Translations under genes and position numbers: made by a program
The notes under the pieces: model-generated
What the model saw: only the letters and a program-made list of their open reading frames with translations
Told to the model about the DNA's origin: nothing
The model's database searches: none
Shown here: positions 1-64,000 of the stretch, one piece after another
How positions within the stretch are numbered: the first letter of the stretch is position 1
Layout of the letters: the number at the start of each line of letters is the position of its first letter
From: Amyelois transitella
Taxonomy: Eukaryota; Arthropoda; Insecta; Lepidoptera; Pyralidae
NCBI RefSeq assembly: GCF_032362555.1
Contig: NC_083519.1
Span: forward strand, 3,117,501-3,181,500
Length of the DNA stretch: 64,000 nucleotides
Reading direction: 5' to 3'

Positions 1-1705
1 TGAAGCTTATGGGAATCACGAAAAATCGCACTACGGCATACCATCCGCAATCAAACGGTATCGTCGAACGCTGGCACAGAACACTGAAGACCGCACTACG
101 CACCCGGCTATCAAGTTCAAGGTCATGGATCGACGAGTTACCTACAGTACTATTCGGATTACGCGCCACCCTACGCACAGACGCTGAAGTTAGCCCAGCC
201 GAACTCACATATGGCTATAACTTACGTCTACCGGGTGAATTTTTCACTACGTCATCAATACCTACATCAATGGACTACAACTTCGTCGAAAAACTACGAT
301 CTACCATCAAAGAACATAGCCCGCAACAGTCAACAGTACATCACAACAGCAATCCACGCATCTTCATTCATAAAGACCTACAAGATTGCACACACGTATT
401 TGTTCGTGTCGACGCCGTTAAGAAGTCACTTCAATCACCATACGAAGGCCCTTATCGAGTTATCAAGAGACTAACGGACAAGTACTACACAATTCAACTA
501 CCGGATCGCGAGTCAAACATTTCAATCGACCGACTCAAACCTGCCTACCTATTGCAAGACGACGACATCGCAAATTCATCAACAATGTCAACACAAGTTC
601 AAGCTCAAGCTACACTAGGTCAAAGTCAAGCTATCGCTAAGGCACAGGCGCAAGAAAGTACCTCACCACAGAAAATTCCCGCTCCGGTCAATACGAGCAA
701 CATGACGCCACAACAAATGGATAAGAAAACTCGTGTCGGCCGTGCCGTCAGGTTGCCGGTACGTTTCACTTGAGGGGGAGTACTGTGGCTACCAGCATAC
801 TTACCATCAAGTACCAACATACTTACCAACAAGCTTACCTTACCGAATAACAAGAACAACAGTTACCTTCACAATACCCAAACCTTACCAGGATATAATA
901 GATATAATACATATATATATAAGAGATGAATAAAACAAATCAAGCACTTTAATATCATGCCGACTTCGTTGCCCAGAAACCAGAAGAAGCTAGTTCTGAA
1001 AAGAACTGTTTTGTGAGTGCGTGCACATGGACATGCCACACATCGTGCATCAGCAGTTCTTCCAGGCAGCATCAGCATCTTCACACGCCAATTGTTCACA
1101 CTGCATTATTGTCCATCGGATCTCCGTCCGAAACAACACAACTCAAGAGTTCGACGCGCACACTGCACTTCGCGAGAGCATCACGAGCGCGACCTCACGC
1201 CGCAAGTTCAAATTAACACTGAGGCGGGGAGCAAGCAGCAAGACGGTTTTATACGCAAGCAAGTTTCGCCCAACAAACATCGCGTGCACACCGCACGTGG
1301 CGCCCTCGGCGCGCCTGCGGCCGCACCGGGCGTCACAGAAACTCAAGCTCGACACGTGTAGCGGAAACGAGACGGAGCTATCCAGACTCAAGAGACAGCA
1401 ATGCAAAATTCTCAGAAATCTATGCAAATCAATTTTATTATCCTCAAAAACTTTTCGATAGATTTCTACTTGTAAATACAATCACACTATTGGCTATAAT
1501 TCGATATTTCTGATTTGTTAAAAATAATCTCTCTTCTTCATTGGTAATAATTCCGTATTTATGATTCGTCCTTGCATTTTCCTTTGTAAATAGTTTTATA
1601 TAAATATGTCCAACTTTTGTAAATAAACCATTCCATTCTCACCTTCTGAAACGGAGTATTATTCTGAACTACAAACCCTGGAGAATCTCTCTCTCTCTCC
1701 AAACA
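1..1705 (+). mobile_element. Ty3/Gypsy LTR retrotransposon, right-hand end
   Basis: Fossil or recent retroelement, cut by the left window edge. The visible parts are the end of the integrase region of pol (9-773), a purine-rich tract (about 771-781), and one complete LTR (784-1705, about 922 bp, starting TG and ending CA). The integrase part shows the Ty3/Gypsy pattern AYHPQSNGIVERWHRTLK, the SPAELTYG and LRLPGEFF blocks and a GPY/F-type C-terminal domain. The visible part looks uninterrupted, so the insertion may be young. Its right edge lies three bases into intron 2 of an RBM22 copy. The left LTR and most of the element are outside the window. Confidence 0.88.
784..1705 (+). repeat. 3' LTR of the Ty3/Gypsy element
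   Basis: Begins TGTGGCTACC directly after the purine-rich tract GAGGGGGAGTAC and ends CCAAACA just before the first RBM22-unit base at 1706. It contains a TATA-like AT-rich run at about 905-922 and AATAAA-like motifs. The 5' end is well supported by the tract. The 3' end is placed where identity with the tandem unit begins; the last two or three bases are ambiguous because the unit also has ACA there. Confidence 0.75.
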
Positions 1706-1708
1706 TAC

Positions 1709-1916
1709 CATTCGTACGTATGGGTTATCGCCCAAACACGTCTGACATAATATCGGGAAGTCCTGCAAAGACAAATAATGATTAGTTAGTTTTATGGTAT
1801 TTCAAATACATGAATAGGTACATATATAAAAATGTTACTTCTGAATCTTTATGATTACTTACAGAATCTTCCCAATTTTGTCGATTGTAGGTGTTCGTAG
1901 TCTTCGAAACTGCCAT
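1709..1916 (-). CDS. RBM22: RBM22 copy 0, exons 1 and 2 only
   Basis: Exon 1 is at 1863-1916 ([18 protein letters not shown]) and exon 2 at 1709-1762 ([18 protein letters not shown]), identical to the other copies. Intron 2 keeps only its first three bases (GTA, 1708-1706) before the LTR of the retrotransposon. The LTR end happens to supply TGT, so the donor still reads GTATGT. The remaining five exons would lie left of the retroelement, outside the window. The copy is therefore either truncated or an intact gene with a large insertion in intron 2; the window cannot decide. Confidence 0.9.
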
Positions 1917-2106
1917 CTCAGATAATATAACACCAATATCAGCACCACAGTTAAAGGTGAAAAATATTAAATGATCAACAAATAAACAATGTAGGCACCA
2001 CGTAAGTACGACGACTGACTGAAGCCGAATGACTGACGTGGATCGTGGACAGTGGACTGACTGACGTGACTCAAACGCAGTGAAGTGAACGATTGAACGT
2101 TACAAC

Positions 2107-2689
2107 ATCGATATTTCAACACGTGAAACATCGATTAGTCGACGACACTCGATATTTATCGATTTCCGACGATCATCGATGTAATATGAATATATTATAC
2201 ATATAAATTCATATAAATTCTAGTATTCAATGACCAATGTGTTGAAAGAATCAAAGAGTCAGCATGTTCGAAAAGTGCAAAGAGTTTTATAAATCAGCAG
2301 TAGATTGTTTGGTAACATTATCTTATTTTACTTTAAGTAAATACCTACATGTATAAATGTATAAATATTAATATACATCGTAACATCGATGATACGGGCA
2401 CATACAGTTTTTTTTGTCCCGGACACCTAATCTAAATCGTAATGTCGATTGACAAAAAAAAAATGAAGTACCTAGTTAGATTTTTTTATGTGTTCCCCCC
2501 GAAAAAAAATTCAATGATTTAAATGAATGAATGATAAACAATTTTTATGGTTGTTTTATTGATTGCTTACGCCGCAGAACACCTTGGATGACGTTCGCAA
2601 TAACATCAAATCAAATGTCGCATGACATCGATATTATGACTTCGATAATCATCGCGTGTCGATGTTTGGCTATCGATGCCATCATCGAT
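2107..2689. promoter_or_regulatory. Cluster of eight ATCGAT sites upstream of RBM22 (repeated in every unit)
   Basis: ATCGAT occurs at 2107, 2130, 2158, 2175, 2395, 2627, 2672 and 2684, eight times in 583 bp, where chance would give well under one. The flanks make TATCGAT and ATCGATA forms, which resemble the Drosophila DREF site (TATCGATA) and the BEAF-32 core (CGATA), both typical of housekeeping promoters and domain boundaries. The same cluster recurs in each unit about 4.38 kb on, and in copy 10, where one site has changed. Function is inferred from motif likeness only. Confidence 0.5.
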
Positions 2690-2844
2690 GTTTTTGCAAC
2701 ACCGATCACCCCTACGTGCACAGACAATGATAATAATAATATTGTAATGTCAGGGAACGCGGTGTTGCCAACTGCTGCTCTGCATTGCCGTACCACCCAC
2801 ACACATTTGTCAGGTAGAAACTCTGATTGCTGACTCCGTAGGTA

Positions 2845-3013
2845 TCTTTTTTCCGTGGAGATCGTAGAAGGCGACCAAGGGGGACGGTTAATAAACTTGA
2901 GGTTCTTCTTGTAGGCGATGATGGGCTAGCGACCTGTCACTATTTCAATCTCAAGACTGTACCTACGCTCTGTCTACTCCGCAAGGGATAAAGACGTGAT
3001 TATATGTATGTAA
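2845..3013 (+). repeat. Worn SINE-like repeat in the unit spacer
   Basis: Matches in order the blocks seen at 49199-49455 and 61858-62124: GTCGTAAAAGGCGACTAAGG, GGCGATGGGCTAGCAACCTG, CACTATTTGAATCTCAA, CTGTCTACCCGCAAGGGAT and GACGTGATTATATGTATG. It is more diverged than those copies and internally shortened. It is present at the same offset in all ten units, so it predates the amplification. Confidence 0.65.
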
Positions 3014-4028
3014 CTAGGTACGCGCACGTTTTATTATTATTATCGTGTGTGGTTCCCGGCACACCACCAGGCAGTTCAGTCTTCTCGAGACTGTCGATAT
3101 TTTAAATCATATCCACATGTTAATTATGTAGGTACTTACATATGTATATGCAAAGGTGTAATGAGTCATTACTACACACTTCTATGATCTCTCTACTTGT
3201 CCAAGTACCTACGGTATAGTCGCCGGGCGGGGGCACTACTTTCTCGATTGACGATTGTTACCTAATATCGTACTGATCAGGTGACCAACGTGTGAACGCT
3301 GTTTGCGTAACGCGCCGAGATGACTTAGATGTGTGCTCAAAAAAACGACAACGTTTCGAGAAATGGCCCCCTACACATCGGTGGCCCAACGTGTACAGGG
3401 CCCTTTAGACACATTTCATAAAATGTTGATAGATTGTCGGATTTAAATTACCCCAAAAAATTTCTAGAAGTAGATAAATACTTACCTATATATAACAGTT
3501 GGTTACACACGTTACAATAAAATGTATGTAAATTTTATATATCATATTCCTATTTATTACGTGTCGAATGGACGGAATACTGAGTGTGACCAGCGACACT
3601 ACCCCATAGGATCAGAAGAATCCAAACTTACAATTGACATTTACAATTTGCTTCTCGTGCAAGAAGCAGGCCGCCAATCATATACAAACTATTTTTTAAG
3701 TGGTACGTACCTACGTACGTACACCAAGTATGAATCGTACGTAAAGAACTAAGACGAGTGGAGATTTAAAAGGAACAAAACAATTTAAACGTTAAACTTG
3801 TATATTATTCACATACGATACTAATGTATCATTACAAAATATACCTTATTAATTCTATTTTCCTATTTATACACACGCATGCTAAGTGTTTAACATTTCT
3901 TACAGTCTGGTCCTATTTGGACCTGTGCCTAATCCTACTTGATTATTATCGTACAACTTCTTATTTGCAAACAGCTTTTATCTACAATCAACAATTCTTA
4001 AACATGATCGCAAAGTTTACAATTACAA

Positions 4029-6295
4029 TTAACACTGTGTTCGAAGCGCGTTCGCGTGTGCGTGGGCACCAAGCCGGCTGGGGTCCTGGCTGGGGTAGTG
4101 GTGCCCCGCCGGCGCCGGGGGCGGTGCGCCGGGTCCCATCGGCGGTCCGACCCACGCCGGCCAACCCGGGCCTCCATAATGGTGAAGGTTGAAAAAGTCG
4201 TTCGTACGATTTGGAGGTGGCTGCATCTGTAATATAACAAAATTATTAATTTTCTTTATCATGTAAAATGACTGCTGGCGGGCGATGGTCCATACACATG
4301 TATTGCATAGTTGCAAGTAGAAATGTTACATCACAAGTGAAGGTACACAGCAAACGGCCAAAAAAATTTTGCTTATATTACTTAGTTGGTACGTACGAAT
4401 TGTACTCCCAATTCAGAAATTCCAAAACGTATGGAAGTAATACATACCTGAGGTGGGAATGAATGCAAGAATGCTGGCGGTGGAGGCAATGTGCCAGGAA
4501 GCCCAGGCACTGGCTCCAACCTGGGAGCCATATCATTATGCTCATTTGCACCTTGTCGACCTGTAAATTAAAATATTGTTGTCAGTTTCGAAATCATACT
4601 AGTGTTAACAATGATAGATGCAAAAATTATTTCATGTTCCTTAATGAGTAAGGCATCACGCATTCCATCCAGTCCACTCAAGATGTTATCCCTCACAGTA
4701 AGAGAAGAGAGAGAAAAAGAGTCCCTTTTGTTACAAATAAATAATGAAACGTTGTGTTTTACCTTGCGATTTTCCCCACTTGATGGTAAGCCTCTTCTCT
4801 CCGATCACGAGCCTGTTGAACGTCTTCTCTGCTGCATGTTCCGCTGCACTCCTCGTTGTGTATTGAACGAAGGCACATTGAGCTCGAGACACCAGAGTTA
4901 CGGATCTAGAAAAAAACAACAAATTCTGATTGAACATCATGTGATCTCTGTTTTGGTATTAATGAGCTTAATGAAGAAACTTATTAAAGGGGGAGCGCAC
5001 CCAAGATCAGGCCGATACCATCAATTTGTGACAGCTACTGTACTGAGTGGAGTCTGCCTGTGTCAAATTTAATCCTATATCCACAAGAAACCATGATATA
5101 AACGTACAATTAACATGTTTGCCATTATCATAATTTGAAAAGAAGCATTTACCTGATTTCTCCATATTGATAGAAATGGCCCCTCAGTTCCTCTTCGTTG
5201 ATGTTGTCCGGAAGGTTGCCCACATACAGTGTTGTGACCGTGTTGTCTTCAGGTGGAAGTAGTGCCGGCATGGCAGCCGCTCGACGCATCAACTTCTCGG
5301 CTACAGGGTCATTTACGCCATAATATCTGTTTTTGAAAAAAGATTTAAATTAGTGACTCGTACACAAAAAACAACTGATAAACAAGGTATTCCTTTGTAA
5401 AGAGTAATCTTAAAAATAAGCACAAATAGATGGTTATACTTGCCTGTCCTTGATGTTCTGGTCGGCCAATGGGTCATCAGGGTCAGTGGGCTTCTCGTGG
5501 CGATATGGACATTCTTCTCCACGACGACATTCTCCTTTCACCCAGAAAGAGCAAACATGTGGTCTATTTCTCTTATAATATGGAGCTGTACGAGCCAAAC
5601 GTGACAACAGATCCGAAGCACCCTTCGATTTCAATGCAGAGTTGCTTGGCTGACTTGCGTCACACTTTGACATCTGACTGTCCAGATTCTGTATGTAATA
5701 CTCCTTATTGACTTCGTTTCGTGGTAGATCATCTTGAATTTTGAGAGCAGCGTCTCTAACTTGAATCGGAAGCCCATATTCAAGGTCCAAAAGGCATGTT
5801 TGGCACACATTCTTCAATTTGGAACAGGTCTGGCAGATTTCCGTTTTCTTGAAGCGCATGCGGGATCCAGGGCACCAACGGAATACAGTGAAAGGACGTA
5901 CACATATTTTACACTCCTTTCCATGTTTTTCCTTGGTCTGAAACGAAAAAGAAGGTGTTAATGCATGTTATATTATTTTATCACTATAAGTATAATGTGA
6001 CAAAAATATGTGTATCAGGTATGTACATATATACCTACATATAAGTAGGTATTAAATTAAATAAACAGAAATAAAATGATTACATACCATTCGTACGTAT
6101 GGGTTATCGCCCAAACACGTCTGACATAATATCGGGAAGTCCTGCAAAGACAAATAATGATTAGTTAGTTTTATGGTATTTCAAATACATGAATAGGTAC
6201 ATATATAAAAATGTTACTTCTGAATCTTTATGATTACTTACAGAATCTTCCCAATTTTGTCGATTGTAGGTGTTCGTAGTCTTCGAAACTGCCAT
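4029..6295 (-). CDS. RBM22: RBM22 copy 1, pre-mRNA-splicing factor
   Basis: Spliceosome protein of the Prp19-related group (yeast Cwc2) that contacts U6 snRNA and the intron in the catalytic core; nuclear. Exons in transcript order: 6242-6295, 6088-6141, 5444-5937, 5153-5326, 4763-4905, 4448-4560, 4029-4226. Together they give 1230 nt, 409 aa, against about 420 in human RBM22. Visible parts: the cysteine-rich N-terminal region; a CCCH zinc finger with C165, C173, C179 and H183; an RRM with RNP2 LYVGNL (234-239) and RNP1 RAQCAFVQY (266-274); and a Pro/Gly-rich tail with the conserved [13 protein letters not shown] block. Start chosen because [18 protein letters not shown] matches the family N-terminus. 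Intron 3 (5443-5327) uses a GC donor (AG|GCAAGT); the other introns are GT-AG. Introns are 100-247 nt. Confidence 0.96.
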
Positions 6296-8406
6296 CTCAG
6301 ATAATATAACACCAATATCAGCACCACAGTTAAAGGTGAAAAATATTAAATGATCAACAAATAAACAATGTAGGCACCACGTAAGTACGACGACTGACTG
6401 AAGCCGAATGACTGACGTGGATCGTGGACAGTGGACTGACTGACGTGACTCAAACGCAGTGAAGTGAACGATTGAACGTTACAACATCGATATTTCAACA
6501 CGTGAAACATCGATTAGTCGACGACACTCGATATTTATCGATTTCCGACGATCATCGATGTAATATGAATATATTATACATATAAATTCATATAAATTCT
6601 AGTATTCAATGACCAATGTGTTGAAAGAATCAAAGAGTCAGCATGTTCGAAAAGTGCAAAGAGTTTTATAAATCAGCAGTAGATTGTTTGGTAACATTAT
6701 CTTATTTTACTTTAAGTAAATACCTACATGTATAAATGTATAAATATTAATATACATCGTAACATCGATGATACGGGCACATACAGTTTTTTTTGTCCCG
6801 GACACCTAATCTAAATCGTAATGTCGATTGACAAAAAAAAAATGAAGTACCTAGTTAGATTTTTTTATGTGTTCCCCCCGAAAAAAAATTCAATGATTTA
6901 AATGAATGAATGATAAACAATTTTTATGGTTGTTTTATTGATTGCTTACGCCGCAGAACACCTTGGATGACGTTCGCAATAACATCAAATCAAATGTCGC
7001 ATGACATCGATATTATGACTTCGATAATCATCGCGTGTCGATGTTTGGCTATCGATGCCATCATCGATGTTTTTGCAACACCGATCACCCCTACGTGCAC
7101 AGACAATGATAATAATAATATTGTAATGTCAGGGAACGCGGTGTTGCCAACTGCTGCTCTGCATTGCCGTACCACCCACACACATTTGTCAGGTAGAAAC
7201 TCTGATTGCTGACTCCGTAGGTATCTTTTTTCCGTGGAGATCGTAGAAGGCGACCAAGGGGGACGGTTAATAAACTTGAGGTTCTTCTTGTAGGCGATGA
7301 TGGGCTAGCGACCTGTCACTATTTCAATCTCAAGACTGTACCTACGCTCTGTCTACTCCGCAAGGGATAAAGACGTGATTATATGTATGTAACTAGGTAC
7401 GCGCACGTTTTATTATTATTATCGTGTGTGGTTCCCGGCACACCACCAGGCAGTTCAGTCTTCTCGAGACTGTCGATATTTTAAATCATATCCACATGTT
7501 AATTATGTAGGTACTTACATATGTATATGCAAAGGTGTAATGAGTCATTACTACACACTTCTATGATCTCTCTACTTGTCCAAGTACCTACGGTATAGTC
7601 GCCGGGCGGGGGCACTACTTTCTCGATTGACGATTGTTACCTAATATCGTACTGATCAGGTGACCAACGTGTGAACGCTGTTTGCGTAACGCGCCGAGAT
7701 GACTCAGATGTGTGCTCAAAAAAACGACAACGTTTCGAGAAATGGCCCCCTACACATCGGTGGCCCAACGTGTACAGGGCCCTTTAGACACATTTCATAA
7801 AATGTTGATAGATTGTCGGATTTAAATTACCCCAAAAAATTTCTAGAAGTAGATAAATACTTACCTATATATAACAGTTGGTTACACACGTTACAATAAA
7901 ATGTATGTAAATTTTATATATCATATTCCTATTTATTACGTGTCGAATGGACGGAATACTGAGTGTGACCAGCGACACTACCCCATAGGATCAGAAGAAT
8001 CCAAACTTACAATTGACATTTACAATTTGCTTCTCGTGCAAGAAGCAGGCCGCCAATCATATACAAACTATTTTTAAGTGGTACGTACCTACGTACGTAC
8101 ACCAAGTATGAATCGTACGTAAAGAACTAAGACGAGTGGAGATTTAAAAGGAACAAAACAATTTAAACGTTAAACTTGTATATTATTCACATACGATACT
8201 AATGTATCATTACAAAATATACCTTATTAATTCTATTTTCCTATTTATACACACGCATGCTAAGTGTTTAACATTTCTTACAGTCTGGTCCTATTTGGAC
8301 CTGTGCCTAATCCTACTTGATTATTATCGTACAACTTCTTATTTGCAAACAGCTTTTATCTACAATCAACAATTCTTAAACATGATCGCAAAGTTTACAA
8401 TTACAA
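6296..8406 (-). other. Spacer between RBM22 copies 1 and 2
   Basis: Same layout as the first spacer, with the unit junction at 7140/7141. Variant state: short form at about 6620 (belongs to copy 1), C at the GACTCAG site (about 7705), five-T run near 8070. No gene seen. Confidence 0.8.
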
Positions 8407-10672
8407 TTAACACTGTGTTCGAAGCGCGTTCGCGTGTGCGTGGGCACCAAGCCGGCTGGGGTCCTGGCTGGGGTAGTGGTGCCCCGCCGGCGCCGGGGGC
8501 GGTGCGCCGGGTCCCATCGGCGGTCCGACCCACGCCGGCCAACCCGGGCCTCCATAATGGTGAAGGTTGAAAAAGTCGTTCGTACGATTTGGAGGTGGCT
8601 GCATCTGTAATATAACAAAATTATTAATTTTCTTTATCATGTAAAATGACTGCTGGCGGGCGATGGTCCATACACATGTATTGCATAGTTGCAAGTAGAA
8701 ATGTTACATCACAAGTGAAGGTACACAGCAAACGGCCAAAAAATTTTGCTTATATTACTTAGTTGGTACGTACGAATTGTACTCCCAATTCAGAAATTCC
8801 AAAACGTATGGAAGTAATACATACCTGAGGTGGGAATGAATGCAAGAATGCTGGCGGTGGAGGCAATGTGCCAGGAAGCCCAGGCACTGGCTCCAACCTG
8901 GGAGCCATATCATTATGCTCATTTGCACCTTGTCGACCTGTAAATTAAAATATTGTTGTCAGTTTCGAAATCATACTAGTGTTAACAATGATAGATGCAA
9001 AAATTATTTCATGTTCCTTAATGAGTAAGGCATCACGCATTCCATCCAGTCCACTCAAGATGTTATCCCTCACAGTAAGAGAAGAGAGAGAAAAAGAGTC
9101 CCTTTTGTTACAAATAAATAATGAAACGTTGTGTTTTACCTTGCGATTTTCCCCACTTGATGGTAAGCCTCTTCTCTCCGATCACGAGCCTGTTGAACGT
9201 CTTCTCTGCTGCATGTTCCGCTGCACTCCTCGTTGTGTATTGAACGAAGGCACATTGAGCTCGAGACACCAGAGTTACGGATCTAGAAAAAAACAACAAA
9301 TTCTGATTGAACATCATGTGATCTCTGTTTTGGTATTAATGAGCTTAATGAAGAAACTTATTAAAGGGGGAGCGCACCCAAGATCAGGCCGATACCATCA
9401 ATTTGTGACAGCTACTGTACTGAGTGGAGTCTGCCTGTGTCAAATTTAATCCTATATCCACAAGAAACCATGATATAAACGTACAATTAACATGTTTGCC
9501 ATTATCATAATTTGAAAAGAAGCATTTACCTGATTTCTCCATATTGATAGAAATGGCCCCTCAGTTCCTCTTCGTTGATGTTGTCCGGAAGGTTGCCCAC
9601 ATACAGTGTTGTGACCGTGTTGTCTTCAGGTGGAAGTAGTGCCGGCATGGCAGCCGCTCGACGCATCAACTTCTCGGCTACAGGGTCATTTACGCCATAA
9701 TATCTGTTTTTGAAAAAAGATTTAAATTAGTGACTCGTACACAAAAAACAACTGATAAACAAGGTATTCCTTTGTAAAGAGTAATCTTAAAAATAAGCAC
9801 AAATAGATGGTTATACTTGCCTGTCCTTGATGTTCTGGTCGGCCAATGGGTCATCAGGGTCAGTGGGCTTCTCGTGGCGATATGGACATTCTTCTCCACG
9901 ACGACATTCTCCTTTCACCCAGAAAGAGCAAACATGTGGTCTATTTCTCTTATAATATGGAGCTGTACGAGCCAAACGTGACAACAGATCCGAAGCACCC
10001 TTCGATTTCAATGCAGAGTTGCTTGGCTGACTTGCGTCACACTTTGACATCTGACTGTCCAGATTCTGTATGTAATACTCCTTATTGACTTCGTTTCGTG
10101 GTAGATCATCTTGAATTTTGAGAGCAGCGTCTCTAACTTGAATCGGAAGCCCATATTCAAGGTCCAAAAGGCATGTTTGGCACACATTCTTCAATTTGGA
10201 ACAGGTCTGGCAGATTTCCGTTTTCTTGAAGCGCATGCGGGATCCAGGGCACCAACGGAATACAGTGAAAGGACGTACACATATTTTACACTCCTTTCCA
10301 TGTTTTTCCTTGGTCTGAAACGAAAAAGAAGGTGTTAATGCATGTTATATTATTTTATCACTATAAGTATAATGTGACAAAAATATGTGTATCAGGTATG
10401 TACATATATACCTACATATAAGTAGGTATTAAATTAAATAAACAGAAATAAAATGATTACATACCATTCGTACGTATGGGTTATCGCCCAAACACGTCTG
10501 ACATAATATCGGGAAGTCCTGCAAAGACAAATAATGATTAGTTAGTTTTATGGTATTTCAAATACATGAATAGGTACATATATAAAAATGTTACTTCTGA
10601 ATCTTTATGATTACTTACAGAATCTTCCCAATTTTGTCGATTGTAGGTGTTCGTAGTCTTCGAAACTGCCAT
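8407..10672 (-). CDS. RBM22: RBM22 copy 2
   Basis: Exons in transcript order: 10619-10672, 10465-10518, 9821-10314, 9530-9703, 9140-9282, 8825-8937, 8407-8604. Protein appears identical to copy 1 (409 aa) with the zinc finger, RRM and GC-AG intron 3 all kept. Differs from copy 1 by a one-base shorter A-run in intron 6 (near 8740) and carries the 12-bp longer form of the promoter indel (near 10998). No stop, frameshift or splice-site change seen. Confidence 0.95.
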
Positions 10673-12800
10673 CTCAGATAATATAACACCAATATCAGCA
10701 CCACAGTTAAAGGTGAAAAATATTAAATGATCAACAAATAAACAATGTAGGCACCACGTAAGTACGACGACTGACTGAAGCCGAATGACTGACGTGGATC
10801 GTGGACAGTGGACTGACTGACGTGACTCAAACGCAGTGAAGTGAACGATTGAACGTTACAACATCGATATTTCAACACGTGAAACATCGATTAGTCGACG
10901 ACACTCGATATTTATCGATTTCCGACGATCATCGATGTAATATGAATATATTATACATATAAATTCATATAAATTCTAGTATTCAATGACCAATGTGTTG
11001 GAGAAAGCATTAAAAGAATCAAAGAGTCAGCATGTTCGAAAAGTGCAAAGAGTTTTATAAATCAGCAGTAGATTGTTTGGTAACATTATCTTATTTTACT
11101 TTAAGTAAATACCTACATGTATAAATGTATAAATATTAATATACATCGTAACATCGATGATACGGGCACATACAGTTTTTTTTGTCCCGGACACCTAATC
11201 TAAATCGTAATGTCGATTGACAAAAAAAAATGAAGTACCTAGTTAGATTTTTTTATGTGTTCCCCCCGAAAAAAAATTCAATGATTTAAATGAATGAATG
11301 ATAAACAATTTTTATGGTTGTTTTATTGATTGCTTACGCCGCAGAACACCTTGGATGACGTTCGCAATAACATCAAATCAAATGTCGCATGACATCGATA
11401 TTATGACTTCGATAATCATCGCGTGTCGATGTTTGGCTATCGATGCCATCATCGATGTTTTTGCAACACCGATCACCCCTACGTGCACAGACAATGATAA
11501 TAATAATATTGTAATGTCAGGGAACGCGGTGTTGCCAACTGCTGCTCTGCATTGCCGTACCACCCACACACATTTGTCAGGTAGAAACTCTGATTGCTGA
11601 CTCCGTAGGTATCTTTTTTCCGTGGAGATCGTAGAAGGCGACCAAGGGGGACGGTTAATAAACTTGAGGTTCTTCTTGTAGGCGATGATGGGCTAGCGAC
11701 CTGTCACTATTTCAATCTCAAGACTGTACCTACGCTCTGTCTACTCCGCAAGGGATAAAGACGTGATTATATGTATGTAACTAGGTACGCGCACGTTTTA
11801 TTATTATTATCGTGTGTGGTTCCCGGCACACCACCAGGCAGTTCAGTTCAGTCTTCTCGAGACTGTCGATATTTTAAATCATATCCACATGTTAATTATG
11901 TAGGTACTTACATATGTATATGCAAAGGTGTAATGAGTCATTACTACACACTTCTATGATCTCTCTACTTGTCCAAGTACCTACGGTATAGTCGCCGGGC
12001 GGGGGCACTACTTTCTCGATTGACGATTGTTACCTAATATCGTACTGATCAGGTGACCAACGTGTGAACGCTGTTTGCGTAACGCGCCGAGATGACTTAG
12101 ATGTGTGCTCAAAAAAACGACAACGTTTCGAGAAATGGCCCCCTACACATCGGTGGCCCAACGTGTACAGGGCCCTTTAGACACATTTCATAAAATGTTG
12201 ATAGATTGTCGGATTTAAATTACCCCAAAAAATTTCTAGAAGTAGATAAATACTTACCTATATATAACAGTTGGTTACACACGTTACAATAAAATGTATG
12301 TAAATTTTATATATCATATTCCTATTTATTACGTGTCGAATGGACGGAATACTGAGTGTGACCAGCGACACTACCCCATAGGATCAGAAGAATCCAAACT
12401 TACAATTGACATTTACAATTTGCTTCTCGTGCAAGAAGCAGGCCGCCAATCATATACAAACTATTTTTTAAGTGGTACGTACCTACGTACGTACACCAAG
12501 TATGAATCGTACGTAAAGAACTAAGACGAGTGGAGATTTAAAAGGAACAAAACAATTTAAACGTTAAACTTGTATATTATTCACATACGATACTAATGTA
12601 TCATTACAAAATATACCTTATTAATTCTATTTTCCTATTTATACACACGCATGCTAAGTGTTTAACATTTCTTACAGTCTGGTCCTATTTGGACCTGTGC
12701 CTAATCCTACTTGATTATTATCGTACAACTTCTTATTTGCAAACAGCTTTTATCTACAATCAACAATTCTTAAACATGATCGCAAAGTTTACAATTACAA
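10673..12800 (-). other. Spacer between RBM22 copies 2 and 3
   Basis: Unit junction at 11528/11529. Variant state: long form of the 12-bp indel (about 10998), a 5-bp TTCAG duplication near 11840 (shared only with unit 9), T at the GACTTAG site (about 12097), six-T run near 12463. The TTCAG duplication opens a 62-codon frame here, which I take to be accidental. No gene seen. Confidence 0.8.
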
Positions 12801-15067
12801 TTAACACTGTGTTCGAAGCGCGTTCGCGTGTGCGTGGGCACCAAGCCGGCTGGGGTCCTGGCTGGGGTAGTGGTGCCCCGCCGGCGCCGGGGGCGGTGCG
12901 CCGGGTCCCATCGGCGGTCCGACCCACGCCGGCCAACCCGGGCCTCCATAATGGTGAAGGTTGAAAAAGTCGTTCGTACGATTTGGAGGTGGCTGCATCT
13001 GTAATATAACAAAATTATTAATTTTCTTTATCATGTAAAATGACTGCTGGCGGGCGATGGTCCATACACATGTATTGCATAGTTGCAAGTAGAAATGTTA
13101 CATCACAAGTGAAGGTACACAGCAAACGGCCAAAAAAATTTTGCTTATATTACTTAGTTGGTACGTACGAATTGTACTCCCAATTCAGAAATTCCAAAAC
13201 GTATGGAAGTAATACATACCTGAGGTGGGAATGAATGCAAGAATGCTGGCGGTGGAGGCAATGTGCCAGGAAGCCCAGGCACTGGCTCCAACCTGGGAGC
13301 CATATCATTATGCTCATTTGCACCTTGTCGACCTGTAAATTAAAATATTGTTGTCAGTTTCGAAATCATACTAGTGTTAACAATGATAGATGCAAAAATT
13401 ATTTCATGTTCCTTAATGAGTAAGGCATCACGCATTCCATCCAGTCCACTCAAGATGTTATCCCTCACAGTAAGAGAAGAGAGAGAAAAAGAGTCCCTTT
13501 TGTTACAAATAAATAATGAAACGTTGTGTTTTACCTTGCGATTTTCCCCACTTGATGGTAAGCCTCTTCTCTCCGATCACGAGCCTGTTGAACGTCTTCT
13601 CTGCTGCATGTTCCGCTGCACTCCTCGTTGTGTATTGAACGAAGGCACATTGAGCTCGAGACACCAGAGTTACGGATCTAGAAAAAAACAACAAATTCTG
13701 ATTGAACATCATGTGATCTCTGTTTTGGTATTAATGAGCTTAATGAAGAAACTTATTAAAGGGGGAGCGCACCCAAGATCAGGCCGATACCATCAATTTG
13801 TGACAGCTACTGTACTGAGTGGAGTCTGCCTGTGTCAAATTTAATCCTATATCCACAAGAAACCATGATATAAACGTACAATTAACATGTTTGCCATTAT
13901 CATAATTTGAAAAGAAGCATTTACCTGATTTCTCCATATTGATAGAAATGGCCCCTCAGTTCCTCTTCGTTGATGTTGTCCGGAAGGTTGCCCACATACA
14001 GTGTTGTGACCGTGTTGTCTTCAGGTGGAAGTAGTGCCGGCATGGCAGCCGCTCGACGCATCAACTTCTCGGCTACAGGGTCATTTACGCCATAATATCT
14101 GTTTTTGAAAAAAGATTTAAATTAGTGACTCGTACACAAAAAACAACTGATAAACAAGGTATTCCTTTGTAAAGAGTAATCTTAAAAATAAGCACAAATA
14201 GATGGTTATACTTGCCTGTCCTTGATGTTCTGGTCGGCCAATGGGTCATCAGGGTCAGTGGGCTTCTCGTGGCGATATGGACATTCTTCTCCACGACGAC
14301 ATTCTCCTTTCACCCAGAAAGAGCAAACATGTGGTCTATTTCTCTTATAATATGGAGCTGTACGAGCCAAACGTGACAACAGATCCGAAGCACCCTTCGA
14401 TTTCAATGCAGAGTTGCTTGGCTGACTTGCGTCACACTTTGACATCTGACTGTCCAGATTCTGTATGTAATACTCCTTATTGACTTCGTTTCGTGGTAGA
14501 TCATCTTGAATTTTGAGAGCAGCGTCTCTAACTTGAATCGGAAGCCCATATTCAAGGTCCAAAAGGCATGTTTGGCACACATTCTTCAATTTGGAACAGG
14601 TCTGGCAGATTTCCGTTTTCTTGAAGCGCATGCGGGATCCAGGGCACCAACGGAATACAGTGAAAGGACGTACACATATTTTACACTCCTTTCCATGTTT
14701 TTCCTTGGTCTGAAACGAAAAAGAAGGTGTTAATGCATGTTATATTATTTTATCACTATAAGTATAATGTGACAAAAATATGTGTATCAGGTATGTACAT
14801 ATATACCTACATATAAGTAGGTATTAAATTAAATAAACAGAAATAAAATGATTACATACCATTCGTACGTATGGGTTATCGCCCAAACACGTCTGACATA
14901 ATATCGGGAAGTCCTGCAAAGACAAATAATGATTAGTTAGTTTTATGGTATTTCAAATACATGAATAGGTACATATATAAAAATGTTACTTCTGAATCTT
15001 TATGATTACTTACAGAATCTTCCCAATTTTGTCGATTGTAGGTGTTCGTAGTCTTCGAAACTGCCAT
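12801..15067 (-). CDS. RBM22: RBM22 copy 3
   Basis: Exons in transcript order: 15014-15067, 14860-14913, 14216-14709, 13925-14098, 13535-13677, 13220-13332, 12801-12998. Protein appears identical to copy 1. Intron 6 has the longer A-run as in copy 1, while the promoter has the long indel form as in copy 2, so this unit is a mosaic of the two types. All coding exons and the GC donor of intron 3 are intact. Confidence 0.95.
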
Positions 15068-17190
15068 CTCAGATAATATAACACCAATATCAGCACCACA
15101 GTTAAAGGTGAAAAATATTAAATGATCAACAAATAAACAATGTAGGCACCACGTAAGTACGACGACTGACTGAAGCCGAATGACTGACGTGGATCGTGGA
15201 CAGTGGACTGACTGACGTGACTCAAACGCAGTGAAGTGAACGATTGAACGTTACAACATCGATATTTCAACACGTGAAACATCGATTAGTCGACGACACT
15301 CGATATTTATCGATTTCCGACGATCATCGATGTAATATGAATATATTATACATATAAATTCATATAAATTCTAGTATTCAATGACCAATGTGTTGGAGAA
15401 AGCATTAAAAGAATCAAAGAGTCAGCATGTTCGAAAAGTGCAAAGAGTTTTATAAATCAGCAGTAGATTGTTTGGTAACATTATCTTATTTTACTTTAAG
15501 TAAATACCTACATGTATAAATGTATAAATATTAATATACATCGTAACATCGATGATACGGGCACATACAGTTTTTTTTGTCCCGGACACCTAATCTAAAT
15601 CGTAATGTCGATTGACAAAAAAAAAATGAAGTACCTAGTTAGATTTTTTTATGTGTTCCCCCCGAAAAAAAATTCAATAATTTAAATGAATGAATGATAA
15701 ACAATTTTTATGGTTGTTTTATTGATTGCTTACGCCGCAGAACACCTTGGATGACGTTCGCAATAACATCAAATCAAATGTCGCATGACATCGATATTAT
15801 GACTTCGATAATCATCGCGTGTCGATGTTTGGCTATCGATGCCATCATCGATGTTTTTGCAACACCGATCACCCCTACGTGCACAGACAATGATAATAAT
15901 AATATTGTAATGTCAGGGAACGCGGTGTTGCCAACTGCTGCTCTGCATTGCCGTACCACCCACACACATTTGTCAGGTAGAAACTCTGATTGCTGACTCC
16001 GTAGGTATCTTTTTTCCGTGGAGATCGTAGAAGGCGACCAAGGGGGACGGTTAATAAACTTGAGGTTCTTCTTGTAGGCGATGATGGGCTAGCGACCTGT
16101 CACTATTTCAATCTCAAGACTGTACCTACGCTCTGTCTACTCCGCAAGGGATAAAGACGTGATTATATGTATGTAACTAGGTACGCGCACGTTTTATTAT
16201 TATTATCGTGTGTGGTTCCCGGCACACCACCAGGCAGTTCAGTCTTCTCGAGACTGTCGATATTTTAAATCATATCCACATGTTAATTATGTAGGTACTT
16301 ACATATGTATATGCAAAGGTGTAATGAGTCATTACTACACACTTCTATGATCTCTCTACTTGTCCAAGTACCTACGGTATAGTCGCCGGGCGGGGGCACT
16401 ACTTTCTCGATTGACGATTGTTACCTAATATCGTACTGATCAGGTGACCAACGTGTGAACGCTGTTTGCGTAACGCGCCGAGATGACTCAGATGTGTGCT
16501 CAAAAAAACGACAACGTTTCGAGAAATGGCCCCCTACACATCGGTGGCCCAACGTGTACAGGGCCCTTTAGACACATTTCATAAAATGTTGATAGATTGT
16601 CGGATTTAAATTACCCCAAAAAATTTCTAGAAGTAGATAAATACTTACCTATATATAACAGTTGGTTACACACGTTACAATAAAATGTATGTAAATTTTA
16701 TATATCATATTCCTATTTATTACGTGTCGAATGGACGGAATACTGAGTGTGACCAGCGACACTACCCCATAGGATCAGAAGAATCCAAACTTACAATTGA
16801 CATTTACAATTTGCTTCTCGTGCAAGAAGCAGGCCGCCAATCATATACAAACTATTTTTAAGTGGTACGTACCTACGTACGTACACCAAGTATGAATCGT
16901 ACGTAAAGAACTAAGACGAGTGGAGATTTAAAAGGAACAAAACAATTTAAACGTTAAACTTGTATATTATTCACATACGATACTAATGTATCATTACAAA
17001 ATATACCTTATTAATTCTATTTTCCTATTTATACACACGCATGCTAAGTGTTTAACATTTCTTACAGTCTGGTCCTATTTGGACCTGTGCCTAATCCTAC
17101 TTGATTATTATCGTACAACTTCTTATTTGCAAACAGCTTTTATCTACAATCAACAATTCTTAAACATGATCGCAAAGTTTACAATTACAA
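15068..17190 (-). other. Spacer between RBM22 copies 3 and 4
   Basis: Unit junction at 15924/15925. Variant state: long form of the 12-bp indel (about 15394), a private base change at about 15679 (CAATAATTT instead of CAATGATTT), C at the GACTCAG site (about 16488), five-T run near 16856. No gene seen. Confidence 0.8.
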
Positions 17191-19460
17191 TTAACACTGT
17201 GTTCGAAGCGCGTTCGCGTGTGCGTGGGCACCAAGCCGGCTGGGGTCCTGGCTGGGGTAGTGGTGCCCCGCCGGCGCCGGGGGCGGTGCGCCGGGTCCCA
17301 TCGGCGGTCCGACCCACGCCGGCCAACCCGGGCCTCCATAATGGTGAAGGTTGAAAAAGTCGTTCGTACGATTTGGAGGTGGCTGCATCTGTAATATAAC
17401 AAAATTATTAATTTTCTTTATCATGTAAAATGACTGCTGGCGGGCGATGGTCCATACACATGTATTGCATAGTTGCAAGTAGAAATGTTACATCACAAGT
17501 GAAGGTACACAGCAAACGGCCAAAAAATTTTGCTTATATTACTTAGTTGGTACGTACGAATTGTACTCCCAATTCAGAAATTCCAAAACGTATGGAAGTA
17601 ATACATACCTGAGGTGGGAATGAATGCAAGAATGCTGGCGGTGGAGGCAATGTGCCAGGAAGCCCAGGCACTGGCTCCAACCTGGGAGCCATATCATTAT
17701 GCTCATTTGCACCTTGTCGACCTGTAAATTAAAATATTGTTGTCAGTTTCGAAATCATACTAGTGTTAACAATGATAGATGCAAAAATTATTTCATGTTC
17801 CTTAATGAGTAAGGCATCACGCATTCCATCCAGTCCACTCAAGATGTTATCCCTCACAGTAAGAGAAGAGAGAGAAAAAGAGTCCCTTTTGTTACAAATA
17901 AATAATGAAACGTTGTGTTTTACCTTGCGATTTTCCCCACTTGATGGTAAGCCTCTTCTCTCCGATCACGAGCCTGTTGAACGTCTTCTCTGCTGCATGT
18001 TCCGCTGCACTCCTCGTTGTGTATTGAACGAAGGCACATTGAGCTCGAGACACCAGAGTTACGGATCTAGAAAAAAACAACAAATTCTGATTGAACATCA
18101 TGTGATCTCTGTTTTGGTATTAATGAGCTTAATGAAGAAACTTATTAAAGGGGGAGCGCACCCAAGATCAGGCCGATACCATCAATTTGTGACAGCTACT
18201 GTACTGAGTGGAGTCTGCCTGTGTCAAATTTAATCCTATATCCACAAGAAACCATGATATAAACGTACAATTAACATGTTTGCCATTATCATAATTTGAA
18301 AAGAAGCATTTACCTGATTTCTCCATATTGATAGAAATGGCCCCTCAGTTCCTCTTCGTTGATGTTGTCCGGAAGGTTGCCCACATACAGTGTTGTGACC
18401 GTGTTGTCTTCAGGTGGAAGTAGTGCCGGCATGGCAGCCGCTCGACGCATCAACTTCTCGGCTACAGGGTCATTTACGCCATAATATCTGTTTTTGAAAA
18501 AAGATTTAAATTAGTGACTCGTACACAAAAAACAACTGATAAACAAGGTATTCCTTTGTAAAGAGTAATCTTAAAAATAAGCACAAATAGATGGTTATAC
18601 TTGCCTGTCCTTGATGTTCTGGTCGGCCAATGGGTCATCAGGGTCAGTGGGCTTCTCGTGGCGATATGGACATTCTTCTCCACGACGACATTCTCCTTTC
18701 ACCCAGAAAGAGCAAACATGTGGTCTATTTCTCTTATAATATGGAGCTGTACGAGCCAAACGTGACAACAGATCCGAAGCACCCTTCGATTTCAATGCAG
18801 AGTTGCTTGGCTGACTTGCGTCACACTTTGACATCTGACTGTCCAGATTCTGTATGTAATACTCCTTATTGACTTCGTTTCGTGGTAGATCATCTTGAAT
18901 TTTGAGAGCAGCGTCTCTAACTTGAATCGGAAGCCCATATTCAAGGTCCAAAAGGCATGTTTGGCACACATTCTTCAATTTGGAACAGGTCTGGCAGATT
19001 TCCGTTTTCTTGAAGCGCATGCGGGATCCAGGGCACCAACGGAATACAGTGAAAGGACGTACACATATTTTACACTCCTTTCCATGTTTTTCCTTGGTCT
19101 GAAACGAAAAAGAAGGTGTTAATGCATGTTATATTATTTTATCACTATAAGTATAATGTGACAAAAATATGTGTATCAGGTATGTACATATATACCTACA
19201 TATAAGTAGGTATTAAATTAAATAAACAGAAATAAAATGATTACATACCATTCGTACGTATGGGTTATCGCCCAAACACGTCTGACATAATATCGGGAAG
19301 TCCTGCAAAGACAAATAATGATTAGTTAGTTTTATGGTACCTATTTCAAATACATGAATAGGTACATATATAAAAATGTTACTTCTGAATCTTTATGATT
19401 ACTTACAGAATCTTCCCAATTTTGTCGATTGTAGGTGTTCGTAGTCTTCGAAACTGCCAT
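17191..19460 (-). CDS. RBM22: RBM22 copy 4
   Basis: Exons in transcript order: 19407-19460, 19249-19302, 18605-19098, 18314-18487, 17924-18066, 17609-17721, 17191-17388. Protein appears identical to copy 1. It has a private 4-bp insertion in intron 1 (near 19339), away from splice sites. Shorter A-run in intron 6. Confidence 0.95.
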
Positions 19461-21582
19461 CTCAGATAATATAACACCAATATCAGCACCACAGTTAAAG
19501 GTGAAAAATATTAAATGATCAACAAATAAACAATGTAGGCACCACGTAAGTACGACGACTGACTGAAGCCGAATGACTGACGTGGATCGTGGACAGTGGA
19601 CTGACTGACGTGACTCAAACGCAGTGAAGTGAACGATTGAACGTTACAACATCGATATTTCAACACGTGAAACATCGATTAGTCGACGACACTCGATATT
19701 TATCGATTTCCGACGATCATCGATGTAATATGAATATATTATACATATAAATTCATATAAATTCTAGTATTCAATGACCAATGTGTTGGAGAAAGCATTA
19801 AAAGAATCAAAGAGTCAGCATGTTCGAAAAGTGCAAAGAGTTTTATAAATCAGCAGTAGATTGTTTGGTAACATTATCTTATTTTACTTTAAGTAAATAC
19901 CTACATGTATAAATGTATAAATATTAATATACATCGTAACATCGATGATACGGGCACATACAGTTTTTTTTGTCCCGGACACCTAATCTAAATCGTAATG
20001 TCGATTGACAAAAAAAAATGAAGTACCTAGTTAGATTTTTTTATGTGTTCCCCCCGAAAAAAAATTCAATGATTTAAATGAATGAATGATAAACAATTTT
20101 TATGGTTGTTTTATTGATTGCTTACGCCGCAGAACACCTTGGATGACGTTCGCAATAACATCAAATCAAATGTCGCATGACATCGATATTATGACTTCGA
20201 TAATCATCGCGTGTCGATGTTTGGCTATCGATGCCATCATCGATGTTTTTGCAACACCGATCACCCCTACGTGCACAGACAATGATAATAATAATATTGT
20301 AATGTCAGGGAACGCGGTGTTGCCAACTGCTGCTCTGCATTGCCGTACCACCCACACACATTTGTCAGGTAGAAACTCTGATTGCTGACTCCGTAGGTAT
20401 CTTTTTTCCGTGGAGATCGTAGAAGGCGACCAAGGGGGACGGTTAATAAACTTGAGGTTCTTCTTGTAGGCGATGATGGGCTAGCGACCTGTCACTATTT
20501 CAATCTCAAGACTGTACCTACGCTCTGTCTACTCCGCAAGGGATAAAGACGTGATTATATGTATGTAACTAGGTACGCGCACGTTTTATTATTATTATCG
20601 TGTGTGGTTCCCGGCACACCACCAGGCAGTTCAGTCTTCTCGAGACTGTCGATATTTTAAATCATATCCACATGTTAATTATGTAGGTACTTACATATGT
20701 ATATGCAAAGGTGTAATGAGTCATTACTACACACTTCTATGATCTCTCTACTTGTCCAAGTACCTACGGTATAGTCGCCGGGCGGGGGCACTACTTTCTC
20801 GATTGACGATTGTTACCTAATATCGTACTGATCAGGTGACCAACGTGTGAACGCTGTTTGCGTAACGCGCCGAGATGACTCAGATGTGTGCTCAAAAAAA
20901 CGACAACGTTTCGAGAAATGGCCCCCTACACATCGGTGGCCCAACGTGTACAGGGCCCTTTAGACACATTTCATAAAATGTTGATAGATTGTCGGATTTA
21001 AATTACCCCAAAAAATTTCTAGAAGTAGATAAATACTTACCTATATATAACAGTTGGTTACACACGTTACAATAAAATGTATGTAAATTTTATATATCAT
21101 ATTCCTATTTATTACGTGTCGAATGGACGGAATACTGAGTGTGACCAGCGACACTACCCCATAGGATCAGAAGAATCCAAACTTACAATTGACATTTACA
21201 ATTTGCTTCTCGTGCAAGAAGCAGGCCGCCAATCATATACAAACTATTTTTAAGTGGTACGTACCTACGTACGTACACCAAGTATGAATCGTACGTAAAG
21301 AACTAAGACGAGTGGAGATTTAAAAGGAACAAAACAATTTAAACGTTAAACTTGTATATTATTCACATACGATACTAATGTATCATTACAAAATATACCT
21401 TATTAATTCTATTTTCCTATTTATACACACGCATGCTAAGTGTTTAACATTTCTTACAGTCTGGTCCTATTTGGACCTGTGCCTAATCCTACTTGATTAT
21501 TATCGTACAACTTCTTATTTGCAAACAGCTTTTATCTACAATCAACAATTCTTAAACATGATCGCAAAGTTTACAATTACAA
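19461..21582 (-). other. Spacer between RBM22 copies 4 and 5
   Basis: Unit junction at 20316/20317. Variant state: long form of the 12-bp indel (about 19786), C at the GACTCAG site (about 20880), five-T run near 21247. No gene seen. Confidence 0.8.
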
Positions 21583-23848
21583 TTAACACTGTGTTCGAAG
21601 CGCGTTCGCGTGTGCGTGGGCACCAAGCCGGCTGGGGTCCTGGCTGGGGTAGTGGTGCCCCGCCGGCGCCGGGGGCGGTGCGCCGGGTCCCATCGGCGGT
21701 CCGACCCACGCCGGCCAACCCGGGCCTCCATAATGGTGAAGGTTGAAAAAGTCGTTCGTACGATTTGGAGGTGGCTGCATCTGTAATATAACAAAATTAT
21801 TAATTTTCTTTATCATGTAAAATGACTGCTGGCGGGCGATGGTCCATACACATGTATTGCATAGTTGCAAGTAGAAATGTTACATCACAAGTGAAGGTAC
21901 ACAGCAAACGGCCAAAAAATTTTGCTTATATTACTTAGTTGGTACGTACGAATTGTACTCCCAATTCAGAAATTCCAAAACGTATGGAAGTAATACATAC
22001 CTGAGGTGGGAATGAATGCAAGAATGCTGGCGGTGGAGGCAATGTGCCAGGAAGCCCAGGCACTGGCTCCAACCTGGGAGCCATATCATTATGCTCATTT
22101 GCACCTTGTCGACCTGTAAATTAAAATATTGTTGTCAGTTTCGAAATCATACTAGTGTTAACAATGATAGATGCAAAAATTATTTCATGTTCCTTAATGA
22201 GTAAGGCATCACGCATTCCATCCAGTCCACTCAAGATGTTATCCCTCACAGTAAGAGAAGAGAGAGAAAAAGAGTCCCTTTTGTTACAAATAAATAATGA
22301 AACGTTGTGTTTTACCTTGCGATTTTCCCCACTTGATGGTAAGCCTCTTCTCTCCGATCACGAGCCTGTTGAACGTCTTCTCTGCTGCATGTTCCGCTGC
22401 ACTCCTCGTTGTGTATTGAACGAAGGCACATTGAGCTCGAGACACCAGAGTTACGGATCTAGAAAAAAACAACAAATTCTGATTGAACATCATGTGATCT
22501 CTGTTTTGGTATTAATGAGCTTAATGAAGAAACTTATTAAAGGGGGAGCGCACCCAAGATCAGGCCGATACCATCAATTTGTGACAGCTACTGTACTGAG
22601 TGGAGTCTGCCTGTGTCAAATTTAATCCTATATCCACAAGAAACCATGATATAAACGTACAATTAACATGTTTGCCATTATCATAATTTGAAAAGAAGCA
22701 TTTACCTGATTTCTCCATATTGATAGAAATGGCCCCTCAGTTCCTCTTCGTTGATGTTGTCCGGAAGGTTGCCCACATACAGTGTTGTGACCGTGTTGTC
22801 TTCAGGTGGAAGTAGTGCCGGCATGGCAGCCGCTCGACGCATCAACTTCTCGGCTACAGGGTCATTTACGCCATAATATCTGTTTTTGAAAAAAGATTTA
22901 AATTAGTGACTCGTACACAAAAAACAACTGATAAACAAGGTATTCCTTTGTAAAGAGTAATCTTAAAAATAAGCACAAATAGATGGTTATACTTGCCTGT
23001 CCTTGATGTTCTGGTCGGCCAATGGGTCATCAGGGTCAGTGGGCTTCTCGTGGCGATATGGACATTCTTCTCCACGACGACATTCTCCTTTCACCCAGAA
23101 AGAGCAAACATGTGGTCTATTTCTCTTATAATATGGAGCTGTACGAGCCAAACGTGACAACAGATCCGAAGCACCCTTCGATTTCAATGCAGAGTTGCTT
23201 GGCTGACTTGCGTCACACTTTGACATCTGACTGTCCAGATTCTGTATGTAATACTCCTTATTGACTTCGTTTCGTGGTAGATCATCTTGAATTTTGAGAG
23301 CAGCGTCTCTAACTTGAATCGGAAGCCCATATTCAAGGTCCAAAAGGCATGTTTGGCACACATTCTTCAATTTGGAACAGGTCTGGCAGATTTCCGTTTT
23401 CTTGAAGCGCATGCGGGATCCAGGGCACCAACGGAATACAGTGAAAGGACGTACACATATTTTACACTCCTTTCCATGTTTTTCCTTGGTCTGAAACGAA
23501 AAAGAAGGTGTTAATGCATGTTATATTATTTTATCACTATAAGTATAATGTGACAAAAATATGTGTATCAGGTATGTACATATATACCTACATATAAGTA
23601 GGTATTAAATTAAATAAACAGAAATAAAATGATTACATACCATTCGTACGTATGGGTTATCGCCCAAACACGTCTGACATAATATCGGGAAGTCCTGCAA
23701 AGACAAATAATGATTAGTTAGTTTTATGGTATTTCAAATACATGAATAGGTACATATATAAAAATGTTACTTCTGAATCTTTATGATTACTTACAGAATC
23801 TTCCCAATTTTGTCGATTGTAGGTGTTCGTAGTCTTCGAAACTGCCAT
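21583..23848 (-). CDS. RBM22: RBM22 copy 5
   Basis: Exons in transcript order: 23795-23848, 23641-23694, 22997-23490, 22706-22879, 22316-22458, 22001-22113, 21583-21780. Protein appears identical to copy 1. Shorter A-run in intron 6. Its promoter has the short indel form and a private GTCTCGG variant (near 24349) shared only with copy 6. Confidence 0.95.
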
Positions 23849-25960
23849 CTCAGATAATATAACACCAATATCAGCACCACAGTTAAAGGTGAAAAATATT
23901 AAATGATCAACAAATAAACAATGTAGGCACCACGTAAGTACGACGACTGACTGAAGCCGAATGACTGACGTGGATCGTGGACAGTGGACTGACTGACGTG
24001 ACTCAAACGCAGTGAAGTGAACGATTGAACGTTACAACATCGATATTTCAACACGTGAAACATCGATTAGTCGACGACACTCGATATTTATCGATTTCCG
24101 ACGATCATCGATGTAATATGAATATATTATACATATAAATTCATATAAATTCTAGTATTCAATGACCAATGTGTTGAAAGAATCAAAGAGTCAGCATGTT
24201 CGAAAAGTGCAAAGAGTTTTATAAATCAGCAGTAGATTGTTTGGTAACATTATCTTATTTTACTTTAAGTAAATACCTACATGTATAAATGTATAAATAT
24301 TAATATACATCGTAACATCGATGATACGGGCACATACAGTTTTTTTTGTCTCGGACACCTAATCTAAATCGTAATGTCGATTGACAAAAAAAAAATGAAG
24401 TACCTAGTTAGATTTTTTTATGTGTTCCCCCCGAAAAAAAATTCAATGATTTAAATGAATGAATGATAAACAATTTTTATGGTTGTTTTATTGATTGCTT
24501 ACGCCGCAGAACACCTTGGATGACGTTCGCAATAACATCAAATCAAATGTCGCATGACATCGATATTATGACTTCGATAATCATCGCGTGTCGATGTTTG
24601 GCTATCGATGCCATCATCGATGTTTTTGCAACACCGATCACCCCTACGTGCACAGACAATGATAATAATAATATTGTAATGTCAGGGAACGCGGTGTTGC
24701 CAACTGCTGCTCTGCATTGCCGTACCACCCACACACATTTGTCAGGTAGAAACTCTGATTGCTGACTCCGTAGGTATCTTTTTTCCGTGGAGATCGTAGA
24801 AGGCGACCAAGGGGGACGGTTAATAAACTTGAGGTTCTTCTTGTAGGCGATGATGGGCTAGCGACCTGTCACTATTTCAATCTCAAGACTGTACCTACGC
24901 TCTGTCTACTCCGCAAGGGATAAAGACGTGATTATATGTATGTAACTAGGTACGCGCACGTTTTATTATTATTATCGTGTGTGGTTCCCGGCACACCACC
25001 AGGCAGTTCAGTCTTCTCGAGACTGTCGATATTTTAAATCATATCCACATGTTAATTATGTAGGTACTTACATATGTATATGCAAAGGTGTAATGAGTCA
25101 TTACTACACACTTCTATGATCTCTCTACTTGTCCAAGTACCTACGGTATAGTCGCCGGGCGGGGGCACTACTTTCTCGATTGACGATTGTTACCTAATAT
25201 CGTACTGATCAGGTGACCAACGTGTGAACGCTGTTTGCGTAACGCGCCGAGATGACTTAGATGTGTGCTCAAAAAAACGACAACGTTTCGAGAAATGGCC
25301 CCCTACACATCGGTGGCCCAACGTGTACAGGGCCCTTTAGACACATTTCATAAAATGTTGATAGATTGTCGGATTTAAATTACCCCAAAAAATTTCTAGA
25401 AGTAGATAAATACTTACCTATATATAACAGTTGGTTACACACGTTACAATAAAATGTATGTAAATTTTATATATCATATTCCTATTTATTACGTGTCGAA
25501 TGGACGGAATACTGAGTGTGACCAGCGACACTACCCCATAGGATCAGAAGAATCCAAACTTACAATTGACATTTACAATTTGCTTCTCGTGCAAGAAGCA
25601 GGCCGCCAATCATATACAAACTATTTTTTAAGTGGTACGTACCTACGTACGTACACCAAGTATGAATCGTACGTAAAGAACTAAGACGAGTGGAGATTTA
25701 AAAGGAACAAAACAATTTAAACGTTAAACTTGTATATTATTCACATACGATACTAATGTATCATTACAAAATATACCTTATTAATTCTATTTTCCTATTT
25801 ATACACACGCATGCTAAGTGTTTAACATTTCTTACAGTCTGGTCCTATTTGGACCTGTGCCTAATCCTACTTGATTATTATCGTACAACTTCTTATTTGC
25901 AAACAGCTTTTATCTACAATCAACAATTCTTAAACATGATCGCAAAGTTTACAATTACAA
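23849..25960 (-). other. Spacer between RBM22 copies 5 and 6
   Basis: Unit junction at 24693/24694. Variant state: short indel form (about 24173), GTCTCGG at about 24349, T at the GACTTAG site (about 25257), six-T run near 25623. No gene seen. Confidence 0.8.
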
Positions 25961-28227
25961 TTAACACTGTGTTCGAAGCGCGTTCGCGTGTGCGTGGGCA
26001 CCAAGCCGGCTGGGGTCCTGGCTGGGGTAGTGGTGCCCCGCCGGCGCCGGGGGCGGTGCGCCGGGTCCCATCGGCGGTCCGACCCACGCCGGCCAACCCG
26101 GGCCTCCATAATGGTGAAGGTTGAAAAAGTCGTTCGTACGATTTGGAGGTGGCTGCATCTGTAATATAACAAAATTATTAATTTTCTTTATCATGTAAAA
26201 TGACTGCTGGCGGGCGATGGTCCATACACATGTATTGCATAGTTGCAAGTAGAAATGTTACATCACAAGTGAAGGTACACAGCAAACGGCCAAAAAAATT
26301 TTGCTTATATTACTTAGTTGGTACGTACGAATTGTACTCCCAATTCAGAAATTCCAAAACGTATGGAAGTAATACATACCTGAGGTGGGAATGAATGCAA
26401 GAATGCTGGCGGTGGAGGCAATGTGCCAGGAAGCCCAGGCACTGGCTCCAACCTGGGAGCCATATCATTATGCTCATTTGCACCTTGTCGACCTGTAAAT
26501 TAAAATATTGTTGTCAGTTTCGAAATCATACTAGTGTTAACAATGATAGATGCAAAAATTATTTCATGTTCCTTAATGAGTAAGGCATCACGCATTCCAT
26601 CCAGTCCACTCAAGATGTTATCCCTCACAGTAAGAGAAGAGAGAGAAAAAGAGTCCCTTTTGTTACAAATAAATAATGAAACGTTGTGTTTTACCTTGCG
26701 ATTTTCCCCACTTGATGGTAAGCCTCTTCTCTCCGATCACGAGCCTGTTGAACGTCTTCTCTGCTGCATGTTCCGCTGCACTCCTCGTTGTGTATTGAAC
26801 GAAGGCACATTGAGCTCGAGACACCAGAGTTACGGATCTAGAAAAAAACAACAAATTCTGATTGAACATCATGTGATCTCTGTTTTGGTATTAATGAGCT
26901 TAATGAAGAAACTTATTAAAGGGGGAGCGCACCCAAGATCAGGCCGATACCATCAATTTGTGACAGCTACTGTACTGAGTGGAGTCTGCCTGTGTCAAAT
27001 TTAATCCTATATCCACAAGAAACCATGATATAAACGTACAATTAACATGTTTGCCATTATCATAATTTGAAAAGAAGCATTTACCTGATTTCTCCATATT
27101 GATAGAAATGGCCCCTCAGTTCCTCTTCGTTGATGTTGTCCGGAAGGTTGCCCACATACAGTGTTGTGACCGTGTTGTCTTCAGGTGGAAGTAGTGCCGG
27201 CATGGCAGCCGCTCGACGCATCAACTTCTCGGCTACAGGGTCATTTACGCCATAATATCTGTTTTTGAAAAAAGATTTAAATTAGTGACTCGTACACAAA
27301 AAACAACTGATAAACAAGGTATTCCTTTGTAAAGAGTAATCTTAAAAATAAGCACAAATAGATGGTTATACTTGCCTGTCCTTGATGTTCTGGTCGGCCA
27401 ATGGGTCATCAGGGTCAGTGGGCTTCTCGTGGCGATATGGACATTCTTCTCCACGACGACATTCTCCTTTCACCCAGAAAGAGCAAACATGTGGTCTATT
27501 TCTCTTATAATATGGAGCTGTACGAGCCAAACGTGACAACAGATCCGAAGCACCCTTCGATTTCAATGCAGAGTTGCTTGGCTGACTTGCGTCACACTTT
27601 GACATCTGACTGTCCAGATTCTGTATGTAATACTCCTTATTGACTTCGTTTCGTGGTAGATCATCTTGAATTTTGAGAGCAGCGTCTCTAACTTGAATCG
27701 GAAGCCCATATTCAAGGTCCAAAAGGCATGTTTGGCACACATTCTTCAATTTGGAACAGGTCTGGCAGATTTCCGTTTTCTTGAAGCGCATGCGGGATCC
27801 AGGGCACCAACGGAATACAGTGAAAGGACGTACACATATTTTACACTCCTTTCCATGTTTTTCCTTGGTCTGAAACGAAAAAGAAGGTGTTAATGCATGT
27901 TATATTATTTTATCACTATAAGTATAATGTGACAAAAATATGTGTATCAGGTATGTACATATATACCTACATATAAGTAGGTATTAAATTAAATAAACAG
28001 AAATAAAATGATTACATACCATTCGTACGTATGGGTTATCGCCCAAACACGTCTGACATAATATCGGGAAGTCCTGCAAAGACAAATAATGATTAGTTAG
28101 TTTTATGGTATTTCAAATACATGAATAGGTACATATATAAAAATGTTACTTCTGAATCTTTATGATTACTTACAGAATCTTCCCAATTTTGTCGATTGTA
28201 GGTGTTCGTAGTCTTCGAAACTGCCAT
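25961..28227 (-). CDS. RBM22: RBM22 copy 6
   Basis: Exons in transcript order: 28174-28227, 28020-28073, 27376-27869, 27085-27258, 26695-26837, 26380-26492, 25961-26158. Protein appears identical to copy 1. Longer A-run in intron 6. Its promoter shares the GTCTCGG variant (near 28728) with its neighbour copy 5, suggesting local exchange between adjacent units. Confidence 0.95.
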
Positions 28228-30339
28228 CTCAGATAATATAACACCAATATCAGCACCACAGTTAAAGGTGAAAAATATTAAATGATCAACAAATAAACAA
28301 TGTAGGCACCACGTAAGTACGACGACTGACTGAAGCCGAATGACTGACGTGGATCGTGGACAGTGGACTGACTGACGTGACTCAAACGCAGTGAAGTGAA
28401 CGATTGAACGTTACAACATCGATATTTCAACACGTGAAACATCGATTAGTCGACGACACTCGATATTTATCGATTTCCGACGATCATCGATGTAATATGA
28501 ATATATTATACATATAAATTCATATAAATTCTAGTATTCAATGACCAATGTGTTGAAAGAATCAAAGAGTCAGCATGTTCGAAAAGTGCAAAGAGTTTTA
28601 TAAATCAGCAGTAGATTGTTTGGTAACATTATCTTATTTTACTTTAAGTAAATACCTACATGTATAAATGTATAAATATTAATATACATCGTAACATCGA
28701 TGATACGGGCACATACAGTTTTTTTTGTCTCGGACACCTAATCTAAATCGTAATGTCGATTGACAAAAAAAAAATGAAGTACCTAGTTAGATTTTTTTAT
28801 GTGTTCCCCCCGAAAAAAAATTCAATGATTTAAATGAATGAATGATAAACAATTTTTATGGTTGTTTTATTGATTGCTTACGCCGCAGAACACCTTGGAT
28901 GACGTTCGCAATAACATCAAATCAAATGTCGCATGACATCGATATTATGACTTCGATAATCATCGCGTGTCGATGTTTGGCTATCGATGCCATCATCGAT
29001 GTTTTTGCAACACCGATCACCCCTACGTGCACAGACAATGATAATAATAATATTGTAATGTCAGGGAACGCGGTGTTGCCAACTGCTGCTCTGCATTGCC
29101 GTACCACCCACACACATTTGTCAGGTAGAAACTCTGATTGCTGACTCCGTAGGTATCTTTTTTCCGTGGAGATCGTAGAAGGCGACCAAGGGGGACGGTT
29201 AATAAACTTGAGGTTCTTCTTGTAGGCGATGATGGGCTAGCGACCTGTCACTATTTCAATCTCAAGACTGTACCTACGCTCTGTCTACTCCGCAAGGGAT
29301 AAAGACGTGATTATATGTATGTAACTAGGTACGCGCACGTTTTATTATTATTATCGTGTGTGGTTCCCGGCACACCACCAGGCAGTTCAGTCTTCTCGAG
29401 ACTGTCGATATTTTAAATCATATCCACATGTTAATTATGTAGGTACTTACATATGTATATGCAAAGGTGTAATGAGTCATTACTACACACTTCTATGATC
29501 TCTCTACTTGTCCAAGTACCTACGGTATAGTCGCCGGGCGGGGGCACTACTTTCTCGATTGACGATTGTTACCTAATATCGTACTGATCAGGTGACCAAC
29601 GTGTGAACGCTGTTTGCGTAACGCGCCGAGATGACTTAGATGTGTGCTCAAAAAAACGACAACGTTTCGAGAAATGGCCCCCTACACATCGGTGGCCCAA
29701 CGTGTACAGGGCCCTTTAGACACATTTCATAAAATGTTGATAGATTGTCGGATTTAAATTACCCCAAAAAATTTCTAGAAGTAGATAAATACTTACCTAT
29801 ATATAACAGTTGGTTACACACGTTACAATAAAATGTATGTAAATTTTATATATCATATTCCTATTTATTACGTGTCGAATGGACGGAATACTGAGTGTGA
29901 CCAGCGACACTACCCCATAGGATCAGAAGAATCCAAACTTACAATTGACATTTACAATTTGCTTCTCGTGCAAGAAGCAGGCCGCCAATCATATACAAAC
30001 TATTTTTTAAGTGGTACGTACCTACGTACGTACACCAAGTATGAATCGTACGTAAAGAACTAAGACGAGTGGAGATTTAAAAGGAACAAAACAATTTAAA
30101 CGTTAAACTTGTATATTATTCACATACGATACTAATGTATCATTACAAAATATACCTTATTAATTCTATTTTCCTATTTATACACACGCATGCTAAGTGT
30201 TTAACATTTCTTACAGTCTGGTCCTATTTGGACCTGTGCCTAATCCTACTTGATTATTATCGTACAACTTCTTATTTGCAAACAGCTTTTATCTACAATC
30301 AACAATTCTTAAACATGATCGCAAAGTTTACAATTACAA
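28228..30339 (-). other. Spacer between RBM22 copies 6 and 7
   Basis: Unit junction at 29072/29073. Variant state: short indel form (about 28552), GTCTCGG at about 28728, T at the GACTTAG site (about 29636), six-T run near 30002. No gene seen. Confidence 0.8.
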
Positions 30340-32606
30340 TTAACACTGTGTTCGAAGCGCGTTCGCGTGTGCGTGGGCACCAAGCCGGCTGGGGTCCTGG
30401 CTGGGGTAGTGGTGCCCCGCCGGCGCCGGGGGCGGTGCGCCGGGTCCCATCGGCGGTCCGACCCACGCCGGCCAACCCGGGCCTCCATAATGGTGAAGGT
30501 TGAAAAAGTCGTTCGTACGATTTGGAGGTGGCTGCATCTGTAATATAACAAAATTATTAATTTTCTTTATCATGTAAAATGACTGCTGGCGGGCGATGGT
30601 CCATACACATGTATTGCATAGTTGCAAGTAGAAATGTTACATCACAAGTGAAGGTACACAGCAAACGGCCAAAAAAATTTTGCTTATATTACTTAGTTGG
30701 TACGTACGAATTGTACTCCCAATTCAGAAATTCCAAAACGTATGGAAGTAATACATACCTGAGGTGGGAATGAATGCAAGAATGCTGGCGGTGGAGGCAA
30801 TGTGCCAGGAAGCCCAGGCACTGGCTCCAACCTGGGAGCCATATCATTATGCTCATTTGCACCTTGTCGACCTGTAAATTAAAATATTGTTGTCAGTTTC
30901 GAAATCATACTAGTGTTAACAATGATAGATGCAAAAATTATTTCATGTTCCTTAATGAGTAAGGCATCACGCATTCCATCCAGTCCACTCAAGATGTTAT
31001 CCCTCACAGTAAGAGAAGAGAGAGAAAAAGAGTCCCTTTTGTTACAAATAAATAATGAAACGTTGTGTTTTACCTTGCGATTTTCCCCACTTGATGGTAA
31101 GCCTCTTCTCTCCGATCACGAGCCTGTTGAACGTCTTCTCTGCTGCATGTTCCGCTGCACTCCTCGTTGTGTATTGAACGAAGGCACATTGAGCTCGAGA
31201 CACCAGAGTTACGGATCTAGAAAAAAACAACAAATTCTGATTGAACATCATGTGATCTCTGTTTTGGTATTAATGAGCTTAATGAAGAAACTTATTAAAG
31301 GGGGAGCGCACCCAAGATCAGGCCGATACCATCAATTTGTGACAGCTACTGTACTGAGTGGAGTCTGCCTGTGTCAAATTTAATCCTATATCCACAAGAA
31401 ACCATGATATAAACGTACAATTAACATGTTTGCCATTATCATAATTTGAAAAGAAGCATTTACCTGATTTCTCCATATTGATAGAAATGGCCCCTCAGTT
31501 CCTCTTCGTTGATGTTGTCCGGAAGGTTGCCCACATACAGTGTTGTGACCGTGTTGTCTTCAGGTGGAAGTAGTGCCGGCATGGCAGCCGCTCGACGCAT
31601 CAACTTCTCGGCTACAGGGTCATTTACGCCATAATATCTGTTTTTGAAAAAAGATTTAAATTAGTGACTCGTACACAAAAAACAACTGATAAACAAGGTA
31701 TTCCTTTGTAAAGAGTAATCTTAAAAATAAGCACAAATAGATGGTTATACTTGCCTGTCCTTGATGTTCTGGTCGGCCAATGGGTCATCAGGGTCAGTGG
31801 GCTTCTCGTGGCGATATGGACATTCTTCTCCACGACGACATTCTCCTTTCACCCAGAAAGAGCAAACATGTGGTCTATTTCTCTTATAATATGGAGCTGT
31901 ACGAGCCAAACGTGACAACAGATCCGAAGCACCCTTCGATTTCAATGCAGAGTTGCTTGGCTGACTTGCGTCACACTTTGACATCTGACTGTCCAGATTC
32001 TGTATGTAATACTCCTTATTGACTTCGTTTCGTGGTAGATCATCTTGAATTTTGAGAGCAGCGTCTCTAACTTGAATCGGAAGCCCATATTCAAGGTCCA
32101 AAAGGCATGTTTGGCACACATTCTTCAATTTGGAACAGGTCTGGCAGATTTCCGTTTTCTTGAAGCGCATGCGGGATCCAGGGCACCAACGGAATACAGT
32201 GAAAGGACGTACACATATTTTACACTCCTTTCCATGTTTTTCCTTGGTCTGAAACGAAAAAGAAGGTGTTAATGCATGTTATATTATTTTATCACTATAA
32301 GTATAATGTGACAAAAATATGTGTATCAGGTATGTACATATATACCTACATATAAGTAGGTATTAAATTAAATAAACAGAAATAAAATGATTACATACCA
32401 TTCGTACGTATGGGTTATCGCCCAAACACGTCTGACATAATATCGGGAAGTCCTGCAAAGACAAATAATGATTAGTTAGTTTTATGGTATTTCAAATACA
32501 TGAATAGGTACATATATAAAAATGTTACTTCTGAATCTTTATGATTACTTACAGAATCTTCCCAATTTTGTCGATTGTAGGTGTTCGTAGTCTTCGAAAC
32601 TGCCAT
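30340..32606 (-). CDS. RBM22: RBM22 copy 7
   Basis: Exons in transcript order: 32553-32606, 32399-32452, 31755-32248, 31464-31637, 31074-31216, 30759-30871, 30340-30537. Protein appears identical to copy 1. Unit 7 has the same length (4379 bp) and the same marker states as unit 1. Confidence 0.95.
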
Positions 32607-34717
32607 CTCAGATAATATAACACCAATATCAGCACCACAGTTAAAGGTGAAAAATATTAAATGATCAACAAATAAACAATGTAGGCACCACGTAAGTACG
32701 ACGACTGACTGAAGCCGAATGACTGACGTGGATCGTGGACAGTGGACTGACTGACGTGACTCAAACGCAGTGAAGTGAACGATTGAACGTTACAACATCG
32801 ATATTTCAACACGTGAAACATCGATTAGTCGACGACACTCGATATTTATCGATTTCCGACGATCATCGATGTAATATGAATATATTATACATATAAATTC
32901 ATATAAATTCTAGTATTCAATGACCAATGTGTTGAAAGAATCAAAGAGTCAGCATGTTCGAAAAGTGCAAAGAGTTTTATAAATCAGCAGTAGATTGTTT
33001 GGTAACATTATCTTATTTTACTTTAAGTAAATACCTACATGTATAAATGTATAAATATTAATATACATCGTAACATCGATGATACGGGCACATACAGTTT
33101 TTTTTGTCCCGGACACCTAATCTAAATCGTAATGTCGATTGACAAAAAAAAAATGAAGTACCTAGTTAGATTTTTTTATGTGTTCCCCCCGAAAAAAAAT
33201 TCAATGATTTAAATGAATGAATGATAAACAATTTTTATGGTTGTTTTATTGATTGCTTACGCCGCAGAACACCTTGGATGACGTTCGCAATAACATCAAA
33301 TCAAATGTCGCATGACATCGATATTATGACTTCGATAATCATCGCGTGTCGATGTTTGGCTATCGATGCCATCATCGATGTTTTTGCAACACCGATCACC
33401 CCTACGTGCACAGACAATGATAATAATAATATTGTAATGTCAGGGAACGCGGTGTTGCCAACTGCTGCTCTGCATTGCCGTACCACCCACACACATTTGT
33501 CAGGTAGAAACTCTGATTGCTGACTCCGTAGGTATCTTTTTTCCGTGGAGATCGTAGAAGGCGACCAAGGGGGACGGTTAATAAACTTGAGGTTCTTCTT
33601 GTAGGCGATGATGGGCTAGCGACCTGTCACTATTTCAATCTCAAGACTGTACCTACGCTCTGTCTACTCCGCAAGGGATAAAGACGTGATTATATGTATG
33701 TAACTAGGTACGCGCACGTTTTATTATTATTATCGTGTGTGGTTCCCGGCACACCACCAGGCAGTTCAGTCTTCTCGAGACTGTCGATATTTTAAATCAT
33801 ATCCACATGTTAATTATGTAGGTACTTACATATGTATATGCAAAGGTGTAATGAGTCATTACTACACACTTCTATGATCTCTCTACTTGTCCAAGTACCT
33901 ACGGTATAGTCGCCGGGCGGGGGCACTACTTTCTCGATTGACGATTGTTACCTAATATCGTACTGATCAGGTGACCAACGTGTGAACGCTGTTTGCGTAA
34001 CGCGCCGAGATGACTCAGATGTGTGCTCAAAAAAACGACAACGTTTCGAGAAATGGCCCCCTACACATCGGTGGCCCAACGTGTACAGGGCCCTTTAGAC
34101 ACATTTCATAAAATGTTGATAGATTGTCGGATTTAAATTACCCCAAAAAATTTCTAGAAGTAGATAAATACTTACCTATATATAACAGTTGGTTACACAC
34201 GTTACAATAAAATGTATGTAAATTTTATATATCATATTCCTATTTATTACGTGTCGAATGGACGGAATACTGAGTGTGACCAGCGACACTACCCCATAGG
34301 ATCAGAAGAATCCAAACTTACAATTGACATTTACAATTTGCTTCTCGTGCAAGAAGCAGGCCGCCAATCATATACAAACTATTTTTAAGTGGTACGTACC
34401 TACGTACGTACACCAAGTATGAATCGTACGTAAAGAACTAAGACGAGTGGAGATTTAAAAGGAACAAAACAATTTAAACGTTAAACTTGTATATTATTCA
34501 CATACGATACTAATGTATCATTACAAAATATACCTTATTAATTCTATTTTCCTATTTATACACACGCATGCTAAGTGTTTAACATTTCTTACAGTCTGGT
34601 CCTATTTGGACCTGTGCCTAATCCTACTTGATTATTATCGTACAACTTCTTATTTGCAAACAGCTTTTATCTACAATCAACAATTCTTAAACATGATCGC
34701 AAAGTTTACAATTACAA
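32607..34717 (-). other. Spacer between RBM22 copies 7 and 8
   Basis: Unit junction at 33451/33452. Variant state: short indel form (about 32931), C at the GACTCAG site (about 34015), five-T run near 34382. No gene seen. Confidence 0.8.
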
Positions 34718-36983
34718 TTAACACTGTGTTCGAAGCGCGTTCGCGTGTGCGTGGGCACCAAGCCGGCTGGGGTCCTGGCTGGGGTAGTGGTGCCCCGCCG
34801 GCGCCGGGGGCGGTGCGCCGGGTCCCATCGGCGGTCCGACCCACGCCGGCCAACCCGGGCCTCCATAATGGTGAAGGTTGAAAAAGTCGTTCGTACGATT
34901 TGGAGGTGGCTGCATCTGTAATATAACAAAATTATTAATTTTCTTTATCATGTAAAATGACTGCTGGCGGGCGATGGTCCATACACATGTATTGCATAGT
35001 TGCAAGTAGAAATGTTACATCACAAGTGAAGGTACACAGCAAACGGCCAAAAAATTTTGCTTATATTACTTAGTTGGTACGTACGAATTGTACTCCCAAT
35101 TCAGAAATTCCAAAACGTATGGAAGTAATACATACCTGAGGTGGGAATGAATGCAAGAATGCTGGCGGTGGAGGCAATGTGCCAGGAAGCCCAGGCACTG
35201 GCTCCAACCTGGGAGCCATATCATTATGCTCATTTGCACCTTGTCGACCTGTAAATTAAAATATTGTTGTCAGTTTCGAAATCATACTAGTGTTAACAAT
35301 GATAGATGCAAAAATTATTTCATGTTCCTTAATGAGTAAGGCATCACGCATTCCATCCAGTCCACTCAAGATGTTATCCCTCACAGTAAGAGAAGAGAGA
35401 GAAAAAGAGTCCCTTTTGTTACAAATAAATAATGAAACGTTGTGTTTTACCTTGCGATTTTCCCCACTTGATGGTAAGCCTCTTCTCTCCGATCACGAGC
35501 CTGTTGAACGTCTTCTCTGCTGCATGTTCCGCTGCACTCCTCGTTGTGTATTGAACGAAGGCACATTGAGCTCGAGACACCAGAGTTACGGATCTAGAAA
35601 AAAACAACAAATTCTGATTGAACATCATGTGATCTCTGTTTTGGTATTAATGAGCTTAATGAAGAAACTTATTAAAGGGGGAGCGCACCCAAGATCAGGC
35701 CGATACCATCAATTTGTGACAGCTACTGTACTGAGTGGAGTCTGCCTGTGTCAAATTTAATCCTATATCCACAAGAAACCATGATATAAACGTACAATTA
35801 ACATGTTTGCCATTATCATAATTTGAAAAGAAGCATTTACCTGATTTCTCCATATTGATAGAAATGGCCCCTCAGTTCCTCTTCGTTGATGTTGTCCGGA
35901 AGGTTGCCCACATACAGTGTTGTGACCGTGTTGTCTTCAGGTGGAAGTAGTGCCGGCATGGCAGCCGCTCGACGCATCAACTTCTCGGCTACAGGGTCAT
36001 TTACGCCATAATATCTGTTTTTGAAAAAAGATTTAAATTAGTGACTCGTACACAAAAAACAACTGATAAACAAGGTATTCCTTTGTAAAGAGTAATCTTA
36101 AAAATAAGCACAAATAGATGGTTATACTTGCCTGTCCTTGATGTTCTGGTCGGCCAATGGGTCATCAGGGTCAGTGGGCTTCTCGTGGCGATATGGACAT
36201 TCTTCTCCACGACGACATTCTCCTTTCACCCAGAAAGAGCAAACATGTGGTCTATTTCTCTTATAATATGGAGCTGTACGAGCCAAACGTGACAACAGAT
36301 CCGAAGCACCCTTCGATTTCAATGCAGAGTTGCTTGGCTGACTTGCGTCACACTTTGACATCTGACTGTCCAGATTCTGTATGTAATACTCCTTATTGAC
36401 TTCGTTTCGTGGTAGATCATCTTGAATTTTGAGAGCAGCGTCTCTAACTTGAATCGGAAGCCCATATTCAAGGTCCAAAAGGCATGTTTGGCACACATTC
36501 TTCAATTTGGAACAGGTCTGGCAGATTTCCGTTTTCTTGAAGCGCATGCGGGATCCAGGGCACCAACGGAATACAGTGAAAGGACGTACACATATTTTAC
36601 ACTCCTTTCCATGTTTTTCCTTGGTCTGAAACGAAAAAGAAGGTGTTAATGCATGTTATATTATTTTATCACTATAAGTATAATGTGACAAAAATATGTG
36701 TATCAGGTATGTACATATATACCTACATATAAGTAGGTATTAAATTAAATAAACAGAAATAAAATGATTACATACCATTCGTACGTATGGGTTATCGCCC
36801 AAACACGTCTGACATAATATCGGGAAGTCCTGCAAAGACAAATAATGATTAGTTAGTTTTATGGTATTTCAAATACATGAATAGGTACATATATAAAAAT
36901 GTTACTTCTGAATCTTTATGATTACTTACAGAATCTTCCCAATTTTGTCGATTGTAGGTGTTCGTAGTCTTCGAAACTGCCAT
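34718..36983 (-). CDS. RBM22: RBM22 copy 8
   Basis: Exons in transcript order: 36930-36983, 36776-36829, 36132-36625, 35841-36014, 35451-35593, 35136-35248, 34718-34915. Protein appears identical to copy 1. Unit 8 matches unit 2 in length (4388 bp) and in all markers I followed, including the long promoter indel and nine-A run. Confidence 0.95.
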
Positions 36984-39111
36984 CTCAGATAATATAACAC
37001 CAATATCAGCACCACAGTTAAAGGTGAAAAATATTAAATGATCAACAAATAAACAATGTAGGCACCACGTAAGTACGACGACTGACTGAAGCCGAATGAC
37101 TGACGTGGATCGTGGACAGTGGACTGACTGACGTGACTCAAACGCAGTGAAGTGAACGATTGAACGTTACAACATCGATATTTCAACACGTGAAACATCG
37201 ATTAGTCGACGACACTCGATATTTATCGATTTCCGACGATCATCGATGTAATATGAATATATTATACATATAAATTCATATAAATTCTAGTATTCAATGA
37301 CCAATGTGTTGGAGAAAGCATTAAAAGAATCAAAGAGTCAGCATGTTCGAAAAGTGCAAAGAGTTTTATAAATCAGCAGTAGATTGTTTGGTAACATTAT
37401 CTTATTTTACTTTAAGTAAATACCTACATGTATAAATGTATAAATATTAATATACATCGTAACATCGATGATACGGGCACATACAGTTTTTTTTGTCCCG
37501 GACACCTAATCTAAATCGTAATGTCGATTGACAAAAAAAAATGAAGTACCTAGTTAGATTTTTTTATGTGTTCCCCCCGAAAAAAAATTCAATGATTTAA
37601 ATGAATGAATGATAAACAATTTTTATGGTTGTTTTATTGATTGCTTACGCCGCAGAACACCTTGGATGACGTTCGCAATAACATCAAATCAAATGTCGCA
37701 TGACATCGATATTATGACTTCGATAATCATCGCGTGTCGATGTTTGGCTATCGATGCCATCATCGATGTTTTTGCAACACCGATCACCCCTACGTGCACA
37801 GACAATGATAATAATAATATTGTAATGTCAGGGAACGCGGTGTTGCCAACTGCTGCTCTGCATTGCCGTACCACCCACACACATTTGTCAGGTAGAAACT
37901 CTGATTGCTGACTCCGTAGGTATCTTTTTTCCGTGGAGATCGTAGAAGGCGACCAAGGGGGACGGTTAATAAACTTGAGGTTCTTCTTGTAGGCGATGAT
38001 GGGCTAGCGACCTGTCACTATTTCAATCTCAAGACTGTACCTACGCTCTGTCTACTCTGCAAGGGATAAAGACGTGATTATATGTATGTAACTAGGTACG
38101 CGCACGTTTTATTATTATTATCGTGTGTGGTTCCCGGCACACCACCAGGCAGTTCAGTTCAGTCTTCTCGAGACTGTCGATATTTTAAATCATATCCACA
38201 TGTTAATTATGTAGGTACTTACATATGTATATGCAAAGGTGTAATGAGTCATTACTACACACTTCTATGATCTCTCTACTTGTCCAAGTACCTACGGTAT
38301 AGTCGCCGGGCGGGGGCACTACTTTCTCGATTGACGATTGTTACCTAATATCGTACTGATCAGGTGACCAACGTGTGAACGCTGTTTGCGTAACGCGCCG
38401 AGATGACTTAGATGTGTGCTCAAAAAAACGACAACGTTTCGAGAAATGGCCCCCTACACATCGGTGGCCCAACGTGTACAGGGCCCTTTAGACACATTTC
38501 ATAAAATGTTGATAGATTGTCGGATTTAAATTACCCCAAAAAATTTCTAGAAGTAGATAAATACTTACCTATATATAACAGTTGGTTACACACGTTACAA
38601 TAAAATGTATGTAAATTTTATATATCATATTCCTATTTATTACGTGTCGAATGGACGGAATACTGAGTGTGACCAGCGACACTACCCCATAGGATCAGAA
38701 GAATCCAAACTTACAATTGACATTTACAATTTGCTTCTCGTGCAAGAAGCAGGCCGCCAATCATATACAAACTATTTTTTAAGTGGTACGTACCTACGTA
38801 CGTACACCAAGTATGAATCGTACGTAAAGAACTAAGACGAGTGGAGATTTAAAAGGAACAAAACAATTTAAACGTTAAACTTGTATATTATTCACATACG
38901 ATACTAATGTATCATTACAAAATATACCTTATTAATTCTATTTTCCTATTTATACACACGCATGCTAAGTGTTTAACATTTCTTACAGTCTGGTCCTATT
39001 TGGACCTGTGCCTAATCCTACTTGATTATTATCGTACAACTTCTTATTTGCAAACAGCTTTTATCTACAATCAACAATTCTTAAACATGATCGCAAAGTT
39101 TACAATTACAA
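36984..39111 (-). other. Spacer between RBM22 copies 8 and 9
   Basis: Unit junction at 37839/37840. Variant state: long indel form (about 37309), a private CTCTGC variant at about 38057, the TTCAG duplication near 38152 shared with unit 3, T at the GACTTAG site (about 38408), six-T run near 38774. No gene seen. Confidence 0.8.
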
Positions 39112-41377
39112 TTAACACTGTGTTCGAAGCGCGTTCGCGTGTGCGTGGGCACCAAGCCGGCTGGGGTCCTGGCTGGGGTAGTGGTGCCCCGCCGGCGCCG
39201 GGGGCGGTGCGCCGGGTCCCATCGGCGGTCCGACCCACGCCGGCCAACCCGGGCCTCCATAATGGTGAAGGTTGAAAAAGTCGTTCGTACGATTTGGAGG
39301 TGGCTGCATCTGTAATATAACAAAATTATTAATTTTCTTTATCATGTAAAATGACTGCTGGCGGGCGATGGTCCATACACATGTATTGCATAGTTGCAAG
39401 TAGAAATGTTACATCACAAGTGAAGGTACACAGCAAACGGCCAAAAAATTTTGCTTATATTACTTAGTTGGTACGTACGAATTGTACTCCCAATTCAGAA
39501 ATTCCAAAACGTATGGAAGTAATACATACCTGAGGTGGGAATGAATGCAAGAATGCTGGCGGTGGAGGCAATGTGCCAGGAAGCCCAGGCACTGGCTCCA
39601 ACCTGGGAGCCATATCATTATGCTCATTTGCACCTTGTCGACCTGTAAATTAAAATATTGTTGTCAGTTTCGAAATCATACTAGTGTTAACAATGATAGA
39701 TGCAAAAATTATTTCATGTTCCTTAATGAGTAAGGCATCACGCATTCCATCCAGTCCACTCAAGATGTTATCCCTCACAGTAAGAGAAGAGAGAGAAAAA
39801 GAGTCCCTTTTGTTACAAATAAATAATGAAACGTTGTGTTTTACCTTGCGATTTTCCCCACTTGATGGTAAGCCTCTTCTCTCCGATCACGAGCCTGTTG
39901 AACGTCTTCTCTGCTGCATGTTCCGCTGCACTCCTCGTTGTGTATTGAACGAAGGCACATTGAGCTCGAGACACCAGAGTTACGGATCTAGAAAAAAACA
40001 ACAAATTCTGATTGAACATCATGTGATCTCTGTTTTGGTATTAATGAGCTTAATGAAGAAACTTATTAAAGGGGGAGCGCACCCAAGATCAGGCCGATAC
40101 CATCAATTTGTGACAGCTACTGTACTGAGTGGAGTCTGCCTGTGTCAAATTTAATCCTATATCCACAAGAAACCATGATATAAACGTACAATTAACATGT
40201 TTGCCATTATCATAATTTGAAAAGAAGCATTTACCTGATTTCTCCATATTGATAGAAATGGCCCCTCAGTTCCTCTTCGTTGATGTTGTCCGGAAGGTTG
40301 CCCACATACAGTGTTGTGACCGTGTTGTCTTCAGGTGGAAGTAGTGCCGGCATGGCAGCCGCTCGACGCATCAACTTCTCGGCTACAGGGTCATTTACGC
40401 CATAATATCTGTTTTTGAAAAAAGATTTAAATTAGTGACTCGTACACAAAAAACAACTGATAAACAAGGTATTCCTTTGTAAAGAGTAATCTTAAAAATA
40501 AGCACAAATAGATGGTTATACTTGCCTGTCCTTGATGTTCTGGTCGGCCAATGGGTCATCAGGGTCAGTGGGCTTCTCGTGGCGATATGGACATTCTTCT
40601 CCACGACGACATTCTCCTTTCACCCAGAAAGAGCAAACATGTGGTCTATTTCTCTTATAATATGGAGCTGTACGAGCCAAACGTGACAACAGATCCGAAG
40701 CACCCTTCGATTTCAATGCAGAGTTGCTTGGCTGACTTGCGTCACACTTTGACATCTGACTGTCCAGATTCTGTATGTAATACTCCTTATTGACTTCGTT
40801 TCGTGGTAGATCATCTTGAATTTTGAGAGCAGCGTCTCTAACTTGAATCGGAAGCCCATATTCAAGGTCCAAAAGGCATGTTTGGCACACATTCTTCAAT
40901 TTGGAACAGGTCTGGCAGATTTCCGTTTTCTTGAAGCGCATGCGGGATCCAGGGCACCAACGGAATACAGTGAAAGGACGTACACATATTTTACACTCCT
41001 TTCCATGTTTTTCCTTGGTCTGAAACGAAAAAGAAGGTGTTAATGCATGTTATATTATTTTATCACTATAAGTATAATGTGACAAAAATATGTGTATCAG
41101 GTATGTACATATATACCTACATATAAGTAGGTATTAAATTAAATAAACAGAAATAAAATGATTACATACCATTCGTACGTATGGGTTATCGCCCAAACAC
41201 GTCTGACATAATATCGGGAAGTCCTGCAAAGACAAATAATGATTAGTTAGTTTTATGGTATTTCAAATACATGAATAGGTACATATATAAAAATGTTACT
41301 TCTGAATCTTTATGATTACTTACAGAATCTTCCCAATTTTGTCGATTGTAGGTGTTCGTAGTCTTCGAAACTGCCAT
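39112..41377 (-). CDS. RBM22: RBM22 copy 9
   Basis: Exons in transcript order: 41324-41377, 41170-41223, 40526-41019, 40235-40408, 39845-39987, 39530-39642, 39112-39309. Protein appears identical to copy 1. Its downstream spacer looks like unit 3 (TTCAG duplication, T, six-T run), but intron 6 has the shorter A-run and the promoter the short indel, so it is a recombinant unit. Confidence 0.95.
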
Positions 41378-44300
41378 CTCAGATAATATAACACCAATAT
41401 CAGCACCACAGTTAAAGGTGAAAAATATTAAATGATCAACAAATAAACAATGTAGGCACCACGTAAGTACGACGACTGACTGAAGCCGAATGACTGACGT
41501 GGATCGTGGACAGTGGACTGACTGACGTGACTCAAACGCAGTGAAGTGAACGATTGAACGTTACAACATCGATATTTCAACACGTGAAACATCGATTAGT
41601 CGACGACACTCGATATTTATCGATTTCCGACGATCATCGATGTAATATGAATATATTATACATATAAATTCATATAAATTCTAGTATTCAATGACCAATG
41701 TGTTGAAAGAATCAAAGAGTCAGCATGTTCGAAAAGTGCAAAGAGTTTTATAAATCAGCAGTAGATTGTTTGGTAACATTATCTTATTTTACTTTAAGTA
41801 AATACCTACATGTATAAATGTATAAATATTAATATACATCGTAACATCGATGATACGGGCACATACAGTTTTTTTTGTCCCGGACACCTAATCTAAATCG
41901 TAATGTCGATTGACAAAAAAAAATGAAGTACCTAGTTAGATTTTTTTATGTGTTCCCCCCGAAAAAAAATTCAATGATTTAAATGAATGAATGATAAACA
42001 ATTTTTATGGTTGTTTTATTGATTGCTTACGCCGCAGAACACCTTGGATGACGTTCGCAATAACATCAAATCAAATGTCGCATGACATCGATATTATGAC
42101 TTCGATAATCATCGCGTGTCGATGTTTGGCTATCGATGCCATCATCGATGTTTTTGCAACACCGATCACCCCTACGTGCACAGACAATGATAATAATAAT
42201 ATTGTAATGTCAGGGAACGCGGTGTTGCCAACTGCTGCTCTGCATTGCCGTACCACCCACACACATTTGTCAGGTAGAAACTCTGATTGCTGACTCCGTA
42301 GGTATCTTTTTTCCGTGGAGATCGTAGAAGGCGACCAAGGGGGACGGTTAATAAACTTGAGGTTCTTCTTGTAGGCGATGATGGGCTAGCGACCTGTCAC
42401 TATTTCAATCTCAAGACTGTACCTACGCTCTGTCTACTCCGCAAGGGATAAAGACGTGATTATATGTATGTAACTAGGTACGCGCACGTTTTATTATTAT
42501 TATCGTGTGTGGTTCCCGGCACACCACCAGGCAGTTCAGTCTTCTCGAGACTGTCGATATTTTAAATCATATCCACATGTTAATTATGTAGGTACTTACA
42601 TATGTATATGCAAAGGTGTAATGAGTCATTACTACACACTTCTATGATCTCTCTACTTGTCCAAGTACCTACGGTATAGTCGCCGGGCGGGGGCACTACT
42701 TTCTCGATTGACGATTGTTACCTAATATCGTACTGATCAGGTGACCAACGTGTGAACGCTGTTTGCGTAACGCGCCGAGATGACTCAGATGTGTGCTCAA
42801 AAAAACGACAACGTTTCGAGAAATGGCCCCCTACACATCGGTGGCCCAACGTGTACAGGGCCCTTTAGACACATTTCATAAAATGTTGATAGATTGTCGG
42901 ATTTAAATTACCCCAAAAAATTTCTAGAAGTAGATAAATACTTACCTATATATAACAGTTGGTTACACACGTTACAATAAAATGTATGTAAATTCAAATT
43001 CAAATTCAAATTCAAACTTTTATTTGCATAATATGAGTACAACAAGGTCTTAAATATAATGTATAACAGATCTTCATATTTACCCTTTCGGGTGTTGCAA
43101 ACATTTTTATGTATTAGTAGACATACAAACTTATACATAAAGGTACCTACTTAGTATCACATTATAATTTTAAATCTAATTAGAATTGTTTAAACCTAGT
43201 ATTGCACAATTTATATTTATCTGTTAATAGGTGCTTATTTATTATTATTGTAAATATTTATAATGTTCTAATGTTTTCAAGTTTACAATGTAAAACTATT
43301 ATAATCTTACTACCTACTTATTTAAATTAAGGTACTCATCTATAGAATAAAAATTGTTTTGAAGAAGCATAGACTTAATTTTTTTATTAAAGTGAGTTAA
43401 TTTATTTTCATTTTTTATAGAATTTGGTAGTTTATTATAAATTTTTATTCCCATATGAAATGGGCTTTGGTGGAGCATTTTTATTCTTGCAGGTTGAATG
43501 CATAAGTTATTTTTATTTCTTGTGTGATATGTATGTGTATCTTTTATTTGAGTGAATAAATGCTTATTTTTGTGTACAAATTGACATATATCCTGAATGT
43601 AAATTGAAGGTAGTGTTAGTAATTCAAATTTTTTATAATATGGTTTGCAGCTTTCAGTATTTTTTATTTCTGCTAATATTCTAACACATTTTTTCTGTAA
43701 TATAAATACTTCATGAGCGCTACTGCTATTACCCCATAGCATTACCCCATACTTTAGCCAGGAGTAAGCATACGCATAGTAAGCCGATAGTGCAGTTTCA
43801 AGATTTGTGCAATGTTTTATTTGATATAGTGCATATATAAATTTACTTAATTTTGCTTTGACATTTTCTATGTGACTTTTCCAGTTTATATGAGAATCTA
43901 TATGTATACCTAATAAATTAAAAGTATTCACTGTTTCTATATCTGTTTTATTATATTGAATAAGAGAAGTATCTAATGGTGCTTTGTTTACAGATGTAAA
44001 TTGCATTAGCTTTGTCTTTTTGTAATTTATTTCCAGGTTATGATCACTAAGCCATTTTTCAGCTATATTAAGTTTATCTAATACTATTGATTTTATATCT
44101 ATATTACTATTATTATCATGTCCAATCAAAATTGACAGATCATCTGCAAAAAGAATACTAGTTGTATTTTCTTTATCAAAAATTTTTGGCAGGTCATTAA
44201 TATATATTATAAATAGTATACATCCTAATACGCTCCCTTGAGGTATAGCACATGTTAAACTTGTTTCATTAGATTTTATTATTTCTATTGTATTATTGTG

Positions 44301-44959
44301 GTCATTGTAAAACGTTATTTGTACAATTTGTTTTCTATTTTGCAAGTAAGATTGGAACCACTGATATGCTCGTCCACGAACCCCAGATCCATATAATTTG
44401 GACAATAATATTTTATGAGATACTTTATCATAAGCCTTAGTCATATCAAGCAAAAGACCAAAGGCATGTTTCTTCTCGTTAATATGTCGTAAGGCGTTTT
44501 GAATATAATACTGAGTGTGACCAGCGACACTACCCCATAGGATCAGAAGAATCCAAACTTACAATTGACATTTACAATTTGCTTCTCGTGCAAGAAGCAG
44601 GCCGCCAATCATATACAAACTATTTTTTAAGTGGTACGTACCTACGTACGTACACCAAGTATGAATCGTACGTAAAGAACTAAGACGAGTGGAGATTTAA
44701 AAGGAACAAAACAATTTAAACGTTAAACTTGTATATTATTCACATACGATACTAATGTATCATTACAAAATATACCTTATTAATTCTATTTTCCTATTTA
44801 TACACACGCATGCTAAGTGTTTAACATTTCTTACAGTCTGGTCCTATTTGGACCTGTGCCTAATCCTACTTGATTATTATCGTACAACTTCTTATTTGCA
44901 AACAGCTTTTATCTACAATCAACAATTCTTAAACATGATCGCAAAGTTTACAATTACAA
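41378..44959 (-). other. Spacer between RBM22 copies 9 and 10, interrupted by a LINE
   Basis: Unit junction at 42221/42222. Variant state: short indel form (about 41703), C at the GACTCAG site (about 42785), six-T run near 44625. A LINE fragment fills 42995-44506. It replaces 41 bp of the unit, including the candidate AATAAA signal used by the other copies. No other gene seen. Confidence 0.85.
42995..44506 (-). mobile_element. 5'-truncated non-LTR retrotransposon (LINE), copy A, in array unit 10
   Basis: Open frame of 379 codons (44453-43314) of a reverse transcriptase of the Jockey/CR1-like broad group. The frame continues upstream without a stop to the truncation point. Motifs: LLLDMTKAYDKVSH at the start, AIPQGSVLGCILFIIYINDL, then the catalytic FADD block, followed by a thumb/C-terminal region ending before a 3' UTR. 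The tail is a (GAATTT)n hexamer repeat at the left edge. The endonuclease and the first part of RT are missing, as usual for 5' truncation. I see no target-site duplication. Instead 41 bp of the unit are missing at the insertion point. The visible RT has no internal stop, so the insertion is recent. Clade is not certain. Confidence 0.88.
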
Positions 44960-47234
44960 TTAACACTGTGTTCGAAGCGCGTTCGCGTGTGCGTGGGCAC
45001 CAAGCCGGCTGGGGTCCTGGCTGGGGTAGTGGTGCCCCGCCGGCGCCGGGGGCGGTGCGCCGGGTCCCATCGGCGGTCCGACCCACGCCGGCCAACCCGG
45101 GCCTCCATAATGGTGAAGGTTGAAAAAGTCGTTCGTACGATTTGGAGGTGGCTGCATCTGTAATATAACAAAATTATTAATTTTCTTTATCATGTAAAAT
45201 GACTGCTGGCGGGCGATGGTCCATACACATGTATTGCATAGTTGCAAGTAGAAATGTTACATCACAAGTGAAGGTACACAGCAAACGGCCAAAAAAATTT
45301 TGCTTATATTACTTAGTTGGTACGTACGAATTGTACTCCCAATTCAGAAATTCCAAAACGTATGGAAGTAATACATACCTGAGGTGGGAATGAATGCAAG
45401 AATGCTGGCGGTGGAGGCAATGTGCCAGGAAGCCCAGGCACTGGCTCCAACCTCGGAGCCATATCATTATGCTCATTTGCACCTTGTCGACCTGTAAATT
45501 AAAATATTGTTGTCAGTCTCGAAATCATACTAGTGTTAACAATGATAGATGCAAAAATTATTTCATGTTCCTTAATGAGTAAGGCATCACGCATTCCATC
45601 CAGTCCACTCAAGATGTTATCACTCACAGTAAGAGAAGAGAGAGAAAAAAAAAAAATTAGAAAAAGAGTCCCTTTTGTTACAATAATTAATAATGAAACG
45701 TTGTTTTACCTTGCGATTTTCCCCACTTGATGGTAAGCCTCTTCTCTCCGATCACGAGTCTGTTGAACGTCTTCTCTGCTGCATGTTCCGCTGCATTCCT
45801 CGTTGTGTATTGAACGAAGGCACATTGAGCTCGAGACACCAGAGTTACGGATCTAGAAAAAAACAACAAATTCTGATTGAACATCATGTGATCTCTGTTT
45901 TGGTATTAATGAGCTTAATGAAGAAACTTATTAAAGGGGGAGCGCACCCAAGATCAGGCCGATACCATCAATTTGTGACAGCTACTGTACTGAGTGGAGT
46001 CTGCCTGTGTCAAATTTAATCCTATCACAAGAAACCATGATATAAACGTACAATTAACATGTTTGCCATTATCATAATTTGAAAAGATGCATTTACCTGA
46101 TTTCTCCATATTGATAGAAATGGCCCCTCAGTTCCTCTTCGTTGATGTTGTCCGGAAGGTTGCCCACATACAGTGTTGTGACCGTGTTGTCTTCAGGTGG
46201 AAGTAGTGCCGGCATGGCAGCCGCTCGACGCATCAACTTCTCGGCTACAGGGTCATTTACGCCATAATATCTGTTTTTGAAAAAAGATTTAAATTAGTGA
46301 CTCGTACACAAAAAACAACTGATAAACAAGGTATTCCTTTGTAAAGAGTAATCTTAAAAATAAGCACAAATAGATGGTTATACTTGCCTGTCCTTGATGT
46401 TCTGGTCGGCCAATGGGTCATCAGGGTCAGTGGGCTTCTCGTGGCGATATGGACATTCTTCTCCACGACGACATTCTCCTTTCACCCAGAAAGAGCAAAC
46501 ATGTGGTCTATTTCTCTTATAATATGGAGCTGTACGAGCCAAACGTGACAACAGATCCGAAGCACCCTTCGATTTCAATGCAGAGTTGCTTGGCTGACTT
46601 GCGTCACACTTTGACATCTGACTGTCCAGATTCTGTATGTAATACTCCTTATTGACTTCGTTTCGTGGTAGATCATCTTGAATTTTGAGAGCAGCGTCTC
46701 TAACTTGAATCGGAAGCCCATATTCAAGGTCCAAAAGGCATGTTTGGCACACATTCTTCAATTTGGAACAGGTCTGGCAGATTTCCGTTTTCTTGAAGCG
46801 CATGCGGGATCCAGGGCACCAACGGAATACAGTGAAAGGACGTACACATATTTTACACTCCTTTCCATGTTTTTCCTTGGTCTGAAACGAAAAAGAAGGT
46901 GTTAATGCATGTTATATTATTTTATCACTATAAGTATAATGTGACAAAAATATGTGTATCAGGTATGTACATATATACCTACATATAAGTAGGTATTAAA
47001 TAAACAGAAATAAAATGATTACATACCATTCGTACGTATGGGTTATCGCCCAAACACGTCTGACATAATATCGGGAAGTCCTGCAAAGACAAATAATGGT
47101 TAGTTAGTTTTATGGTATTTCAAATACATGAATAGGTACATATATAAAAATGTTACTTCTGAATCTTTATGATTACTTACAGAATCTTCCCAATTTTGTC
47201 GATTGTAGGTGTTCGTAGTCTTCGAAACTGCCAT
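44960..47234 (-). CDS. RBM22: RBM22 copy 10, edge copy (S278N)
   Basis: Exons in transcript order: 47181-47234, 47027-47080, 46388-46881, 46097-46270, 45710-45852, 45379-45491, 44960-45157; 409 aa. This is the last copy next to unique sequence. It differs most from the rest: one amino-acid change in the RRM just after RNP1 (TTRN instead of TTRS, residue 278), synonymous changes in exons 5 and 6, an insertion of about 16 bp in an A-rich part of intron 5, and small deletions in introns 2 and 4. The zinc finger, RRM motifs, all splice sites and the GC donor are intact. Its 3' flank carries the LINE, so its poly(A) site must differ from the other copies. It is probably the least homogenised copy and may be closest to the ancestral gene. 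Confidence 0.95.
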
Positions 47235-48129
47235 CTCAGATAATATAACACCAATATCAGCACCACAGTTAAAGGTGAAAAATATTAAATGATCAACAAA
47301 TAAACAATGTAGGCACCACGTAAGTACGACGACTGACTGAAGCCGAATGACTGACGTGGATCGTGGACAGTGGACTGACTGACGTGACTCAAACGCAGTG
47401 AAGTGAACGATTGAACGTTACAACATCGATATTTCAACACGTGAAACATCGATTAGTCGACGACACTCGATATTTATCGATTTCCGACGATCATCTATGT
47501 AATATGAATATATTATACATAAATTCATATAAATTCTAGTATTCAATGACCAATGTGTTGGAGAAAGCATTAAAAGAATCAAATTAAATCATCAATGTAA
47601 CATCGATGACACGGGCATATACAGTTTTTTTTCTCCCGGACACCTAATCTAAATCGTAATGTCGATTGACAAAAAAAAATGAAGTACCTAAGTGGTTAGA
47701 TTATTTTATGTGTTCCCCCCGAAAAAAAATTCAATGATTTAAATGAATGAATTATAAACAATTTTTATGGTTGTTTTATTGATTGCTGAAGCCGCAGAAG
47801 ACCTTGGATGACGTTCGCAAAAAAATCAAATCAAATGTCGCATGACATCGATATGATGACTTTGATAATCATCGCGTGTCGATGTTTGGCTATCGATGCC
47901 ATCATCGATGTTTTTGCAACACCGATCACCTCTACGTGCACAGACAATAATAATAATATTGTAAAGTCAGGGAACGCGAAAAAATTTGTTGTCCTTTACC
48001 TTTTCTGCTTTCAATAATTCAGTTGGTTACTACAATTTTTTGTTTAGGTTTTTTAATTGAATGTTGAATTCATTGTTTGTTGAATTCTTGTAGGAACCTG
48101 TTTTGTAATATTGTAATTAAATACAAATT
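47235..48129. promoter_or_regulatory. Shared 5' region between RBM22 copy 10 and WDR61
   Basis: The two genes are head-to-head with 895 bp between start codons. The left 744 bp (to 47978) are the array's upstream segment with most of the ATCGAT sites kept. About 240 bp of unit sequence is missing near 47583 compared with other units. The last 151 bp (47979-48129) are unique and precede the WDR61 start. No TATA box is obvious for either gene. A bidirectional housekeeping promoter is a reasonable inference. Confidence 0.6.
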
Positions 48130-51100
48130 ATGTCTATTACAACTCTGGTATGTAATCTTCAAATATTATAGAAGTTCCGGTGTTTCTTTCCTGATCACTG
48201 TTCTCCTAACCTTTTACTTTTTACAGTATTATTTACAATTAAGAAAAGAGAATGCACACGATGATTCAATATGGTGTTGTGCTTGGAGCCGTATGGAGAA
48301 AGTAAAATCCAAAAATAACGAAAACGATGAAAATCCTGAAAATTTACAGTAAGCATCTATTATCTATCTCTAGGTGCTATATTTTCTATCCTTTCCTATA
48401 TTATAAATGCGAAAGTTTGTATTGTAAGGATATGTGGTTGTGTGTGTCTGTAGGTACTGGAAGTATTTTGACGAACTAGGTATTTAGGTAGGCAGAGACT
48501 ACCTCTTTCCACTTGCCACGATCTCTGCATACTTCCTTCGCTTCATCCACATTCATAACTCTCTTCATGCAAGCTCGGCGGTTTCGGGTACTTTTGACCT
48601 GACCCTTTGCCAGGACATCCTTAATTTGATCAAGATACATTCATCTAGGTCTTCCCACTCTGATCTTTCCCTCATAATATAACATTATTTTATATTGTAT
48701 AGGTTGTTTGACATCATTTAGTGATACCTTTATCCTGTTTTAAAAACAAATTTTAGTTCAAACAATAAATAATGTGTTCATTAAGCTTACACCCATCATC
48801 TTGCATTTTTATGTTATTACTAATGAGACAGAGATCCAAATTACATTGTTTTTCAACTACCTGTGTCTATGAACTGCCTGCAATAAAAAGAAATTGATGG
48901 TATTTTTTTTAATTACCAGTGATTTATTTTTTAGAGAAACAAACAATTCTTCTGAAGAATTTCAAAATTACATAATCACAGGTGGATTGGATGATATTGT
49001 CAAGGTTTGGCAGTTAGAAAATGGAAAATTAGAAGTTAAACATAAATTGGAGGGACATTCTCTTGGTATAATATCTGTAGCTGTTAGTCCTGATGGAAAA
49101 AGTAAGTCTGGGAATGCTGGTATGCTAAATTATTAGCAAGTACAGATAGGAGGCTTAACTGATTTAATATGGATATTTTTAACTTCCATTACATTCTGTG
49201 CCATGTGATTCCCGGCACCAATACAATAAAGAATAGGACCACTCCATCTCTTTCCCATGGATGTCGTAAAAGGCGACTAAGGGATAGGCTTACAAACTTG
49301 GTTTTCTTTTTTAGGCAATGGGTTAGCAACCTGTCACTATTTGAATCTCAATTTTATCATTAAGCTAAATACCTGAATGTGGCCATTCAGGCTTTTCAAG
49401 ACTGTTGGCTCTGTCTACCCTGCAAGGGATGTGGACGTGACCATATGTATGTATTTTTAACTTCATCTCCCTAGAAAATGACATAATGGATAATTTTAAT
49501 ATACACATATCAGATTTTATCCCTGGGGGTAAACAGCAGGGTTGTTGTGAATGCCAATTTTTCACATCTTTGGATAAGAATAGGGATGTGGATATGGATA
49601 TTTGAGATTTAATTTAAGTTAAAGAATTAAACTATGATATATTAGTATAAACATTTTATTTACGTAAAGGAGTATTAAGTGTTTTTAGTAAGTAAAATAA
49701 AAAATACAAGTATGTATTATAATTTAATAAAGAATTATATTGCAATCTCACATGTCATGCCATGGCCCTGCCTTAGCAAATAAATACATTAGTATTTATA
49801 TAATACTTGCTGTCCCGGCAAATGTTGTTTTGCCATATAAATAACTTTTAAGTAATTTCTAGTTAAAAAAATATGTTAAGGGTGGACAACCAAGAAATAC
49901 ATACATATTTAAGGCTTCCTGCAGATGCTGCCGTGGCACCAGCCTTTAAACTGGTTCCCTGGAGGTGAGACCTCGTCAGTGTGTTGAGTCACTAGTGGCT
50001 GTACCCATCGTCCACCACCAAAGTCATTCTATCTGGTCTCTTGTCATAATCCTGAGCGAAGCCTTTTGGTTCTAAAATGAATGGGATATGATATTGATAG
50101 TAGGAAGAGCCCCAATTGATAATGTTATTCAGGTCAGCGTGCCGCACGAACGTCTATGGTTACGATGAGCAATTGTAAAATCGCAAAACAAAAAGCATCG
50201 TTATGCAGCTATGAACCTAAGTTAGCTGATGGTAAGGCTTGTGACCAAAGGTCGGATTCCCATACCAACAACCAAGAGATGAGCACACTCTGCAGAATTT
50301 TTTTATTTTTTTTTATTTTTTTTTATTTTTTTTTTAGAGATACTAACTCAACGATACTATATTTTATAATAAATACTTATATGGATAAACATCCAAGACC
50401 CAGGCCAATCAGAGAAAGTTCTTTTCTCCTCATGCCCTGGCCGGGATTTGAACCCGGGACCTCTGGTGTCACAGACAGTGCGTACTACCGCTGCGCCACA
50501 GAGGCCGTCAAATTGCCAGATGATTCTAGTGGCTTATCTTGAGCAACTTTGCAAAGCGGCCCATCCTACTGTCTCTGCTCATTCGGTTGCTCTGGAGAAT
50601 TATAATATGGAAGGAGAACAGACCAGGCATTTCTGGCCTCCGTAACATAGGAATTTTTTTTAGATAGGTACACTATTTTGACAATCACAAATATCTGGGA
50701 CTACACAACCAAAAAGTATAAGAGATTGTTTTTCTTTTCTCTTTTAATTATAATAAATTATTTAAATATAATAATTTCAGCACTAGCAAGTAGTTCCCAA
50801 GATTCGTCATTAATACTCTGGGACATTGCGACGGGTGACAAATTGAAAACGATGGAGTCCGGACCAACAGATGTCTGGACATTGGACTTTTCACCTGATG
50901 GTAAACACGTGATATCTGGAAGCAATCATGGGAAAATATTGATATTCAGTGTGGAAACAGGGAAACAAGAACAAACATTGGATACTAGAGGGAAATTTTT
51001 GCTTAGTGTTGCTTATGTAAGTTTTTATTGTTTTGTACCTCAAAATGATTGAACTCTGTTGTGTGATTCTTGTAGTTAAATTAAATATTGTTACTAAAGC

Positions 51101-52287
51101 TAGTTTAAAGGTTTAGAGGTCATGACATACATTCAAAAAGATATAGTCCTAATTTTTTTTAAATATTGACAATGAAAGATTTTTTTAAATACTAATGCAT
51201 ATTCATATGGTCAAGATATAATCTGCAGGTTACTTCCAATTAACTTTGCAATTGAAAATTAAAAAATAAAATTAACAAATTTGAATGTCGAATCAAATAT
51301 TTCAGAGCCCCGACGGCAAGCACATAGCAAGCGGTGCTCTAGACGGGATCATCAATATTTTCGACGTAGCGCAAGGCAAACTGGTCCACACGCTAGAAGG
51401 GCACGCGATGCCTATCCGAAGTCTCTGCTTCTCGCCAGACTCACAGCTATTGTTGACGGCCTCTGATGACGGCCATATGAAACTTTATGATGTGTAAGTT
51501 TCTTCCTCTTAGCTATAGTCCCAGTTATACCCTCACCACTCTGAAGACGTACCCAGGGCACAACCTGTATTGAAACAAGGATATATTACATACTAAGCTA
51601 ACTGACATCACTAAAGGACTGGAAGACTATTTTTTTGTTTTTATTTTAAGTCAAAACCGTTAATCTCATGGTATAAAAACTTGAAGCCAGAAGCTTATTT
51701 GGCATAGTTCTTATTGTCTCTGTATAGATTAAAAAAATATATATTTTTTATTTTATTTTGTTTTCAGAATACATGCCAACTTAGCTGGAACGTTATCTGG
51801 ACATGCCTCATGGGTTCTCTCAGTAGCATTTTCCCCAGATGGCAAGCGATTTGTATCGGGTAGTGCAGATAGAACAGTCCGTGTTTGGGACCTCGATAGC
51901 ATGCAATGCCAGAATGTGTTTAAAGAACATAATGATCAGGTTTAGACTTTTATATGAAATATGCATTTGCCGCATAACTATGCATTTTATAAGACACTCC
52001 ACCTTTTTCCCATGGATATCCAAAGGAGAAAGAAGTAAAAGGCGACTAAGAGAAAAGACAGATTCATCTTGTGCAAGCTTCTAGTTTGGTCTGGTAGCAA
52101 AGAAAAATAGTGTCAGCTTCTTTTCCAATTTTAAGAATTTATTGTGAAACTTGAAATATTTATTAAAAAGTAAGATTGAATTTGTTTTTTTTTTCAGGTT
52201 TGGGGCGTGAAATTCAATGCAGAGAGTAATAAAATAGTATCAGTTTCAGAAGATAAAAGTATAAATATATATGACTGCCCATTATAA
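48130..52287 (+). CDS. WDR61: WDR61 / SKI8 subunit, paralogue 1
   Basis: WD40 beta-propeller protein. In animals it serves in the cytoplasmic Ski complex (with the SKIV2L helicase and TTC37, feeding mRNA to the exosome) and in the nuclear PAF1 complex. Exons: 48130-48147, 48227-48348, 48935-49101, 50781-51016, 51306-51493, 51768-51939, 52198-52287; sum 993 nt, 330 aa (human 305). All junctions are GT-AG. Key blocks match the family: [98 protein letters not shown], and the C-terminal INIYDCPL. Start MSITTL was chosen because it joins in frame to exon 2 at a good GTATGT donor. Intron 3 (1.68 kb) holds repeats. Confidence 0.94.
49199..49455 (+). repeat. SINE-like Lepidoptera repeat in WDR61 intron 3
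   Basis: Nearly full copy of a repeat about 260 bp long that starts near GTGATTCCCGGCACCAATAC, passes GTCGTAAAAGGCGACTAAGG and CTGTCTACCCTGCAAGGGAT, and ends in ATATGTATGTAT. The same family is at 2845, 54739, 56108, 61858 and 62126 in this window. It looks like the abundant TATG-tailed SINEs of Lepidoptera (possibly Metulj-type; not confirmed). Confidence 0.7.
50296..50507 (-). repeat. tRNA-derived SINE
   Basis: Read on the minus strand it begins with a tRNA-like head holding an A box TGGCGCAGCGG (50498-50488) and a B box GGTTCAAATCC (50454-50444) inside a perfect CCGGG/CCCGG T-arm. A tRNA-unrelated body then runs to an A-rich tail with spaced T residues (50335-50296). The body and tail make it a SINE rather than a tRNA gene. 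It lies in WDR61 intron 3, antisense to the gene. Confidence 0.8.
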
Positions 52288-52599
52288 TTTGTAATTATTT
52301 ATTAAATAAATGAAAACTAAAACATTTGGATTTTTATTATTTTGGGTTATGAAAAACCAAACAAATGAGAATATAAAGATCTGCACTTAGCCCTAAATGG
52401 TGGCTTACTTTTGTATTTCGTACTACCGGCCATGGATATACAAGGGACCCCATATGTATGTTTCTTGATTTTATGTATTATTTCTTATCATATCCTATCA
52501 TATACTATCATAGTATAAGGGGTGACCAAGGTGATAGAAAGAGAGATAGAAATAGATAAGACATACGGCTCTTAAAGACTGCTTAGTATCCAAATGGCT

Positions 52600-52638
52600 A
52601 GTGGCGTAGAGATGTCGCCGCGACATCTCTACGCCACT
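52600..52638. repeat. Perfect 39-bp palindrome
   Basis: Two 19-bp perfect inverted arms (52600-52618 and 52620-52638) around a single C. It begins AGTGGCGTAGAG and ends CTCTACGCCACT. It is GC-richer than its surroundings and lies about 70 bp before a LINE copy, downstream of WDR61 paralogue 1. It could be the remnant tip of a DNA element or a cruciform-forming site; function unknown. Confidence 0.85.
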
Positions 52639-52706
52639 GGCTCATCATAACCCTTCTCCTAACACAGTCGAATAAAAAAACTAATTCGAAATTATGCTAT
52701 ACCTAT

Positions 52707-53966
52707 ACATGTGCTATACCTCAAGGGAGCGTATTAGGATGTATACTATTTATAATATATATTAATGACCTGCCAAAAATTTTTGATAAAGAAAATACAA
52801 CTAGTATTCTTTTTGCAGATGATCTGTCAATTTTGATTGGACATGATAATAATAGTAATATAGATATAAAATCAATAGTATTAGATAAACTTAATATAGC
52901 TGAAAAATGGCTTAGTGATCATAACCTGGAAATAAATTACAAAAAGACAAAGCTAATGCAATTTACATCTGTAAACAAAGCACCATTAGATACTTCTCTT
53001 ATTCAATATAATAAAACAGATATAGAAACAGTGAATACTTTTAATTTATTAGGCATACATATAGATTCTCATATTAACTGGAAAAGTCACATAGAAAATG
53101 TCAAAGCAAAATTAAGTAAATTTATATATGCACTATATCAAATAAAACATTGCACAAATCTTGAAACTGCACTATCGGCTTACTATGCGTATGCTTACTC
53201 CTGGCTAAAGTATGGGGTAATGCTATGGGGTAATAGCAGTAGCGCTCATGAAGTATTTATATTACAGAAAAAATGTGTTAGAATATTAGCAGAAATAAAA
53301 AATACTGAAAGCTGCAAACCATATTATAAAAAATTTGAATTACTAACACTACCTTCAATTTACATTCAGGATATATGTCAATTTGTACACAAAAATAAGC
53401 ATTTATTCACTCAAATAAAAGATACACATACATATCACACAAGAAATAAAAATAACTTATGCATTCAACCTGCAAGAATAAAAATGCTCCACCAAAGCCC
53501 ATTTCATATGGGAATAAAAATTTATAATAAACTACCAAATTTTATAAAAAATGAAAATAAATTAACTCACTTTAATAAAAAAATTAAGTCTATGCTTCTT
53601 CAAAACAATTTTTATTCTATAGATGAGTACCTTAATTTAAATAAGTAGGTAGTAGGATTATAATAGTTTTACATTGTAAACTTGAAAACATTAGAACATT
53701 ATAAATATTTACAATAATAATAAATAAGCACCTATTAACAGATAAATATAAATTGTGCAATACTAGGTTTAAACAATTCTAATTAGATTTAAAATTATAA
53801 TGTGATACTAAGTAGGTACCTTTATGTATAAGTTTGTATGTCTACTAATACATAAAAATGTTTGCAACACCCGAAAGGGTAAATATGAAGATCTGTTATA
53901 CATTATATTTAAGACCTTGTTGTACTCATATTATGCAAATAAAAGTTTGAATTTGAATTTGAATTT
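52707..53966 (+). mobile_element. 5'-truncated LINE, copy B
   Basis: Same LINE as at 42995-44506 but on the other strand and truncated at the IPQGSVLG block of the reverse transcriptase. The open frame runs to 53648 with the FADD motif. The shared 1.25 kb is nearly identical: I noticed one coding change (LPNF here, LPNS in copy A), one base change in the 3' UTR, and one fewer GAATTT repeat in the tail. It fills most of the interval between the two WDR61 genes. A short repeat of GCTATACCT sits at the 5' junction (52696-52721). No clear target-site duplication. Confidence 0.88.
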
Positions 53967-54215
53967 ATGACTTCTGAACGAATGCTGCTGACCTCAGCTG
54001 TTCACCTGTCAATGCTGTCATTGCGAGTCTGTCTGAACTGTCAGAGATGAAAAGTTGTTGTTTTGTTTGCTGATTTTACGAAACTTATATTAAAAATTTC
54101 TGACTTACATTATTTACGTTTAGAACTGTGTAACCTTAGACATTATATATTAAAACCTGTGTGTCTAACTTATTTGTAACTTTCGTACATACATTTCGTA
54201 TACATTCAAGTCAAT

Positions 54216-57200
54216 ATGCCTGCAGCATCTACGGTAAGTCAACGCTGTTGCAAAACTGTAAAAAACTTCATTTACCTCTATTAACTAGATATCTAAATTG
54301 CTTTTCAGCATTCAATACTTCTAAAAAAAGAAAATGTGCATGAAGATCCCATTTACAGCTGTAAATGGGCAAAAACGAACACAACTGGTGATTCCATGTA
54401 AGATTTCAAAACCTCTTTAAAGTTTTAATGAACTATATTAGCAACCTATCAAACTATATTAAGAGAAAATAAAATATACTAGAATCACGTCTGATCTTTC
54501 AGATAAAATAATATTTTTTGTGAATTAATTTTTAATGTACTATGTTACCAATGTTTACTTTTCAGGGGCAATTTGAAAGACTTTATAGTGACCGGAGGTT
54601 TGGATGGCTTAGTTAAAGTATGGCACTTTGAGAACAATAAGTTAGAACTTATGCACACTCTACAAGGACATGCCATGGCTGTTGTTTCAGTTGCGGCTAG
54701 TCCAGATGGACATAGTAAGATTTGCACATATATATTATGAATCCCTTGCAGGGTAGACAGAGCCAACAGTCTTTAAAAGGCTAAAAGGCCACATTCAGCT
54801 GTATGGCTTAACAATTTATTTGAGATTCATATTTCATATGAGTTGAGTTTTAATAAAACTCAAGAGAGAGTAAACTTGGGTTGCTACTGTAACAGTTTTA
54901 CTTAACAATTTTCTATCAACTCTTTTTCAGCTATAGCAAGTGCTTCCCAAGACTCATGTTTGATCATCTGGGACCTGTTATCAGGAAACAAAGTTCATGA
55001 GATAGAGACAGGGGCCACAGACGTGTGGTCTGTTGCCTTTTCTCCTGATGGCACTCAGGTTGTCTCTGGCAGCCATACAGGGAAGATTTTTATCTATGGA
55101 ATACAGAAGGGAACCGCAGATAGAATGTTGGATTCAAGAGGGAAATTCGCAATGAGTATTGCTTGGGTAAGAGCAGCTTTTTCGCTATTAAATAAATGAA
55201 TTGACTATGAAATCTTTTAAGAGAATCTTGAAGCATGTTTTTATGAAAACTTTATACTCAAATTAACTTGCTATTGTCTTCATTTGTAAATTATACAGCC
55301 AGATTTATCATCGTAGATATAAATAGTCTTCCAATTGGGTTTAAAATACATAGAATTTTGTGAATTTCGCATATATCTTACTTAACCAACATTGTGCAAC
55401 CATTTTAAAGTGAACCAAAATTCATAATATTTATTTAAGAAAGGGAAATTTAATTATATAAATATTCTTGCAATGAGGTAAATGTAAATAAATTTATCAC
55501 TTTTCTTTCCATGAATAAATAAGAAAGAATATAAAAGAAAACTTTTATTAATAATTTCTACTATGTTGTAATTTTATGCCCTCTCGATCGGGAAGACTTA
55601 CAAACTAAACAAAACACATTAATACCGCTCCAAAATTCATCTCACCTCTCATCGGTCTACTGGAAGAGATTTCTATTGAAATAATTATCACCTTTGGACT
55701 AGAATTACTGTATTTAATTCTCCTGTATATAATTTGTGTACATAAATAAAAATTTTGTTCTAGAGTCCAGACAATAAGTACATAGTAAGCGGTGCAGTGG
55801 ACGGTACCGTGTGCATATTCGACGTAGCTCAAGCCAAACTATTGCACACAATCGAAGCACATACCCATTCTGTTCGAAGTGTGGCTTTTTCGCCCAATTC
55901 TCAACTAATTGTGACCGCTTCGGAAGACGGGAAAGTGAAGATTTATAATGTGTAATTATTTGATTGTTTTTGTATTATTCCGAAACGTTGTATTATAATT
56001 TCCAGTACCATATAATTAAGTAAGTTCAGTTCGAAGCTAATAGGAAACGCGAATACTCCAAGAAAAGTCAGACTTAAAACAAAATCCACTTTAGAATAAA
56101 ACCATATTTTCCATGGATGTTGTAAATGGCGACTAACAGATATGAAACTTGGGATTCCTCTTGTTGGCGATGGGCTAGCAACCTGTCACTATTTAAATCT
56201 CAATTCCAACATGAAACCATACCTACAGCTGAAGGTAGCCAGTTGCAAGTAGCAAGGGAAATGGACGTGACTATGTGTTAAGAAAATAAGGATTAAGTTT
56301 TAAAAAGTAAGATATAAATAAATATATACGGGACAAATTACACTTACAAAGTTTCCCTCAAAGTAAGGTCGAAACTTCTATGACACCAACTCGATAATAC
56401 CTAAGATATGAATGGTTTTTTATATCTCCTTTGCATGTAGGTATAGTAAATGCTGTTTTTTCGCTCTGACTCAATATAGCTTTTGCTGAGACATTTTAGA
56501 ATACTCGGGCGAAAATATAGAACTACTGAACTAATGCCTTATGAAATCGAAAACATATTTTTTTAAACACAGAGCAAGTGCCAGCCTCCAGTCAACCCTT
56601 AACCATAAGACATGGGTATTCTCTGCTCTGTTCTCGCCGGATGGCAGTCGCGTAGCCGCAGCGGCCGCCGACGGGACCGTTCAAATCGCCAGTGTGGACA
56701 AGCTCAAAGTACTCCATACATTTCAAGAGCACACGGCCGCAGTAAGTCCTTTTTAGTAACTACAAGCTGTGCCCGCAACTTCGTCCGCGTGGAATAATAA
56801 TTTTGGGCATAATTCAAGCCCAAGGATGAATCATTTTCCCCGTTTTTTTCACATTTTCCATTATTTCGTTGCTCCTTATAGTTGCAGCGTGATGTTATAT
56901 AGCCTTAAATCTTCCTCTATAAATAATCTGTTCAACGCAATAAGAATTTTTCAATTCGAACAGAAGTCCTTAGATTAGCGCGTTCAAACAAACAAACTCT
57001 TCAGCTTTATCACTACATAGTATAAAACAAAGTCGCTATTTTAGTCTGTTTGTCTGTATGCTTAAATCTTTAAAATGACGCAACGGATGTTGATGCGGTT
57101 TTTTGTAACAGGTAGAGTGATTCAAGTGGAAGGTTTTTATGTATAATAACATTTATAATTTTGCACCCGTGCGAAGCCGGGGCAGGTCGCTAGTAATATT

Positions 57201-57895
57201 AATATAGATAGGTTATGTACTGAGTAAAATTAAATTATTTATCGCAATCGTTACTGATATTATAAATGTGAAAAGAAGTTTGTTTGTTACCTATACATAT
57301 ATTTAAGCCATCGAATCAAGTCGAATGAAACTAAGTAAAGGACTATAAGCAACTTTTTATAGTAATTCCTACGGGAACAAGAATTTTAGCGCGTTGGGAG
57401 CTGCGGGTCATCTTATAGTGTGTTGAAGGCGCATTTATTATGACAGTTCATAACGTTTCGTTGATAAGTGATTTTGTTCTGATAATAATTTAATATATAA
57501 ACGACATCTACCTATTTGACTCATATTTGCAGTGCCCGCGTAAAAAAAGCTTTCTATGTTCACTTCTGTTCCCGTGGGAATTTCGGAAAATCCTCTTTAG
57601 TGTACCTTTAGACTATATAAGGATACTCGTACATGTAGGTTACATGTCAAATTTCAAGTTTCTAGACCTCAGTCAGCTAGTCAGTCGGTTAGTCAATGTT
57701 TTGGTAAAATAACAGCAATACTTCAGTGGTTACATCTACAAACTATATTCTTCAAATCCAGCTCAAACTTATTAACCATTTTGTTTTTAGGTATGCAGTC
57801 TTCAGTTCAACACTACTGGCGATAAACTTATATCCGTATCTAAAGACAAGAGTTTAATTCTATATGAATGTCCCCTGCCTGTTAAAAAGAAATAA
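54216..57895 (+). CDS. WDR61 / SKI8-like, diverged paralogue 2
   Basis: Exons: 54216-54233, 54309-54397, 54566-54714, 54931-55166, 55764-55951, 56573-56741, 57791-57895; sum 954 nt, 317 aa. All introns fall at the same positions and phases as in paralogue 1, and exons 4 and 5 have exactly the same lengths (236 and 188 nt), so it is a tandem duplicate. The protein has drifted: VRVWDLD becomes VQIASVD, SGHASWV becomes NHKTWVF, YDCPL becomes YECPL plus a basic PVKKK tail. The [36 protein letters not shown] and [14 protein letters not shown] blocks are kept. No stops or broken splice sites were seen, so it is probably a functional gene with a changed surface rather than a pseudogene. Expression may be tissue-limited, but the sequence does not show that. 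Confidence 0.9.
54739..54830 (-). repeat. Fragment of the SINE-like repeat, WDR61 paralogue 2 intron 3
   Basis: Reverse-strand match to the 3' half of the family: ATCCCTTGCAGGGTAGACAG, CCAACAGTCTTTAAAAGG, then GCCACATTCAGCTGTATGGC. Confidence 0.6.
56108..56280 (+). repeat. Fragment of the SINE-like repeat, WDR61 paralogue 2 intron 5
   Basis: Contains TTTTCCATGGATGTTGTAAA, GGCGATGGGCTAGCAACCTG and CACTATTTAAATCTCAATTC, ending near GGACGTGACTATGTG; worn. Confidence 0.6.
56764..57195 (+). repeat. Interspersed repeat remnants in WDR61 paralogue 2 intron 6
   Basis: Starts AGCTGTGCCCGCAACTTCGT and ends GCGAAGCCGGGGCAGGTCGC, two hallmark end sequences of common insect non-autonomous repeats, probably two adjacent or nested remnants. 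The family was not identified further. A related worn stretch continues to about 57715. Confidence 0.5.
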
Positions 57896-58626
57896 AGTTA
57901 TTTAAATTATGTAAAATTTTATTGGATTGTCCTACTTTGCTTCGCTTGTCGACTTTTAAGAGGGGTAAAATGAGACGCCTTATTAACTGCGAATAGTTTA
58001 AATTTTGTGTGTGCAAGATATTCTATTGTAGTGGTATAGGTCGGTACTATAAAATTGGGATAATATCGGATAGTTATTGACCTGTCATTAAAAAAAAATT
58101 CTTTTTTTTTCAGAATATATTTGTTTTAACACAGATAAAAAAATATTTATTTAGTCTTCATTCATTTATATTGTACAGCTACGCCCTCTATCTGACTTTG
58201 GGGTAATGATGTATCTGTGGTCTCGTAGTTAGATGTCACCACAAGATGGGTTGTGAGGATATGTTGTAACACTTTCTAGTCTCTGTCTCACCTGTAAGGG
58301 ATATGGACGTGACACATGTGCATTTGTAGGAAACCTTCGTTACATAGGTACCTACATACTTACATATTAGATTTATTTTAAAAGAAGTACTATAGCAATA
58401 AAATTAATTTACTAACTCTACATATTTATTTATTTATTATAACTTTTTTGGTATTATACAATTAATCATTATGACTGTAAACTAAAACGAATTATATTAA
58501 AAAAAGATAATTTCAATTAAATTTACTAATCTACTAATATAAAACAGCACAAAATAAAAGAAAAACAAGTACCTATATATTTTTAATCAAAATGCATAGA
58601 ATATATTTATTTTCAAACTTGAATGC

Positions 58627-58820
58627 AAGGCTTCACTTATTGACGTTACATCACTGAAGTCTAATTATATCCACTACCGCTTTCAAAGCGCATGTGAAAA
58701 AGAAGCGGCGGAACAAACAACACTGCAGCAATTTCACCGGACGTCAATTTACAAAAATAGATCTCTTATATCTAAATCGTGGACGAATGCACATTGTTTA
58801 CATTAAAAAATATGAATGAA
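58627..58820 (+). repeat. Interspersed repeat, inverted partner of 62682-62876
   Basis: Shares CTTATTGACGT, AAAGCGCAT, CACTGCAGCA, TTTCACCGGACGTC and CTAAATCGTGGACGAATGCA with the reverse complement of 62682-62876, at roughly 80-85 percent identity by eye. The family was not identified. Confidence 0.75.
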
Positions 58821-60129
58821 TATAAAGCTATTGATTTCAATCCGAATATTTCGTCAAAATACTAATTATACCTGACTTTTTTAACTAATCGGGAAATCGG
58901 GAAACAATCGTGAGGAAACATGCATATAAAAATATACAGCTACTAAGTAGGTCGTCATTCTTTCATAGCAACATTGCGTTGTAGACAGAGCTAGCAGTCT
59001 TGAAAGTCTTATGTATAGGCCACGAGCGGCTTATTTATAGAATTATTCACTGATAGAATTAGAAGTAGGTCGTACTTACTAATAACATCTTCGTGTGTGC
59101 TTTTTTCCTTTTTCTTTGACGACCTATTAAATCAATAATAAAAAATATTTCAATTACAAATTGAGAACACACAAACAGCGAACAGAAAGCGTTTCATTCA
59201 CCACAGAGCGTTATATAATGGAGGTATTTATCAATAATATTTACATCGGTAGAGCAATTGGCATGGGCTTAATTTGCGGGAATTACGCGCGCCCCGCGGG
59301 AAATCTGCTTTGCATTCAATTTTCCGAGCACAGATAAAAAAGAAATCACTTCACCGCCGCCGCCTGGCAACGGCGATCCGTAGGGACAAACTGCGGGGTT
59401 CAGTAATGTTTTTTGAAAATTTGACATTCGTTCTTTCAGTTTACCACAGATAGGAGAGAATACTTTTGTTCAGGTAGGTACCTACCGTTAAAATGCTCAT
59501 TAAAAAACTATGGAAAATATCTTAGTTTTATATGTCATTTTGGTCATTAAAATATGTTTTTCTTGTAGTGTTTGTTGAGTTATAATGATGTTTGTTTTCA
59601 TGATTCTGCTGGAAAAAATATATATTTTTTATGAGCAAGCAGCGCCTATTCCTATTACAACGGTTTCTGTATACCTACATATTTTTGTTTAAATAATTAC
59701 TTTTGAATCTAATTAAAAATGATCGTGATTTTAACAAGTCTACTTTAACGCATAGTAGGTAGGTAGAGTACTTATATCCTATCTAAGACTTTGGCATATA
59801 TATAAATGCAAATTCATTGCCCAACTAATACACTTAACGATTGAGGCAGTTACAGTTCGGCCAGTGGCTAGTTAGTCAAAATTCTCTATAAACCAGTTGG
59901 CGTATAGGCACAGGTTGACAAGCATATTGTTGTACGGAGGTATCGCTTTCGTAATCACGACGGCCGGCGGCTACATTCAATGAGATGAAATCACTATGCG
60001 GCGCGATGAATAATTCAGGTGCGGTCCGATATACCCCCTCTCTCCCTATTGGACACTATGGTCATGTTCATGTATGAATCTGAGTGCTGAATTTTAAGGA
60101 ATTTTCAGTTCCAGATTGTACTCTGTAGG

Positions 60130-60199
60130 TGGATATTCTGTAAACGAATGTTAGCTGTGTGCTAGGGCACACAGCAAACATTTGTTTACAGAATATCCA
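60130..60199. repeat. Strong hairpin, 33-bp arms with a 4-base loop
   Basis: Arms 60130-60162 and 60167-60199 pair at 32 of 33 positions if one G-U pair is allowed, with loop TAGG. It begins TGGATATTCTGTAAAC and ends GTTTACAGAATATCCA. It could be a remnant of a foldback or MITE element, or a small-RNA hairpin; the short loop is less usual for a microRNA precursor. Confidence 0.85.
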
Positions 60200-60522
60200 G
60201 AATATAGAATATAACAGAATATATATCTAATATTAAAGAAAATCTCTTGAAATCCGGTCAGTTATTGCTGTGCTTATATTTTAGAGGCTAAATTCTAGTA
60301 GTTAAATAAATTTAACTCCTTTTTATTCTTATTGAGCAAGGACAGGTAATAATTGTATTATCTGTGATTTGTTTTTTTTTTGGAAGTGGAATGTAAATCC
60401 ACTTTAGAATTTTAACGGATCACAGAGGCTGTTAATAAAGTATAAATAAAAAATCAAATATAACAGTGAAATCAATAATTTAATAAGGTCTAGTGATAAT
60501 AAATTATTAGCCTCGGAATTAT

Positions 60523-61467
60523 CTAGTGGTGGTAGGAGACCGCGGGGGAGGAGAAGGTGACTTGAGCGAGGGGGGCGGCATAGGCGACCTTCGCTACTTT
60601 GGCGACGGGAGCGGCGTAGTGAACTTGAGCGGGAGCGTAGGCTACCTTGGCTACGGGAGCGGCGTAGTGGACTTGAGCAGGCGCGGCGTAGGCCACCTTG
60701 GCTACAGGAGCGGCGTAGTGTACTTGAGCGGGCGCGTAGGCGAGTTTAGCTACGGGAGCGGCGTAGGCGATTTTGGCTACCGGAGCGGCTACGAGTTTGG
60801 CGACGGGAGCGGGGTGGGGTTGTCCTTCGTAGCGGACGATGGCGTTGAATCCGTGTTCCTTGTCTGATGTGTATTCCACAATACGGTGGACTCCATCGGG
60901 TTGCACCAAGGAGTAGGATCCGTGGACGGCGTCTCCGGCGCGGCTTTCCTTCTGCTGCTTGATATCTCCGGTGTGGTCATCGTGGACGGAGTATTCGAAC
61001 TCGTAGTGGGCTGGTGCCTCGGGTTCGGCGTACACCACCTTGGCGAGGGGAGCCAGGGGGATGGCGGAGGCGGCGACGGCCAGGGAAAGGATGACGACGA
61101 ACTGGAAAAACAAGATAAACCTTGTTAGTAGTATAGAAGTAATGGATTTTCGGTGAATTTACTATTTAGAACATAATTCGTATCTTTGTTTTCTGAACAT
61201 TTTTTCTTTATTCCATAAGCCATGATGCAATTGAAATAAGAAATTATAATAGCACCAAATGCTGACGTTATCCTGAACTAATTCAATAAATAGCCAATGT
61301 CAGAATATAAATAAATACTACTCGTATGTACTATTAATTATTTTATAAAAAGGAAATGTACTGAAATGTAATTGTTCGATAATTTTAATTGAAGAAAACA
61401 TATAATAAAATATCCTCAGATAAAATAATAATTAATCTTTTCTAAATGCACTTACTTTAGCGGCCAT
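60523..61467 (-). CDS. RR-2 cuticle protein
   Basis: Structural cuticle protein that binds chitin and is secreted by epidermis. Exon 1 (61456-61467) encodes MAAK; exon 2 is at 61101-60523; 196 aa. A tiny first exon of this kind is the usual structure of insect cuticle genes. Signal peptide residues 1-17 (MAAKFVVILSLAVAASA), cleaved before IPLAP. The Rebers-Riddiford RR-2 core (about 37-98) has ESRAGDAVHGSYSLVQPDG, RIVEYTSD and GFNAIVR. The rest is Ala/Pro/Val-rich, with six APVAK motifs alternating with AQVHY, typical of hard-cuticle RR-2 proteins. The ATG at 61113 within exon 2's frame lacks a proper signal-peptide start and is the intron side of a TTTTTCCAG acceptor, so the spliced start is preferred. 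Confidence 0.94.
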
Positions 61468-61522
61468 TGTTGTTGTTTTGCTCGTTGAAGCTCGACTATA
61501 TCACTGCAATGCACCAGTTCAC

Positions 61523-61530
61523 TTTTTATA
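61523..61530 (-). promoter_or_regulatory. TATA box of the cuticle gene
   Basis: TATAAAAA on the minus strand, 56 bp before the start codon at 61467. This fits a short 5' UTR and the TATA-driven promoters common for cuticle genes. Confidence 0.65.
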
Positions 61531-61857
61531 CATGATATTTCGCCTACAGGCCTTTGGGCACAGTTGACCGTACACTAATTAAGGCTCACAATTGATTGAG
61601 AGGTGAAGGTCAGTGAGCTAAGGTCGATATGTTGATGGATATGCAGGAGATTAGCACCTGGTTGATATGGCAATGGACAGACGACGTTATCATTGGAATA
61701 TTCAATAGATTGCGAAATAAAGAAAGCCCTAAGGGCACACTCGGTGAGTAACAAAGTTACAATGTCTGTGATCGATTCAACTAATAAGTGTAATTGTTTA
61801 TAATTTTTCAGACACAAATAATTTGTCTTACCTAATACATACATACATATAATCACG

Positions 61858-62124
61858 TGTGCCGTGTGGTTCCCGGCACCAATACAAAAAAGAATAGGAC
61901 CACACCATCTCTTTCTCATGGATGTCGTAAAAGGCGACTTAGGGATAGGCTTACAAACTTGGGATTCTTTTTTAGACGATGGGCTGGCAACCTGTCACTA
62001 TTTGAATCTCAATTCTATCATTAAGCCAAATAGCAGAACGTGGCCATTCAGTCTTTTCAAGACTGTTGGCTCTGTCTACCTCTGTCAAGGGATATAGACG
62101 TGATGATATGTATGTATGTATGTA
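61858..62124 (+). repeat. SINE-like repeat, near-complete copy
   Basis: Starts GTGCCGTGTGGTTCCCGGCA, contains GTCGTAAAAGGCGACTTAGG, and ends with a (TATG)n run at about 62106-62124. It is the best preserved copy in the window and a useful reference for the others. Confidence 0.75.
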
Positions 62125-62332
62125 TATAATCACGTCGATTACCCTCACGGGGTCGACAGAGCTAACAATCTCAAAAAGACCAATAGGCCAAATTCAGTTG
62201 TTTGGCCCTACGACAGAATTGAGATTCAAATAGTGACAGGTTGCCAGGCCATCGCCTATAAGGAGAATCCTAAGTTTATAAGTATTTCCCATAATCGCCA
62301 TTTACGACTTCCATGGGAAAGAGATGGAGAGG
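62125..62332 (-). repeat. SINE-like repeat, inverted copy abutting the previous one
   Basis: Reverse-strand copy joined tail to tail with the copy at 61858-62124. It runs from TATAATCACGTCG through GGGGTCGACAGAGCTAACA and ATTGAGATTCAAATAGTGAC to CCATGGGAAAGAGATGG. Confidence 0.7.
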
Positions 62333-62681
62333 ATAGATATTTTTGTCCATATCTGATAAAGAAAAAGCTTAAATGTGATATTTAGTTTTGGAAAAAAAAG
62401 GTTTAAAAAAAAAAGATAATAATGATTTGTATAGATAATAGGTATGTTATAGTTTTTATGCGATGCTCTCCCGTTTGATCACTGTAAACTTGCAAGGTCA
62501 CTTAATCTAAAATGGACTATTTACTCGACTTAAAAAAAGAATGATATACACGTTAAAATTTACCGTTTGACCATTGACGTACTAAGTATGCAAATGATAG
62601 TAAATAATTATAGTTGACAGATAATCGTTTTCTTTGGATCCATCGATTGATGAAATATTCGTATTGAAATCATTAGTTTTA

Positions 62682-62876
62682 CATTCATTCATGTTTTTTA
62701 ATGTAGACAATGTGCATTCGTCCACGATTTAGTTTTAAGAGATCTATATTTGTAAATGGACGTCCGGTGAAAATGCTGCAGTGTAATTTGTACCGCCGTT
62801 TCTTCTACAGATGCGCTTTGGAAGCGGTAATAGTTATAATTAGATTTAAGTGAAGTGACGTCAATAAGTGTTCGTA
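62682..62876 (-). repeat. Interspersed repeat, inverted partner of 58627-58820
   Basis: Reverse complement matches 58627-58820 over about 190 bp. The pair brackets the cuticle gene at a distance of about 3.9 kb. Confidence 0.75.
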
Positions 62877-64000
62877 CCTAGTATCTAATTTAAAAAAAAT
62901 CAATTCTAAGTATTGCATCATTATTCTCACAATCGATTCAAAACACCACTGCAAATTTTCTTCCTGTGGTTCATAACAATACATAATAATTATTAAATTT
63001 GTAAGTACCTTGCTTTTACATAGGAATTCGGAATTGCACTCGTTATATAATAGCCGCCGGAAATACCAAGCGAATGCATTAACTTGACCTTCCACACCTT
63101 GGAGATATTTCTCCATATGCAACAATTAATACGATGGAATCAGTTTATAAAAAAACCGGATTTTAATTTGTAAACTGTAATATGTAACTGGTTGTAATCT
63201 CAGAAAATTATAAAATGAAGACTGAGCGGCTTACAGTTTTTTAGGTGTTCGTTTTTTTTTACATTTAAGTAGTATGTAAGTTAAGATATATTTCTAAAGT
63301 GAATTTAATAAAAATGGAAGGTTAGCGATTAGTTAGAATCACTTCTTATTAAAAAACCTTTCTCATGTTCACTGTGAGGCACTTGTACATTATTGATTTA
63401 AAGTGGCTTCAAATAATATAAATTTGATTTTACGCAAATAAGAATATTAACATTATTATTAATGTATTCCTTTTAAATTTTGGCTTTATGTCTATTCTCA
63501 TAAAATAAAATAAAAATGTTAAAGATAATATATTGTAGATACAACTATCCAAATCTTTATGGCTCTCTTATGAGTCTGTAAGTTATAGATAATAAATACG
63601 TTATAAAACAGCGTGGGGGGGCCGCGGCGACTTTACTTTTTACTTTGGTAGTAATTTGGCAGGAAAAAGTGGTCGACCGAGGCCTTGACCGACTTCGCCT
63701 AGGCGGGGTTCTGTTAATACGAGTAGCACGCGCCAGATAAACTGATTGATGGGAGTAAGACAAGATACCGAAGTCATTACCTTCTCATTGTTAGAGAAAT
63801 GTATTACTTATGCTAAGTTCGCTGAACAGGTCCATTTGTCTCGTGACCTGGCTGGCTTTATTTGACAAGCATGTCGACATGTGTGACTTTAATAAATTGT
63901 ACAAGTTGATAAATCAATTTGGATATTGTTTAAATATTACAATATGTAAGATATATTTTGATATATTGTGTGAAAGAACAAACCCCCTTTCGGTGTTCGT

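Follow-up and report, generated by a model that had tools for sequence, protein, structure and literature searches.

The window (the whole stretch of DNA analysed, 64,000 nucleotides) is located on the 10.9-Mb contig C15 of a 327-Mb assembly, and its best named protein matches belong to Lepidoptera. Ten complete RBM22 genes were found in it, all on the minus strand, with spacings of 4377–4395 bp and one of 5857 bp, in agreement with the ten copies of one orientation counted in the preliminary description. The interval given there for the array, 1706–47978, is right as far as the window reaches, but too small as an extent: the row continues leftwards beyond the window start to C15:3084253, and in the assembled sequence 17 head-to-tail RBM22 genes, numbered here from the left, are spread across 81 kb. 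The features of the window are as follows.

1–1702, plus strand: 3′ portion of the LTR retrotransposon that interrupts intron 2 of copy 7, with the 3′ LTR from about 784 and the target duplication ACATA at 1703–1707
1709–1916, minus strand: exons 2 and 1 of copy 7 (exons 3–7 at C15:3111051-3112958, left of the window)
4029–6295, minus strand: copy 8, CDS span, seven exons, 409 aa
8407–10672, minus strand: copy 9, CDS span (exons 10672–10619, 10518–10465, 10314–9821, 9703–9530, 9282–9140, 8937–8825 and 8604–8407)
12801–15067, minus strand: copy 10, CDS span
17191–19460, minus strand: copy 11, CDS span
21583–23848, minus strand: copy 12, CDS span
25961–28227, minus strand: copy 13, CDS span
30340–32606, minus strand: copy 14, CDS span; unit without a variant event relative to copy 8
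34718–36983, minus strand: copy 15, CDS span; unit without a variant event relative to copy 9
39112–41377, minus strand: copy 16, CDS span
42995–44506, minus strand: insertion of ~1.5 kb, confined to copy 17 and lying in its 3′ flank (gap in unit homology from C15:3160494 to 3162007)
44960–47234, minus strand: copy 17, the last on the right, with slight divergence (S278N and two synonymous changes)
47235–47978, minus strand: right-hand end of the array, formed by the 5′ flank of copy 17, whose outer part is diverged from the other copies (94% there)
48131–51945, plus strand: WDR61/SKI8 gene, head-to-head with copy 17; start codon and exons placed by eye, last exon untraced

The repeat unit of 4.38 kb includes the gene and both its 5′ and 3′ flanks. 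All 17 genes have an open frame and intact splice sites, and in every one of them intron 3 has a GC donor instead of GT. The seven exons, proper splice sites and open 409-aa frame previously described for each complete copy were recovered in copies 8–17, as were the nine identical proteins, those of copies 8–16. Across the whole array of copies 2–17, 13 of the 16 proteins are identical, the exceptions being copy 4 (D241E), copy 6 (E245K) and copy 17 (S278N). The fragment at 1709–1916, first taken for a partial copy, belongs to the complete copy 7, which is split by the LTR element. The whole element occupies C15:3113108-3119202 (6095 bp); its LTRs are identical over 920/920 bp, and the 5-bp target duplication ACATA is present on both sides. 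A frame at about 1–780, presumably an integrase, was recognised in it by eye from a motif. The insertion at copy 17, also judged by eye, resembles a truncated non-LTR retrotransposon.

A whole-genome scan with the RBM22 N-terminal domain (PF21369), in which all 21 candidates were scored, gave 17 matches, all within C15:3086530-3164384, and no such domain outside the 17 genes. Unit DNA outside the array, among 38 scored of 4007 candidates, was represented only by matches to the 5′ flank (one place on contig C3) and by a dispersed repeat of the 3′ flank. A weak RRM match on contig C2 was rejected as a second RBM22 locus, its best local match to copy 1 covering 39 residues at 44% identity; we take this protein to resemble SF3B6/p14. 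A scan of viral contigs for capture by a virus gave no encoded relative. To the right of the array, the linkage of RBM22 with WDR61 looks ancestral, because in Eumeta japonica the two genes are listed on contigs of equal size (410,979), which does not directly prove the same contig.

RBM22 is a relative of Cwc2/Ecm2 in the activated spliceosome, and core spliceosome genes are expected to be single and dosage-balanced. The array protein is RBM22-like in containing STL11_N (PF21369, 104.8 bits), the RBM22-type CCCH zinc finger (PF25584, 58.7 bits) and an RRM (PF00076, 48.5 bits), all over the curated cut-offs. The canonical RBM22, however, is encoded by copy 1, the leftmost gene, situated outside the window and 92.4% and 93.3% identical to RBM22 of Anticarsia and Galleria, respectively. 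Copies 2–17 are 95.6% identical to copy 1. Seven RBM22 proteins, six of Lepidoptera and P0006, served as the reference set, the partial Leptidea sinapis protein P0010 being left out. Nine of the 323 columns invariant in this set (at least six proteins present) are changed in the array only, namely S6T, I34V, Y41H, P224L, P265S, P352T, L386H, P405L and Q406R, and none in copy 1 only; because the array copies lack the canonical residues at these positions, the array gene was assigned to a paralogue, RBM22B, and not to the orthologue. RBM22B also departs from RBM22 by a deletion of 4 aa and by 2 aa added at the C-terminus. Accordingly, the view that the single-copy core gene had been amplified was not upheld: what was amplified is a paralogue that has diverged, and the essential canonical RBM22 itself, as far as the assembly represents it, stayed single. 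A window lacking the flanking canonical copy is misleading in this respect.

The nine changes are of unequal rarity among the 120 homologues listed of 2650 matches. All 120 have Tyr, Phe or Trp at position 41, and none has His; Thr at position 6 is found in 59/120 and is not rare, Ser at 265 is found in 17/120, including Leptidea sinapis P0010, and Val at 34 in 17/119. In total, 15 changes at reference-invariant columns were found in the array and six in copy 1; the array does not greatly exceed the fastest reference proteins, with 11 and 12. Six of them (A61S, T244N, L261V, G295E, P340S and P346Q) are common to copy 1 and the array, and therefore the common ancestor of the two was already unusual. 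Relative-rate tests were one-sided but modest (p 0.006–0.09 against the seven reference proteins), and those against three non-lepidopteran proteins were not significant. Between copy 1 and the array there are 17 nonsynonymous and 28 synonymous differences, the latter unpolarised between lineages (dS 0.11, dN/dS 0.16; neutral binomial test for both lineages together, p about 1e-8), and the introns are 12.3% different.

Within the array, copies 2–16 carry 10 SNPs and eight indels in all, with a mean pairwise SNP difference of 0.00044 (0.044%), and no variant events separate copies 8 and 14, or copies 9 and 15, across the whole unit. In a four-gamete test on ten of the 18 events, all four combinations were found in 20 of 45 pairs, and in 7 of 21 pairs after removal of three events that are one-base changes of homopolymer length. 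The 5′ flank of copy 1 contains a sharp exchange breakpoint near C15:3087160, where 27 differences from copy 5 in 100 aligned bases give way to none in a stretch of about 680. The head-to-tail repeats are thus closer to each other than to their sister copy and carry recombinant variants, as in arrays under concerted evolution; the very recent amplification and/or homogenisation suggested earlier is borne out by the low mean difference and the mosaic variants.

An array of such uniformity could be produced by an assembler multiplying one or a few real units, and the absence of whole-unit differences within the pairs 8/14 and 9/15 agrees with this, as does the fact that three of the ten four-gamete events, the homopolymer ones, may be read errors. 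Nevertheless, an artefact is highly improbable: the 18 variant events are combined in mosaics, also without the homopolymer ones; the insertions peculiar to copies 7 and 17 anchor the path; no N is present in the window or in seven further stretches; and both ends of the array pass into non-array sequence on the 10.9-Mb contig. The dS of 0.11 from the array is too large for copy 1 to be explained as an array copy from the other haplotype.

The divergence of copy 1 from the array, set against the 0.044% within the array, points to an older, frame-keeping duplicate recently amplified by unequal exchange. The native RBM22 locus is, with good confidence, one at which an old tandem duplicate, RBM22B, was recently amplified, whereas the canonical copy 1 was kept single. 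The tandem duplication of RBM22 would have taken place at an earlier date (dS about 0.11); copy 1, at the left end, would have remained canonical, while RBM22B would have retained its open frame and all splice sites and evolved faster. Recently, the 4.38-kb RBM22B unit with both flanks would have multiplied to 16 copies, and these would still be undergoing shuffling and homogenisation, through unequal crossing-over and gene conversion among the direct repeats.

The same anatomy is shared by an overlapping explanation that differs on function, in which RBM22B is dispensable, its number drifted upwards by unequal exchange and no copy is functional. Coding SNPs in copies 2–16 (3/10) are at about the CDS share of the unit, close to the neutral expectation, and two of the three are nonsynonymous, so that there is no sign of strong present constraint on single copies; the array gene also evolved faster than copy 1. 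On the other hand, stops or frameshifts are present in none of the 16 copies, whereas a single neutrally evolving lineage, with an assumed divergence share of 0.05, would be expected to gather about 2.8 stops, and the combined dN/dS is 0.16, although constraint on the founder is no proof of constraint now. Such a functionless array is a tenable though less probable explanation. Under the main explanation, RBM22B probably makes a protein; its divergence appears to reflect weaker constraint and not the acquisition of a new role. The high copy number would come mainly from array dynamics, with selection for a larger supply of RBM22B protein a possible but unproven contributor.

Selection for RBM22 dosage, one of the causes named in the preliminary description, stands as a weaker reading, because the canonical gene is single and the amplified one is diverged and not canonical RBM22. 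Amplification of the whole of RBM22 under selection for more of a splicing factor is consistent with the full coding capacity of 16/16 array copies and with the 5′ flank present in each unit; it is quite unlikely, given that the canonical gene occurs once, outside the amplified set, and that the amplified gene is altered at nine reference-invariant sites. Histone units, which carry genes needed in bulk, are likewise homogenised direct repeats, their uniformity being ascribed to exchange between units, while the RBM22B product has no known bulk need. Histone units of D. melanogaster differ by about 0.004, according to PMC12400953.

Tpi is Z-linked in Lepidoptera, and Drosophila Stellate is a diverged duplicate of the casein kinase 2 beta gene with a role in drive. 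A selfish, germline-specific amplification of this kind, in which a diverged housekeeping duplicate is amplified in transmission conflict, was considered. In PMC12400953, Stellate is described as an X-linked, homogenised tandem array that has LTR insertions in its vicinity and an orphan copy apart from it, and RBM22B similarly combines a homogenised tandem array with a separate, orphan-like single copy and an LTR insertion. The mean SNP difference of 0.00044 in RBM22B stands against a median distance of 0.0031 reported for Stellate there, the two measures not being identical. A further difference is that the native gene, copy 1, adjoins the RBM22B array, and the N-terminal domain scan of the assembly revealed no other match that could mark a suppressor locus. 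The sex-chromosome location typical of Stellate was not found either: the array is on C15 and Tpi on contig C31, which speaks against a sex-linked amplification, a reading that was rejected, and makes the RBM22B array probably autosomal. Drive is thus a very improbable explanation.

Among the open-licence PMC papers listed for RBM22 and for lepidopteran splicing factors amplified to many copies, none described an RBM22 array in its title or the opening of its abstract. The locus presents a core spliceosome gene with a diverged, frame-preserving duplicate multiplied about sixteenfold into copies a few bases apart, and such a probably autosomal gene array is a clean system for measuring the rate of growth and homogenisation. 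It is conceivable, though unlikely, that RBM22B acts as a working second form of a protein of the spliceosome's catalytic core, supplied by sixteen genes in some tissue or sex, replacing RBM22 in some spliceosomes and altering splicing. If this reading is true, the locus would represent a specialised insect spliceosome built through gene amplification. In any case it offers a natural experiment on whether the make-up of the spliceosome can differ within one animal.

Repeats of about 4.38 kb with near 100% identity fill the window from 1.7 to 48 kb in an assembly of 327 Mb and 33 contigs. Each repeat contains one minus-strand gene of seven exons, encoding a protein with the STL11_N domain, the RBM22 CCCH finger and the RRM, whose closest relative among the matches listed in a protein search is lepidopteran RBM22. 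The ten complete copies of RBM22 reported here by the preliminary description were borne out: nine encode the same protein, and the tenth carries S278N. The additional 'partial copy' does contain RBM22 exons, but they are exons 1 and 2 of a complete gene, copy 7 (numbered from left to right), split by an LTR element. On C15 (contig NC_083519.1), the window occupies 3117501-3181500; inspection of C15:3060001-3120000 showed that the array extends leftward to C15:3084253. A total of 17 genes are present in the assembly, and seven exons, an open frame and intact splice sites were found in 17/17; the actual gene number may depart from the assembled one. A whole-genome scan for PF21369, with 21/21 candidates scored, gave 17 matches, every one inside the array locus; accordingly, no RBM22 N-terminal domain was found elsewhere in the assembly. 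The donor of intron 3 is GC in all 17 genes (window 9819-9820 in copy 9 and the equivalent site in the others). The 3' flank of the unit includes a dispersed, SINE-like repeat of about 170 bp (window 7223-7391 and the equivalent place in other units) matching many contigs with about 74-96% identity; thus, the unit contains an old mobile-element piece.

Insertions and repeats at the locus (window positions where coordinates are given)
Intron 2 of copy 7: LTR element of 6095 bp splitting the gene, flanked by the target duplication ACATA; its two 920-bp LTRs are identical
42995-44506, minus strand: putative non-LTR retrotransposon, insertion in the 3' flank of copy 17, by eye
52602-53648, plus strand: putative non-LTR retrotransposon in the right flank, long open frame, by eye
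60523-61158, minus strand: open frame with AAPVAKVAYAAP-type repeats and an underlying 48-bp tandem repeat

The leftmost gene, copy 1, is the canonical RBM22: at the conserved positions where it departs from the array copies 2-17, it has the residues of other Lepidoptera. Copies 2-17 encode a diverged paralogue named RBM22B. The RBM22B protein (409 aa, 95.6% identity to copy 1) is characterized by I34V, Y41H, L148S, P224L, P265S, P352T, L386H and C-terminal changes, as well as a 4-aa deletion and a 2-aa extension. The reference set consisted of proteins of six Lepidoptera, Anticarsia, Galleria, Maniola, Bombyx mandarina, Tuta and Eumeta, and a seventh, close protein, P0006; a partial Leptidea protein, P0010, which has Ser at 265, as the array does, was excluded. 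At the 323 columns invariant in this set, nine changes are array-only, none are copy-1-only and six are common to both. For columns with at least five sequences, changes at reference-invariant columns number 15 in the array protein and 6 in copy 1, and 2 to 12 in the reference proteins, each left out in turn. By these counts, the array protein is fast-evolving, though it does not greatly exceed the most rapidly changing of the normal RBM22 proteins. Of the nine array-only changes, S6T and P265S give residues common in other animals (59/120 and 17/120 homologues compared). Position 41, His in the array, is Tyr, Phe or Trp in 120/120 homologues compared and His in 0/120. At residue 295, 120/120 homologues compared have Gly, and copy 1 and the array protein have Glu; this unusual RRM residue was therefore present before the two diverged, in their common ancestor.

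Between copy 1 and the array, dS is 0.11, dN 0.018 and dN/dS 0.16 (core 0.13, C-terminus 0.25), and neutral evolution is rejected for the pair (p ~1e-8). Introns differ by 12.3%, with the exception of intron 3, the least diverged (1/117 differences). With an even split of synonymous changes assumed, the array lineage alone would have accumulated ~12 nonsynonymous and ~14 synonymous changes, still below the neutral expectation (p 0.0005). Tajima-type counts with the seven reference proteins gave 9-12 array-unique and 1-3 copy-1-unique changes (p 0.006-0.09); with three non-lepidopteran proteins, the counts were 4-7 and 1-2, not significant.

On the right side, the array adjoins the gene WDR61/SKI8. 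In Eumeta japonica, RBM22 and WDR61 are each listed on a contig of 410,979 bp, so the array site is probably the ancestral RBM22 locus. To the left, C15:3077780-3078737 is presumably, by eye, a SCAMP gene. Tpi, a Z gene in Lepidoptera, is located on C31 (4/4 matches); the array, being on C15, is therefore probably autosomal. A second, diverged WDR61/SKI8-like gene (window 54507-56756, by eye) follows the first; lepidopteran SKI8-like proteins with 45-49% identity to the first, e.g., of Danaus and Phthorimaea, among the matches listed, may be its relatives. The two non-LTR retrotransposon sequences are apparently the same element, by eye, and the open frame with AAPVAKVAYAAP-type repeats is presumably that of a cuticular protein.

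Copies 2-16 together contain 10 SNPs and 8 indels, with a mean pairwise SNP difference of 0.00044, and zero variant events separate copies 8 and 14 or copies 9 and 15. All four combinations are present in 20/45 event pairs (ten of the 18 events), as exchange between units would produce, and in 7/21 pairs after removal of three one-base homopolymer-run events, which may recur or be read errors. Neighbouring copies differ by a mean of 4.1 events and the most widely separated ones by 8, with an uneven rise in between. In the 5' flank of copy 1, compared with copy 5 with gaps uncounted, 27 differences per 100 aligned bases give way at ~C15:3087160 to 0 over ~680: the canonical gene is joined to array flank by an exchange. 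Copy 17, at the outer end, has retained divergence in the outer part of its 5' flank and carries an insertion of its own. The array is divergent at its edges and uniform in its middle, like arrays maintained by unequal exchange. Medians of unit distances in Drosophila melanogaster, as reported in PMC12400953, are 0.0031 for Stellate and about 0.004 for histone genes; the units here are closer to one another by a factor of about seven to nine, an SNP-only mean being set against median distances.

RBM22 is essential and contacts U6 snRNA and pre-mRNA near the 5' splice site, according to PMC8833553. RBM22B is most likely a duplicate that remained able to encode a protein while under weaker constraint, and whose copies then increased in number through array dynamics; it is possible that extra RBM22B is beneficial. 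The canonical gene has stayed single, which makes amplification for RBM22 dosage as such, one of the possibilities named in the preliminary description, less likely.
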